Shown here: piece after piece, positions 1 through 46,112 of the stretch
How the letters are laid out: each line of letters begins with the position of its first letter
How positions within the stretch are numbered: position 1 is the first letter of the stretch
IMG/VR virus record: IMGVR_UViG_3300025120_000111
Location: 1 to 46,112 of that record
Direction: 5' to 3' (one strand)
DNA from: a virus
DNA length: 46,112 nucleotides
Notes under the pieces: model-generated
What the model was told of the DNA's origin: nothing
Database searches by the model: none
Seen by the model: the letters and a program-made list of their open reading frames with translations, nothing else
Position numbers and translations under genes: made by a program

Positions 1-265
1 TAGGATGCCCTGCATCGTTCAAGGCATTATACACGGTTGTGCGGTCACTGCGAATAGCTTCTCGCATATAAAACGCAACCACTTTTTCCATGTGCTTTTT
101 GAAGGCTTGTGCCTGATCTCGGATAGCAGGGTGTGTACTGTCAGAAACACTTATAAGTTTCTCTACACAACGCTCCGATACCTCATCAGGTGTAAACCCT
201 CTATTCTCTGTAGTCTGTATGTTAACTACTGGTTCTTTCGGTATGTCTACATTAAATTTAAACAT
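1..265 (-). CDS. Unrecognised small phage protein, cut by window edge
   Basis: An open frame starts with ATG at 263-265 and runs off the left edge with no stop, giving 88 residues beginning MFKFNVDIPKEPVVNI. Its start overlaps the last 8 bases of the adaptor gene upstream, the usual tight packing of this operon. The visible part is mostly helical and mixed-charge, with no membrane segment. I recall near-identical openings in marine phage contigs, always without a function, so none is assigned. The 3' end lies outside the window. Confidence 0.75.
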   Translation of the reverse strand, partial: MFKFNVDIPKEPVVNIQTTENRGFTPDEVSERCVEKLISVSDSTHPAIRDQAQAFKKHMEKVVAFYMREAIRSDRTTVYNALNDAGHP

Positions 266-917
266 TGTTCTCGCTTTCGCTGTATCCCTCTTCGCCATCT
301 CTATAACCGTCTTGTTGCAGTAAGCCACCCACTTTAGTAAAGGCTTGCATAGCGAGTTGATGTTGTTTTCTGTACTCGTTCATAAGATCTGTGTCGCCCT
401 TCATGTATGAGTACGCTTCTAATAATGCACCGTAAAGCAGAGCTGTTTCGGCATTGTCACCTAACCACGTTGTACCTGCTGTAACAATAGATGGTGGGTC
501 ATAGTAGTAATTTATTTGAGCAAGGTATGCAGCATCTGGCGTTGGCCCTAAGATAAAATATCCGGGCGTGGTCGTTGTACCGCCCACAAACTGACCATAA
601 TACTTTGGCAAACCTGTGTCATTCGCAGGAAACGCTTCCTTCATAAAGGTAACATTCTTGTTTAATAAGTAGCTATAGTTACCACTGCTATCTGTGATGG
701 CTATAGAATAAACTGCGATCATGTCTGTGGGTCTAGCTAGATACTGAGAGTTAGCAACTGTACTACCAGTAGCGGCCTTTCGAAGCTCTGGAATAAGAAC
801 CTGACGGAGTATCTTCTCCTCTGCCTGTCTAACAAACGTAGGGATGTTACCCACAAAAGAAGTCTCTGTGTTCTCTGTGTAGTCCTGTATAGCCTGTGTT
901 AACTCTGTATAGTTCAT
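258..917 (-). CDS. Head-tail adaptor-like virion protein
   Basis: 219 residues. The N-terminal helix-rich part (about 1-50, with NIPTFVRQAEEKILRQ) followed by a beta-rich middle and a C-terminal helical part is typical of the phage adaptor proteins that sit under the portal (SU10-adaptor / T7 gp11-like class). The repeated pattern 'LGPTPDAAY..INYYYDPP' is characteristic of this class. It probably forms the ring joining portal to the tail nozzle. It lies two genes downstream of a second adaptor-like protein (2244-2921), so the phage may have two stacked neck rings. Family assignment is by resemblance only. Confidence 0.65.
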   Translation of the reverse strand: MNYTELTQAIQDYTENTETSFVGNIPTFVRQAEEKILRQVLIPELRKAATGSTVANSQYLARPTDMIAVYSIAITDSSGNYSYLLNKNVTFMKEAFPANDTGLPKYYGQFVGGTTTTPGYFILGPTPDAAYLAQINYYYDPPSIVTAGTTWLGDNAETALLYGALLEAYSYMKGDTDLMNEYRKQHQLAMQAFTKVGGLLQQDGYRDGEEGYSESENNV

Positions 918-922
918 TTGAT

Positions 923-1144
923 TTACCTTACCGTATACGTCCCACCACGAGCTTTACCCATACCGCGAGACGTTGTACCGCCGTATTTTAGTTTGGTTGG
1001 TTTACGACCTGATAGTTTGAGTAAGTTGCTTTTGCCTTTATTCAACAAAAATTGATCAAAACTCATTGAATCTGACGCGGGACCGTCAAAGAACTCCTCA
1101 CGTAAGTTCTGTAGTTCTGAGTCTAGTTCTTTCATCTTACCCAT
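923..1144 (-). CDS. Small Lys/Gly-rich phage protein
   Basis: 73 residues; acidic N-terminal half with a predicted helix (residues 1-35), then a basic, Gly-rich C-terminus (KYGGTTSRGMGKARGG). No known domain recognised. It lies 5 bases from both neighbours, inside the neck-protein stretch, so it is likely a virion or assembly accessory protein. The basic Gly/Met tail resembles that of several other small proteins in this operon (1150, 3179, 3827). Confidence 0.65.
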   Translation of the reverse strand: MGKMKELDSELQNLREEFFDGPASDSMSFDQFLLNKGKSNLLKLSGRKPTKLKYGGTTSRGMGKARGGTYTVR

Positions 1145-1149
1145 AATGA

Positions 1150-1335
1150 CTACCCATTCTTACCAAAGTTGCCGCCACGAACTGCTGCGCCCATACCTTT
1201 GCATGTGCTACCGCCCATTCCCATTTTCTTTACCTTACCACCTTTTTCCATAAAACCCATTTTTTTACGGACTTCTAATGGTAACTTACTTGCTGGATTT
1301 CCTTCAGGTACAGGTTTTAAAATTTTTCCGGGCAT
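1150..1335 (-). CDS. Small basic Gly/Met-rich phage protein
   Basis: 61 residues starting MPGKILKPVPEGNPASKLP. A strong ribosome binding site (AAGGAG) precedes the ATG. The middle and end are repeated Lys/Gly/Met clusters (EKGGKVKKMGMGG). The shape, a short ordered N-terminus and flexible basic tail, suggests nucleic-acid contact or packaging in the virion, but no function is established. Confidence 0.7.
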   Translation of the reverse strand: MPGKILKPVPEGNPASKLPLEVRKKMGFMEKGGKVKKMGMGGSTCKGMGAAVRGGNFGKNG

Positions 1336-1386
1336 ATCTAATCTCCTTTTAACAATGTTATCATGTTTAAATTTTCAAATCTACCG

Positions 1387-2247
1387 TTAAGGTGTATTCA
1401 CTTGGCCTCCCATACCACTGTGGTTAGTGCAATAGTAGTATAATGTTGGTGCGCCTGAAGCTACCACGACCTGAGTATAAGCACCTGCGTTTCCGGGGGT
1501 TCCGCTAGTTGTAACGCCTGTTGTGTACTCCACACCACCCGAATGAGTGCCGTCTGAAGTCGTTGAAAACCTTAGTGGGTGACCACTGTTGCTCGAATCT
1601 GATTGGTCAAACAAGTATGTACCTCCTTCATTAAGAGTTCCTGTAGGTGCTTGATCCCCATCGAGGTAAAATTTATTTCCACTACCATATCCTGCACTCG
1701 CTACTGTAACTATAATGGAAGCTGTCACGTTAACCGATGGGGTAACAGCTCCTGCAGCTCCCGTAGCAAAATTACCTGTAACAGGCACTGGTTCTATTAT
1801 ATCACCTGTTATAGTAACAGTACCTACGTTACCTAACGCACGAGATGGAGCTGCAGGACTTGCAGTAAATGTAAGAGCTGATGCTGCGCCAACCGTTCCT
1901 GTAGCAGATACGCCTGTAGCATTTACTACACTTTCGTCAAAGCTCACGACAACCCTACCTACAGATGCGGTCATAAATTGAGCAGGGTTCCAAACAGGAC
2001 CAAATCCAAATAGCTGTCTACTTGCTTCTAGGGCGGTGTCTGGCCTAGCATTTGCCAAACTCTGTGGGTCAAATATTCTTATCCTGCCAAGGAAATTTTG
2101 TGGGTGATCATCATCAGCCACGTCTCTACCCACACGTAAACCTGTCTTCACACCATTCTTATACTCGTCAACAAGCTCGTTCAGTGGATATCTGAAGCCA
2201 GTTCTGTCACAGAAACCAAAGGAATATTTGTTACTAGCAGTCCTCAT
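1387..2247 (-). CDS. Virion protein with cupredoxin-like C-terminal domain
   Basis: 286 residues. The first ~95 residues (opening RTASNKYSFGFCDRTGFRYP) look like a conserved phage neck/structural domain. Residues ~96-185 are a Thr/Ala/Val-rich beta linker. The last ~100 residues form a cupredoxin-like beta domain: 'SGHPLRFS' supplies a His, and the end has 'YYYCTNHSGMGG', a Cys-x2-His-x2-Met pattern like the copper loop of pseudoazurin/plastocyanin. Whether metal is bound is unknown; many phage copies may be purely structural. The start overlaps the end of the adaptor gene upstream by ATGA. Confidence 0.65.
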   Translation of the reverse strand: MRTASNKYSFGFCDRTGFRYPLNELVDEYKNGVKTGLRVGRDVADDDHPQNFLGRIRIFDPQSLANARPDTALEASRQLFGFGPVWNPAQFMTASVGRVVVSFDESVVNATGVSATGTVGAASALTFTASPAAPSRALGNVGTVTITGDIIEPVPVTGNFATGAAGAVTPSVNVTASIIVTVASAGYGSGNKFYLDGDQAPTGTLNEGGTYLFDQSDSSNSGHPLRFSTTSDGTHSGGVEYTTGVTTSGTPGNAGAYTQVVVASGAPTLYYYCTNHSGMGGQVNTP

Positions 2248-2921
2248 CCACCACCTATCAAGAACGTATTATGTGGTACAAACCTTATAGATGCTGTTTC
2301 TGAATCTTCGCCCGCTGCAAGTTCGAACTGATACTCGTACTCTTGCTTTAAAGGCACAACTCTAGCTATTGCTTCTGGTTTCTTCATAGCTATTTGATAC
2401 GCAAGACCTGCAACAAGGCATGGTATAAACCGTGGAGGTACAGCCGCTGTTGTTCCAACTCCTGAAGACAGCCCATCTATACCTTTTAATCGATAATACG
2501 CTAACGTATACGAAGCGTCTGGAACAGGCCAAAGAGTTACTTTTGTCTCTGTAGCTAGTCTTTGTACATATATCTGAGTGGGCTTACCTGTGGTATTCTT
2601 ATTGGATTGAGCCGCATAGTTAGACACAGATATACGTTCTAGGGCTGTATCTACCTGACTAGTACCAGTACCAGTCCGTATATGATGTTCTATTACATCT
2701 ATAGTATCTATAGGCATGGTGTACGTTACTGTACCCGCAGCTACAGCTAGAGTCCCTTCGTCTATAGTAAACAGATTAAGCCCTCTATTCTGCCACTCAA
2801 GCAACATAATATTAAGGCTACGCCTCGCGGTTCGAAGATCATAACCTGTGTTTAGTTCTATCCCTGCACGTTCGTAGGCTTCCTCGAATATGTCAGGTAA
2901 ATCTGGTGTAACTACTGCCAT
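2244..2921 (-). CDS. Head-tail adaptor / P22 gp4-like packaged-DNA stabilisation protein
   Basis: 225 residues. The N-terminus (IFEEAYERAGIELNTGYDLRTARRSLNIM) and the beta-rich body (TVTYTMPIDTIDVIEH, TKVTLWPVPDASYTLAYYRL) match the pattern of P22 gp4-type tail accessory factors, which plug onto the portal after DNA packaging. An AGGAAA ribosome binding site precedes the ATG. Its position, after the head genes and before other neck genes, agrees with this. It is distinct in sequence from the adaptor at 258-917. Confidence 0.72.
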   Translation of the reverse strand: MAVVTPDLPDIFEEAYERAGIELNTGYDLRTARRSLNIMLLEWQNRGLNLFTIDEGTLAVAAGTVTYTMPIDTIDVIEHHIRTGTGTSQVDTALERISVSNYAAQSNKNTTGKPTQIYVQRLATETKVTLWPVPDASYTLAYYRLKGIDGLSSGVGTTAAVPPRFIPCLVAGLAYQIAMKKPEAIARVVPLKQEYEYQFELAAGEDSETASIRFVPHNTFLIGGG

Positions 2922-2924
2922 CTA

Positions 2925-3179
2925 TTATTTCCTAAACTGTCTCGTCTTCTTCGCAATCTTCTTAGGCTGGCGTACATGTTGTTTACCTGCCTTCTTGCCT
3001 TTTCTCTTAGCCTTCGAAGTAGCTGCATATTCAGCAGAACTAAGAGACTTAATAGCCGCAGAGGGGAGATAACGCTCCCCTGTAGCCTTTTTACCTTGCG
3101 TAGATGGTTTACCACTCTTGGTTCGCCACTTCTGCTTGGTCCAATTTTTAAGACTTTTCTGCGACTTCTTTAGCGGCAT
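2925..3179 (-). CDS. Small, highly basic phage protein (DUF5872-like)
   Basis: 84 residues opening MPLKKSQKSLKNWTKQKWRT, with a conserved 'GERYLPSAAIKSLSSAEYAAT' core and a Lys-rich tail. I recall this as a widespread small phage protein sometimes annotated DUF5872; that name is from memory. Very high Lys/Arg content suggests nucleic-acid binding. Its ATG overlaps the stop of the 44-residue gene upstream (TAATG). Confidence 0.7.
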   Translation of the reverse strand: MPLKKSQKSLKNWTKQKWRTKSGKPSTQGKKATGERYLPSAAIKSLSSAEYAATSKAKRKGKKAGKQHVRQPKKIAKKTRQFRK

Positions 3180-3313
3180 TACTTCTTGGCCTTACCACCG
3201 CGCTTCATTGCCATAGGCTTCTTAGCCATACCGCCGCGCATCATCTTTGCTGGTTTACCACCGCGCTTCATTGCCATTGGTTTTTTCTTCATAGAACGAG
3301 GTTTCATAGCCAT
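3179..3313 (-). CDS. 44-residue Met/Lys/Gly-rich repeat protein
   Basis: A 44-residue frame between ATG at 3311-3313 and TAA at 3179-3181, with GGAGAC upstream of the start. It is almost entirely Met, Lys, Arg, Gly, Pro and Ala, with the 10-residue unit KPMAMKRGGK occurring twice plus partial copies. Its first 59 bases overlap the 3' end of the 190-residue gene in another frame, and its stop is shared with the next start. Function unknown; composition suggests a nucleic-acid-binding or disordered virion peptide. Confidence 0.6.
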   Translation of the reverse strand: MAMKPRSMKKKPMAMKRGGKPAKMMRGGMAKKPMAMKRGGKAKK

Positions 3314-3827
3314 CTGTCAGTCTCCTTTTTCTGTTAACAACTAACTCTTTGTATTCGTCTTCTGGGTATACGTCATAGTAACCTAAACGTTGTAGTTTGT
3401 CACTGGCGTGAACAACCTGTTTAAGATCTTGGATAAATACCATGCAGTACGGTTGATCTACAGAACTCTCCCAATCGTTGTCAGATAAGAAATCAAGCTC
3501 TGCTTCCTCTGCGCCATAGTCGGGATGAAACTCCATACAGTGCAAATTCTCGAAAAGTATGTTTAGGTTTTGTACATACTTATGAAACTTATTTAGTTTT
3601 GGTACGCTATGAGATGCTATCACAACAAGATCTTTACCTGTGATGATAAAGTCAGAGCAGTAACGAAGGCTATCTTCGTACACATCGTCTGTTTCTATGA
3701 CTAAGACTTTGTCTTTTTTCCAAGCTTCTTTGGCATATGGACAAGCAGAAAGACCTTTGAGGTTCTGGTTCGGTACTTCTAAAACCTCACTTGACCAACT
3801 TCTTAGATCTTTCTCTATTTCGCCCAT
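3255..3827 (-). CDS. Conserved phage protein of unknown function
   Basis: 190 residues, acidic and globular in composition, with 'GLSACPYAKEAWKKDKVLVIETDD' near the N-terminus, an acidic stretch about residue 105 (GAEEAELDFLSDNDW) and 'YCMVFIQDLKQVVHASDKLQRLGYYDVYP'. It is quite unlike its basic neighbours and looks like an alpha/beta enzyme or regulatory fold, but I recognise no catalytic motif. The C-terminal ~20 codons overlap the 44-residue gene, and its start shares a base with the stop of the gene upstream. Confidence 0.75.
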   Translation of the reverse strand: MGEIEKDLRSWSSEVLEVPNQNLKGLSACPYAKEAWKKDKVLVIETDDVYEDSLRYCSDFIITGKDLVVIASHSVPKLNKFHKYVQNLNILFENLHCMEFHPDYGAEEAELDFLSDNDWESSVDQPYCMVFIQDLKQVVHASDKLQRLGYYDVYPEDEYKELVVNRKRRLTDGYETSFYEEKTNGNEARW

Positions 3828-4120
3828 CAGTCTCTGTAGCCCCCACCTGCTTTTTTATAAGCAGCGGCAACCATTTGAGCTTTCCTAGCTGACCACTGAC
3901 CGGGAGCGCCACCTTTACCACCCGCTTTTATTCTATTAAATATTCTTTTTCTCATGCCCGGTTTGGTATAGTTACCTGCTTTGTTGACAGTACTCTTAGA
4001 CTTTTTCTTAACCTTACCGCCTTTGCCCATACGAATAATATCAAGATCTTTGGCGTCATCACCCGTAGAAACTCTATTACCTACGAGTTGACTACTCATT
4101 TGAGAGCGAGAAATAGCCAT
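3827..4120 (-). CDS. Small basic phage protein
   Basis: 97 residues from ATG at 4118-4120 (MAISRSQMSSQLVGNRVS), chosen over an in-frame ATG 54 bases upstream because AGGAAGG lies just before it and because the upstream codons overlap a better small membrane gene. Middle is Lys/Gly-rich (GKGGKVKKKSKS); the C-terminal half 'GAPGQWSARKAQMVAAAYKKAGGGY' is a conserved-looking amphipathic helix. Probably a virion or DNA-associated accessory protein; no function known. Confidence 0.68.
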   Translation of the reverse strand: MAISRSQMSSQLVGNRVSTGDDAKDLDIIRMGKGGKVKKKSKSTVNKAGNYTKPGMRKRIFNRIKAGGKGGAPGQWSARKAQMVAAAYKKAGGGYRD

Positions 4121-4290
4121 TATAGAAACCTTCCTGCTACAGCCGCAGCAATGATTAAGACGGCAATGCCCCACAACCGCATATCAAGACGCTCTAATTG
4201 CTTCTCAATACGCTCAAAACGCCTATCAGACTCTTTTTCATGTTTTTCCATAATCGTTAATACGTCTTGCGCTTTCATCAACATTTCCAT
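4120..4290 (-). CDS. 56-residue coiled-coil membrane protein, XhlA-like topology
   Basis: ATG at 4288-4290 to TAA at 4120-4122 gives 56 residues. Residues 1-38 are a charged helix (EKESDRRFERIEKQLERLD) and 39-54 a hydrophobic segment (LWGIAVLIIAAAVAGR). This helix-then-C-terminal-anchor layout is that of XhlA/hemolysin-type phage proteins that help holins. Its stop overlaps the next start (TAATG) and its start overlaps the upstream gene by 13 bases. It lies far from the lysis cassette at 44-46 kb, so a holin role is only a possibility; it could equally anchor an assembly step at the membrane. Confidence 0.6.
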   Translation of the reverse strand: MEMLMKAQDVLTIMEKHEKESDRRFERIEKQLERLDMRLWGIAVLIIAAAVAGRFL

Positions 4291-4568
4291 CTTTTTCTAG
4301 CCTGTCTTAGGCGACTGTTTGGATCTTTTGCTGCTTTTGGAAACTGCTTCATCTGTCCTGCAGATCTGGCACAGTAAGACTTACGGCGTTTCGCGGCCTT
4401 ACTACCTTTTTTAACTGTGCCAGTCACAGCAGTTTTAAGCTTAGAACCGGGGTTATCCTTACGGTACTTAGCTACACCTTTAGAGGTCATACCCGCGCCT
4501 TTTTTGGTGGGTCTCTTATGACCCCCCTTGATGGAGTGACCCTTCATAGTTCCTTTGCGAGCAGCCAT
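4278..4568 (-). CDS. Small highly basic phage protein (DUF6321-like)
   Basis: 96 residues opening MAARKGTMKGHSIKGGHKRP, with 'SKAAKRRKSYCARSAGQMKQFPKAAKDPNSRLRQARKRWKC'. It resembles a family of small Lys/Arg-rich proteins common in marine phages (DUF6321 from memory). Two conserved-looking Cys (about 67 and the last residue). Likely binds nucleic acid; role unknown. Confidence 0.72.
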   Translation of the reverse strand: MAARKGTMKGHSIKGGHKRPTKKGAGMTSKGVAKYRKDNPGSKLKTAVTGTVKKGSKAAKRRKSYCARSAGQMKQFPKAAKDPNSRLRQARKRWKC

Positions 4569-4572
4569 AACA

Positions 4573-4842
4573 TTAATTAAAGAATACTGTTATAGCCGTT
4601 AGTGCCGTAGCGGTAGCTACATGAATATCACTAACTCTAATTCCATCATCTGGAATATTAACAGCATGAACGTCAGAAGCTTTTAGATCTAAATCTAGAA
4701 CTGTAGCCCCACCGTTGCCGTCTGAGATAGTTAATCGAGGTGTACCCGATCCTGATAAAACATGTATCTGCCGTATACGAGCAGGACCAACTGCGAGTGA
4801 GCCTGTTCCTGTGACACGCTTTGCCTTTACATCACTAGACAT
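4573..4842 (-). CDS. Small beta-rich phage structural protein
   Basis: 89 residues, Gly/Thr/Val-rich, nearly all predicted beta strand (GTGSLAVGPARIRQIHVLSGSGTPRLTISDGNGG). No charged tail, unlike its neighbours. Size and composition fit a capsid decoration or tail-associated beta-sandwich. No defined family recognised; conservative call by position and composition. Confidence 0.62.
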   Translation of the reverse strand: MSSDVKAKRVTGTGSLAVGPARIRQIHVLSGSGTPRLTISDGNGGATVLDLDLKASDVHAVNIPDDGIRVSDIHVATATALTAITVFFN

Positions 4843-4845
4843 AGC

Positions 4846-5061
4846 TTACCCTTCTTTCTTAGGGCGACCGCGCTTTTTAACAGGTGATTCTTCCCATGCC
4901 TCATTTACATCAGGTGTAGAAGGGTCATCTGCTTTAAGCGTTCCATCGCCGTTTCTTGCACGAACTTTTTCGGTGTTTTTCCAAACTTTTAGTGGGTTTC
5001 CATCTGGATCTAACCCACGAGCCGCTAGTTCTTCCGCGCTTGGTGGTGCGAATCTACTCAT
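4846..5061 (-). CDS. Small phage protein with AT-hook-like C-terminus
   Basis: 71 residues. N-terminus MSRFAPPSAEELAARGLDPDG is a short conserved-looking segment; the middle is charged and disordered; the C-terminus is VKKRGRPKKEG, matching the Arg-Gly-Arg-Pro core of the AT-hook minor-groove binding motif. The motif is short and could be fortuitous. It lies in a run of small genes after the capsid terminator. Confidence 0.62.
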   Translation of the reverse strand: MSRFAPPSAEELAARGLDPDGNPLKVWKNTEKVRARNGDGTLKADDPSTPDVNEAWEESPVKKRGRPKKEG

Positions 5062-5071
5062 GATTTACCCC

Positions 5072-5296
5072 CTATGAAGCAGAAATGGTTGCGCCTGTAT
5101 CGGAACGCTTCCAGTTTGTTCCGTCAGAGAAAGCCAAGATAGCAGCTCCTGCAGCTCCGTTTGAGATAAACGCTATAGTGCCTGTACCTGCTGTAGCAGC
5201 GGAAGGTGCGGCTGCAACTGTATAATTTGTTAGTGTGATAAGACCTGCAAAGCCATCAGTGGCTGTAACTGGACCTGAAAATGTGGTTGATGCCAT
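5072..5296 (-). CDS. Small Ala/Thr-rich beta-type phage protein
   Basis: 74 residues from the internal ATG (MASTTFSGPVTATDGF); the alternative ATG six codons upstream is possible. Sequence is low in charge, rich in Ala, Thr and Gly, and ends 'AILAFSDGTNWKRSDTGATISAS', a pattern seen at the ends of phage tail and appendage proteins (a carbohydrate- or trimer-associated motif by resemblance). First gene after the capsid terminator. Exact role unknown. Confidence 0.6.
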   Translation of the reverse strand: MASTTFSGPVTATDGFAGLITLTNYTVAAAPSAATAGTGTIAFISNGAAGAAILAFSDGTNWKRSDTGATISAS

Positions 5297-5410
5297 AATA
5301 AATACCCCTTGCACAAGGTTTTGCCTAGCAGTCTGTGCAACGTCAGGGAGGGGAGTGTCCTGTCTGCAAGGCTAATGTTGCCCCTGCAAATACCATAACA
5401 CACATTTTAC

Positions 5411-5439
5411 AAAAAGAAAGGGGCAACTTGCGCTGCCCC
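5411..5439 (-). terminator. Rho-independent terminator after the major capsid gene
   Basis: Read on the minus strand: GGGGCA, an 8-base loop, TGCCCC, then TTTCTTTTT. The stem spans 5420-5439 and the T tract 5411-5419. It is 34 bases past the capsid stop, so it would lower expression of the small genes and neck genes relative to capsid, a common phage arrangement. Confidence 0.85.
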
Positions 5440-5472
5440 AGTTCGGGAGAGGTAATTCTCCTATATCAAAAG

Positions 5473-6378
5473 TTATGCGCCCGGTGAACCGAACATTCCT
5501 AGTGGATCAGATACACCAAAAGAATAACGCTCACGAGCTTTGTAGCGAACGTTACCTGTATCAAAATCACCGTCCATAGCCGTAGCCATTGGAGTACGCA
5601 CGAAGTGCTTCATTCCGTTTGGAATGTCTGTGGTGATAAAGAACGCGTCTGTATCCGTTAGGTAATGATTCACACGGTAGCCTTCAGGGATTGATCCATT
5701 TGAACGCAATGCGTTTGTATCGTTATCCGCTGTACCAGTGCGAAGCTCTGTCTGTAGCAGTCTTGTTGCCACGAACATTAGCGCAGGTGGAACGATTAGC
5801 TTACGAGGGCGAGCCGCGATCAATAGGCCACGTTCGTCTGTGAACGCTGCAATATCAATAACTGACTGCTCTAGTGAGGTTTCGTTCAAGTCTGCATTAA
5901 CTGCGAGCTTGTTAGCGTTTGTACTACCACCAACAGATGGGTGTGCAGTACTAAACATTGTAACGCCATCACCTGAGTTGAAGCTTGTAAAACCTGTGTT
6001 CAACAAAGCTGCAGCCTTAGTCTGCTTGGTATAAGCCATAGCGCGAGCTAGTGCTTTTGTATATCGAGCAGACAATGAGTCGTACAAGTTGTCTTCCATC
6101 GCTTCTTCAGTGATAGAGAAACCCATTGCAACGGTCTCATGGTTGTATCGAGCAGTGTAATGCTCTTGTGCGTTATCATACGAAATCGATGCACCTTCTG
6201 CTTTCACAGGAGCCGCCCCAAAACCACTTAATTTGACTTCTTCTTCAAAACTTCTGTCTGAATTTTCTGTCTCATAAATTTCTGAGTGTTCGTTTTCGTA
6301 TTTGTCGTATTCCAAGCCGTACAATGCGTTTAGCCCGGGAAGTAGCTCTTTAAGGAGCTGTGCGCGTGAAATAGCCAT
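5473..6378 (-). CDS. Major capsid protein (Mu gpT-like)
   Basis: 301 residues. Features expected of the HK97-fold gpT-like capsid family: N-terminal helix (LLKELLPGLNALYGLEYDKYENEH), an E-loop-like region (SGFGAAPVKAEGASISYDN), 'GFSITEEAMEDNLYDSLSARYTKALARAMAYTKQ', and 'STAHPSVGGSTNANKLA'. No protease or delta-domain precedes it; a separate scaffold gene lies upstream (7485-8423). GGGAG precedes the start. Followed directly by a strong terminator, consistent with high expression. Confidence 0.92.
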   Translation of the reverse strand: MAISRAQLLKELLPGLNALYGLEYDKYENEHSEIYETENSDRSFEEEVKLSGFGAAPVKAEGASISYDNAQEHYTARYNHETVAMGFSITEEAMEDNLYDSLSARYTKALARAMAYTKQTKAAALLNTGFTSFNSGDGVTMFSTAHPSVGGSTNANKLAVNADLNETSLEQSVIDIAAFTDERGLLIAARPRKLIVPPALMFVATRLLQTELRTGTADNDTNALRSNGSIPEGYRVNHYLTDTDAFFITTDIPNGMKHFVRTPMATAMDGDFDTGNVRYKARERYSFGVSDPLGMFGSPGA

Positions 6379-6390
6379 TAGTCAGTCTCC

Positions 6391-6990
6391 CTATACGCCA
6401 GTGTTCATGGTCATCATGTGAGCGCCATTGGTGATACGAACCAGAACATCTGGGAACGCATCGCCGGGATCAGATACATGACCAACGATTTTAAATGCGC
6501 CAACCGTAGTCTGGACAGTCGCATCTAGTGCTGAATTGGAATTACCTGTTGCGGTACTCCCAGTCGAAGTTGATTGTACTGCTGCAAACTTGGTAATAGT
6601 ACCAATAATTGTTTGCGCTCCTGTACCATCAAGTTGTGCTTGAAAAAGCACGTTTGGATCATCAACGACCATAGCTTTGGCGTTGAGTTTTCCTGCTGGA
6701 TAGTAGTTTGAGTGTACAGTCTGACCTTGATCATTTGTATACTCACAACCTACAAAAACACCAATAGCACCAATGCCACTGCCGCCTAAGTTGTTGGTTG
6801 TTATATCCGCACCATTGCCACCGGCTAGTGCGATAAACCCATCTGCACCCAGCGTAACGGCTTGACCATTAAAGATATTGGTCGCCTCGCCCGCAGGATC
6901 GATCAGGTATGTAGTAGTTGCCCCTGCATAGGGCATGCCATCAGCACGTTTTACGGGCTTCAGGCCTTGGGGAGCTGCTGTAGTAGCCAT
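6391..6990 (-). CDS. Head decoration / capsid-stabilising protein
   Basis: 199 residues, Gly/Thr/Ala-rich and largely beta strand (MATTAAPQGLKPVKRADGMP, VTLGADGFIALAGGNG). Preceded by a strong AGGAGG site and directly upstream of the major capsid gene, the usual place for a decoration protein. Alternative: a minor capsid protein. No homolog is named. Confidence 0.7.
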   Translation of the reverse strand: MATTAAPQGLKPVKRADGMPYAGATTTYLIDPAGEATNIFNGQAVTLGADGFIALAGGNGADITTNNLGGSGIGAIGVFVGCEYTNDQGQTVHSNYYPAGKLNAKAMVVDDPNVLFQAQLDGTGAQTIIGTITKFAAVQSTSTGSTATGNSNSALDATVQTTVGAFKIVGHVSDPGDAFPDVLVRITNGAHMMTMNTGV

Positions 6991-7039
6991 TTGCTCTTCC
7001 TCCTAACCAAATTTAAACCAAGGAAGCTCCCTAAGAAGG

Positions 7040-7483
7040 TCACTTCCCAAATGAAGTTCGCGTGGAACGTTCGGGATTCAACACTGGCATACGAGGATCG
7101 TTTTCTCTCATAAAGTTACGATCTACCGCATCCTGTGCGTGTTGAGCCTGTTCAAGTTGAACTTGAATACGTTCTTCAGCAATTTCAGCAGGTATGCTGC
7201 ATAATAACAGACCACCTACCTCAATGTTGTCCTTGAATCGAGAATCGATGTCAGACACAATGTTTAAATCACGATAGTCTGATGCTTTGACTGGCGTATA
7301 GCCCTCACGGAATCGAGTAGAGACATTAGTATTGTCACTGTTCCCCAAAGTTGCTGTGCGAATCCAACGGAAGTGTAATCCATCCTTTGGTTCGGGGGTC
7401 GGTAACGCAGATGGTCTTGACCATCCTTTTCTACGCTCTGTCTTTTCTCTAGTTTCGGTAGTGCGTGGAGTTCTATCAGTCAT
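7040..7483 (-). CDS. Conserved head-region phage protein
   Basis: 147 residues. N-terminal ~30 residues are charged and disordered (TPRTTETREKTERRKGWSRP), then a globular part 'HFRWIRTATLGNSDNTNVSTRFREGYTPVKASDY' and a helix 'AEERIQVQLEQAQHAQDAVDRNFMREND'. It lies between scaffold and decoration protein, one base from the scaffold stop. Probably a head assembly protein; precise role not recognised. Confidence 0.72.
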   Translation of the reverse strand: MTDRTPRTTETREKTERRKGWSRPSALPTPEPKDGLHFRWIRTATLGNSDNTNVSTRFREGYTPVKASDYRDLNIVSDIDSRFKDNIEVGGLLLCSIPAEIAEERIQVQLEQAQHAQDAVDRNFMRENDPRMPVLNPERSTRTSFGK

Positions 7484-7484
7484 A

Positions 7485-8423
7485 TCAACTATCCTTCATT
7501 AATTGCGCCGCATACTGTTCTGCTGTTAGACCGAGCCGTTTGGCGAGTGCGGCTGCGGTTGGAGTTAACTTCACCTTTCGTGACTTTTTCGACGTACGAG
7601 ACGGCGGGGCAACCACGTTGCCCGCTTGAGGTTGTGGCGGTGCAGACTCCTCTGCGGTAACCTCAAACTTATTCGGAAACGCTTCCTTCATGGCAGCGTC
7701 TATTTCATTGTAGTACTGTTCGCTGTTTGGTTCAACACCTTTTGTAACAAGTTCTTCATGTACGCCGTACGCAAAGCCTGTCATTCGCTTATCTTCCATG
7801 AACCAAGTGTTCTTATCCGCCCAGTCTAAAGCACGTTGCGGAGGCTTCGCAGGTTCTGGCTGCGCTTCCTGTTTCGGTGCTTCCGTTGGAACAGGCTCGC
7901 TTCGTTTTGGAGGTACATAGTTACTTACGCGATATTGTTCGTTCTGTAATCTTGTAAGTTCTGACTGCGCCTCTAACAACTTATCAGGATCACCTGCTTC
8001 ATACGCTGTTTTGTAATTGACGTTAGCCTGTGCAATCTGAGCTTCAACCCTACCCTTGGCCTGATCGATCAATACAGTTTCATTATCTTCTAAAGATCTA
8101 CGAAGCTTTTCATTTTCGTCTTTGACCTGTTGGGCATACTTAACAGCTTCTTCCCGAAGCTGTAGTGCTTCTTCCCTAGCCTTCTCTTCGTCACGATATT
8201 TTTTCGTTAACTGATCAATACGTTTCTGAACGCCCGCGCTATACTTATCAATTTCGGTATTGGAGTTCTCTGCTTCAACTTCTTCTGTAGCTTCTGGTCT
8301 AGACTCTTCTACCTTCGTTTCGACTTCCTGTTTCTGTTCTACAGGAGCCTCTTCAATCTCAACCTCGATTTCAGTAGTCTCTTCTACTTCATTCTCTAGG
8401 TTCTCTGCAGTGTTCGTACTCAT
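7485..8423 (-). CDS. Capsid scaffolding protein
   Basis: 312 residues. Strongly acidic N-terminus (residues 1-55, Glu-rich), a long central coiled coil (about 58-165: KRIDQLTKKYRDEEKAREEALQ...), a Pro-rich linker, and a basic C-terminus (SKKSRKVKLTPTAAALAKRL) of the kind that binds the capsid shell. This layout and its place between portal and capsid genes is diagnostic of scaffolds even with no sequence match. Start overlaps the GroES stop (ATGA). Confidence 0.85.
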   Translation of the reverse strand: MSTNTAENLENEVEETTEIEVEIEEAPVEQKQEVETKVEESRPEATEEVEAENSNTEIDKYSAGVQKRIDQLTKKYRDEEKAREEALQLREEAVKYAQQVKDENEKLRRSLEDNETVLIDQAKGRVEAQIAQANVNYKTAYEAGDPDKLLEAQSELTRLQNEQYRVSNYVPPKRSEPVPTEAPKQEAQPEPAKPPQRALDWADKNTWFMEDKRMTGFAYGVHEELVTKGVEPNSEQYYNEIDAAMKEAFPNKFEVTAEESAPPQPQAGNVVAPPSRTSKKSRKVKLTPTAAALAKRLGLTAEQYAAQLMKDS

Positions 8424-8800
8424 GCTCTTGTATACCCCCTTGGATCGTCAACAACACCTTCTACAGTGTCATCATTTATAAGACGGAACTCTTTACCCTG
8501 AACTTTAAACCTAGTGCCTGAATAAGAACGAAAGATTACAAAATCTCCCTCTTTACACCAAGGTCCATTGGGAAAGCGCTCTTTATCGGAATACGCATCT
8601 GATCCTGATTTTATAACAAAACCAATAATAGACGCCGTAGACTCGTCTTTACGAAGGCCATCAGGCATGAATACTCCACCTTCTGTCTTCTCATCAATCT
8701 CTGGAAGTGCTATCAGAAGCCTATATCCCGTAGGTTCTGGTAGTTTTGCGTGAAGGTCATCTGCTACCTTCGTATTATCGACTTTGACTGTCGCAATCAT
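8420..8800 (-). CDS. groES: GroES-like (Cpn10) co-chaperonin
   Basis: 126 residues matching the Cpn10 fold along its length: 'LPEPTGYRLLIALPE' (first strand, residues 20-34), a mobile loop 'IDEKTEGGVFMPD' (35-47) like the GroEL-contacting loop of GroES, 'STASIIGFVIKSG', and the signature 'EGDFVIFRSYSGTRFKVQGKEFRLI' (84-108). It would cap the host GroEL chamber, as T4 gp31 does, to fold the capsid protein; no GroEL is encoded here. An extra ~18 N-terminal residues and an insert about 69-82 make it longer than bacterial GroES (~97). It overlaps the scaffold gene by ATGA and shares the head-assembly transcript. Confidence 0.88.
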   Translation of the reverse strand: MIATVKVDNTKVADDLHAKLPEPTGYRLLIALPEIDEKTEGGVFMPDGLRKDESTASIIGFVIKSGSDAYSDKERFPNGPWCKEGDFVIFRSYSGTRFKVQGKEFRLINDDTVEGVVDDPRGYTRA

Positions 8801-8873
8801 TTTACACCCGTTGCAGTGATCTGAAGGTTCACCGTTACCTTGCGCGGCCTATCCGCGAATATTACGAAGCACC

Positions 8874-9062
8874 TTATGCTTCAATAAATCTTTTCTCAAG
8901 TTCTTTTACATTATTTAGTGCAATATCTATACCTTCAAGCTTTCCTATGAGCCTGTTGTAATCTTCCATACTTTTTACACCGCCACCTGATACAAACTCT
9001 GTTATCTCTTCTTTATATTCATTTAGACGCCTTTCCAAAGCGTCAAATACACTAACTTCCAC
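8874..9062 (-). CDS. Small coiled-coil phage protein
   Basis: 62 residues, almost entirely helical with heptad-like spacing (FDALERRLNEYKEEITEFV, then a Gly-Gly-Gly turn, then MEDYNRLIGKLEGIDIALNNVKELEKRF). Two helices joined by a Gly loop suggest a helical hairpin. It starts inside the last codons of the portal gene (11-base overlap), so it is probably co-translated with the portal and acts in head assembly. No family recognised. Confidence 0.68.
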   Translation of the reverse strand: MEVSVFDALERRLNEYKEEITEFVSGGGVKSMEDYNRLIGKLEGIDIALNNVKELEKRFIEA

Positions 9063-11460
9063 CCTGATCTAACTCCTTCGCTATATCTAATCCTATCTTT
9101 GTTCCCTCGCGCTTATCTTTACGCTGCTCTTTGTCTAGCTCTGTAGCTATCTTAGTTCCAATCCTAGCGCCTTCTATCTTCTGTGTAGTTTGTAACTTAG
9201 CTGCTTCCAGTTCTAACTTGGCGAGGTCCATCTGCCTGTTGTGCTGAGACTCTTGCTCTTTTATAGCCAACTCACGCTGCTGCATCTGTACCACTGGATC
9301 TTGCTGCTGCTGCATCATTTTCTCTTGCTGTGCTTCCGCTTTGTCCTTTTGCAGTACCTTCTCAGCAGCATCTTTAGCCAACCTAGATAGCTCTAACTCT
9401 ACGTCTTCTGGCAATGTTTGATCTTCGTCTGGCATATCTACGCCAAGTTTCTTTTCTATCTCACGTCTATATTGGAATGCTACATGTTCTGTTATGTGTG
9501 CAGCCATAGACTGTTGTATAGCTGACGCAAACGGGGACTGCCCTATAATCTGCATAATCTTAGGATCTTGAGCCGCTGCCATATGCACAGCGATATGTGC
9601 TTCGTGGTCTTGATACTTAAATGCTTGGATCGGCTCTTGTTTGAGTATAGCCATATTTTCTGTAACAGGGTCTGTAGGTTTAATATCTTCAGGTAATTTG
9701 ACAATCTCTGCTGCGTTCTGCACCCCTAATACTTCTAGCATCTGCCTGTGCAGTTTCCCCATATCGTAAATCTGGGGGGATTGCTGGGCAAGCTGGATCG
9801 CCGCCTGATACTGCATCACACGTTGAGACATGGTTGCAGCGTTGGGGTCACTTACAGGTATAACGTCTACCCTTTTGTCAAAATCACTTTTGCGATTAAA
9901 GTCACCTTCTGTATCGTAGGAATACTCTGAGGGCATATAATCATGTATGATTTTGGCTAGTATTCTAAGCTCGTTCTTGAGAGACGCGTGTAGCCTCGCC
10001 TGTACACCAGAAAGAACTTTCATGGATCTTTCCATTAGAGCGAGTGTTGTGCCTACAGGAGCGTTAGGGTTCATGTCTCCGACCTGCATGTCGGCTACAG
10101 AACCTATCCTACGTCCTTCCTCTACAATATTTCCGAGTAGAGAGTAGAGTACGCTTGATGGCTCTTTATAAGGGATAAACGTAATTGAATCGCGTATAGC
10201 GCCACCCGGTACGTCCACATCCCTAAATTCACCCGGCATAAGTGGTGTATCATCACCCTTAATACGGAGGCCGCGAGCTTTAAGACCCGCAGGTAGATTA
10301 GATAGCGTACCCGCGTCAATAAGCTGACGGAGTATCGAAGTTGCAGACTTAGCCAACCCACCCATGAGGTGAATAAGCCCTGTGCCGTAGAAGCCAAGAC
10401 CCGGTAGGTATCGGTAATGAACGAAATGCATACGTTTTCTTTTCTTCTCATCTTCTTCGTACCAATTCCTTCTTATCGCTAATATTGTGGAGGAGGACTT
10501 ATCTACAGTAACTACGTAGGGACGCGCAATACCGTCAGGGTCTTCAAACTCTTCTGGCATATTCATGTCAACATGCATCTCCAGAATGGTGTGACGATCA
10601 TCATCCTCGATAACCGCTTCTTCACCATCTAACTCATCGTACTTCTCCTGCACATCAGAGTAGTCTGGGGTGGGTTCGGGTAACTCACCCTCTTTGTAAA
10701 ACCCATTTACCTGTAACTGTAAAACCTCGTTTGCTGTCTTTTTCATCACATGCGTATATCTTGGGCATGTATTGAGGTCTGACGCCCCATATGACGCTAC
10801 AAAGTCCTCTGAAGGTACAAACATAGCGCATGGGCGCTCCATCAACGGGTCGTAATATACTTTTTTAAACGCAGAACCCGCGATAGGGAGCTTAAACAGC
10901 ATTTGCTCTGTTTCATCTCTGTACTCAGACATCTCTTCGGTTAACAGGTAATTCATTTCGTTTTGTACGCGACTTGCCTGATCAGTCTTAGCTGGGTCTT
11001 GCTTGCCTACAATCTTCGTACGTACAGGACCAGACGCGGGGAATATCTCACCCATAGCCTGTGCCTGAAACCTTACCACAGCCTCTGTGAGTAGTGGGTG
11101 AAACACACCAGATGCTCCTGCCCACGGCTGTTGACGGTCCTCTATCTTCATCCCTAATAGGTCAAGACCCTTGACGTATGCTCTAGCCCAATCAGAACGA
11201 GACTCACGGTCTGCCTGAAAGTCTGCTAGTAAGTCAGACGCCATAATCTTTAACTCGTCATCATCTATAAACTCAGCGAGGTTAGCGTCATGCCCCGGTC
11301 CCACTAGGCTGTCGGTAATGCCCCCTTCAAAGTCTATGACCATCCCACCGTCTTCTGTTTCTATGGAAACAGCCTCTGGGTTAACAATCTCAATCTCAAG
11401 TTCTTCAGAGCCTTCTTGACCTTCTATTTCAAAGGGAGTCATCTGTTTCTCGACTGCCAT
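9052..11460 (-). CDS. Portal protein
   Basis: 802 residues, long for a portal, in the size range of P22-type portals. Supporting patterns: 'SRSDWARAYVKGLDLLGMK' and 'GASGVFHPLLTEAVVRFQAQAMGEIFP' near the N-terminus, 'PIAGSAFKKVYYDPL', 'RYLPGLGFYGTGLIHLMGGLAKSATSILRQLIDAGTLSN' in the stem region, and 'APVGTTLALMERSMKVLSGVQARLHASL'. The last ~170 residues are a Gln/Lys-rich coiled coil like the barrel of P22 gp1. Forms the dodecameric DNA channel at one capsid vertex. Lies directly after the large terminase, as expected. Confidence 0.93.
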   Translation of the reverse strand: MAVEKQMTPFEIEGQEGSEELEIEIVNPEAVSIETEDGGMVIDFEGGITDSLVGPGHDANLAEFIDDDELKIMASDLLADFQADRESRSDWARAYVKGLDLLGMKIEDRQQPWAGASGVFHPLLTEAVVRFQAQAMGEIFPASGPVRTKIVGKQDPAKTDQASRVQNEMNYLLTEEMSEYRDETEQMLFKLPIAGSAFKKVYYDPLMERPCAMFVPSEDFVASYGASDLNTCPRYTHVMKKTANEVLQLQVNGFYKEGELPEPTPDYSDVQEKYDELDGEEAVIEDDDRHTILEMHVDMNMPEEFEDPDGIARPYVVTVDKSSSTILAIRRNWYEEDEKKRKRMHFVHYRYLPGLGFYGTGLIHLMGGLAKSATSILRQLIDAGTLSNLPAGLKARGLRIKGDDTPLMPGEFRDVDVPGGAIRDSITFIPYKEPSSVLYSLLGNIVEEGRRIGSVADMQVGDMNPNAPVGTTLALMERSMKVLSGVQARLHASLKNELRILAKIIHDYMPSEYSYDTEGDFNRKSDFDKRVDVIPVSDPNAATMSQRVMQYQAAIQLAQQSPQIYDMGKLHRQMLEVLGVQNAAEIVKLPEDIKPTDPVTENMAILKQEPIQAFKYQDHEAHIAVHMAAAQDPKIMQIIGQSPFASAIQQSMAAHITEHVAFQYRREIEKKLGVDMPDEDQTLPEDVELELSRLAKDAAEKVLQKDKAEAQQEKMMQQQQDPVVQMQQRELAIKEQESQHNRQMDLAKLELEAAKLQTTQKIEGARIGTKIATELDKEQRKDKREGTKIGLDIAKELDQGGS

Positions 11461-11527
11461 TTTATGTCCTCACAATGCAAAGTTATACAAACTATAGCAG
11501 ATCATACTGCCACTCGTCCAGTAAAGT

Positions 11528-11564
11528 GTGGACGCCGTCATCGGGTGGGAGGAACAGCGTCCAC
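11528..11564 (-). other. Hairpin between large terminase and portal genes
   Basis: The 143-base gap between terL and portal has an 8-bp perfect inverted repeat, GTGGACGC / GCGTCCAC (11528-11535 and 11557-11564), with a 21-base loop. A second small repeat, ATGGG/CCCAT, lies at about 11573-11589. No T tract follows, so neither looks like a true terminator. They may tune transcript stability or read-through between packaging and head genes. Confidence 0.4.
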
Positions 11565-11603
11565 GTAGGGGATGGGAAAAACCCCCATGCGCGTACTATA
11601 CTA

Positions 11604-13157
11604 CTAATAATACTCACGTCTATGATGATATTGCGGCTCATCATCCCATTCATCCGTTGGTAGGCGTATAAACCCGCCCTGACGAAACCGCAATAACGCC
11701 ATAACAGTACTATCTACAAGGTCATCATTCGACATAAACGGGAACCCCGCCACTTCTTCTACTAGTTCTTCTGCCCAACGGGTGGATGGAACCCATGCCA
11801 TACCCGATGCTATGATATCAGCTACAGAATTGAGCCGTGCCATCTTATCTCCAGTACCCCTGTGGGGGGTGTACTCTTGTACAGGTATGCCCATACGCCT
11901 CATTTCTTGGTAAATCGCCACTCCAGAGGACTTTTTCTCCACAATAAACGCGTCTGGCTCCCATTTATGGTACTCATCCATTGATAATTGCTTTAGTTCG
12001 GGAAATTCTAGCCGTTTTTTGATAGAATCAAGCAAAATCAGGTGGTGTGCGCCCTCTTCTTCGTTAAGAAACACGCCCCAAGTGGTCAAAGCGGTATAAT
12101 CTGCGCGATTGTGCTTCTCTGCTGCCGCATCTAACGACATAATTAGGTATTCTACGGGCGGTGGATCATCGTGAGGCCAAATTCCCCACCATTCTCGCTT
12201 AATTATAGACGCTTCTTCGGCTGTAGGCTGCTGTTGGTACTGCGAGTTCCACTGGAACGCGGGCATTGACGCTTTTGTACGCTCCAAAGCTGCCAAATCG
12301 AAGAACTCAGGCCATAGAGGTTTGACTGTACCGTCATCAGAGTCCAAAAGTGCGGGAAATTCCACTATTTCGTACTGATCAGACAACTCATTCTTCACCA
12401 TATCGTTGGTTACACGCCCCGTGAGGTCATCCATGTGCCAACGTGTCTGTACAATCGCCACTCTGCCCCCCGGCATTAGTCGAGTACGCGCTCCAAATGT
12501 GAACCATTCGTAGGCTTTGTCAAACACTGCGAAGTTTCCGTTAATAACATCCTGCTCAGAGTGAGGATCATCAACAAGCAGAAGATCAGCGCCCCTCCCA
12601 GCAAGAGCAGATCCGATACCACACGCAAAATATTCACCTCCGAAATTTGTATTCCACCTACCAGCCGATTTACTGTCAACTGCCAAGGAGACATCTGGAA
12701 AGATTTCCCTATACCCGTCTGTCGCTATCAAGTTACGAACCTTACGTCCAAAGTCCACAGCGAGATCTGTTGTGTGGGAGACCATCATAACCTTCTTGTT
12801 TGGGTTACGCCCCAAGAACCATGCGGGATAGAAGATACTCACAAGCTGCGACTTACCGTGGCGGGGTGGGATGTTAACACATACCCTGTCTTTTGACCCA
12901 TCCTCCAGTGCCATAAGTTCATCCGCTAGGATGCGGTGGTGTCTGCCAACCTTATAATCTGGCTGCATACGTTTACAAAATTCTATTAGATCGTCCTTAG
13001 AGGCCGTGTTCGACTTCCGCGCAGACAACTCCTCAACTATCCGATCTATCTCTTTAAGTTCTTCGGGTGCAAACTGGTCCAGATTGTCCAGCATATGTTG
13101 TATCTCTTCTGGAGAGAAGTCTACGTCTGTTGCAATTTCTGCTAGATTACTCGTCAT
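11604..13157 (-). CDS. terL: Terminase large subunit
   Basis: 517 residues. ATPase: Walker A PPRHGKS (97-103), Walker B LLLVDDP (192-198) and a motif III-like 'AIVQTRWHMDDL' region (234-245). Nuclease (RNase H-like): Asp343 in 'MSLDAAAEKHNRADYTA', Glu407 in 'FIVEKKSSG', and the DD-x2-D group at 478-482 (NDDLVDS). It cleaves and pumps phage DNA into the prohead through the portal. It overlaps the small subunit gene by 11 bases. Confidence 0.95.
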   Translation of the reverse strand: MTSNLAEIATDVDFSPEEIQHMLDNLDQFAPEELKEIDRIVEELSARKSNTASKDDLIEFCKRMQPDYKVGRHHRILADELMALEDGSKDRVCVNIPPRHGKSQLVSIFYPAWFLGRNPNKKVMMVSHTTDLAVDFGRKVRNLIATDGYREIFPDVSLAVDSKSAGRWNTNFGGEYFACGIGSALAGRGADLLLVDDPHSEQDVINGNFAVFDKAYEWFTFGARTRLMPGGRVAIVQTRWHMDDLTGRVTNDMVKNELSDQYEIVEFPALLDSDDGTVKPLWPEFFDLAALERTKASMPAFQWNSQYQQQPTAEEASIIKREWWGIWPHDDPPPVEYLIMSLDAAAEKHNRADYTALTTWGVFLNEEEGAHHLILLDSIKKRLEFPELKQLSMDEYHKWEPDAFIVEKKSSGVAIYQEMRRMGIPVQEYTPHRGTGDKMARLNSVADIIASGMAWVPSTRWAEELVEEVAGFPFMSNDDLVDSTVMALLRFRQGGFIRLPTDEWDDEPQYHHRREYY

Positions 13158-13734
13158 CTTTCAGACCAAACTCTTTGTCTAAGTCTATGGCGTTCGTGTC
13201 TACAACCACTGCATCTTCTATAGGTTCTACAAGTCTTGCTAGTTTGGACCTTAGTTTGTCCTTTAAATCATCTGTAGACTGGTGTGTGATTGTCACCTCA
13301 GTGCGCTCTGCGAACAAACCCACATCTGCGATCTTACCTAACAACTCCAAAGCACGGAGTCTAACCTTCGCATCTTCGTTCTCTGTCTCTTCTACGAGCT
13401 TGTTTGTCACTAGGTATCGTACTTGAGCCGCGCTTTGAACTACAGAATGACCAAAATCTTTTAGAATCTTATCTGTAAGTAACAGTGTGGCGGGGGTGAG
13501 GGTGGAGGTACGGGTGGGGGTGGCCTTCTTGGATGTCTTAACTGGATCAGCGGCGTAAGCCATTGCCAACTTTGCGGAGACATCTTTGTCTTCACTGGAT
13601 ACAGACACGTCTAACCCATGCTCCGATAGAAGCTCTATAGTTTTAGAAGCGGCTGACGTGCGCTCTACTAAGTCCTTACCCTTCATGGGTGGGGGTATCG
13701 GTATACCACCTTCGGGTTCGATATGAATACTCAT
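13147..13734 (-). CDS. Putative terminase small subunit
   Basis: 195 residues, first gene of the minus-strand morphogenesis operon and directly upstream of terL, with overlapping ends. Residues 1-75 are low complexity; 80-145 are helical (LLLTDKILKDFGHSVVQSAAQVRYLVTNKLVEETENEDAKVRLRALELLGKIADVGLF), the type of helical oligomerisation domain seen in small terminases; the end is acidic. No clear N-terminal HTH is visible, so the call rests mainly on position and size. Confidence 0.7.
   Translation of the reverse strand: MSIHIEPEGGIPIPPPMKGKDLVERTSAASKTIELLSEHGLDVSVSSEDKDVSAKLAMAYAADPVKTSKKATPTRTSTLTPATLLLTDKILKDFGHSVVQSAAQVRYLVTNKLVEETENEDAKVRLRALELLGKIADVGLFAERTEVTITHQSTDDLKDKLRSKLARLVEPIEDAVVVDTNAIDLDKEFGLKDDE
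13492..13520 (+). repeat. G-run cluster (potential G-quadruplex) inside terS
   Basis: Plus-strand order: G5, TGA, G3, a 9-base spacer containing GG pairs, G3, T, G5. It ends with the 10-mer GGGTGGGGGT at 13512-13521, which recurs at 13687-13696 and 13866-13875. In the protein these bases encode Pro/Thr-rich linker codons, so composition may be partly protein-driven. Confidence 0.5.
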
Positions 13735-13851
13735 AGGCGTACATTAGTACATATAAGGGACAAAATAAAGGGGGTCGCGTGTTTTCAGTAATTTTGAAAA
13801 ATATTTGAGTGAAATCATATTATATATTAGTCAATGGCTAGTGCGTATCAA

Positions 13852-13874
13852 GGGGGGTGGGGGACGGGTGGGGG
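13852..13874 (+). repeat. G-quadruplex-type G-run in the divergent intergenic region
   Basis: G6-T-G5-AC-G3-T-G5 on the plus strand, noncoding, 118 bases upstream of the terS start and 37 bases upstream of the early -35 box. It contains the 10-mer GGGTGGGGGT (13866-13875) also present twice inside terS. The surroundings are AT-rich, so the run stands out. Candidate packaging-site or regulatory element. Confidence 0.55.
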
Positions 13875-13910
13875 TCACGATATGTTATATACAGACACGT
13901 CTACATACAT

Positions 13911-13938
13911 TTGACTGGTTATCGGAATCCGTTATAAT
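13911..13938 (+). promoter_or_regulatory. Strong sigma70-type early promoter
   Basis: TTGACT at 13911-13916 and a perfect TATAAT at 13933-13938 with a 16-base spacer. The spacer holds GTTATCGG, one half of the 18-bp palindrome, and a full palindrome lies 32 bases downstream (13970-13987), as an operator would. AGACACGT sits 10 bases upstream of the -35 box. It would drive the single gene 14014-14661. Confidence 0.82.
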
Positions 13939-13969
13939 GGATAGCATAGCAAGGCAACGGACTGGCCTT

Positions 13970-13987
13970 GTTATCGACCTTGATAAC
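13970..13987. promoter_or_regulatory. Palindromic operator-like site 1
   Basis: GTTATCGA-CC-TTGATAAC: one mismatch from the consensus GTTATCGA-NN-TCGATAAC. It lies between the strong early promoter and the start of gene 14014, in the expected untranslated leader, where a bound protein could block transcription. Confidence 0.65.
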
Positions 13988-14013
13988 AGTCCATAGTCAT
14001 AAAGGAATGAACA

Positions 14014-14661
14014 ATGACTGATTTAAAAACCATACTAAAACCACTAACTAAAACTGAGGGCGAAACTTTGGACACTGCAATTATTAGCGCGGTAAAAAAG
14101 GTATTATCCGTTGACGCGGCAAAGATAGCCAATGGAGAAATGAAAGCCTTATTTGAAAAACGTTTCAAAAGCCGTCTCAACTCCAATAGAAAATGGGAAC
14201 AATATTTCCTTAATTCACCATCTAAGAATTGTCTGGATAGTATTCACGTTGATGTTTATAATTGGGGACGCGATATGTTTTGTGAAAAGCTATCACCCGA
14301 TTATGATGCCATTCGTGAATATTGTGACAATGGTGATATAAAAGGAACGGCTAAAGCAACGTTCACTTGGTTAGATAAAAAAGAAACATACGCAAACGGT
14401 AAACTAACATTTACTGAACGCGATATTACCAAGCAGGCTTGGCAGTCACTTTGCAATACTGAATTTAGTAAGTACGGTAAAGAGATTATCACTGGCAAAA
14501 AATCTGCAACTGTCACTAAGACTGGCAAAGAAAAGTTTGAAGCAAAACTTTCAAGTGTCTTTCGTTCAGTAAATGACGAAGCTTTTGAGGGGAACGCGGT
14601 CGAATGTAACGCGCTTCTTAATCGCTTCCGTTCATTGGGCTTCAAGTTCAAGAGCGAGTAA
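14014..14661 (+). CDS. Unrecognised early protein, single-gene transcription unit
   Basis: 215 residues, AAAGGA before the ATG. Basic N-terminal third (KKVLSVDAAKIANGEMKALFEKRFKSRL), a middle with aromatic and acidic residues, and a basic end (LLNRFRSLGFKFKSE). No motif I recognise. It stands alone between a near-consensus promoter and a strong terminator, a layout typical of a first-expressed phage product such as a host-takeover protein or regulator. Its codons are more AT-rich than those of the flanking genes, hinting at separate acquisition. Confidence 0.8.
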   Translation: MTDLKTILKPLTKTEGETLDTAIISAVKKVLSVDAAKIANGEMKALFEKRFKSRLNSNRKWEQYFLNSPSKNCLDSIHVDVYNWGRDMFCEKLSPDYDAIREYCDNGDIKGTAKATFTWLDKKETYANGKLTFTERDITKQAWQSLCNTEFSKYGKEIITGKKSATVTKTGKEKFEAKLSSVFRSVNDEAFEGNAVECNALLNRFRSLGFKFKSE

Positions 14662-14668
14662 TACCTTC

Positions 14669-14695
14669 GGGGAGCTTCGGCTCCCCATTTTTTTT
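14669..14695 (+). terminator. Rho-independent terminator of gene 14014-14661
   Basis: Perfect 7-bp stem GGGGAGC / GCTCCCC around a TTCG tetraloop, followed by A and eight T. It begins 8 bases past the stop codon and closes the single-gene early unit. Confidence 0.93.
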
Positions 14696-14703
14696 GTGCC
14701 TAT

Positions 14704-14731
14704 TATACCAGTTATCGTTTTAGCAGTACGC
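14704..14731 (+). repeat. 28-bp direct repeat, copy 1
   Basis: Exact 28-base match to 14845-14872, beginning TATACCAGTTATCG and ending AGCAGTACGC. The internal GTTATCG is a half-site of the 18-bp palindrome. It lies just after the early terminator in noncoding DNA. Confidence 0.8.
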
Positions 14732-14804
14732 GTCTATGTATGACGTTGTAAAAGGCTAGCGCTGCTGCTGCACTTTCACTAAAGTTACCCATACATGTCT
14801 ACAT

Positions 14805-14822
14805 GTTATCGAGTACGATAAC
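14805..14822. promoter_or_regulatory. Palindromic operator-like site 2
   Basis: GTTATCGA-GT-ACGATAAC, one mismatch from consensus, in noncoding DNA between the two 28-bp direct repeats. ACATGTCT, the complement of the AGACATGT motif found upstream of the early promoters, is 4 bases away at 14793-14800. Confidence 0.6.
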
Positions 14823-14844
14823 ACCCCGGTTATATTAGTTATGC

Positions 14845-14872
14845 TATACCAGTTATCGTTTTAGCAGTACGC
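14845..14872 (+). repeat. 28-bp direct repeat, copy 2
   Basis: Second exact copy, 141 bases after the first. A 15-base part (TGCTATACCAGTTAT, 14842-14856) occurs again at 22084-22098 just after another palindrome copy. It directly precedes the first TGTAACC iteron. Confidence 0.8.
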
Positions 14873-14876
14873 ATAA

Positions 14877-15148
14877 TGTAACCACTATTGTAACCAAGAA
14901 CCCCCCTAATGTAACCACCGCGTAACTTGTAAGTGTATGTTATTATTATATTGTTACTTTGTTACCTATTTTTAATATATAGAGTACCATGAGACCTCTT
15001 TCGTCCGTGATCAGGCGATTACGCCTCAATTTAGATCTCTGAAATTACCCCCCATCTATCCCCTAAAAAACGGTTACAAAGTAACATTGTTTTATTATCA
15101 ATGACTTACATCAATCTCGGCGGTTACAATGTAGGTTACGTGGTTACA
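14877..15148. other. Candidate replication origin: inverted iterons around an AT-rich core
   Basis: Part of a ~600-base noncoding stretch (14662-15257). TGTAACC occurs at 14877, 14889 and 14910. Its complement GGTTACA occurs at 15072, 15122 and 15142, with GGTTAC also at 15134. Between them lies an AT-rich tract (about 14936-14982, TTATTATTATATTG ... TTTTTAATATAT). Opposed iterons flanking an easily melted core is a classic origin layout, and the site heads the replication arm. No initiator protein is identified, and the iterons could instead be regulator sites. Confidence 0.45.
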
Positions 15149-15187
15149 TTACACGTATTGATACGTATAGACATGTATTCATATCGC

Positions 15188-15216
15188 TTGACACAAGACA
15201 TCACGTATGGTATAGT
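15188..15216 (+). promoter_or_regulatory. Strong sigma70-type promoter of the early operon
   Basis: Consensus TTGACA at 15188-15193, 17-base spacer, TATAGT at 15211-15216. AGACATGT lies 11 bases upstream of the -35 (15169-15176), and CGTATTGATACG just before that. A palindrome copy is 66 bases downstream of the -10. It would drive the genes from 15258 onward. Confidence 0.82.
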
Positions 15217-15257
15217 CATTACCTAATCAGAAATTTTTCAACAAAAGGAACAAACAA

Positions 15258-15320
15258 ATGAACACACACAAATCACACAGCGTTATCGAGGTCGATAACA
15301 GAATGGAGGTCACACCATGA
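15258..15320 (+). CDS. 20-residue leader-type reading frame
   Basis: AAAGGA precedes ATG; the frame reads MNTHKSHSVIEVDNRMEVTP and its TGA overlaps the ATG of the zinc-ribbon gene. The palindrome (15282-15299) is inside, read as Val-Ile-Glu-Val-Asp-Asn. It is the first open frame after the promoter. It may be a leader peptide coupling translation to the next gene; real expression is unproven. Confidence 0.4.
   Translation: MNTHKSHSVIEVDNRMEVTP
15282..15299. promoter_or_regulatory. Palindromic operator-like site 3 (perfect)
   Basis: GTTATCGA-GG-TCGATAAC, a perfect copy, 66 bases downstream of the -10 box at 15211. It falls in codon phase 0 of the 20-residue frame. Confidence 0.7.
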
Positions 15321-15529
15321 AGAAGGCAATTTGCATAGATTGTGGCGCACACTATGACGTACGCAGACAGCTCCTAGGCTATCCTATATGCAAGCCATGT
15401 GGTGAGGAAGTCGCACGTCAAGTTGTCCGTTGTGTCGTACCTCTACCCAAGGGCAACTACACCCTTATCACTCGCAAAGAAGAATTGCGTAACCTCAACC
15501 AGAAGACAAGTTGTTATCAACCTCGATAA
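15317..15529 (+). CDS. Small zinc-ribbon protein
   Basis: 70 residues with two Cys-x2-Cys knuckles, CIDCG (6-10) and CKPCG (26-30), a classic zinc ribbon. GGAGGT lies 8 bases before the ATG. The last codons and stop are supplied by palindrome copy 4 (frame TGT-TAT-CAA-CCT-CGA-TAA), so the present C-terminus may have been set by arrival of that element. Likely binds nucleic acid or protein; target unknown. Confidence 0.75.
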   Translation: MKKAICIDCGAHYDVRRQLLGYPICKPCGEEVARQVVRCVVPLPKGNYTLITRKEELRNLNQKTSCYQPR

Positions 15530-15530
15530 C
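15513..15530. promoter_or_regulatory. Palindromic operator-like site 4
   Basis: GTTATCAA-CC-TCGATAAC, one mismatch from consensus. It covers the final codons and stop of the zinc-ribbon gene and lies 17 bases before the next ATG. Confidence 0.62.
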
Positions 15531-15546
15531 AGAAAGGAACAAACCA

Positions 15547-15609
15547 ATGGAAAAAACCACAGTTAAGATCCTTGTGATCAGACGCCATCGTAGGAGGATA
15601 TATCTATGA
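15547..15609 (+). CDS. Second 20-residue coupled reading frame
   Basis: AAAGGA precedes ATG; the frame encodes a very basic peptide ending RRHRRRIYL, and its TGA overlaps the ATG of the next gene. The AGGAGG site for that next gene is inside it. Its start context (AAAGGAACAAAC) matches that of the 20-residue frame at 15258. Possibly a coupling leader; low certainty. Confidence 0.38.
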   Translation: MEKTTVKILVIRRHRRRIYL

Positions 15610-15833
15610 GACCTATGGACTACAAAAAAATGGAGAAGTCGTTGAAGCGGCTGACCCAGTTTACCACCATGTGGTATGGTCATCGTTGCGACCATGATAG
15701 TTACGATCCAGATAGTTCAATACGCAAAGACGTAAAAGACGCTGAAATCTGTGTTGTGTGTGAAGCATGGGCGGTTATCGATGACATCAGACGAAGCATC
15801 GAAAGTGCAGGGGAGGATGGATACCTACAATGA
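15606..15833 (+). CDS. Small early protein, unrecognised
   Basis: 75 residues with a strong TAGGAGGA site. 'GHRCDHDSYDPDS' and 'AEICVVCEAWAVIDDIRR' give Cys/His pairs that could bind a metal, but no standard zinc finger spacing is clear. The stop overlaps the start of the phosphatase gene, so the two are co-translated. Confidence 0.68.
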   Translation: MRPMDYKKMEKSLKRLTQFTTMWYGHRCDHDSYDPDSSIRKDVKDAEICVVCEAWAVIDDIRRSIESAGEDGYLQ

Positions 15834-16282
15834 CTATGGATAAAGATGTAATCGTCTGCGACTTGGACGGAACACTGTGCGATATATCGCATCGGACACA
15901 TTGGGTACAAGTACCTTCGGGTGTACGTAAGAACTGGGATGCGTTCTTCAGTGAAGTTCCAAACGATACGCCTAATCAAGCGGTTCTTGATTTGCTTTAC
16001 ATGGTGAGCGAATACTCAAGAGTTATATTCTGTTCTGGCAGACCCGAGCGTTGCCGAACCGATACAGAAGCGTGGCTTAAACAACATCTCTTCACAAAGT
16101 ATGAACTTTGGATGCGGGAAGATGGAGACTTCCGCCGTGATGACATTGTTAAACAGGAGATCCTAGACAAATACATAGACAAGGATCGTGTGAAGTTCGT
16201 GTTGGATGACCGCAATCAAGTAGTTGATATGTGGAGACGTAATGGTCTCCATTGTTTTCAAGTAGCAGAAGGAGATTTCTAA
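15830..16282 (+). CDS. Polynucleotide 3'-phosphatase (T4 PseT C-terminal domain-like, HAD fold)
   Basis: 150 residues. HAD motifs: D11-L-D13-G-T (nucleophile and acid), CSGRPE (68-73, motif II), Lys108 in 'RRDDIVKQEI', and DDRNQVVDMWRRNG (126-139, motif IV). The end 'CFQVAEGDF' closely matches T4 Pnk/PseT. Only the phosphatase half is present; the N-terminal 5'-kinase of T4 Pnk is missing. It would remove 3'-phosphates from broken DNA or RNA ends so that they can be extended or ligated. No ligase is seen in the window. Confidence 0.85.
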   Translation: MTMDKDVIVCDLDGTLCDISHRTHWVQVPSGVRKNWDAFFSEVPNDTPNQAVLDLLYMVSEYSRVIFCSGRPERCRTDTEAWLKQHLFTKYELWMREDGDFRRDDIVKQEILDKYIDKDRVKFVLDDRNQVVDMWRRNGLHCFQVAEGDF

Positions 16283-16425
16283 TGACTGACGAAGAAGTAT
16301 TCGAAGAGTTTATGCGTTACGTAACGCCCGAACTTCCCGTAAGGGAGCAACCTGTGCCTGACGCTTGTTTAGAAGCTGATCGCACATTCTTAAATAACTA
16401 CCAAGGTAAAGGAGAACAATTATGA
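16282..16425 (+). CDS. 47-residue acidic small protein
   Basis: ATG overlaps the phosphatase stop (TAATG) with AAGGAG upstream, and its TGA overlaps the ATG of the next gene. Sequence begins MTDEEVFEEFMRYVTPELPV; acidic, helical N-terminus. Both-ends overlap in an otherwise compact operon supports a real gene. Function unknown. Confidence 0.6.
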   Translation: MTDEEVFEEFMRYVTPELPVREQPVPDACLEADRTFLNNYQGKGEQL

Positions 16426-17357
16426 ACATGGTAGATACAACCCTAAATGTTATCGACATCGATAACTACCAATCACTAGCAACCTCAACTTGTCTAGTAG
16501 AGTTGAATATCAGTCAACCACCGATCACGCGAGAGGACAAAGAAGCTACGCAGAAAATTGCAGAACTGTACAAGCTTGCCTTACACGATGTTAACGGTAG
16601 GGAGATCAAGCCAGCGGCTGTACACAAGAAGCTATACGAAGGTTGGAAAGAGTATGCAAAGCTGAAAAGCTTTATTGGCTTTGTTCGGCGTGAGCAAGAT
16701 AGACTTACAGTAGCTTGGTCTAACTCTGGTCTGCGTATGACAACGACACTGGGCTATCCAGACTATATCAAAACCATGACAGGTTACCAGAATGATATGT
16801 TCGACCAGCTTGATAACGATATGAGACAGACATATCCAGATGCAATGCAGGAAATGGAGCGTATCTTCGGCGACATGCACGACCCCTCTTTGTATTATGA
16901 CTGGGATACCTTTCGGGCTAAGTATCGTTTTTCTATCCGCACATGGGGTACGCCAGACGTCAACGACATACGTGTCTCTCTACCTCAACAGGCTTTGGAA
17001 CATATGAAGGCTGATATGCAGAGTGCGATACAAGAAAGCGCGTTGAAAGCAAATCAGGAAATGTGGACGCGTACGCACAAAATACTGGAGCGTCTGTCCA
17101 AAGGTCTGGGCTACAAGGAGGACGGTAAGCTACAGACGTTCAAGGGCACGTTTGTACCTGCGGCTCAAGAACTAGTAACACAGCTACGCACGTTGAACAT
17201 CACCAATGATGCCAAGATGGTCGAAGCCGCAAACAAGTTGGAGTACGCCTTTAAGGGTAGAACCAATGAGTCGTTACGCGAAGAAGGCTATGAGCGTGAT
17301 GAAACTAAAAGCGTGGTCGATGATGTCCTCGCTTCAATCCCCAACCTCGACATTTAG
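16422..17357 (+). CDS. DUF3150-like protein, partner of MoxR/VWA module
   Basis: 311 residues, mainly helical. After a variable start carrying the palindrome-encoded VIDIDN (residues 10-15), 'CLVELNISQPPITREDKEA' resembles the opening of DUF3150 proteins, and the central 'YPDAMQEMERIFGDMHDPSLYYDWDTFRAKYRFSI' and the helical end fit. DUF3150 proteins are typically found next to a MoxR ATPase and a VWA/metallopeptidase protein, as here. Assignment is by pattern and context. Confidence 0.6.
   Translation: MNMVDTTLNVIDIDNYQSLATSTCLVELNISQPPITREDKEATQKIAELYKLALHDVNGREIKPAAVHKKLYEGWKEYAKLKSFIGFVRREQDRLTVAWSNSGLRMTTTLGYPDYIKTMTGYQNDMFDQLDNDMRQTYPDAMQEMERIFGDMHDPSLYYDWDTFRAKYRFSIRTWGTPDVNDIRVSLPQQALEHMKADMQSAIQESALKANQEMWTRTHKILERLSKGLGYKEDGKLQTFKGTFVPAAQELVTQLRTLNITNDAKMVEAANKLEYAFKGRTNESLREEGYERDETKSVVDDVLASIPNLDI
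16449..16466. promoter_or_regulatory. Palindromic operator-like site 5 (perfect)
   Basis: GTTATCGA-CA-TCGATAAC, perfect, 27 bases into the DUF3150-like gene and read in phase 0 as Val-Ile-Asp-Ile-Asp-Asn. Same central bases as the copy at 26918. Confidence 0.7.
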
Positions 17358-17362
17358 TCGGG

Positions 17363-17380
17363 GTTATCGAACTCGATAAC
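17363..17380. promoter_or_regulatory. Palindromic operator-like site 6 (perfect)
   Basis: GTTATCGA-AC-TCGATAAC, perfect, in the 50-base gap between the DUF3150-like and MoxR genes, 27 bases before the MoxR ATG. Confidence 0.72.
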
Positions 17381-17407
17381 AAACCATAAAACACAGGAGA
17401 CCATCTA

Positions 17408-18532
17408 ATGGTAAATTTCAATAACATTGCATCCTCTATGTATGCACAAGACCTCGACAACTGCATGAACTCTATATCGTTGTTGGGTGACAAGATCACC
17501 TTCGTACTGCAAGGTGATATGGGTAACGGCAAATCAGCCACACTTAAAACGCTCGGAGAGAAGCACCAGAAGCATCGCATATTCTATTGCGACTGTACCA
17601 CCAAAGACGTGGGCGATCTCATGCTACCGATGTTTTCAGAACTAGATCAGAATGGTCAGTTCGTCAGGTTCGTGACTAACGAAGAACTTGGTATCCACAT
17701 TGACGGCCCAGTAATCATCATGGTCGATGAGTTTGGTAAGGCAAACAAGTCTGTGCAGAACGCATTACTCTGCCTGATGTACGAGCGTAAGATGGGTAAC
17801 CGTCATCTACACGAAGACAGTATTGTGTATGCAACGACTAACCTCGGAGCAGAAGGTGTTGGTGATCTACTACCACCTCATACACGGAACCGTTTCTGTG
17901 TGGTTACAGTCAAGAAGTGGACTAACGAGCAGTGGATGGAATGGGCTATCAACAATCAGATTGAGCCACAGGTCATCTTGTTTGCGAAAGAAAACCCAGA
18001 GATCTTTCACTCGTTCACTGAAGTAGAGAACCCCGAAGACAACCAGTACATCTACCACCCAAAGGTAAATCGACCCGCATTCGTTACACCGCGATCACTC
18101 GAAACCGCGTCACATATCTGCAAGATGCGTGATCAACTTGGTACAGATACTACAACGGCATTGCTTATAGGTTGTATCGGTGAACATGCGGCTAGACAAC
18201 TCAATGCTCAGTTTACTCTGTCTGATGATCTTGTTCCGTTGGATGAGATCAAGAACAATCCAAAGTCTGCCAAGATACCATCAACGGCGGCGGCTCAATG
18301 TCTGATGATGTATCGCACATTGTCTAACATTGACCGTTCGTGGATTGATGCGTGGATGGACTACATGGATAGGATACCTGCGAATATGCAAGGTATGTTT
18401 GTGAACGGTGTGTACTCAGACAAGTTTGACAAGAAGCGTCAACAGGGTGTGATGAACAACAAGAAGTTCACTGACTTCACAATGGCAAACGGTCACCTCA
18501 ATGCGGCTGATAAGAAATCGGCAGGTGTATGA
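17408..18532 (+). CDS. MoxR-type AAA+ ATPase
   Basis: 374 residues. Walker A GDMGNGKS (36-43), Walker B VIIMVDE (102-108), sensor 1 YATTN (141-145) and an arginine-finger region HTRNRF (158-163), in MoxR/RavA-like order. MoxR ATPases work with VWA proteins as chaperones or metal-insertion machines. The VWA partner is encoded 260 bases downstream, the DUF3150-like partner just upstream. AGGAG precedes the start. Confidence 0.85.
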   Translation: MVNFNNIASSMYAQDLDNCMNSISLLGDKITFVLQGDMGNGKSATLKTLGEKHQKHRIFYCDCTTKDVGDLMLPMFSELDQNGQFVRFVTNEELGIHIDGPVIIMVDEFGKANKSVQNALLCLMYERKMGNRHLHEDSIVYATTNLGAEGVGDLLPPHTRNRFCVVTVKKWTNEQWMEWAINNQIEPQVILFAKENPEIFHSFTEVENPEDNQYIYHPKVNRPAFVTPRSLETASHICKMRDQLGTDTTTALLIGCIGEHAARQLNAQFTLSDDLVPLDEIKNNPKSAKIPSTAAAQCLMMYRTLSNIDRSWIDAWMDYMDRIPANMQGMFVNGVYSDKFDKKRQQGVMNNKKFTDFTMANGHLNAADKKSAGV

Positions 18533-18618
18533 TGACAGGTGAAGATAAGCTAATCGGATTGCTTGCAGTCTTAATGATAATGGGGTGGATACTCGGTGTC
18601 CACTTCCAAATATTCTAA
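18529..18618 (+). CDS. 29-residue single-span membrane peptide
   Basis: ATGATG overlaps the MoxR stop; the frame encodes MMTGEDKLIGLLAVLMIMGW followed by a short tail ending HFQIF. Residues 8-24 are a single hydrophobic span. It sits between the ATPase and VWA genes of one operon. Small size keeps confidence modest. Confidence 0.5.
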   Translation: MMTGEDKLIGLLAVLMIMGWILGVHFQIF

Positions 18619-18654
18619 CGGATTAAAATCCGTATTTAAATCCAAGGAGATACT

Positions 18655-18780
18655 ATGAACCAGAAGTTTGAAGAGGCTTTCAAAGTTATGAAAGACCTAT
18701 ACATGTTCATGCACGAAGACAAAGAAGCTTTGTATTTTAAACACACAATAACTCGTGAATATATACGAGTACAAAAGTAA
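18655..18780 (+). CDS. 41-residue small protein
   Basis: AAGGAG 8 bases before ATG; begins MNQKFEEAFKVMKDLYMFMH, a single charged amphipathic helix, with a basic end. A small 6-bp hairpin (ACGGAT/ATCCGT) lies just upstream. Unrecognised; supported by a good ribosome binding site and tight fit between neighbours. Confidence 0.55.
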   Translation: MNQKFEEAFKVMKDLYMFMHEDKEALYFKHTITREYIRVQK

Positions 18781-18792
18781 GGAGAATAATTT

Positions 18793-20076
18793 ATGTCGTA
18801 TTCAGTACTAAATGGACAAGGACTACTGTTCGAACAACGGATGGATAAGAACGTGAGGGTTATACTAAAAGCCGCGCCCGAACTATCGCCTATACTCGCG
18901 GTGGGTGATCGTAAGATTGATGATGCTGATCCTTCTATGACTGCTTGCACTGATGGTCGCAACGAATGGTATGGTCGTGCTTACTGTGAACCCAAAGGCG
19001 ATGCACAAGTACGGTTCATCATCATACATGAGAACTATCACAAGCAAACGAAAGATATGTTTACGTGGGCGCACCTATGGAAGATAGACAGCGAACTGGC
19101 AAACACGGCTATGGACTACCGCCACAACTTTGACATCTGGCACTTGTACAGTAACAAGTCTGTGTATGGTGATCTAATCGACTGGGTCGATGGCGCACTG
19201 TATGATCCTAGGTATGATATTACGTGGGATACCGCTAAGATATTCTGGGAGTTGTACAAGGACAAACAGGACGGTAAGCCACCACGCTCACCTATTAATC
19301 CTAAGACAGGACTACCATCTGTTATCGACCCCGATAACAAAGGCAATGGTCAGGGTACACCACAAGGGTTTCGAGACAAGCATGACTTTGAGAAAGCCAA
19401 AGAGATGTCTGCCGAGGAAGCCAAAGCCAATGCCAAGGAGATAGATGAAGCCATACGTCAGGGGGCTATCGTTGCAGGTAAAGTAGGAACAGGTGATGCA
19501 AGACACCTCAATGAACTACTCAAGCCAAAGATAAACTTTCGTGAAGAGATACGTGAGTTTGTTACGGTCAACTGTTCGGGTAAAGACTACGGTACTTACA
19601 ACAGGCTTAATCGTAGATACTTGCAGTACGGTGTCGTTATGCCATCTACTGTCAGCGAAACGATTGAGAGCCTTATGTGTGCCAACGACATGTCTGGTTC
19701 TGTCGGTGAGGCAGAGCAGAAAGTTGTGATCGGGGCAACAGCCAAGGCCGCAATGGACGTTACACCGGAGGAACTGCACGTTGTCTATTGGGATACAAAG
19801 GTGTCTGGACATGAACGCTATGAGAGGGACGAACTGGACACAGTAGAGGATACTACAAAACCTAAAGGCGGTGGCGGTACTGATCCTCGTTGTCTATCAC
19901 CCTTTCTACGTGAACATCACATCAAGCCAAACGCGTCTATCGTTATTACCGATGGTCATGTTAGTGACAGGTGGGGTGAGTGGGATCATCCAGTGTTGTG
20001 GGTCATCGTGGACAACGCGGGTTGTGTACCTCCCGTAGGTAAACACATCCACGTAAAGAGTTCAGAGTTACGATAG
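18793..20076 (+). CDS. Metallopeptidase-VWA protein (DUF2201-like), MoxR partner
   Basis: 427 residues in two domains. N-terminal: zincin-like motif H79-E-N-Y-H83 in 'FIIIHENYHKQ' followed by 'ELANTAMDYRHN', as in the putative metallopeptidase domain of DUF2201 proteins. C-terminal VWA: MIDAS residues D299-x-S301-x-S303 (NDMSGS), Thr363 in a Gly-rich loop, and Asp387 in 'IVITDGH'. A hydrophilic linker about 165-225 holds palindrome copy 7 (VIDPDN, 177-182). VWA plus MoxR pairs remodel or activate target proteins; a phage target is not known. Confidence 0.82.
   Translation: MSYSVLNGQGLLFEQRMDKNVRVILKAAPELSPILAVGDRKIDDADPSMTACTDGRNEWYGRAYCEPKGDAQVRFIIIHENYHKQTKDMFTWAHLWKIDSELANTAMDYRHNFDIWHLYSNKSVYGDLIDWVDGALYDPRYDITWDTAKIFWELYKDKQDGKPPRSPINPKTGLPSVIDPDNKGNGQGTPQGFRDKHDFEKAKEMSAEEAKANAKEIDEAIRQGAIVAGKVGTGDARHLNELLKPKINFREEIREFVTVNCSGKDYGTYNRLNRRYLQYGVVMPSTVSETIESLMCANDMSGSVGEAEQKVVIGATAKAAMDVTPEELHVVYWDTKVSGHERYERDELDTVEDTTKPKGGGGTDPRCLSPFLREHHIKPNASIVITDGHVSDRWGEWDHPVLWVIVDNAGCVPPVGKHIHVKSSELR
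19321..19338. promoter_or_regulatory. Palindromic operator-like site 7
   Basis: GTTATCGA-CC-CCGATAAC, one mismatch, in the middle of the VWA gene and in phase 0 (VIDPDN). Far from any gene start, which argues against a simple promoter operator at this copy. Confidence 0.6.
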
Positions 20077-20282
20077 TGGAGTTCTGGACTTTACTAACTA
20101 TAGGTTACTCAGTGATGGAACACCAAATGCAGTTTAGTATTTGGTTTCCTAGCGAGGACGCCTGTTGGAGCGTACTGTTAGATAGCGGTGCGCTCTACGA
20201 TCAGATTAATGCAACTGAAGGTCATTGTGATGTAAGCGAGGTCGCATCACATATCGTACGGCCTAAACTCAGACCTTGGTAA
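20076..20282 (+). CDS. Small conserved phage protein
   Basis: 68 residues from a GTG start that overlaps the VWA stop (TAGTG). 'EFWTLLTIGYSVMEHQMQFSIWFPSEDACW' followed by 'ASHIVRPKLRPW' matches a small protein I recall from marine phages, always of unknown role. One hydrophobic stretch at the N-terminus is too short and polar for a sure membrane span. Confidence 0.68.
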   Translation: MEFWTLLTIGYSVMEHQMQFSIWFPSEDACWSVLLDSGALYDQINATEGHCDVSEVASHIVRPKLRPW

Positions 20283-20293
20283 GGAACAAACAA

Positions 20294-20548
20294 ATGCCAA
20301 GATATGTAGTAACAGCCACTATGGACGTGGGTTACCTAGCTGTTATCGAAGCCGATAACGAAGAGGAAGCCTACAAGATTGCTGATAAACCAACCAAAGA
20401 ACAGGCAGAGACGTTTCACTGGATGCAAACAGATAATGGTCACGACTGGACTTTGGAAAGTACTTGGGAAGTATGTGACGTATATCACAACAGCTTACTA
20501 AAGAAATATCATTATGCACCTGATGCATTAAGACTTGTAAAGGAATGA
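20294..20548 (+). CDS. Small early protein, unrecognised
   Basis: 84 residues from ATG at 20294 (MPRYVVTATMDVGY), chosen because AAGGAACAAAC, the same start context as genes 15258 and 15547, precedes it. 'ADNEEEAYKIADKPTKEQ' follows a beta-hairpin-like start, a shape common in small phage stress-type proteins. Palindrome copy 8 is in phase 0 at residues 17-22 (VIEADN). Confidence 0.7.
   Translation: MPRYVVTATMDVGYLAVIEADNEEEAYKIADKPTKEQAETFHWMQTDNGHDWTLESTWEVCDVYHNSLLKKYHYAPDALRLVKE
20342..20359. promoter_or_regulatory. Palindromic operator-like site 8
   Basis: GTTATCGA-AG-CCGATAAC, one mismatch, 48 bases into the gene starting at 20294, read as Val-Ile-Glu-Ala-Asp-Asn. Confidence 0.62.
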
Positions 20549-20551
20549 ACA

Positions 20552-21463
20552 ATGACAATACTTAAAGAATTATACAAACCTGTCTGTGACTTGGACTTGA
20601 GTTACGAGAAGCATCATGATGGTGAACTAAACCAGAGTATCGAGACCTCTAACTTCCGTAAGGCCGTTGAGAAATCACTAGACTGTAAGACATGTTGGCG
20701 TGACAGTGGTAGTGCGTGGGTATATCGTGAGGATGATAGCTACACACTAGGCTACATTGGTCACAGTGATAGGTCATACTCTGGCGAAGGACTTGACTAT
20801 AAATACAATATTGTATCCAAGAATATAGTAAACAACAAGTATTCCACTGGAACCGCTAACCACCATATGTCTTCTGCATTGCACATGGACAAGGCTGTAA
20901 AGAATGCTCAAAGATATCTGCGCCCGTGGTCACCTGTCGAGCATATTGACATAAGTTTCAGCGGGTTCAGACGAAACTGGAGCGATGTGCAGTATCAAGC
21001 CGATAACGCATACAGCGGTAAACTAAATGAGATGACTAGAGATATCTCGGCTAGGGGTGATACGTTCAAGGAGTTGGGTCATCTACTAAAGAGTGGGTAC
21101 ATGTTTCTGTATCCTTCTGTACGTGTCATGATCGAGGAGATACATGAAGCACTGGCAGAGATGAACGAGACTAAGAAGCGTCCAAAGATACACAAGTTTA
21201 TTTACATCCGTGAATACTTTGGTGAAGAACAGGCGGCTAAGTTTCACGTCAATGCTGATGACTATTGGTTTAATCTACAACAGTATCAGGCAGATCATAA
21301 ACATGTACAGTGGATCAAGTCTGACGATCTGACCGAAGATGAGAAGCGTAAGATATCGTCATTGGCGTTCGGTGATAACGGCTTCTACGTTGATGGCGTT
21401 GGCTTCAAGGCCGCAAGTAACTGTTACTATGTTGTACCAGAAGAAGGGAGGTGTGTAGTATGA
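20552..21463 (+). CDS. Unrecognised early protein with shared C-terminal module
   Basis: 303 residues, AAAGGA before ATG. No catalytic motif recognised. The last ~55 residues (WIKSDDLTEDEKRKISSLAF, then DNGFYVDGVGFK) share the plan 'DL ... K-S-x-L-x-F ... IDGVG' with the small protein at 21811-22053, so this protein may be a fusion with that module. The middle has two Trp/Tyr-rich segments. It is followed by a coupled gene (ATGA). Confidence 0.72.
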   Translation: MTILKELYKPVCDLDLSYEKHHDGELNQSIETSNFRKAVEKSLDCKTCWRDSGSAWVYREDDSYTLGYIGHSDRSYSGEGLDYKYNIVSKNIVNNKYSTGTANHHMSSALHMDKAVKNAQRYLRPWSPVEHIDISFSGFRRNWSDVQYQADNAYSGKLNEMTRDISARGDTFKELGHLLKSGYMFLYPSVRVMIEEIHEALAEMNETKKRPKIHKFIYIREYFGEEQAAKFHVNADDYWFNLQQYQADHKHVQWIKSDDLTEDEKRKISSLAFGDNGFYVDGVGFKAASNCYYVVPEEGRCVV

Positions 21464-21666
21464 AGATCGAGAAAAACATACCGTTCCCAAAGGGTAGAGG
21501 AAAATGGGTAGAAGTAGTGCATAAGATGGAGGTTGGAGATAGTGTTCTTGTTAAAACCACCTCCGAAGCCCTCTCTCTAGGGTTAGCCATGAAACGAGTA
21601 AACAAAGGTAAAGTGGTCACTGCAAAACAAGCTTGTGGCAACATAAGAGTTTGGAGAAAAACATAA
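21460..21666 (+). CDS. Small 'VGDSV...RVWR' family protein, paralog 1
   Basis: 68 residues from ATG at 21460 (GGGAGG upstream, ATGA overlap with the previous gene). Pattern: basic start, 'KMEVGDSVLV', an Ala/Leu helix, then a C-terminal 'IRVWRK'. Two more genes here share it (22891-23256 and 32534-32761). This is a widespread small phage family of unknown function (possibly DUF7303, from memory). A hairpin ends the unit. Confidence 0.72.
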   Translation: MKIEKNIPFPKGRGKWVEVVHKMEVGDSVLVKTTSEALSLGLAMKRVNKGKVVTAKQACGNIRVWRKT

Positions 21667-21676
21667 GTAAAAGAAT

Positions 21677-21712
21677 GAGAGGTGCAGTAGACCCATACCA
21701 ACTGCACCTCTC
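21677..21712 (+). terminator. Long hairpin after gene 21460-21666
   Basis: Perfect 12-bp stem GAGAGGTGCAGT / ACTGCACCTCTC with a 12-base loop, 10 bases after the stop. The following TCTTGTGT is a weak T tract, so it may be a leaky terminator or an mRNA-stabilising end. Confidence 0.6.
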
Positions 21713-21770
21713 TCTTGTGTAGTACAAGCCCTTAATCTGCAAAAAAAATCGGGATCACTACGATTTATTT

Positions 21771-21801
21771 ATAGGTTGTAATTAAGTATCAGTCAACCTA
21801 T
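21771..21801. repeat. 8-bp inverted repeat in intergenic DNA
   Basis: ATAGGTTG (21771-21778) and CAACCTAT (21794-21801), 15-base loop, in the noncoding stretch 21713-21810 ahead of the next gene. No T tract. Possible regulator site. Confidence 0.4.
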
Positions 21802-21810
21802 ATTTTACGT

Positions 21811-22053
21811 ATGGATAATTTATATTACGTATCAATACGTACAGACACGTCTAATATAAAAATTACAAGTATTGATAAGTTTTCTCTTGAAAAAGATATT
21901 TCAGGGGTATATATGTCGGAAACTGATTTGCCCGATTGGGTAAGGAGAAAACTGTCGGCACTCTCATTCTGTGATTGGGGTAAAAGATCGATAGGCTCCA
22001 TAGACGGTGTTGGGAAGCGCATTAATGAACACAACTTTTGGATATACAAGTAA
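21811..22053 (+). CDS. Small early protein, paralogous to the end of 20552-21463
   Basis: 80 residues from ATG 21811, or 46 from ATG 21913, which has AGGGG 5 bases upstream. The C-terminal part 'MSETDLPDWVRRKLSALSF' and 'IDGVGKRINEHNFWIY' matches a common short marine phage module and resembles the last residues of gene 20552. If the internal start is used, the first 100 bases are regulatory and carry AGACACGT and a weak TTGATA/GATATT pair at 21872-21900. Function unknown. Confidence 0.65.
   Translation: MDNLYYVSIRTDTSNIKITSIDKFSLEKDISGVYMSETDLPDWVRRKLSALSFCDWGKRSIGSIDGVGKRINEHNFWIYK
21841..21853 (+). repeat. 13-bp repeat ACAGACACGTCTA, copy 3
   Basis: Identical to 13601-13613 (inside terS) and 13891-13903 (upstream of the first early promoter). 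Here it follows CGTATCAATACG, and the pair resembles 15154-15178, CGTATTGATACG followed by AGACATGT. Confidence 0.55.
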
Positions 22054-22062
22054 ACACGTTCT

Positions 22063-22080
22063 GTTATCGTGGTCGATAGC
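22063..22080. promoter_or_regulatory. Palindromic operator-like site 9 (degenerate)
   Basis: GTTATCGT-GG-TCGATAGC, two mismatches, just after the stop of gene 21811. It is directly followed by the 15-base TGCTATACCAGTTAT shared with the 28-bp repeats. Part of the 158-base gap 22054-22211, which also has a small palindrome CACTGACAGTG (22158-22168). Confidence 0.5.
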
Positions 22081-22211
22081 AAGTGCTATACCAGTTATTT
22101 TGAATAGCCCCAGTCAGCGGTGGGCGGGTTTTTTGCAAAGGTTGTTTTTCCCGAAAACACTGACAGTGCGGAGAGTCGAATTGGTTTGTTCATTATCGAG
22201 GAGACCGCACA

Positions 22212-22889
22212 ATGAATAGTCTACGTAAACAGCTTGAAGAAGAAGAACGAGGGTTACGTAAGATCCGTACTAATAGGCGGCATAGGAGACCCCCAAATGC
22301 AGGTAAGAAATTCCAACAAGTCTTTTACGTATTAGATAAAGATCTAGAAAATTGGGATGACATAGATCTGGATGAAGTGGACGAGTTTACTTCGTCAGCA
22401 ATAGTAGACAAGAACTTTGATAGTATTGGTGAAGGAGAGATAGGCAATATTGTTGCCTCTCTGAAGTCTGGCTTAGATGTGTCTGTGTGTGACAATGCTT
22501 TCACGATACCGGCGAACGCACCTATCGCAGATGTAGAGGTCTCTGTAGGTAAAAGACGTAACTACGAGAAGAAGTTAGTCAACGTCATATCTGCCGCTCA
22601 TGCCAAAGGTGTGTCCGAGTGGCAGAAGCGAAGACCGTTCGTAATTTTACAGAAGCGTTTGAACAGGGATAAGCAGTACGCGTTCCGTCAATTCCCCGAC
22701 AAAGATAAAAGGAGAGCAACAGGTATGAAGTATGCACTTGTTATGAGCAATGTACCTTTAGGTAAAGAAGGTCACACGATATTGTATTTTCACACATTAA
22801 AAGCCGCTAGGGAAAAGATGCGCGAGTTTATAGCAGACTATGGGTACGAACAGAAACACTTAGAAACGATGAAAGTAGTGGGGGATTAG
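22212..22889 (+). CDS. Unrecognised protein, basic N-terminus
   Basis: 225 residues. Residues 1-30 are highly charged (RKQLEEEERGLRKIRTNRRHRRPP) and the rest is mixed alpha/beta with 'NAFTIPANAPIADVEVSVGKRRNYEKKLVNVISAAH' and 'FHTLKAAREKMREFIADYGYE'. No motif recognised. GAGGAG lies before the ATG. First gene of the replication block; separated from the next by one base. Confidence 0.72.
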   Translation: MNSLRKQLEEEERGLRKIRTNRRHRRPPNAGKKFQQVFYVLDKDLENWDDIDLDEVDEFTSSAIVDKNFDSIGEGEIGNIVASLKSGLDVSVCDNAFTIPANAPIADVEVSVGKRRNYEKKLVNVISAAHAKGVSEWQKRRPFVILQKRLNRDKQYAFRQFPDKDKRRATGMKYALVMSNVPLGKEGHTILYFHTLKAAREKMREFIADYGYEQKHLETMKVVGD

Positions 22890-22890
22890 A

Positions 22891-23256
22891 ATGGGCGTAA
22901 GGTATATTGATAAAAATGGTGAGGTAAGATCGATGGCTATTCCCTATTCAAACGCCATCTACGAAATACTGAGGAAACAGAATAGAATTTTATATGAAGT
23001 AACTAGTGAGATACCCATGCGTAAAATAAAAGGAAGATGGGCTGATATAGTTGAGAAGATGTCTGTGGGAGATAGCGTACTGGTTGCTTCGCGGGCCGAG
23101 GCTCAAGGATTACAACACGCCATACTAAGAAGGTACTATGCCAAACTCATCGACCATGATGATTATTGGTGTGAAAGGAATAGACGGTGGGAGACTGGTA
23201 AGCTTTCAAGGTCTAGAAAAGAAGGCGAAGGTTTTAGAGTGTGGAGATTGCAATGA
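22891..23256 (+). CDS. Small 'VGDSV...RVWR' family protein, paralog 2
   Basis: 121 residues, the longest of three paralogs. N-terminal ~45 residues are unique; then 'GRWADIVEKMSVGDSVLVASRAEAQGLQHAI' and a C-terminal 'GEGFRVWRLQ'. Its TGA overlaps the ATG of the nuclease gene. Confidence 0.7.
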   Translation: MGVRYIDKNGEVRSMAIPYSNAIYEILRKQNRILYEVTSEIPMRKIKGRWADIVEKMSVGDSVLVASRAEAQGLQHAILRRYYAKLIDHDDYWCERNRRWETGKLSRSRKEGEGFRVWRLQ

Positions 23257-23585
23257 CACCAGAAGCAAAAGTAAAACGTAGGGTGACAAACAAGTTAAAA
23301 GAAATGGGCGCGTACTATTTCTTTCCGATGACAGGTGGATATGGACGTAGCGGTGTACCCGATATTATTGGATGCTACAGAGGTAGGTTCTTTGGTATCG
23401 AAACAAAAGCGGGAAATAATAAACCCACAGCGTTACAGATGAAGAACCTGAAAGATATTGATAGTCAGGGAGGGATAGCTCTGGTTATAAATGAAGATAA
23501 TCTATCCAGTATAACTGAACTATTGAGGGAAGACGATGCAGAACTTAACGAAAGAAGAGGAAGCAGAACTACAGTTTCTACGTAA
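23253..23585 (+). CDS. VRR-NUC domain nuclease
   Basis: 110 residues from ATG at 23253 (GGAG upstream, ATGA overlap). VRR-NUC/PD-(D/E)xK core: 'GGYGRSGVPDIIGCYRGRFFGIETKAG', with Asp37 and Glu50-x-Lys52 as the metal and catalytic residues. Stand-alone VRR-NUC proteins are structure-specific nucleases able to resolve branched DNA; in phages they likely act in recombination or replication. Confidence 0.87.
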   Translation: MTPEAKVKRRVTNKLKEMGAYYFFPMTGGYGRSGVPDIIGCYRGRFFGIETKAGNNKPTALQMKNLKDIDSQGGIALVINEDNLSSITELLREDDAELNERRGSRTTVST

Positions 23586-23724
23586 CGAGGCTAGTAAATA
23601 TGAAGTAGAAAATAATAGGTTGGATAGTCATCCAAACGTCAAGAACGATCTAGCAAGAGCAAGACGTGAATTGAAAGAATATACAAAAAAACTGCAAGAA
23701 GCAGGAAGACATATATACTGTTAA
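23536..23724 (+). CDS. Small coiled-coil protein
   Basis: 62 residues, nearly all helix (LTKEEEAELQFLRNEASKYEVENN ... RARRELKEYTKKLQEAGRH). Overlaps the last 50 bases of the nuclease in another frame; GAGGGA precedes its ATG. A small oligomeric accessory protein is likely; function unknown. Confidence 0.6.
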   Translation: MQNLTKEEEAELQFLRNEASKYEVENNRLDSHPNVKNDLARARRELKEYTKKLQEAGRHIYC

Positions 23725-23736
23725 TGGGAGACAAGT

Positions 23737-24168
23737 ATGGGTAATAAACAAGAGAAAGCGTGGAAGTATTTATTATTAAACAAAAGCGCGACAGCTAGGG
23801 AACTAGCAGATGCCGTAGGTATATCTTATGGGTATGCACTGAGTATTAAGAAACGAATTGGAACACCACAAGAGACATTGGATGCGCCAAATAAATTAAC
23901 TAGGTCCGATGTACTGGATACAGCAAAGAATTTAGTTAACGGAGATAGAGCCGAACAGCACGGTGATGCTACAAACAACTTTGTACTCATGGCGGCATAT
24001 TGGAACGCGCACCTTGGACTTATAGATTTTATATCTGTTGATGATGTACCGATCATGTTGGCCTTGATGAAAGTAGCGAGGTTGCACGGCGATGGCACAA
24101 AGAACATAGACAACTACGTAGATGTCTGTGGGTATATGTCTTTGGGCGGTGAGATTTCCCAACTGTGA
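23737..24168 (+). CDS. HTH domain fused to DUF6378-like domain
   Basis: 143 residues. Residues ~8-42 (AWKYLLLNKSATARELADAVGISYGYALSI) form a helix-turn-helix. Residues 55-143 (SDVLDTAKNLVNGDRAEQHGD ... MLALMKVARLHGDGT ... YVDVCGYMSLGGEI) match DUF6378, a phage domain common beside replication genes. The HTH makes it a candidate reader of the 18-bp palindrome. Its stop overlaps the polymerase start. Confidence 0.72.
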   Translation: MGNKQEKAWKYLLLNKSATARELADAVGISYGYALSIKKRIGTPQETLDAPNKLTRSDVLDTAKNLVNGDRAEQHGDATNNFVLMAAYWNAHLGLIDFISVDDVPIMLALMKVARLHGDGTKNIDNYVDVCGYMSLGGEISQL

Positions 24169-25988
24169 ATTTTGTAACTCTAGACTTCGAAACTTATTAC
24201 GACAGAGAATACTCGTTACGCAAGTTAACGACTGAAGAATACGTGCGTGATAAAAGGTTCGAGGTCATAGGGCTTGCAATAAAAATAGGTGACAGACCTA
24301 CGATGTGGGTAGAGGGTGCTGCACGAGTCAAGAGTTTCTTATCAGAAGCAGACTTCTCTGGGTGCGCCATCCTCTGTCACAACACGATGTTTGACGGTGC
24401 GATATTGGACTGGCTATATGATGTACGTCCAAAAGTTTGGCTTGATACCCTGTGTATGGCGAGAGCATTACATGGTGTAGATCAAAGTGTATCGCTAAAA
24501 AACGTAGCCGAAAGGTATGGTGTTGGAGTCAAAGGTACAGAAATACAGAACACAATGGGTAAACATATAGATGACTTCACTACCAAGGAGTTATCTCGAT
24601 TTGCTGATTATGCCGTAAATGATGTCGATCTGGCATATGACATATTCAAGTTGATGTTACCCAACTTTCCCCAACAAGAATTAGAACTAATAGACGTTAC
24701 ACTAAGAATGTATATAGAGCCAACGCTACGTCTTGATATGGCTGGGCTACAAGAACACCTTGTAGAGACACGTTCACGTAAGGAGGCGTTACTGGGAGAA
24801 GCAGGAGTAGCGAAAGAGGAGTTGATGTCCAACCCCAAGTTTGCCGCATTGTTAGTAAGTCTTGGTGTAGAACCGCCCATGAAAGTAAGCCCAACCACAG
24901 GTAAGGCAACATTTGCATTTGCAAAATCAGATGAAGGGTTCAAGGCGTTAGCAGAACATGAGAGTGATAAAGTTCAATCTTTAGTTGCCGCCCGACTGGG
25001 TACTAAAAGCACTTTGGAAGAAACACGTACAGAGAGGTTTATCTCTATTGCAAAGCGTGGGCTGCTCCCTGTACCCGTCCGTTACTATGCCGCGCATACA
25101 GGCAGATGGGGTGGAGATGACAAGATAAATCTACAGAATTTACCAAGTCGTGGTATCAATGGTAAGAAACTAAAGAAGAGTATCCTAGCGCCAGTCGGTC
25201 ATACTCTTATAGATGCAGACAGTTCTCAGATTGAAGCGCGAGTGTTAGCTTGGCTGTCCGAGCAGGACGACTTGGTTGACCAGTTCGCCAACGGTGAAGA
25301 TGTCTACATAAAGATGGCTAGTTCCATTTACGGCGTCCCCGAAGACCAAGTTACCAAAGACCAAAGATTTGTAGGGAAGACCACGATCTTGGGAGCGGGG
25401 TACGGTATGGGATACCTGAAGTTCGGAGCGCAACTCAAGACCTTTGGGTATGAAGTACCCGAGGCGGAGGCGAAGCGGATTATATCCGTATACAGAGAGA
25501 CGTACCCATACATCGGAGATTTGTGGCAAGCGGCAAACAGGTGCATAAAAGAAATGCACAGTGGCAATTTGTTCAGGTTTGGTCGGTCTGGAGTGCTTGA
25601 CGTTAACGTACCTTCCCGGGCAATCGTGTTGCCATCACAGCTAGAGATGTCTTACACTGATCTAGATGCTACTACGGAAGGCGGGCGAACTGAGTACCAT
25701 TATAAAACACGCCAAGGTCGTACTAGAATATACGGTGGCAAGGTAGTTGAGAATGTATGCCAAGCCATTGCTCGTTGTATTATAGGGCATCAAATGTTAC
25801 AAATAGCTAAAAAATATAGAGTAGTATTAACCGTCCATGATAGTATCGTATGTTGCGTACCTAACCAGCTCGCAGCCGAAGCACGGGGATACATAGAGAG
25901 ATGTATGCGTACGACACCTGACTGGGCCGCAGGTCTACCTATCGATTGCGAAAGCGGTATAGGTAAGAGTTATGGAGATTGTGAATAA
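24165..25988 (+). CDS. polA: DNA polymerase, family A, with 3'-5' exonuclease
   Basis: 607 residues. Exonuclease: D7-x-E9 (Exo I), N73 with D77 (Exo II), Y149 with D153 (Exo III). Polymerase: motif A D352-SSQIEAR; O-helix R401-x3-K405-x3-L409-x3-Y413-G; motif C VHDS (H558-D559). No 5'-3' exonuclease domain. The residue equal to E. coli Phe762 is Leu409; published work on viral PolA ties Leu at this site to slower, more accurate enzymes and proposes a link to temperate phages. Core replicase of this phage. Confidence 0.95.
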   Translation: MNFVTLDFETYYDREYSLRKLTTEEYVRDKRFEVIGLAIKIGDRPTMWVEGAARVKSFLSEADFSGCAILCHNTMFDGAILDWLYDVRPKVWLDTLCMARALHGVDQSVSLKNVAERYGVGVKGTEIQNTMGKHIDDFTTKELSRFADYAVNDVDLAYDIFKLMLPNFPQQELELIDVTLRMYIEPTLRLDMAGLQEHLVETRSRKEALLGEAGVAKEELMSNPKFAALLVSLGVEPPMKVSPTTGKATFAFAKSDEGFKALAEHESDKVQSLVAARLGTKSTLEETRTERFISIAKRGLLPVPVRYYAAHTGRWGGDDKINLQNLPSRGINGKKLKKSILAPVGHTLIDADSSQIEARVLAWLSEQDDLVDQFANGEDVYIKMASSIYGVPEDQVTKDQRFVGKTTILGAGYGMGYLKFGAQLKTFGYEVPEAEAKRIISVYRETYPYIGDLWQAANRCIKEMHSGNLFRFGRSGVLDVNVPSRAIVLPSQLEMSYTDLDATTEGGRTEYHYKTRQGRTRIYGGKVVENVCQAIARCIIGHQMLQIAKKYRVVLTVHDSIVCCVPNQLAAEARGYIERCMRTTPDWAAGLPIDCESGIGKSYGDCE

Positions 25989-26653
25989 TGGCATCTTGGT
26001 CGTTTAGTAGATTAAAGTCTTTCGAGACTTGCCCCAAACAGTTTTATCATGTGACTGTATTGAAGGAGCATCCTGTCGTTGAAACAGATGCAATGTTGTA
26101 TGGAACCGCAATGCACAAAGCGGCAGAAGATTACATTGGAGAAGACAAGCCACTCCCAGAGAAGTTTACGTACGTTAAAGGAACACTGGACGAGCTGCTG
26201 GGGATTAGAGGTAGTAAGTTAACTGAGCAAAAGTTAGGACTTACCAAAGACCTGAAACCTTGTGGGTTCAGAGACAAAGATGTCTGGTTCCGTGGTATCG
26301 TAGATCTTGCGATTATAGACACACTGGCAGAGCGAGCATGGATTGTAGATTATAAGACAGGCAAGTCTACAAAGTATGCTGATAAAGGACAGCTTGAGCT
26401 TATGGCTCTAAGCATCTTTAAAAAATTTCCAGATATAAAACATATCAATGCCGCGCTATTATTTGTCGTTGCTAACGAAATGATAGAGGCCGAGTATAAA
26501 ATAGAGAACAGTTTTAGTTTGTGGGGGAAATGGTTAAAGAAGTATGCTAGAATGGAAAAAGCATATGAGACAGATGTATGGAACCCGAGACCTTCAGGGC
26601 TGTGTTACCATCACTGCCCCGTACTAGAATGTGTCCACAACGGAAGGAACTAA
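25988..26653 (+). CDS. Cas4/RecB-like PD-(D/E)xK exonuclease
   Basis: 221 residues. Motifs: 'HKAAEDYI' (43-50), Asp106 in 'GIVDLAII', Asp121-Tyr-Lys123 in 'IVDYKTGKS', and Gln135 (motif QxxxY-like). Cys15 plus Cys206, Cys210 and Cys215 match the Fe-S cluster cysteines of AddB/Cas4-type nucleases. Probably processes DNA ends during replication or recombination. Starts one base before the polymerase stop ends. Confidence 0.85.
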   Translation: MASWSFSRLKSFETCPKQFYHVTVLKEHPVVETDAMLYGTAMHKAAEDYIGEDKPLPEKFTYVKGTLDELLGIRGSKLTEQKLGLTKDLKPCGFRDKDVWFRGIVDLAIIDTLAERAWIVDYKTGKSTKYADKGQLELMALSIFKKFPDIKHINAALLFVVANEMIEAEYKIENSFSLWGKWLKKYARMEKAYETDVWNPRPSGLCYHHCPVLECVHNGRN

Positions 26654-26655
26654 TC

Positions 26656-26916
26656 ATGCCTTACAAAAATAAACCACGACCATATAAGAAAGAGTACAAA
26701 CAACAGAAAGCCAGAGGTGAGCATGAGGACCGTATGGAACGTCAACGTGCGAGGAGAAGTCTGGATAAGAAAAAAATAAATCGTAAAGGTAAGGATATTG
26801 CGCATAAGAAAGCACTAAGTAGGGGCGGCTCGAATAAAGATGGTTACACTCTGCAAAGCCCGAAGAAAAATAGAGCCGCAGGTGGGCGTATGAGTAAAAG
26901 GCCAAAGAAGCGTTGA
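26656..26916 (+). CDS. Small basic protein with HNH-like motif
   Basis: 86 residues from ATG at 26656 (AAGGAAC upstream); an upstream in-frame ATG overlaps the nuclease gene and was rejected. Very basic. 'KDIAHKKALSRGGSNKDGYTLQSPKKNRAAGG' resembles the D-x-x-H ... N ... NR core of HNH proteins, but lacks zinc cysteines and half of the fold, so nuclease activity is doubtful. Alternative: a virion-packaged DNA-binding protein. Confidence 0.62.
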   Translation: MPYKNKPRPYKKEYKQQKARGEHEDRMERQRARRSLDKKKINRKGKDIAHKKALSRGGSNKDGYTLQSPKKNRAAGGRMSKRPKKR

Positions 26917-26917
26917 T

Positions 26918-26935
26918 GTTATCGACATCGATAAC
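26918..26935. promoter_or_regulatory. Palindromic operator-like site 10 (perfect)
   Basis: GTTATCGA-CA-TCGATAAC, perfect, one base after the upstream stop and 12 bases before the helicase start, where binding could hinder expression of the helicase and later genes. Confidence 0.7.
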
Positions 26936-26947
26936 AAGGAGAACAAT

Positions 26948-28354
26948 TTGGGAAACACAATGGCAAAGCCAGTTACCACGCTCATTGATGAGTTATATGA
27001 CTGGACAGGGGAGCATGCCCCCTTTGAACATCAAAGAAAGACAGCGGCTTTTTTAAGCGAACATAAAAAAGGTTTTTGTTTTAACGAACAAGGTACGGGA
27101 AAAACTGCCAGTGCTATCTGGGCGGCAGACTTTTTGATGAAGCAAAACATTCTACACAGGGTACTAGTAATATGCCCTCTATCGATCATGGACAGTGCAT
27201 GGCAAGAAGATATACAGACGTTTGCGCCGCACAGAACATCAGACATAGCGCACGGGGAGAAGTCTAAGAGAGAAAAAATACTGTTCAGCAGTGCGCGTTT
27301 CGTAATGATAAACTATGACGGTGTTAAAATTGTAGAAGACTCTATAAAGAAAGCGGGGTTTGATCTGATAATTATAGACGAAGCTACACATTACAAGAAC
27401 TCGCGGTCACAACGATGGAAGGTGTTGAATCGTATTGTTGAAAAGACAGGGTGTGGTCTGTGGATGATGACGGGTACGCCCGCAGCACAAAGCCCACTAG
27501 ACGCGTACGGACTAGCTAAACTTATTAACCCACTGAGTGTGCCGAGGTTCTTTACTGGATTTAGAGATCAGGTGATGCAACAAGTGTCTAGGTTTACTTG
27601 GGTTCCGAAACCATCAGCCATAAGTAGAGTTCATTCTACCTTACAACCCGCGATTAGATTTACAAAAGAGCAATGTATGGATTTACCTGACATGTTGTAT
27701 GTAAAACGTAGGGTGGCGCTGACCTCACAACAAAAGAAATACTACGATAAACTAAAACGGGAAATGGTGTTAGAGTTAACGGATGATAGTATAACGGCAG
27801 TAAACGCGGCGGTAGCACTTAACAAACTCTTACAGATAAGTTCTGGTGCGGCATACACCGATGACGGAGGCGTTATAGCGTTCGACATAGACAACAGGTA
27901 TAAGGTTCTAAGAGAGGTCATAGACGAGACTGAACACAAGGTGCTTATCTTTGTACCTTTTAAACATACTATTCAGATACTAACTGACCGTTTGCGGAAA
28001 GATGGTATAAACACAGAGGTCATACAAGGATCGGTCAGCGCACCAAAACGTGCAGACACGTTCAAGAGATTTCAAGGAGATAAGAACCCCCGGGTATTGG
28101 TTATACAGCCTCAAAGTGCTGCACATGGGGTAACTCTTACGGCGGCAAACACTGTCGTATGGTGGTCACCAACTCCTTCCCTAGAGACTTATGCACAGGC
28201 AAACGCTAGGGTACATCGCGCAGGTCAGAAAAACAGATGTACAGTTATTCAGTTAGAAGGCTCTGTGGCAGAGCGTAGAATATATGCACTGCTTGATAAG
28301 AAAATAAACGTACATGCACAAATTATAAACCTTTATCAAGAATTACTTGACTAA
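26948..28354 (+). CDS. SNF2-type superfamily 2 helicase
   Basis: 468 residues from TTG at 26948, which AAGGAG precedes at 5 bases; an ATG at 26960 is 17 bases from that site. Walker A EQGTGKT (47-53), DEAT box (144-147), and C-terminal motif VI ARVHRAGQ (420-427), the SNF2 arrangement. Moves on duplex DNA to remodel protein-DNA complexes or branched forks; phage copies are common in replication blocks and no restriction partner lies beside it. Confidence 0.88.
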   Translation: MGNTMAKPVTTLIDELYDWTGEHAPFEHQRKTAAFLSEHKKGFCFNEQGTGKTASAIWAADFLMKQNILHRVLVICPLSIMDSAWQEDIQTFAPHRTSDIAHGEKSKREKILFSSARFVMINYDGVKIVEDSIKKAGFDLIIIDEATHYKNSRSQRWKVLNRIVEKTGCGLWMMTGTPAAQSPLDAYGLAKLINPLSVPRFFTGFRDQVMQQVSRFTWVPKPSAISRVHSTLQPAIRFTKEQCMDLPDMLYVKRRVALTSQQKKYYDKLKREMVLELTDDSITAVNAAVALNKLLQISSGAAYTDDGGVIAFDIDNRYKVLREVIDETEHKVLIFVPFKHTIQILTDRLRKDGINTEVIQGSVSAPKRADTFKRFQGDKNPRVLVIQPQSAAHGVTLTAANTVVWWSPTPSLETYAQANARVHRAGQKNRCTVIQLEGSVAERRIYALLDKKINVHAQIINLYQELLD

Positions 28355-28405
28355 TGTAAGTATTGATACTATTTGTCATGTATTATAATAAATCGGAGAA
28401 CAAAA

Positions 28406-28801
28406 TTGTCTGTATCTATAGAAAACTTAACTAGTGCCTATTTAAATATTAGAGCAAAGCGATCAGAACTTTCTACTAAGTTTAAGAAAGAAGACGCTGG
28501 ACTCATAGAGGCACAAGAACAGCTTAAAGCAGCATTGCTTGGTTACTGTGACGAGCATGGTGTTGAGAGCGTTAGGACTGCGGAAGGTTTAGTATATAAA
28601 ACAAGCAAGGAAAAATACTGGACTTACGACTGGGATCACTTCCATGCGTTTGTCTTGGAGAACAGAGTTCCTGAATTGCTTGATCGCAGGATAAATCAGT
28701 CCAACCTACGCGAATTTATTGAAGACAACCCTGAGAAACTACCAAAGGGTCTAAACAAGTCTGTAGATGTGTCAGTAACAGTAAGGAAGCCGAGTAAATG
28801 A
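28406..28801 (+). CDS. Conserved replication-region protein of unknown function
   Basis: 131 residues from TTG at 28406, selected because GGAG lies 7 bases upstream; an ATG 33 bases earlier lacks such a site. Helical start (SIENLTSAYLNIRAKRSELSTKFKKEDAGLIEAQEQLKAALL), then 'GVESVRTAEGLVYKTSKEKYWTYDWDHFHAFVLENRVPELLDRRI'. I recall this protein beside polymerase genes in marine phages, without a function. ATGA overlap with the next gene. Confidence 0.75.
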   Translation: MSVSIENLTSAYLNIRAKRSELSTKFKKEDAGLIEAQEQLKAALLGYCDEHGVESVRTAEGLVYKTSKEKYWTYDWDHFHAFVLENRVPELLDRRINQSNLREFIEDNPEKLPKGLNKSVDVSVTVRKPSK

Positions 28802-29001
28802 CAGAAAATAAATATGTTGAGATTGCCAAGATATCAGAGTACTTTGGAGTCTCAAATGCAACTGTGCGAGGATGGGTGAAGCATAATAGAATACCCCGTG
28901 ATTCGTACATAAAAGTCCCTAGCGAGAGTCACCCGACTCTTCGTTATAACCTAGCGTCCATAGAGGCGCATTTTACACAAGGAGAACAAGATGGCGAATG
29001 A
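28798..29001 (+). CDS. Small HTH DNA-binding protein (excisionase/MerR-like)
   Basis: 67 residues. 'EIAKISEYFGVSNATVRGWVKHNRIPRDSYIKV' is a MerR/Xis-type helix-turn-helix plus wing. Single-domain proteins of this kind act as excisionases or small repressors. It overlaps the ssDNA-binding protein gene by 11 bases. It is a candidate regulator for the dispersed palindrome; with no integrase visible, an excisionase role is less likely. Confidence 0.72.
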   Translation: MTENKYVEIAKISEYFGVSNATVRGWVKHNRIPRDSYIKVPSESHPTLRYNLASIEAHFTQGEQDGE

Positions 29002-29713
29002 AACTTTTATAATTGCGGATGTAACCGCAATGTACCCAAAGATCGATAAGACATATCGGTACGATGAAAAAGCGGGTGAGAAAGGTGGTTGGGTCGAGTG
29101 CAAGGCCACCGATGCGGGCGCACAATACAAAGTAAACTTTATTATGGAGCAGTCTGTGGCTGAAGACTTGTACACACGTATGGAGAAAATCTATGCGGGT
29201 AGCCGCAGATCAAACTGGCCTGAAGAACTAAAGGCTCCTGCTGATATATTTAAGGAGACCGATGACGGTAGTTGGGAAGGATCTGCTAATATTAAAGGTC
29301 AGTACAGTAATAGAGTTGTGCCTGTGCCAGATCAGTTTGACGCTGACGCTAACTTACTACCAAAAGACTTCCAACTTACTACTGGTAGCACAGTTAATAT
29401 TATGGTCGAGTTTGTACCTTACGCCATGACTAAAGAGAACTACGGTGTGTCTCTAAGACTACGTCAGGTTCAAGTTACTAAACTTTCGGAGCGTCAAGCG
29501 TACAATCCGTTTAAGAAAGTTGAGGGGGGTTTCGTTGCAGGTAAGGAAACCACACCATCCTTTGGCGCACTTCCAGAAATCGAAGACGGTATGGGAGATG
29601 TCAAGGAACCAGAGAAGGTCGTTAAAATGAAGTCTAAGGAGCAAGCTACGGCTCCTGCAACTGAAGAAGACCTTAGTGGATTAGTCAACAAATGGGGAAC
29701 CAAGAAAAAATAG
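28991..29713 (+). CDS. ssDNA-binding protein (T7 gp2.5-like / DUF2815 type)
   Basis: 240 residues. 'MANETFIIADVTAMYPKIDKTYRYDEKAG', then a beta-barrel-like body ('GQYSNRVVPVPDQFDADANLLP', 'YGVSLRLRQVQVTKLSERQAYNPF') fits the T7 gp2.5/DUF2815 group, and its place between polymerase/helicase and primase genes agrees. The C-terminus is linker-like with Glu/Asp clusters and ends in Lys, not the acidic-aromatic tip of T7 gp2.5. A terminator follows. Confidence 0.72.
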   Translation: MANETFIIADVTAMYPKIDKTYRYDEKAGEKGGWVECKATDAGAQYKVNFIMEQSVAEDLYTRMEKIYAGSRRSNWPEELKAPADIFKETDDGSWEGSANIKGQYSNRVVPVPDQFDADANLLPKDFQLTTGSTVNIMVEFVPYAMTKENYGVSLRLRQVQVTKLSERQAYNPFKKVEGGFVAGKETTPSFGALPEIEDGMGDVKEPEKVVKMKSKEQATAPATEEDLSGLVNKWGTKKK

Positions 29714-29726
29714 ACTAACCACAACC

Positions 29727-29759
29727 ACGGTGGGCTTCGGGTGGGAGTCCACCGTTTTT
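29727..29759 (+). terminator. Rho-independent terminator after the ssDNA-binding protein
   Basis: Stem ACGGTGG / CCACCGT (7 bp) with a 15-base loop, ending in a run of five T. It lies 14 bases after the stop and 17 bases before the primase-helicase ATG, so the primase must be transcribed by read-through or its own promoter. Confidence 0.83.
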
Positions 29760-29775
29760 ACCTGAAAGTAGCATA

Positions 29776-32553
29776 ATGAAAACAATAGACTTTTTAAAGT
29801 CAGTTTTGGGAGACAATGGACTATACTGTGCTTGGGGGTTCAAAGGAAACAAAAGAGTACAGCAGTTCTACAAAACTGTAGAAGAATTAGAGACCGCTGC
29901 GTATGAGTATGACACAGACGGTTATGATATATACTATGCACTAGCTACCTATAAAGAAGCGGGTGAGCAAAAATCACCGGAGATGGTGCTTGGTAGAGAA
30001 CAAAGCAACGTACAAGAGATGCGTTCTTTTTTCCTAGATCTAGATTGTGGTGAGAAAAAAGATTACCCATCACAAGAGGCGGCAGTGGACGCACTACAAG
30101 AGTTTCTTGCAGAGACTTGTCTACCTGAACCTATACTAGTCAACTCGGGAAACGGGGTACATGTATATTGGCCTTTAGATAATCCTGTGCCTCGTGACAA
30201 GTGGGAGCCAGTAGCTAACAAACTCAAACGTGTCTGTAGGAATCTAGGACTTAGGGCTGATCCGGTTCGTACGTCCGATGCCGCTAGTATTTTACGTATA
30301 CCCGCAACACATAACCATAAGAGCGATACACCTAAAGAAGTAGTCGTGTATGGAGATGGTACTGAGTTAACCTCTCTTGAAAGTTTTAGCAGTACGCTTG
30401 CGCCAGACGAAGAGGATAAGACAGACGAAGCGTATACGTTTGGTTCGGCAGAAGCATTTGCTCCGCATAAGAGTAATAAAGAATATCTGTTTGAGACTAT
30501 CATGCATAAGACAATGGATAATGTGGGGTGTAGTCAGCTAGGTTACATTGCATCGTATCAATCACTTGTCGATGAACCTTTATGGGTATCGGGGCTGTCT
30601 ATAGCCAAACACTGTACGGATGCAGAGTATGCGACAAAGGCCATATCTGATGAGCATCCTGACTTTGATGAAGAGATGCTACAGAAGAAGCTTGAAGGTA
30701 TTAGTCACAGACACACCTGTATTACCTTTGATGATAGACGCCCATATGTATGCGGAAGCTGCCCACACTGGGGTAAGATACGATCACCGATAGATCTTGG
30801 AGAGTATATAGTAGAGGCAGAGCCAGAGCCAGATATGCCTACGTACCCTGCTCCATACTTTAGGGGTAAGAACGGTGGCGTGTATAAAAGAGTACAAGAT
30901 GCCGAGGGTAATCCAGAAGATTTAGAGATATATAAAAACGATCTCTTTATAACAAAACGGCTACACGACCCTGACCAAGGGGAGATAGCTGTATATAAAC
31001 TGAAACTACCTAAAGACGGCGTAAGAGAGTTTAGCATACCGTTAGCTTCTGTGTCGTCCACTGAAGAGTTTCGCAAGCACATGTCTGCACAGGGAGTTAC
31101 ATCTATGGGCGCAGGATTAAAATTATTAATGGAGTATTCTATGAGATGGGTTGATGAATTACAGGCACAAGGGGCGGCTGATAAAGCGCACCAACAATTT
31201 GGATGGACTGATGACACACTAGAGGAGTTCGTACTGGGCGACCGACTGGTGGTAGAAACAGATATAAAGTTTAGTCCACCATCTGCAAAAACTTCGGGGT
31301 TGGTAGGCGCATTTGTTCCTGCAGGTACTGCCGATAGACAGAAAGAACTGTTTAACTTCTACAATCAAGACGGGTTTGAGTTGCACAGGTTTATTATTGG
31401 TATGGGCTTTGGTACTGCTTTGATGCCTATGACAGGCATAAATAGTATGTTGGTTCATTTATTTGGTGGCACAGGGGTAGGTAAGACTACGGCTCAGATG
31501 ATGGCGTTATCTGTATGGGGTCATCCCGAACTTTTGATGAACCAGAGAGACGATACCTACAACGCTATGATGAACCGTGGAGAAGTCTTACATAACATAC
31601 TGCTATCTATGGATGAGATGACAAACATAACAGGACTAGAGTTCTCTAAGTTTGTGTATCAACTATCTGGCGGTAGACAAAAGAACAGACTGGCTGTTAG
31701 TGGAAATCAAGAAAGGACAAGAGGTAGACCGTGGGAGTTGCTTAGTGTTTCGTCGGCTAACACAAGTGCATGGGAATTACTTAGACAGGGTAAGGCCGAA
31801 CCCAAAGCAGAAATGCAACGGTTACTAGAGATAGACGTGCCTAGTATGATCAAGCCTGATCCAAAGCTAAAGATTGTTACAGACGCTTTGTTTGAAGATG
31901 TAAAGAAGAACTATGGGTGGTTTGCTGAAGAATACGTGCAGTGGGTAATAGCCAACAAAGCTACTGTACGTGATCTGATGCAACAAGCCAGACAAAGAAT
32001 AGACGAAGCAGCAGGGCTTACTTCCGAGAATAGGTTCTGGAGCGCGGGGTGTTCGGCATCTATGGTAGGACTCCTTATAGCATCTAAACTAGGCATCGTA
32101 GACTATCCTATGGACAAACAGTTTGACTGGATCGTAAACTTGTTACGAAAGCAGCGTAATACTGTAAATGATATAGGCTCGTCTGTGACTGAAACTATGA
32201 ATGATTTTATCGCAGAGCATTGGAGTAACATTCTACACATAAGGAGTAGTCAGGATAAAAGAAGTGACGGTGTAGAAGAGATAGTCATACCTGAATTTAA
32301 CCCACGATCTCTGGTTGCGCGGTACGAGACAGATAGAAGAAAGTTATACATTCGTCCGACACCGTTACGAGAGTGGTGTGCCAAACAGCAGCTAAACTAC
32401 GCAGAGCTTGTCAAAAATTTAAAGGCAGACATGAACGCGAAGTCAAACGTAGTCGTGCGATTTGGTAAGGGTACAAAGTTTGACATCCCACCATGTAAAG
32501 CACTTGAATTAGACTTTAGTATTGATAACGCAAATGAATCAGAAAGTACTTAA
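29776..32553 (+). CDS. Primase-helicase (archaeo-eukaryotic-type primase plus DUF927-like ATPase)
   Basis: 925 residues. N-terminal AEP primase: D88-L-D90 in 'FFLDLDCG' and 'NSGNGVHVYW' (123-132). A Cys/His cluster at about 311-335 (HRHTC ... CGSC) suggests a zinc site. C-terminal DUF927-like ATPase with Walker A GGTGVGKT (about 564-571) and the acidic 'LLSMDEMTNI'. It would make primers and unwind the fork; no separate DnaB or DnaG is seen. Few plain ribosome-binding cues, but ATG position after the terminator is clear. Confidence 0.85.
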   Translation: MKTIDFLKSVLGDNGLYCAWGFKGNKRVQQFYKTVEELETAAYEYDTDGYDIYYALATYKEAGEQKSPEMVLGREQSNVQEMRSFFLDLDCGEKKDYPSQEAAVDALQEFLAETCLPEPILVNSGNGVHVYWPLDNPVPRDKWEPVANKLKRVCRNLGLRADPVRTSDAASILRIPATHNHKSDTPKEVVVYGDGTELTSLESFSSTLAPDEEDKTDEAYTFGSAEAFAPHKSNKEYLFETIMHKTMDNVGCSQLGYIASYQSLVDEPLWVSGLSIAKHCTDAEYATKAISDEHPDFDEEMLQKKLEGISHRHTCITFDDRRPYVCGSCPHWGKIRSPIDLGEYIVEAEPEPDMPTYPAPYFRGKNGGVYKRVQDAEGNPEDLEIYKNDLFITKRLHDPDQGEIAVYKLKLPKDGVREFSIPLASVSSTEEFRKHMSAQGVTSMGAGLKLLMEYSMRWVDELQAQGAADKAHQQFGWTDDTLEEFVLGDRLVVETDIKFSPPSAKTSGLVGAFVPAGTADRQKELFNFYNQDGFELHRFIIGMGFGTALMPMTGINSMLVHLFGGTGVGKTTAQMMALSVWGHPELLMNQRDDTYNAMMNRGEVLHNILLSMDEMTNITGLEFSKFVYQLSGGRQKNRLAVSGNQERTRGRPWELLSVSSANTSAWELLRQGKAEPKAEMQRLLEIDVPSMIKPDPKLKIVTDALFEDVKKNYGWFAEEYVQWVIANKATVRDLMQQARQRIDEAAGLTSENRFWSAGCSASMVGLLIASKLGIVDYPMDKQFDWIVNLLRKQRNTVNDIGSSVTETMNDFIAEHWSNILHIRSSQDKRSDGVEEIVIPEFNPRSLVARYETDRRKLYIRPTPLREWCAKQQLNYAELVKNLKADMNAKSNVVVRFGKGTKFDIPPCKALELDFSIDNANESEST

Positions 32554-32761
32554 AATAGATGATTTGAACCCAGATGGCGTTGGTATAAGCGTCAACTGGG
32601 GGAAAATGGCGGTGGGTTACTCTGTGTTTGTACCCTGCGTGAACACAGAAAAAGCAAAAGAACAGGCCAAGAATGTTGCAAAAATGAAATACTGGGAGAT
32701 AGAAACACGAGTCTTAGAAGAAGATGGTAGATTAGGCTTGCGTATTTGGAGGACCACATGA
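32534..32761 (+). CDS. Small 'VGxSV...RIWR' family protein, paralog 3
   Basis: 75 residues from ATG at 32534, overlapping the primase end by 20 bases; a TTG 12 bases earlier is possible. 'NWGKMAVGYSVFVPCVNTEKAKEQAKNVAK' and 'EEDGRLGLRIWRTT' match paralogs at 21460 and 22891. Last gene of the plus arm, 71 bases before the terminator. Confidence 0.72.
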   Translation: MNQKVLKIDDLNPDGVGISVNWGKMAVGYSVFVPCVNTEKAKEQAKNVAKMKYWEIETRVLEEDGRLGLRIWRTT

Positions 32762-32832
32762 TATGGGTGAGGCACACAGTATATAGTACTTCTTATTGAA
32801 GTTCACGCTATAGATTGTTCTCCCAACACTAG

Positions 32833-32859
32833 CCCCTACTTTATGTAGGGGTTTTTTTT
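32833..32859 (+). terminator. Terminator between converging arms
   Basis: Stem CCCCTAC / GTAGGGG (7 bp), loop TTTAT, then eight T. It ends the plus arm directly at the stop of the minus-strand giant gene, so it stops converging transcription. On the minus strand it lacks a T tract. Confidence 0.92.
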
Positions 32860-35800
32860 CTAAAAACTGAAGACTGGGTCTCCAAACCTCTCAGCCTCTC
32901 TTATCAAACTACTTCTATGTTTGGGATTTAGAGTTAGTCCATGATACGCCATGCTTCTATTCTTACTTCTTCTACGTATAGACTGCATGAGGTTGTTTAG
33001 TAATATAGGGGTTTGTGGATATAATCTGTTGTACTCTGACATACGTTGTATAGCTCTTCGCATACCATCTGAATCTCCATCATAGTATGCCCGTGCAAAC
33101 ATATTGTATACACCCTGTCTTCTTCTTTTTTGACCCTTTTCTTTTCGTTTTATAAGTCTATTGTTTTCCATCTGCGCGGAATATCTTGTTGGGCTAAACC
33201 CAAAGAACTGCCCCATCAAGTGTCCAGAAGAGAAGTCTTTTACTATGGGTTTACCGTCCATAGTATATGCACCGCCTTCGCCGTAGAACCTAGCAGCTTT
33301 CTGCATATTCTTTATAGCTGCAGGTGATAAGGTTTCTAGACCACGAGAGAATTGAGTCATGTCTCCCTCCACTATGCCAGTATGTAACTGACCCGCCCCA
33401 CGAAAAGAGTTTAAAGTTATACCCACTAACGGTCCACCAAACTGTTCTAGAATTTGAAACGGTAGAGGGTAGTCTCTATCCATAACAGACTCTCTGTATA
33501 TCAATTCACTAAGACCAATACGAGACGCTACGTTAACACCTGTGAAGTAGTTTATAAGTCCTTTGTAGTAAGGCTCACCTAGGTAGGCACGTACCATTGT
33601 CTTTGCGTCATCGTCTTCTCCACCGGGGTCCATCCCCAACGATTCCATAGCCACGTCCATAGCTGTCGTTATAGCACCGAATAAGGGCATACCATGAACA
33701 CCCGCCATTAGACCTGCAGCTCCAAATATACCCGCTAACTGTGCCATAGCTACACGTCTCTCCGCAGGAGATCCTTTTGCGGCCCTGTATCCTAGTTGTG
33801 TAAGCATGGATATCATGGCTACACCGTAGCGTTTGTACATAAATACAACAGCCCCCACACTGTTCCGTGCCAACTTAGGTGCAGCGGCTGCAGCCATACC
33901 ACCGTTAGCAGTTTCTGTATCGTATACCGCTTCTTGCGCTGCCTTTATTAGGCTATCAGGATCAGCTCTTTGTTCTGATGACATCTTACCCAGCGCACCG
34001 TAGTACGCTGCAAACAGAGATGTCTGTCTATTTATACGTTCTGAGTGATGTTGAAAGAAGCCAGACCACTTATTAAATTTAGACCAGAATGAAGACATGT
34101 TATCTATATCTAATATCTCGTGGTCTAAGGATCTCTTAAACTGTCCTAAGTCCTCCGCTACTTCTTGAAGAACTTTAAATTCTTGAGCAGACATACCTAT
34201 GCTATCTAATATTCTCTGTGCTTGTGGGGTTAGATTATCTACATCATGATTTTCTAGACCCATAGCGGAACCTACCTGTGTGTCCATATCCACATCAGAA
34301 GCATCTATAGCATAGGATTTTATCTTCTGTGTTCGACCACTATTTAATCCTAGCGCGGTAGAGGCTTTTATAGCTCGTGCAACTCTAAGGGGTCCATATT
34401 TTGCGGCAAGGTAGGGGTATGTTACAAAGCCTATCTGCCCTAAGTTAACAACTCCCCCAGATATGTTTGCGCCTAGTGTCATGTTAAATCCAACACCAGT
34501 TGCAAGTCTTGATACCTTACCACGTATAGGCATAGGGCCGTCTTTTACTGTCTCTTTTAGAGAATCCAAAATAGCGGCTTTAAACTCTCTATTTGTTGCG
34601 GTTGATTCATTTAACTCTTTCTGTACATTAGCCAATTCTCTTTGCATTCTGGATTTATACTTCAGGTTAACAACTTGTCTGGCTAGAGAAGTAGCGCGTT
34701 CTGAGATAACTTTTACTGAGTCTTCATTATAGCCCATTCGCGCTCTGATAATCTCACCACCCTTACGTTTTCTAAACGATTGTAGATAAGAAGTTTGTGG
34801 TAGCGTATTTAATATTATCTCACCAAGCTCTTTTTTGGTTGCATCGTCAACATTTGGATCGTTGTTTATTGCACCCATTATGTCACTAACAAACGAAGCG
34901 TCAGGAGCCGCCCTTTGAAAATTCAATACATCAATTTTTTCTGTAGGTTCTACTTCAAGAACGCTATCCATCGCTTTATCTAGCGCCTGTTCTTGAGTCA
35001 TACCCTCACGGAGGTTACTAGCCGTGATGCTATCTCTTAACCGACCAGCTTGACTGTCTGCTGGCGCGTTCCTTAAATTTTCTTTTGCGTCTGCTACTAT
35101 AGACTCCATAGCTCTTGCTCTAGCATCAACACCTTGAAACGAGTCTGTGTATCGTTCTAGAACGCCAGTCACCGGGTCTATGGCGTTTAAAGATAACCAA
35201 TAATCGCCGGGTTCACGGTTAAGTGGTAAGTACACTTCTAGTTCACCGGACCCTATCATGTTGGCGTAAAATGTTGATCGTATCTGATTTCTTACTTCTT
35301 CTGATACACCAGAAGCTGCTAGTCGTTCATCTGTAGCTTCGATAAAGTCTCTGTATAATCCTTTAAAAATATTTCTGGATTGATGATGTATCTCTACAAT
35401 TTCAGGGTTATTTTGCTGCGCTCTTTCGTATTCTGCCCGAAGTTTTCTATATACAAGAAAAGCCTCGTCACTATATTTTTCTCTCGCCTCTTGTGGAGGT
35501 ATAGCGGGATCTACTTGATAAGCTGAACTTTGAAGGTTTAAGCGGTTGAGTCTGCCTCTATCTTCTTCGCTTGCCTTATTCGCCCACGTAATCGCCTTGT
35601 CATTGGCTTGTTGAACTTTCCGAAGTTTTTGATCAAGCTCTCCTATACTTTGATTGACTAAAGTATTTATTTTAGGTGCGCTCGGAGACCCAGCTAACTC
35701 TCCCAACCGCACTACGGAGTGAAGAGAAAGAGCTTGTAACCCACCTCTTACCACCGTGCCTGATATAAAGTTGACACCAGTGTCTTTCCAAGTCTTTTTA

Positions 35801-38800
35801 GATGCGGCCTCAAAAGTTTTAAAAGCAGTCTCTGGATCAAAAGTATTGCCACTATTTAAAGTATCTCTAAATAGTTGATTGACAGCATCGGGGTTGTGTC
35901 CCATCTGGAACAGCGGAGCAGCATCTCTAAAGTTTGGAGCAGGGGACAGAATTTTATACAGCAGCGGGTCTACCATTTCTAATATGGACTTTTGTTCAGG
36001 CGGCTTTCCACCAAGCTCAAAACGTATTTGTTGGAATATACGGCGAATGGCTTCAATGAACTTTGTATATGCTGAAGCATACTGCTTAGTATCTAGAAGC
36101 TCATGTAATGTAGTTCGTACGTCTTTATTAGATATGGCCTCTGCCACAAACTCTTCGAAGTCATACGCACTATCAAAAGCCCCTTCTGTATCTTGGTATA
36201 TTTTACGTAGTGTTTTTACGGGTGCAGCGTTTGGATTATTAGCAATAAAGGTTGATGTGGCAGCGTGAGCCGCCTCATGCAGTAAGAGATGACCTGTTAC
36301 AGGTACGTTAGTGTTGAAAACTATAGCGTTCTGTCTAGGTGCAAAGAACCCTGCTACTTGTGTTGACCTATCAACGAATCTTACTTCGGTGTTACCTGCA
36401 TACTTCGCTAGTGTTTTAGCCCACATTCTTGTAGCAGGGCTTGCAGTAGCAGCGTACTCTCTTAGTGCATCAGCTAGGTTATTATCCTCTAGCATGGTCA
36501 TGGTAACAGGATCTACGGGCTTACCTTGATCTACCATAAATTCGGTAAACAATGCTTTATGTTTAGGATCGAAGCCTTTGTAACCTAGACCTTCCCACAT
36601 ATTATAGTCGGCATCTTGCATTATCACTAATGCAGCTTCGTCATCGGTACGAGTTCCTTCTGGAGAAGTAACAGTCTCTTGTTGTTCAGGTTCAAGTCTG
36701 TCTATCTCACGTACCTCTGGCCCTACTTCTGGTAGCGGTGTTGTTAACTCTTCGGGCAGTGCTTCTACCGTTAGAGGTCTTGTTTGTGCAGCGGCATCGG
36801 CGGCGGCATCTAATTGATCGTTGAACGTTTTGTTAGCGTCAGCCTCTATATCTTGTGCGCCCTCTGCCACTCGTTCTGACATAGTGAGTTTAGGTTTACC
36901 TGTGGCAAGATGTGAGTCTTTAAATGAGGTGTCCCACTCAGCTTGCGCTATTTGGGCTTTTGCTCCCTTGCCTTTGGGTCTAGGTTTCACATCAGTAAGT
37001 TTTGGAGCCTTGTACTTCTGTCGCCTTGCAATAGTGGCTCGCTCTGCTGCAGAAACCTTTTCTGACTCATAGACTTCCTTAACTTGCGGAGACATGTTTG
37101 TGTTAATCCATGAACCTGCCAGCTCTGCAGCGTCTTTATTGAATGGTTCTAGAAAAGCAGAGGCAGTTGTGGCTATAGCCATCCTATCCTGATCAGTCTC
37201 TGGTAGGAGCGATACAGCCCTTTTCCCGGGGACAGCGTCATCTACGTCTAGCTCTGTACGAGCAGCTATCTCCTCGATAGCGTGTTCGGGACGCTCAAAG
37301 CGTTCAAAGTAGTCAACAGTGGCTTGCTCTTCTGCGGTAAGTTTATCTCCCCTAGCTTGCTTTATAAACAAACCATTTACTGCATTGAGGTCTTTACCTG
37401 TAAGTATGTCTTGATCAAAGTCTTTATCCACAACAAACTCATCATGGTATATAGCCATGTCGGGGTTTTTATTTCGGAAGTCCTGATACCGTGCAACTGT
37501 AGCATTACGCTGCTCTGTAGCATATCTACTCTCTACTTTTTCTACATCAGTTTCTTTAAGACTCTGTAGATTAAGAGGTAATCTAGTATCAGATTGTGGT
37601 AGGTCGGTTACAATCTTAGTAGCTCTTCTGACCCTGTCACTGAGTTCAGCAAACACCTGTGCGGGCATCGTACCCGTACCTTTTCCTGATATTATGCCGT
37701 TTCTTCTTGCAACGTCTAGTAACTCTTCCTGTGTAAAATTACCAAAGCCTTTATTTACAAGATTTACAGCCGAACGTGTAACAGTATTATCGTTAATATT
37801 AGCTAAAGCATCTTCGTTCATTTGAGCTTGAGGTATCCCTGTAGGTATAGACCCCTCGGGGATTCCCATCTCACGGTTTCTTTTCTCTAGCGCTGACTCT
37901 TCCTTAAACAGTGCTTCTATTTCTGCGTCTGTTAAAGCTAGTGGATTACGGACGTTTCCTGTTGATATTGTAGCAGCATTAATATTTGGCAGACCTCCTC
38001 CCACTGGTCCATCGTCAGGTGATACAGCGCCTTTGGTACTCTTAGCTCTACGTCCGTCCCCTGTGCCTCTAGCCACGCTAGGTCCACTACTTCCATCGCT
38101 TGTTCCAATTCCTGTGTCGACAGTGAGGAGTCTGGGTCCATCTGTTTCTTCTCCTTCTTCTACGGGTGCAGGGGCAGGTAACGCCAACCTTTCTTCTGGG
38201 CCTGTTAATTCTAATACTTCTACTGGATCTGCGACTATAGGTTTTTGTTCTATAGACTGCTGTTCTATAGACTGCTGTTCTTGAGAAATATCTACATTAC
38301 TTTTAGGGAGTGGTGGACCTAGGGGGTTAGGAGGACCAATCTCACCTGTTTCATCGCCTATTTCTTTTGGTGTAGGTGTTTTCTTAGAGAACCTACCCGG
38401 AATTATGATGTCTATAATACCCTGAACAAGTCCACCTACACCGCCGCCATACGATGCGGCTTCTCCTGATCCTTCAAATGTACCACGTTCTGGATTGTAG
38501 CCTTGCTCGATTAAATTCTGTGCTGTATTTGCTGCCGCTTCTTGTAACGCTTCAAGACCACCTGCCGTAAATATACGTTTGAGCCTTCCTAGACTACCTG
38601 TTTGGTCAAGAGTCTTTGCTAAAGGACCAAACTTTATAGGAAGTATTTCAGACAGACCCACACCTGCGCCTAGTATAGCTGCTTTATTGCGATCCTCTTG
38701 AGACGCACCTGCGGCTCTCGCCCGTTCACTAGCCTCTCCCGCACCTGCGCCCACAGCTAAACTACCCGCGATAGGAATCCCAACTCCGGGTATGAAAGCC

Positions 38801-39240
38801 GTAGCTGCTAGAGGAGCAAATGAACCTAGTGCTTCACCAAATTTACCTGCCTCTTCGCCCACCATCATATTTTCGACACCAAGATCAGGTTGTAGTCCAG
38901 ATCTCGCACCATACCCTAGACTACGAATAAACTCTCGGGCGGGTAGCTCTTGCTCTTCTGGTAGTAATGCCGCTGCGCCTAGCCCCGCAGACTCCAAGAG
39001 GTTTACAGCGCCACGTCCTGTACCCTTACCAAACTCACCTATTGTGTTGAGGATACCTGAACCTTCACCCGGGGTAGCTGACACACCGTACTCAGACTCG
39101 TACTCCTTTGCGAACTCTGTATCATTTTGACGTATGATGGCATCGATACGTTGTTGCTCGTCTACGGTAGGCTCGTCTCCAGATACTTTAAAACTAAATC
39201 TACGGCCCGTAAGATCACTTTCTTGGATTACATTGCCCAT
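32860..39240 (-). CDS. Giant internal/polyvalent virion protein with zincin motif
   Basis: 2126 residues. Hydrophobic Gly/Ala repeats near residues 60-200 (membrane-active type); a long charged, Pro-rich linker (about 300-650); a zinc-metallopeptidase motif H988-E-A-A-H992 (codons at 36265-36279) followed by 'YDFEEFVAEAISN' as probable third ligand; long helical regions; more hydrophobic segments near the end (GVGFNMTLGANISGG, MAQLAGIFGAAGLMAG). This matches large polyvalent phage proteins carried in the virion and injected with the DNA. Last gene of the minus-strand late operon. Confidence 0.8.
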   Translation of the reverse strand: MGNVIQESDLTGRRFSFKVSGDEPTVDEQQRIDAIIRQNDTEFAKEYESEYGVSATPGEGSGILNTIGEFGKGTGRGAVNLLESAGLGAAALLPEEQELPAREFIRSLGYGARSGLQPDLGVENMMVGEEAGKFGEALGSFAPLAATAFIPGVGIPIAGSLAVGAGAGEASERARAAGASQEDRNKAAILGAGVGLSEILPIKFGPLAKTLDQTGSLGRLKRIFTAGGLEALQEAAANTAQNLIEQGYNPERGTFEGSGEAASYGGGVGGLVQGIIDIIIPGRFSKKTPTPKEIGDETGEIGPPNPLGPPLPKSNVDISQEQQSIEQQSIEQKPIVADPVEVLELTGPEERLALPAPAPVEEGEETDGPRLLTVDTGIGTSDGSSGPSVARGTGDGRRAKSTKGAVSPDDGPVGGGLPNINAATISTGNVRNPLALTDAEIEALFKEESALEKRNREMGIPEGSIPTGIPQAQMNEDALANINDNTVTRSAVNLVNKGFGNFTQEELLDVARRNGIISGKGTGTMPAQVFAELSDRVRRATKIVTDLPQSDTRLPLNLQSLKETDVEKVESRYATEQRNATVARYQDFRNKNPDMAIYHDEFVVDKDFDQDILTGKDLNAVNGLFIKQARGDKLTAEEQATVDYFERFERPEHAIEEIAARTELDVDDAVPGKRAVSLLPETDQDRMAIATTASAFLEPFNKDAAELAGSWINTNMSPQVKEVYESEKVSAAERATIARRQKYKAPKLTDVKPRPKGKGAKAQIAQAEWDTSFKDSHLATGKPKLTMSERVAEGAQDIEADANKTFNDQLDAAADAAAQTRPLTVEALPEELTTPLPEVGPEVREIDRLEPEQQETVTSPEGTRTDDEAALVIMQDADYNMWEGLGYKGFDPKHKALFTEFMVDQGKPVDPVTMTMLEDNNLADALREYAATASPATRMWAKTLAKYAGNTEVRFVDRSTQVAGFFAPRQNAIVFNTNVPVTGHLLLHEAAHAATSTFIANNPNAAPVKTLRKIYQDTEGAFDSAYDFEEFVAEAISNKDVRTTLHELLDTKQYASAYTKFIEAIRRIFQQIRFELGGKPPEQKSILEMVDPLLYKILSPAPNFRDAAPLFQMGHNPDAVNQLFRDTLNSGNTFDPETAFKTFEAASKKTWKDTGVNFISGTVVRGGLQALSLHSVVRLGELAGSPSAPKINTLVNQSIGELDQKLRKVQQANDKAITWANKASEEDRGRLNRLNLQSSAYQVDPAIPPQEAREKYSDEAFLVYRKLRAEYERAQQNNPEIVEIHHQSRNIFKGLYRDFIEATDERLAASGVSEEVRNQIRSTFYANMIGSGELEVYLPLNREPGDYWLSLNAIDPVTGVLERYTDSFQGVDARARAMESIVADAKENLRNAPADSQAGRLRDSITASNLREGMTQEQALDKAMDSVLEVEPTEKIDVLNFQRAAPDASFVSDIMGAINNDPNVDDATKKELGEIILNTLPQTSYLQSFRKRKGGEIIRARMGYNEDSVKVISERATSLARQVVNLKYKSRMQRELANVQKELNESTATNREFKAAILDSLKETVKDGPMPIRGKVSRLATGVGFNMTLGANISGGVVNLGQIGFVTYPYLAAKYGPLRVARAIKASTALGLNSGRTQKIKSYAIDASDVDMDTQVGSAMGLENHDVDNLTPQAQRILDSIGMSAQEFKVLQEVAEDLGQFKRSLDHEILDIDNMSSFWSKFNKWSGFFQHHSERINRQTSLFAAYYGALGKMSSEQRADPDSLIKAAQEAVYDTETANGGMAAAAAPKLARNSVGAVVFMYKRYGVAMISMLTQLGYRAAKGSPAERRVAMAQLAGIFGAAGLMAGVHGMPLFGAITTAMDVAMESLGMDPGGEDDDAKTMVRAYLGEPYYKGLINYFTGVNVASRIGLSELIYRESVMDRDYPLPFQILEQFGGPLVGITLNSFRGAGQLHTGIVEGDMTQFSRGLETLSPAAIKNMQKAARFYGEGGAYTMDGKPIVKDFSSGHLMGQFFGFSPTRYSAQMENNRLIKRKEKGQKRRRQGVYNMFARAYYDGDSDGMRRAIQRMSEYNRLYPQTPILLNNLMQSIRRRSKNRSMAYHGLTLNPKHRSSLIREAERFGDPVFSF

Positions 39241-39244
39241 GTGC

Positions 39245-41779
39245 TTACCCCGCCTTAGTTACATCGTAGCTTCCAAATATGTTGCCACCACCAGCCCCAA
39301 CACTAGCAAGAGTAGCTAACCCCGATGCGGTTCTGATCTGATTATTTAGGTCAGCTATCTTACGTTGTAGATCTTTGATTACGATTGATGATTTTGCATC
39401 AGGGGGATCACTACTTCCTCTAAAGGGTAACATAGCCATGTCTAGCTCAGCTTGTAATTGATCTCTTTCACCTGCTAATGTGGCTGTTTGTAGTTGCGCC
39501 CCTGCAATCCCTGCCCTTGCACTTGCTGAAGCCTTAGCTGCGTCTATTTTAGCGCCCAGACCTATGATAGCTAACTTACTCTTATTATACTCTTTTTGAC
39601 CTGCTCTACGTGATTTTGTAAACGCTTTAAGTGATTTACCTACACCCTCGCCAATCGTAGCAGACGGCTGCATAAGTTGTCCACCTGCTTCTACTAGAGC
39701 CATAGCTTTGTCAAATTCTCTGTCTTTTTCTAGACCTTCTAGATATTTAGACATTGACAGGTTAGAGGCTCCTGCCTGTTTGTTTTGGTTTTCTATTATC
39801 TTGTTAACAGCGTCCTGTATGGGATCTGTCTTCGTCTTCGTCTTCGTCTTTGCTTCAGCAGCCTCATTTGCTTGTACAGACACATCTGGTAGGGGTTCTC
39901 TGTCTTGAGGCTGACCAAATTTTGTTCCATCCACAGGGTATATCGTATCGTCTGTCAAACGCTTATATAATGAAGTTGGGTTCAAACCCAGATCTTTCTC
40001 AACCTGTATTCCTTCGCTAACAATATCTTTTATATCACCACCAACTTGTGTGACTGCTTCTGCAATAGGTAAGTCCTTGATATAGTCTGCAACATCTGTA
40101 CCTAATTCATAGGATTTGCCTAAACCTTTCAGCGCAAGCTCTCCTGCATCTACGAACAAACTTTGATCTTTTTTAGGTATGTTAACACCTTCTACAAGTG
40201 TCGGCTGCGTTCTATCTTGCAGTGTTCGTAAAGCACCTTCTCGTAAGGCCGCTGCAGCGTCTGGTCCAAGTCCTTCTTTGTTGTTCTCTGTTAGGTCTGT
40301 TAGGGACGCCTGTACTTTTGCTTCTTCACCCGCTGCGGCTTCCCTTGCCAATCGATCAGAAATAGCTTGAACTTCTTCTGGGCTTTCTTCTTGATACCTA
40401 GCAATGGCTCGTGCATCACCGCCTAAATAATCACTATATACCTCCTCACGCGGGGTAGAGGTATCACTGTTAACAAAATCTATTGCTCGTCTATTTACGT
40501 CATACACAGCTTGATCGGCCGGGTCTCTGGACGTAGGAGTGGAGTTATAGTAGCGATCATTTATACCCCTTAGTATGTCATCTCTTATTTCTTGAGTACG
40601 AGGGTCTCTTTCATATATCTTTCCCTCATTAAACGCGTCTAACACATCTACAGGAGAGCTAGCATTAACCATACCCCTGCCACCGTAAAAAACGTTATTC
40701 GGCCCAAACGGTTCAAGCTGTTTACTATAAGGGCCGACCTCTGGCCTATAAGAATCTCTCGGTCCTTCTGCTAGATATTTCTTTATAGCTGCGTCTCTTG
40801 CATTTCCACCTAGCTTAACATCTCCTGTCGATAAACTTGGTATCATTGATGTAAACGGAGGCATGTTTGGTGGTGTTGCCAAGTTTATTTCTGGTGGTGG
40901 CAGTGAACCTAATGTAACTTCTGGGGCTGTGTTTGGCCCGTTTACAGTCGAGGAGCTAAGATTGTTTAGTCCCATACTTGGCGTTGAAATCATTGGACTG
41001 CCAACCTGTGAAAGGGTACGAGGAAAACCACCTCCTGACGTGCCTTTTAAATACTCAGTGGGAGCGCCTTCTGCAAATATGGGGTTGTCAAATATGGTTG
41101 GTATTCTTGTATCTCCACCATCAAAGTACCTTGTTAACGCCTTTTGCGTAGCAATTTGATCTGCTATCTCTCTTTCTTCACTCCCTCTTTCTATCTTTCT
41201 CATATTTCGTATGGCTCTTTTCTCACCGGGAGTGCGATTTAGACCAAAAAAACTTTTAATATCGCTGCCGGGTCTTTCTAGCGCTTCTAGACCTGTAAGT
41301 TCAGGATCTTTAGCAACTTTTACCATCTGCCTAGCAATGTATAGCAACTCTCTAGGCTTGTCCTTATACTGCTCATACACTTCTGGATATAATCTTTTAA
41401 GCTCTGCCACAGCTTCTTCGTTTAGTCTTTGTAAGGCGTCCGTAGGTTGACCTGCCTCTTGCATCTTAACAACACCACCTTCTGCCATTTGTTTGACACC
41501 TGTATTCTGTGTATTGTCCGTCTTTGCATTCATGGCACTAGCTAGTTGTGCTATACCGCCTTGTGGTACTCCCGCAGCGTTGACTACTTCTTGAGCAACG
41601 GTGTTTGTATCGTCAGCCGCTTCTCTTCGCGCTTGATCATCAGTCATACGTTTTCTACGGCCTAATTCAGTAAGCACAAGAAACTGTTCAAATTGACCAG
41701 AGGGCATTTGCATTTCTTTAACGAGCTGTTGTTGTGATAAGCCCTTTAGATCCTCTTGCTTTTGTATAACATTTCGCAT
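39245..41779 (-). CDS. Large internal virion protein
   Basis: 844 residues. N-terminal helical 'LSQQQLVKEMQMPSGQFEQFLVLTELGRRKRM', a 'MAEGGVVKMQEAGQPTD' motif typical of marine phage internal/structural proteins, low-complexity Pro/Asn-rich middle, a (KT)n-type repeat at 39829-39850 and a helical C-terminal third. Its neighbours (gp13-like, giant protein) suggest an ejection-complex member. Role by context only. Confidence 0.75.
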   Translation of the reverse strand: MRNVIQKQEDLKGLSQQQLVKEMQMPSGQFEQFLVLTELGRRKRMTDDQARREAADDTNTVAQEVVNAAGVPQGGIAQLASAMNAKTDNTQNTGVKQMAEGGVVKMQEAGQPTDALQRLNEEAVAELKRLYPEVYEQYKDKPRELLYIARQMVKVAKDPELTGLEALERPGSDIKSFFGLNRTPGEKRAIRNMRKIERGSEEREIADQIATQKALTRYFDGGDTRIPTIFDNPIFAEGAPTEYLKGTSGGGFPRTLSQVGSPMISTPSMGLNNLSSSTVNGPNTAPEVTLGSLPPPEINLATPPNMPPFTSMIPSLSTGDVKLGGNARDAAIKKYLAEGPRDSYRPEVGPYSKQLEPFGPNNVFYGGRGMVNASSPVDVLDAFNEGKIYERDPRTQEIRDDILRGINDRYYNSTPTSRDPADQAVYDVNRRAIDFVNSDTSTPREEVYSDYLGGDARAIARYQEESPEEVQAISDRLAREAAAGEEAKVQASLTDLTENNKEGLGPDAAAALREGALRTLQDRTQPTLVEGVNIPKKDQSLFVDAGELALKGLGKSYELGTDVADYIKDLPIAEAVTQVGGDIKDIVSEGIQVEKDLGLNPTSLYKRLTDDTIYPVDGTKFGQPQDREPLPDVSVQANEAAEAKTKTKTKTDPIQDAVNKIIENQNKQAGASNLSMSKYLEGLEKDREFDKAMALVEAGGQLMQPSATIGEGVGKSLKAFTKSRRAGQKEYNKSKLAIIGLGAKIDAAKASASARAGIAGAQLQTATLAGERDQLQAELDMAMLPFRGSSDPPDAKSSIVIKDLQRKIADLNNQIRTASGLATLASVGAGGGNIFGSYDVTKAG

Positions 41780-42642
41780 TACATCATCCCACGATAAAGA
41801 CCTAACCCTGCTATACCTGCACCTAGTGCTTGCTGCATTGGATTATAGTTTTGGAAGTTAGATACTTCTTTATTTGGTGCTATTGGTACACCTTGCAGTA
41901 TGTTAGACAAGAAGCCTAACTGATCTTTGTTAAAGTTTTGTTGCGTCAGGAAGTCTTGATATCCCATATCCATACCTGCCTGTTGCTCACCTAACTGCTG
42001 TTTACCTATGCCTTCTAGTAGCTGTGCGCCTTGGATGTCTGCTGCTCTGCGCGATCCACCCATTGTAGCTAACTGTCCAAGACCTGTCATACCTACAGAC
42101 CTGTCTGCATCAAATCCCGCTCTAGCATCTCTAAACGCCGCCTCTCTACCTGCAGCATCAATGTCGCCTAGTTGTTGAGACAGACCCTCTTGTGCTAGAT
42201 AATCATTTACGGCTTGTCTAGATCCACCGAATGCTCCCGCATTCACAGCTTGAGCATCTCTACCTGCACCCATACGATTAAAGTCTTGTATAGCGGCATC
42301 CTTCTGCCTACCAACAACGTTCTCCATGTAGGGGTTCATATAGTAATCTGCTACCTGTCCTGTAAACTGACCGCGCCGTGATATGTCTCGCATACCACCA
42401 ATGGCTTCATTCAGTTCAGGAAGCCCCCCTCTCGCTACATCTCGCACCATGTCTCTGGAGTCAGTTATGTCTTGAAAGTCCCCAGACTGAGCCAACCTTT
42501 GCCCTTGATAAGGCTGATATTGGTTAAGAGACTCGCCCTCTGTACGCTTTAACAGGTTGTCTATATACGGACGCGCATACTCTGGTAACTCAGTAATGTT
42601 CGTCTGCGTACTAGACTGCGCTTGTTTATTACCCTTGCCCAT
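41779..42642 (-). CDS. Internal virion protein, helical
   Basis: 287 residues from the ATG overlapping the stop of the gene upstream (TAATG, GGAG upstream); an earlier in-frame ATG is unlikely. Gln/Gly-rich helical protein with 'YMNPYMENVVGRQKDAAIQDFNRMG' and 'AFGGSRQAVNDYLAQEGLSQQLGDIDAAGREAAFRDARAGF', a repeat of ~11-residue helices found in marine phage internal proteins. No enzymatic motif. Confidence 0.75.
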   Translation of the reverse strand: MGKGNKQAQSSTQTNITELPEYARPYIDNLLKRTEGESLNQYQPYQGQRLAQSGDFQDITDSRDMVRDVARGGLPELNEAIGGMRDISRRGQFTGQVADYYMNPYMENVVGRQKDAAIQDFNRMGAGRDAQAVNAGAFGGSRQAVNDYLAQEGLSQQLGDIDAAGREAAFRDARAGFDADRSVGMTGLGQLATMGGSRRAADIQGAQLLEGIGKQQLGEQQAGMDMGYQDFLTQQNFNKDQLGFLSNILQGVPIAPNKEVSNFQNYNPMQQALGAGIAGLGLYRGMM

Positions 42643-43082
42643 TAGTCTAACTCCATCTTGTAAGCAACATAGTCTGGCTTCCATCCATATTTTCTAAGCC
42701 AACGACTCCAACCTTCTCTACCATAACCTTCTAAATACCTGCAGTTATGGATTTTAGCATAGTTAGCTATTCTTTCATGCGCCATAGGTAACCATTCTTT
42801 CATTCTTGTGCCGCCTATCCAGTCCATAGCCATAGCGTTACCCTGCGGATACTCAATAAGCCTAGTTGTTATAGCTGCTACAACTTCATCGTCAGCGGTG
42901 TCTATCACAGTCCATAACACTAGCTCGTCTTTTAATATGCATCCTAGCACATCGTTTACTTCGTACTTACCTTTTGCCGTAAAAACAGATTTTTCTAATA
43001 CTTTAGCTACATTAGGCCATATAGCAGCGGCGTAATTCTTTGGTATTGGAGAGAATATTAAACCTGTCTGTACGTCCTTCAT
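42642..43082 (-). CDS. GNAT-fold internal virion protein (T7 gp13-like)
   Basis: 146 residues. 'VLWTVIDTADDEVVAAITTRLIEYPQGNAMAMDWIGGTRMKEWLPMAHERIANYAKIHNCRYLEGYGREGWSRWLRKYGWKP' follows the strand-helix order of GNAT acetyltransferases, as in T7 gp13 and related virion proteins that lack clear enzymatic activity. Overlaps the next upstream gene by 4 bases (ATGA). Confidence 0.75.
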   Translation of the reverse strand: MKDVQTGLIFSPIPKNYAAAIWPNVAKVLEKSVFTAKGKYEVNDVLGCILKDELVLWTVIDTADDEVVAAITTRLIEYPQGNAMAMDWIGGTRMKEWLPMAHERIANYAKIHNCRYLEGYGREGWSRWLRKYGWKPDYVAYKMELD

Positions 43083-44290
43083 GATAAAGCTTTGCCCATA
43101 ATACCTTCGGCGTCTATTTGTTTCGGTTGTATACGTGAGCCTGTTGCAGCTTTTCTTACTTCTTGTCGCATCTTATCTAACTTCTTTGCCCCTGCATCAC
43201 TAGACCCGTTACCAATCATAGCGACTGTTGGAGCATCTACCATATACTCGTCTCTACTAGCTAGTAAGTCTTGTTGTCCATCTATGGTTGCAGGTACTGA
43301 GTCGCTCATGCCGTCACCACCACCTTGTACTTGCCCATCCATTTTTCCAGTTACATTATCATACTCACCGTCACGTACGTCTGTGATTAAATCTTTTAGT
43401 GCTTCTTCGCCGTATTCATTCACAAACATAGCAAGTGCTACGGACGCTTGCTCTTCAGCTATATTTCCTTTTAGGGCGTTTACAGCGTTTACGATAATGT
43501 CTTTTTCGTTAACATCAGGCATACCCATTTGTTCTTCTGGCTCATCTCCACCTTTGGCAAAAGTAGCTAGACCACCCTCAGACAACATCGTGGGGTTTAC
43601 ATAATCTGTCATACCGCCTTGATTTAAGTACTTTGTTTCCAACTCTCCTGCAGCGGGGTTGCGGAACCCATAGTTAAATTCTGGGTCTACACCCGGCCTG
43701 TACCCTGCAAAAGGCGTGTTTATATTTTGTTGTATTGGTATTGTTTCCCTAGGCTGAAAAGGTGTTCTTGCAGCCATGTCATTACCTTGTTGATTAGAAG
43801 CATCGGCAAACATTGCGCCACCTGCTGTACCTGCTGCAGCTAGTGGGTTAGCCATCGCAGTTGAAGCGCCTTGTTGTAAAGCGGGCATTAGCTTTTGCCC
43901 CGCTGACTGAAAGCCTTCTTTTCCAAACCCCTTATCAAACAGCGTAGTTGCAACTCTATCGTTAGGAACCGCTAATTTAGCGCCAAACCCTTGTTCAGCA
44001 AGAGGTCCAAACCCTTCTACTGCTCTAAGCGCTGGGTCCATAGCCGCAGAACTTGCTTGTGCAGTCGTAGCCACAGGTTTTGCCATACCACCTAGTAATT
44101 TACCACCAAAGTAAGAAGTAAGACCTGTACCTAGAGCTTCTTCAAAAGAGTCCCCTTGTAATAAACTACCGATTCCAGAACCAAAAGCTCCTGCTACAAC
44201 AGGGTTAGCTAGAAACGACATAGCTCCTGTACCTGCTAAACTCGGCAGTAGTGCTGAACCTAAAAAGCTACCTAAAAGGGGAAGTACCAT
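43079..44290 (-). CDS. Internal virion protein with hydrophobic N-terminus
   Basis: 403 residues from ATG at 44288-44290 (GGAG 6 bases upstream; the earlier ATG contains that site and was rejected). Residues 1-70 are Gly/Ala/Leu-rich and may insert in membranes. Middle is linker-like. C-terminal 'GDGMSDSVPATIDGQQDLLASRDEYMVDAPTVAMIGNGSSDAGAKKLDKM' matches a domain very common in marine phage structural proteins. Confidence 0.75.
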   Translation of the reverse strand: MVLPLLGSFLGSALLPSLAGTGAMSFLANPVVAGAFGSGIGSLLQGDSFEEALGTGLTSYFGGKLLGGMAKPVATTAQASSAAMDPALRAVEGFGPLAEQGFGAKLAVPNDRVATTLFDKGFGKEGFQSAGQKLMPALQQGASTAMANPLAAAGTAGGAMFADASNQQGNDMAARTPFQPRETIPIQQNINTPFAGYRPGVDPEFNYGFRNPAAGELETKYLNQGGMTDYVNPTMLSEGGLATFAKGGDEPEEQMGMPDVNEKDIIVNAVNALKGNIAEEQASVALAMFVNEYGEEALKDLITDVRDGEYDNVTGKMDGQVQGGGDGMSDSVPATIDGQQDLLASRDEYMVDAPTVAMIGNGSSDAGAKKLDKMRQEVRKAATGSRIQPKQIDAEGIMGKALS

Positions 44291-44332
44291 GCTAATCTCC
44301 AACAAGTCTGTGTGTATAATAGCATCTGTGTG

Positions 44333-44950
44333 CTAAGATATCCACTCATAAATCTTCTTTGTTTCTTTCTTACGATGGTCTAATCCAGTGTAACCACCAT
44401 TTATACGTTTAGTCAGTCTTTTTATAGCGTCATCGTTGACACCTTCGTCACATATTTTCCATAAGTTATTCTTCTTAAAGAACCACAGAGCCGTGTCCAT
44501 TGCATAGTCTTCTTCTAGTAACTGCGGGTTCTCTAAAACTTGTGGTACACGCATGTCTGAAGCAAAGGCTCGGACGTTGTTATATCCGGTTAATTGTAAA
44601 AATCCTCGACCGATGTAGGCGCTAGATTTTTCTTTCGTATCGTTCCCCATCCTGCCAAAATACACGTTTTCAGCTAATGCTTTTGCGTTCTTGGCAAAGG
44701 GTTCTGCGCTCTCTTCTGTAGGAAAGCGGCTAGGCCATACTTTCATCATAGCTTCTACAGAGTAGTTTAGGTTCTCTCTTGTGTATCTAAACGTACCGCT
44801 TTCATGCACTACCTGCCCCAGCAAATGTGCGCCTCTTTCTGGAGACAACTCGTAGTGTGTTACTATTGCCTTTGCTGTATTGGGGCCAAACGCACCATCA
44901 GGCGATACACCGCACTTTTCTTGTAATTGTTTTAATGCTTCAAACGCCAT
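44333..44950 (-). CDS. Endolysin, GH19 chitinase-like muramidase
   Basis: 205 residues from the internal ATG at 44948-44950. N-terminal peptidoglycan-binding piece (EALKQLQEKCGVSPDGAFGPNTAKAI), then a GH19 catalytic domain: Glu50 in 'HESGTFRYTRENLNY' with Glu59 as second acid, 'GRGFLQLTGYNN' and 'NGGYTGLDHR'. It cuts the glycan backbone of peptidoglycan at the end of infection. No signal sequence, so it needs the holin upstream. Confidence 0.9.
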   Translation of the reverse strand: MAFEALKQLQEKCGVSPDGAFGPNTAKAIVTHYELSPERGAHLLGQVVHESGTFRYTRENLNYSVEAMMKVWPSRFPTEESAEPFAKNAKALAENVYFGRMGNDTKEKSSAYIGRGFLQLTGYNNVRAFASDMRVPQVLENPQLLEEDYAMDTALWFFKKNNLWKICDEGVNDDAIKRLTKRINGGYTGLDHRKKETKKIYEWIS

Positions 44951-45344
44951 CAGATTTATCCCTTTTTGCCATAAGATCCTCAAGGTTCTTTTCTTTAGTG
45001 CCACCATCATAAGACCAAGCGTAACCTTTATCTATCATAATTTGATTAATAGACATTGTGTCTTCATCTGTTTTGTATAGCCAACCAAGCATACGCCCGA
45101 ACTTACCGTCTTTTTCAGTTCTTACGGTAAGCTTTGTTGCTTCCATAAGATGCATCTCCAAGAACTCTGTAGCTTGATAACCCATCTCTTTTTCTTTTGG
45201 GTTTTTAGTTCTCTTCTCTGGTGTATCTATACCCGCAAGCCTAACCCGCTCTTTCTTGGTGAGATCGAACCCAAGATCTATGCTGATGTCTATTGTATCG
45301 CCATCAACAACTCTATCTATAGACTTTACAAAATAAGTGTACAT
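44940..45344 (-). CDS. Thermonuclease-like nuclease (SNase fold)
   Basis: 134 residues. 'RVVDGDTIDISIDLGF' (11-26), 'RLAGIDTPEKR' with Arg35, Asp40 and Glu43 matching S. aureus nuclease numbering, and Arg84 in 'KFGRMLGWLY'. All catalytic residues are present. It probably degrades DNA or RNA, but lies inside the lysis cassette, overlapping the endolysin by 11 bases; host DNA breakdown or a lysis-linked task are both possible. Confidence 0.87.
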   Translation of the reverse strand: MYTYFVKSIDRVVDGDTIDISIDLGFDLTKKERVRLAGIDTPEKRTKNPKEKEMGYQATEFLEMHLMEATKLTVRTEKDGKFGRMLGWLYKTDEDTMSINQIMIDKGYAWSYDGGTKEKNLEDLMAKRDKSDGV

Positions 45345-45724
45345 TACTTCTTCCTAACGAATTGTTTGTACCCTTTCACACCGAAAGAGGCTGAAATTGC
45401 AATTCCTAAACTGTAAAAATACCAGTCTGGTGCTTTATGAAGCTGTTCAAAGCCTCTATCTACAATACCCTCTGCGCCCGGCACGAAGGCTAAAATTAAT
45501 GGGATACTTAAAACAATTACAAAAAATTCGTCCTTCCAACTTGATCCGCTGTTCTCTGCCATGACGCGTTCCCAATCAGCCACAGACGTCTTTTCAGATA
45601 ATAATATCTTAGCTTTCGCTTCAGCTTCTGTAAGTTTTAACTTGGCTTCCGCAGCTTGCTTAGTGGTCTTGGCATCAATCCATGATCCTGCCAGACTTGC
45701 TAGTGGTGTCAAAAACTGTAACAT
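45344..45724 (-). CDS. Holin (GTA-type 3-TM family)
   Basis: 126 residues. Residues 1-20 weakly hydrophobic, a charged helix (25-60), then two membrane spans (about 67-84 FFVIVLSIPLILAFVPGA and 101-118 YFYSLGIAISASFGVKG), the plan of GTA holin-type proteins. Ends in a basic tail (KQFVRKK). Shares its stop with the start of the nuclease gene. Confidence 0.8.
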   Translation of the reverse strand: MLQFLTPLASLAGSWIDAKTTKQAAEAKLKLTEAEAKAKILLSEKTSVADWERVMAENSGSSWKDEFFVIVLSIPLILAFVPGAEGIVDRGFEQLHKAPDWYFYSLGIAISASFGVKGYKQFVRKK

Positions 45725-46029
45725 TATTTGTTACTCCCCATATTTGTAAAACCAAAATATGCTGCCGTTACACCTGATACAGCAACCACGTACACCGCGG
45801 CTATATCTGCGAGGAGATTAGACGCTTGTTCTAGCCCCATCCAAGATGCAAGTACGATAGCGAAAGGATATAAAACCATGCCACTTAGAGCAAACCACGT
45901 CATGCGTAGCTGTGCATCTCGCTTGGCGTCAGCATCTTCCATCATCCTGCGCCTATCTTCTAGCATTATTTGACGCTCATCTGGGTCAATCTTGCCGTTA
46001 TCGTTTAGATCGTAGTCCTTTTTGGGCAT
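45724..46029 (-). CDS. Membrane protein with EF-hand-like loop, probable second holin
   Basis: 101 residues. The N-terminus contains DLNDNGKIDPDE (7-18), a complete EF-hand calcium loop (D, N, N, K, D, E at positions 1, 3, 5, 7, 9, 12). Two membrane spans follow (about 43-60 and 71-92) with a short outside tail. It is the first full gene of the lysis cassette. Calcium binding is inferred from the loop alone. Confidence 0.72.
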   Translation of the reverse strand: MPKKDYDLNDNGKIDPDERQIMLEDRRRMMEDADAKRDAQLRMTWFALSGMVLYPFAIVLASWMGLEQASNLLADIAAVYVVAVSGVTAAYFGFTNMGSNK

Positions 46030-46111
46030 TTGCGTAATCCTGTACTATTTTTCTATCGTATCCTAGTATAATTAACTTACCATTTTTATCATAGGCTGCA
46101 AACTTCTTTCC
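45998..46111 (-). CDS. Partial C-terminus of an unknown protein at the window edge
   Basis: Frame open from the right edge to TAA at 45998-46000, giving 37 residues (GKKFAAYDKNGKLIILGYDR and a basic end QKGLRSKR). It overlaps the next gene by 32 bases. The start is outside the window. No function recognised. Confidence 0.42.
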   Translation of the reverse strand, partial: GKKFAAYDKNGKLIILGYDRKIVQDYANAQKGLRSKR

Positions 46112-46112
46112 A

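Follow-up and report, generated by a model that had tools for sequence, protein, structure and literature searches.

Dispersed palindromes in the early genes of a marine bacterial virus are very likely docking sites of one viral regulator

Ten palindromes and their setting in the early arm

The window analysed here, a stretch of 46,112 nucleotides from a marine bacterial virus, carries among its early genes exactly ten copies of the 18-bp palindrome GTTATCGA-NN-TCGATAAC (type A hereafter), all lying between positions 13970 and 26935. A preceding sequence-only reading had reported these copies with correct coordinates and mismatch counts (four perfect, five with one mismatch and one with two), and its claim that the minus-strand late arms are free of sites holds as well. 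By chance, 0.17 copies (sd 0.40) are expected at up to three mismatches, and no shuffled sequence produced ten. A weight matrix derived from the ten sites gives them scores of 24.8-31.5, the next best segment of the record reaching 10.4, a gap so wide that the set does not grade into weaker sites. The window is a partial genome, the relative G017 extending 16.7 kb past its left end, and this additional late DNA contains no sites. The sites adjoin a repeat-rich region near the GC-skew minimum, which may be an origin.

Gene 1 (14014-14661, plus strand) encodes a 215-aa protein of an orphan family and has its own promoter, putative operator and terminator. Its promoter-like sequence, P1 (13911-13938, plus strand; TTGACT-16-TATAAT), matches the consensus at 11 of 12 positions and is joint best between 13.6 and 33 kb; palindrome 1 (13970-13987, one mismatch) lies in the leader about 30 bp past its -10 element and is presumed to be an autoregulatory operator. 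The half-site GTTATCGG previously noticed in the P1 spacer is indeed present at 13918, yet it scores far below the real sites. After gene 1 come a terminator-like hairpin of the intrinsic type (14669-14694, plus strand), palindrome 2 (14805-14822, one mismatch) and the promoter-like P2 of the main early operon (15188-15216, plus strand; TTGACA-17-TATAGT), which has 11 of 12 consensus matches and a TG before its -10 element. Palindrome 3 (15282-15299, perfect) is found about 65 bp past this element, within a 20-codon leader ORF, and both of the best promoter-like sites have a palindrome some 30-65 bp downstream.

Further along, palindrome 4 (15513-15530, one mismatch) lies at the end of gene 15317-15529, palindrome 5 (16449-16466, perfect) in codons 10-15 of gene 16422-17357, and palindrome 6 (17363-17380, perfect) in the intergenic space before the ATPase gene. 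Palindrome 7 (19321-19338, one mismatch) occupies codons 177-182 of gene 18793-20076, palindrome 8 (20342-20359, one mismatch) falls inside gene 20276-20548, and palindrome 9 (22063-22080, two mismatches) comes just past gene 21811-22053, while palindrome 10 (26918-26935, perfect) precedes the helicase gene and is the first site in the segment to which the HTH gene discussed below also belongs. The clustering just before or just inside gene starts that had been attributed to the whole set applies to the sites at 13970, 15282, 15513, 16449, 17363 and 26918; it does not apply to those deep in genes at 19321 and 20342, to the one at 14805 between the gene 1 terminator and the second promoter, or to the one at 22063, from which the next clear start is 132 bp away.

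Concerted switching of the sites in relatives

In close relatives (flanking DNA about 80-98% identical) the same spots are occupied by a different palindrome, GTTATTAT-NN-ATAATAAC (type B), and a more distant relative has GTTAGTR-NNNN-YACTAAC (type C). Contigs are uniform in type, save for three type-A-like remnants across three of the type-B genomes. Even the window and G007, which are about 95% identical in their late and replication genes, have different site codes.

Type A is replaced by type B between similar flanks at 17363, 22063, 26918, 15513 and 19321. The position of palindrome 6 has GTTATTATCAATAATAAC in five type-B contigs (flanks 85-91% identical) and GTTAGTGAAAACACTAAC in type C; that of palindrome 10 has GTTATTATTGATAATAAC in type B (G004, G006-G008, G011-G013) and GTTAGTCGATTGACTAAC in L140/L141, and this helicase-upstream site was not found in type C. 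At palindrome 4 the type-B form is GTTATTATCGATAATAAC and the type-C form GTTAGTAAAATGACTAAC, GTTATTATCGATAATAAC being present also at the position of palindrome 1 in the leader of type-B relatives. At palindrome 9, a better-matching type A is present in G003 and G005 and type B in G004, G007, G012, G013, G017 and G018, and the interval of palindrome 2 holds type-B palindromes in G007, G013, G017, G018 and G020. Palindrome 3 has no counterpart in type-B relatives. Type B lacks palindrome 5 at this place, although there is a type-B site some 100 bp before the start of the same gene; the type-C counterpart of the palindrome is likewise in the N-terminal codons. The residues encoded by palindrome 7 are VIDPDN in type A, VINGNN, VITNNN or DIIDNN in type B, and VSGDTN in type C; since the protein sequence follows the palindrome of each type, it is the DNA sequence that is kept, and selection acts at the DNA level. 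Palindrome 8 is a doubtful member of the set, because it encodes VIEADN and remains type A in three genomes (G007, G017 and G018) that have type B at other sites.

The scan of relatives that had been proposed as a check hence reveals conserved site positions with concerted, in-place switching of the whole set, which supports the operator/stoperator interpretation of the sequence-only reading. An exact motif scan of viral contigs returned, outside these relatives, mostly single matches in contigs without a second strong copy. No palindromes were found in KPP25 and relatives with an approximately 55% identical helicase, nor dispersed ones in distant relatives in which the sole HTH gene near the place of gene 28798-29001 (discussed below) belongs to another class. 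A DNA search with the whole window gave no match in named phages, and matches in the genome collection were limited to distantly related helicases (24-54% identity) on MAG contigs of mixed taxonomy. The Rhizobium phage RHph_TM3_14A (MN988472), with replication genes syntenic to those of the window, has 25 dispersed 18-bp palindromes, GTTACCT-NNNN-AGGTAAC, which share the same GTTA...TAAC ends but, unlike those of the window, extend over early and late arms and are often inside genes.

The candidate regulator

The best candidate for the regulator is the 67-aa winged HTH protein encoded at 28798-29001 (plus strand), the gene of which is unlinked to the sites and switches together with their type inside conserved DNA. 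The protein is 80-100% identical within type A, 61-64% identical to its type-B and 50% to its type-C counterparts, neighbouring genes being 86-99% identical within the A/B group; at the nucleotide level, the gene forms an island of 55-69% identity in DNA otherwise 88-100% identical. No other gene outside the left early cassette splits sharply by type. The types differ chiefly at the beginning of the predicted recognition helix (NA/NT, PS, IQ) and in the wing. A single type-A clade is rejected on the backbone tree (p-AU 0.0006), and the HTH tree groups each type together, with one backbone grouping rejected in turn (p-AU 0.003). This co-segregation of HTH allele and site type is based on eight contigs, for which the backbone tree has two or more switches; G006 and G007 are near-identical there. 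The gene had already been named as a possible binder from the sequence alone, and it does track site type. The other protein then named, the weak HTH match at 23737, is 94-97% identical across types A and B and hence does not.

The structural model of the 28798-29001 protein (pLDDT 79.8) has the beta-HTH-wing-helix order of elements of the Xis/MerR-like winged HTH superfamily; its top PDB match is Xis 4j2n (probability 1.00, E 0.01), and it resembles Xis, BldC and RacA, and also AspA among others. Its sequence lies below the curated family cut-offs (HTH_17, 20.9 bits versus 27; excisionase, 15.7 versus 28.8). Predicted fold and size are shared with phage Pukovnik Xis, P2 Cox and bacterial BldC and RacA, of which BldC binds direct repeats. 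Xis and Cox belong with an integrase; searches for PF00589, PF00239 and PF13614 found no integrase or ParA in these records, which are incomplete genomes, and an excisionase role would thus lack its partner integrase family.

A probable phage regulon, its rivals and its meaning

It is very likely that a single viral regulator docks at the palindromes, and we consider it reasonably likely that all ten bind a phage-encoded, sequence-specific protein that is most probably the 67-aa winged HTH acting as a dimer, on two 8-bp half-sites one helical turn apart. They probably form a dedicated phage regulon, in which the HTH repressor would act at two operators, each in the leader that immediately follows one of the strong early promoters P1 and P2, and at stoperator-like sites that lie inside the long early transcription unit and mostly fall at gene borders. 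Accumulating from the middle of the early unit, the protein would settle on the operators in the two leaders as well as on the internal sites. It would lower initiation from P1 and P2 and impede elongation, with the outcome that early transcription, its own included, would be shut off. From the sequences we infer direct binding and dimerisation, a repressing rather than an activating role, and an effect on elongation. This evidence needs to be weighed against other facts: the co-segregation comes from few contigs and switches; gene 1 also tracks the type and could be the binder; type C lacked a findable site before the helicase gene; RHph_TM3_14A has its 25 similar palindromes, yet no relative of the HTH protein or of gene 1 was detected in it; and repression, activation and DNA organisation look alike by sequence.

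That gene 1 encodes the binder, as an orphan DNA-binding repressor controlling itself via its leader site with the HTH protein as partner or co-regulator, is possible but rather unlikely. Autoregulation would fit this first early gene with its own promoter, leader site and terminator, and its split by type is the strongest of any gene (73-95% identity within type A, 26-32% versus type B). However, this association is partly linkage, since the whole left early cassette (14-22.2 kb) containing gene 1 travels with type. Moreover, the protein has no relative in Pfam, PHROG, NCBIfam, PDB or named phages, its low-confidence model (pLDDT 59) matches no PDB fold and displays no DNA-binding fold, and the first genes of type C and RHph_TM3_14A are dissimilar to it.

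It is improbable that the palindromes work as RNA hairpins in early mRNAs, either as targets of a translation regulator or as processing or stability elements, even if several lie 12-35 nt before start codons, the outer stem of the gene 1 leader is kept in relatives despite different sequences, and, in five of the seven type-C sites, position 7 varies A-T/G-C on the two sides together. Sites are present also deep in genes and between terminator and promoter, the 18-bp length is invariant, stems of six A/T-rich pairs with mismatches would be weak, and the covarying gene has a predicted DNA-binding fold. Slightly less probable still is a role in organising or marking phage DNA for replication, packaging, segregation or anchoring, as with RacA or ParB sites, rather than in gene regulation. 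The resemblance of the HTH model to RacA and AspA and the nearby possible origin would fit this role, but no ParA-type ATPase was found, a site comes after each of the two best promoters, and the internal sites lie at gene borders of one transcription unit instead of clustering at the repeats. A spreading palindrome, the other option of the sequence-only reading, or a neutral repeat without function would account for many copies in one arm; this reading is already refuted by the relatives, in which positions are conserved while the sequence switches in concert and codons change to keep the palindrome.

How does the regulon, which we favour, compare with known systems? Cluster A mycobacteriophages of the L5 type have 13-bp, asymmetric stoperators that all point the same way relative to transcription (PMC9283540). 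The repressor that binds these is a monomer of 183 residues and contains a second DNA-binding domain, and the phages are temperate, with integrase or parABS (PMC6550527, PMC9283540). As in these phages, one site recurs many times in the window, scattered over early leaders and the intergenic spaces of the replication arm, in promoter leaders as well as inside transcription units, and the site consensus differs between relatives together with the regulator. It departs from them in its symmetric 18-bp sites and 67-aa candidate regulator, and neither the L5 gp71 nor the TipsytheTRex repressor is among the PDB hits of the HTH protein or gene 1. The proposed likeness to L5 is supported as an operator/stoperator reading; literal membership is not supported, given the symmetric sites and the lack of any lysogeny gene found. 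The Streptomyces phage phiC31 has several near-identical palindromes, mostly intergenic in its early region, that are bound by one repressor; it is temperate, its repressor is large and it encodes a serine integrase. Its multi-palindrome early region is alike, whereas neither integrase nor large repressor was found in the window's phage.

In evolutionary terms, these observations raise a question: Why does operator specificity diversify in a phage without recognisable lysogeny genes? A bolder reading, less likely than not, is that apparently lytic, integrase-less marine phages carry an immunity-like specificity, in which alternative regulator and operator codes are exchanged as whole sets between near-identical phages; a phage could then silence a co-infecting one that shares its code and leave one of another code unaffected. 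It is seldom that near-identical genomes reveal a regulator and some ten dispersed sites rewired in concert, and the naturally occurring combinations of a very small HTH protein with its putative sites offer material for reading specificity.

The palindromes of the early arm

A pattern search of the window reproduced exactly the ten 18-bp palindromes listed by the sequence-only reading, at 13970, 14805, 15282, 15513, 16449, 17363, 19321, 20342, 22063, and 26918, with the same mismatch counts and none elsewhere, against a chance expectation of 0.17. A symmetric weight matrix built from these sites scores them 24.8–31.5, the runner-up window in 46 kb reaching 10.4, and in half-site positions 1–6 (GTTATC) one base deviates across 20 halves. 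The late genes (terminase, portal, major head, tail, GroES-like, endolysin, ejection) are transcribed leftward; the early/replication arm (14.0–32.6 kb) points rightward and has genes for an ATPase, exonuclease, DNA polymerase, SNF2-type helicase, Gp2.5-like SSB, and primase-helicase. The GroES-like co-chaperonin gene lies amid head genes (8420–8800); a 150-aa protein (15830–16282) best matches only the C-terminal half of a phage polynucleotide kinase family, and a replication-operon gene (28373–28801) has a minor head protein as its best PHROG match.

The two best promoter-like matches of the arm, in a scan where such matches are no more numerous than in shuffled DNA, are P1 (13911–13938), before gene 1 (14014–14661, 215 aa, closed by a terminator-like hairpin at 14669), and P2 (15188–15216), before the main operon. 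Each is followed downstream by a leader palindrome, 13970 and 15282, respectively, while 14805 lies upstream of P2; sites 15513, 17363, 22063, and 26918 stand at gene borders of the operon, 16449 in an N-terminal coding stretch, and 19321 and 20342 within genes. Inverted arms, GGACTG/CAGTCC (13962–13993), flank the palindrome in the gene 1 leader; in relatives their sequences differ yet stay complementary (GACTTGTTA/TAACAAGTC, GAGCTGTT/AACAGCTC). Close to the GC-skew minimum, the stretch 14704–15163 contains two identical 28-bp repeats (14704 and 14845) along with several TGTAACC/GGTTACA units, some of them in inverted orientation; relatives retain these elements, which may mark a replication origin.

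Alternative codes in one frame

Among marine contigs retrieved with the helicase of the window, palindromes were sought first as gapped palindromes without preset sequence and then by pattern. Three codes fit one 18-bp frame, GTTA-N10-TAAC: type A, GTTATCGA-NN-TCGATAAC, in the window, G001, G002, G003, G005, G021, and G022; type B, GTTATTAT-NN-ATAATAAC, in G004, G006–G008, G011–G013, G017–G020, and L124; and type C, GTTAGTR-NNNN-YACTAAC, in G009, with eight sites (one weak) within 4.9 kb of the early arm. Contigs L140/L141 carry GTTAGTCGATTGACTAAC upstream of the helicase. The window record is an incomplete virus contig; G017 extends 16.7 kb beyond its left end, and no type-B site is present in that extra stretch. 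In G003 (L084), the ATPase gene is followed by an insertion of ~1 kb that is absent from the window and bears its own perfect type-A palindrome.

The codes switch in place: site 17363 reads GTTATCGAACTCGATAAC in the window versus GTTATTATCAATAATAAC in five type-B contigs, with aligned flanks 85–91% identical, and 26918, 22063, 19321, and 15513 behave likewise. In type B, site 16449 has shifted out of the gene that holds it in the window to ~100 bp ahead of that gene, and 15282 has no counterpart. For the site in gene 18793–20076, the encoded residues are VIDPDN (type A), VINGNN, VITNNN, or DIIDNN (type B), and VSGDTN (type C); judged from these sequences, selection here is on the DNA, the palindrome of the local code being retained while the protein varies. 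Site 20342, encoding VIEADN, is a doubtful member of the set because it is still type A in G007, G017, and G018, all otherwise type B, through coding constraint or recent exchange; its flanks in G007 are 97–99% identical to the window. One further type-A-like site occurs in G007 (14369) and one in G017, and such leftovers lie in mosaic segments of type-B genomes (G007, 13200 and 14369; G017; G018, 19177).

Which gene follows the code?

When every gene of the window was compared with relatives, two split sharply by type: gene 1 (73–95% identity within type A, 26–32% versus B) and the winged HTH gene at 28798–29001 (80–100% within A, 61–64% versus B, 50% versus C). Gene 1, the less likely candidate, may be the binder of the palindromes or a partner; its model gave no usable fold. 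The whole left early cassette (14 to 22.2 kb) also drifts with type, at ~70–80% versus B and mostly 80–94% within A. It may therefore travel as a single block, carrying gene 1 together with its nine sites. The HTH gene and site 26918 are located beyond the cassette; their match is not accounted for by such linkage. The HTH gene forms a DNA island of 55–69% identity in surroundings of 88–100%, its neighbors being 86–99% identical across all A and B contigs. In a backbone tree of the 7.2 kb around it, HTH itself excluded, the window clusters with type-B G006, G007, and G013, and type-A G003 and G005 with type-B G004 and G012; this backbone rejects monophyly of type A (p-AU 0.0006). In the tree of the HTH gene, all A come together and all B stand apart, and one backbone grouping is rejected (p-AU 0.003).

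The HTH protein was modeled (pLDDT 80) with a winged HTH fold similar to those of Pukovnik Xis, BldC, RacA, RdfS, and a P2 DNA-binding protein. Two parts of the protein hold the fixed type differences: the predicted recognition helix, whose first residues are NA/NT (A), PS (B), or IQ (C), and the wing, to which A adds three or four residues relative to B. The assignment of a regulator to the palindromes is suggested by comparison throughout, across few independent switches and several fragmentary contigs.

A putative repressor and its wider setting

The simplest account would be a dimeric winged HTH repressor of early transcription controlling its own operon, with the leader sites at P1 and P2 as operators and the internal sites as roadblocks. 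The 10 bp between half-site centers amount to one helical turn, which would be expected of a dimer on one DNA face. An elongation or organizing role is favored for the internal sites over local promoter control, because the arm scan gave no consensus promoters close to them, but matches in that scan are no commoner than in shuffled DNA. The set may work like the operator/stoperator set of L5 (PMC6550527, PMC9283540) but departs from what defines the latter: its sites are not asymmetric, and neither the L5 repressor family nor lysogeny genes were recognized. Searches for tyrosine and serine integrases in the window and ten relatives came up empty, as did those for ParA in the window and four relatives.

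A search of KPP25 returned zero palindromes. The syntenic Rhizobium phage RHph_TM3_14A (L131, MN988472) has no recognizable HTH relative; over 50 kb it carries 25 GTTACCT-NNNN-AGGTAAC sites, each with zero or one mismatch, none being expected, which share the GTTA...TAAC frame and span the whole stretch read, early and late arms, often within genes. Hence, the palindrome phenomenon may predate this marine group and extend beyond it.
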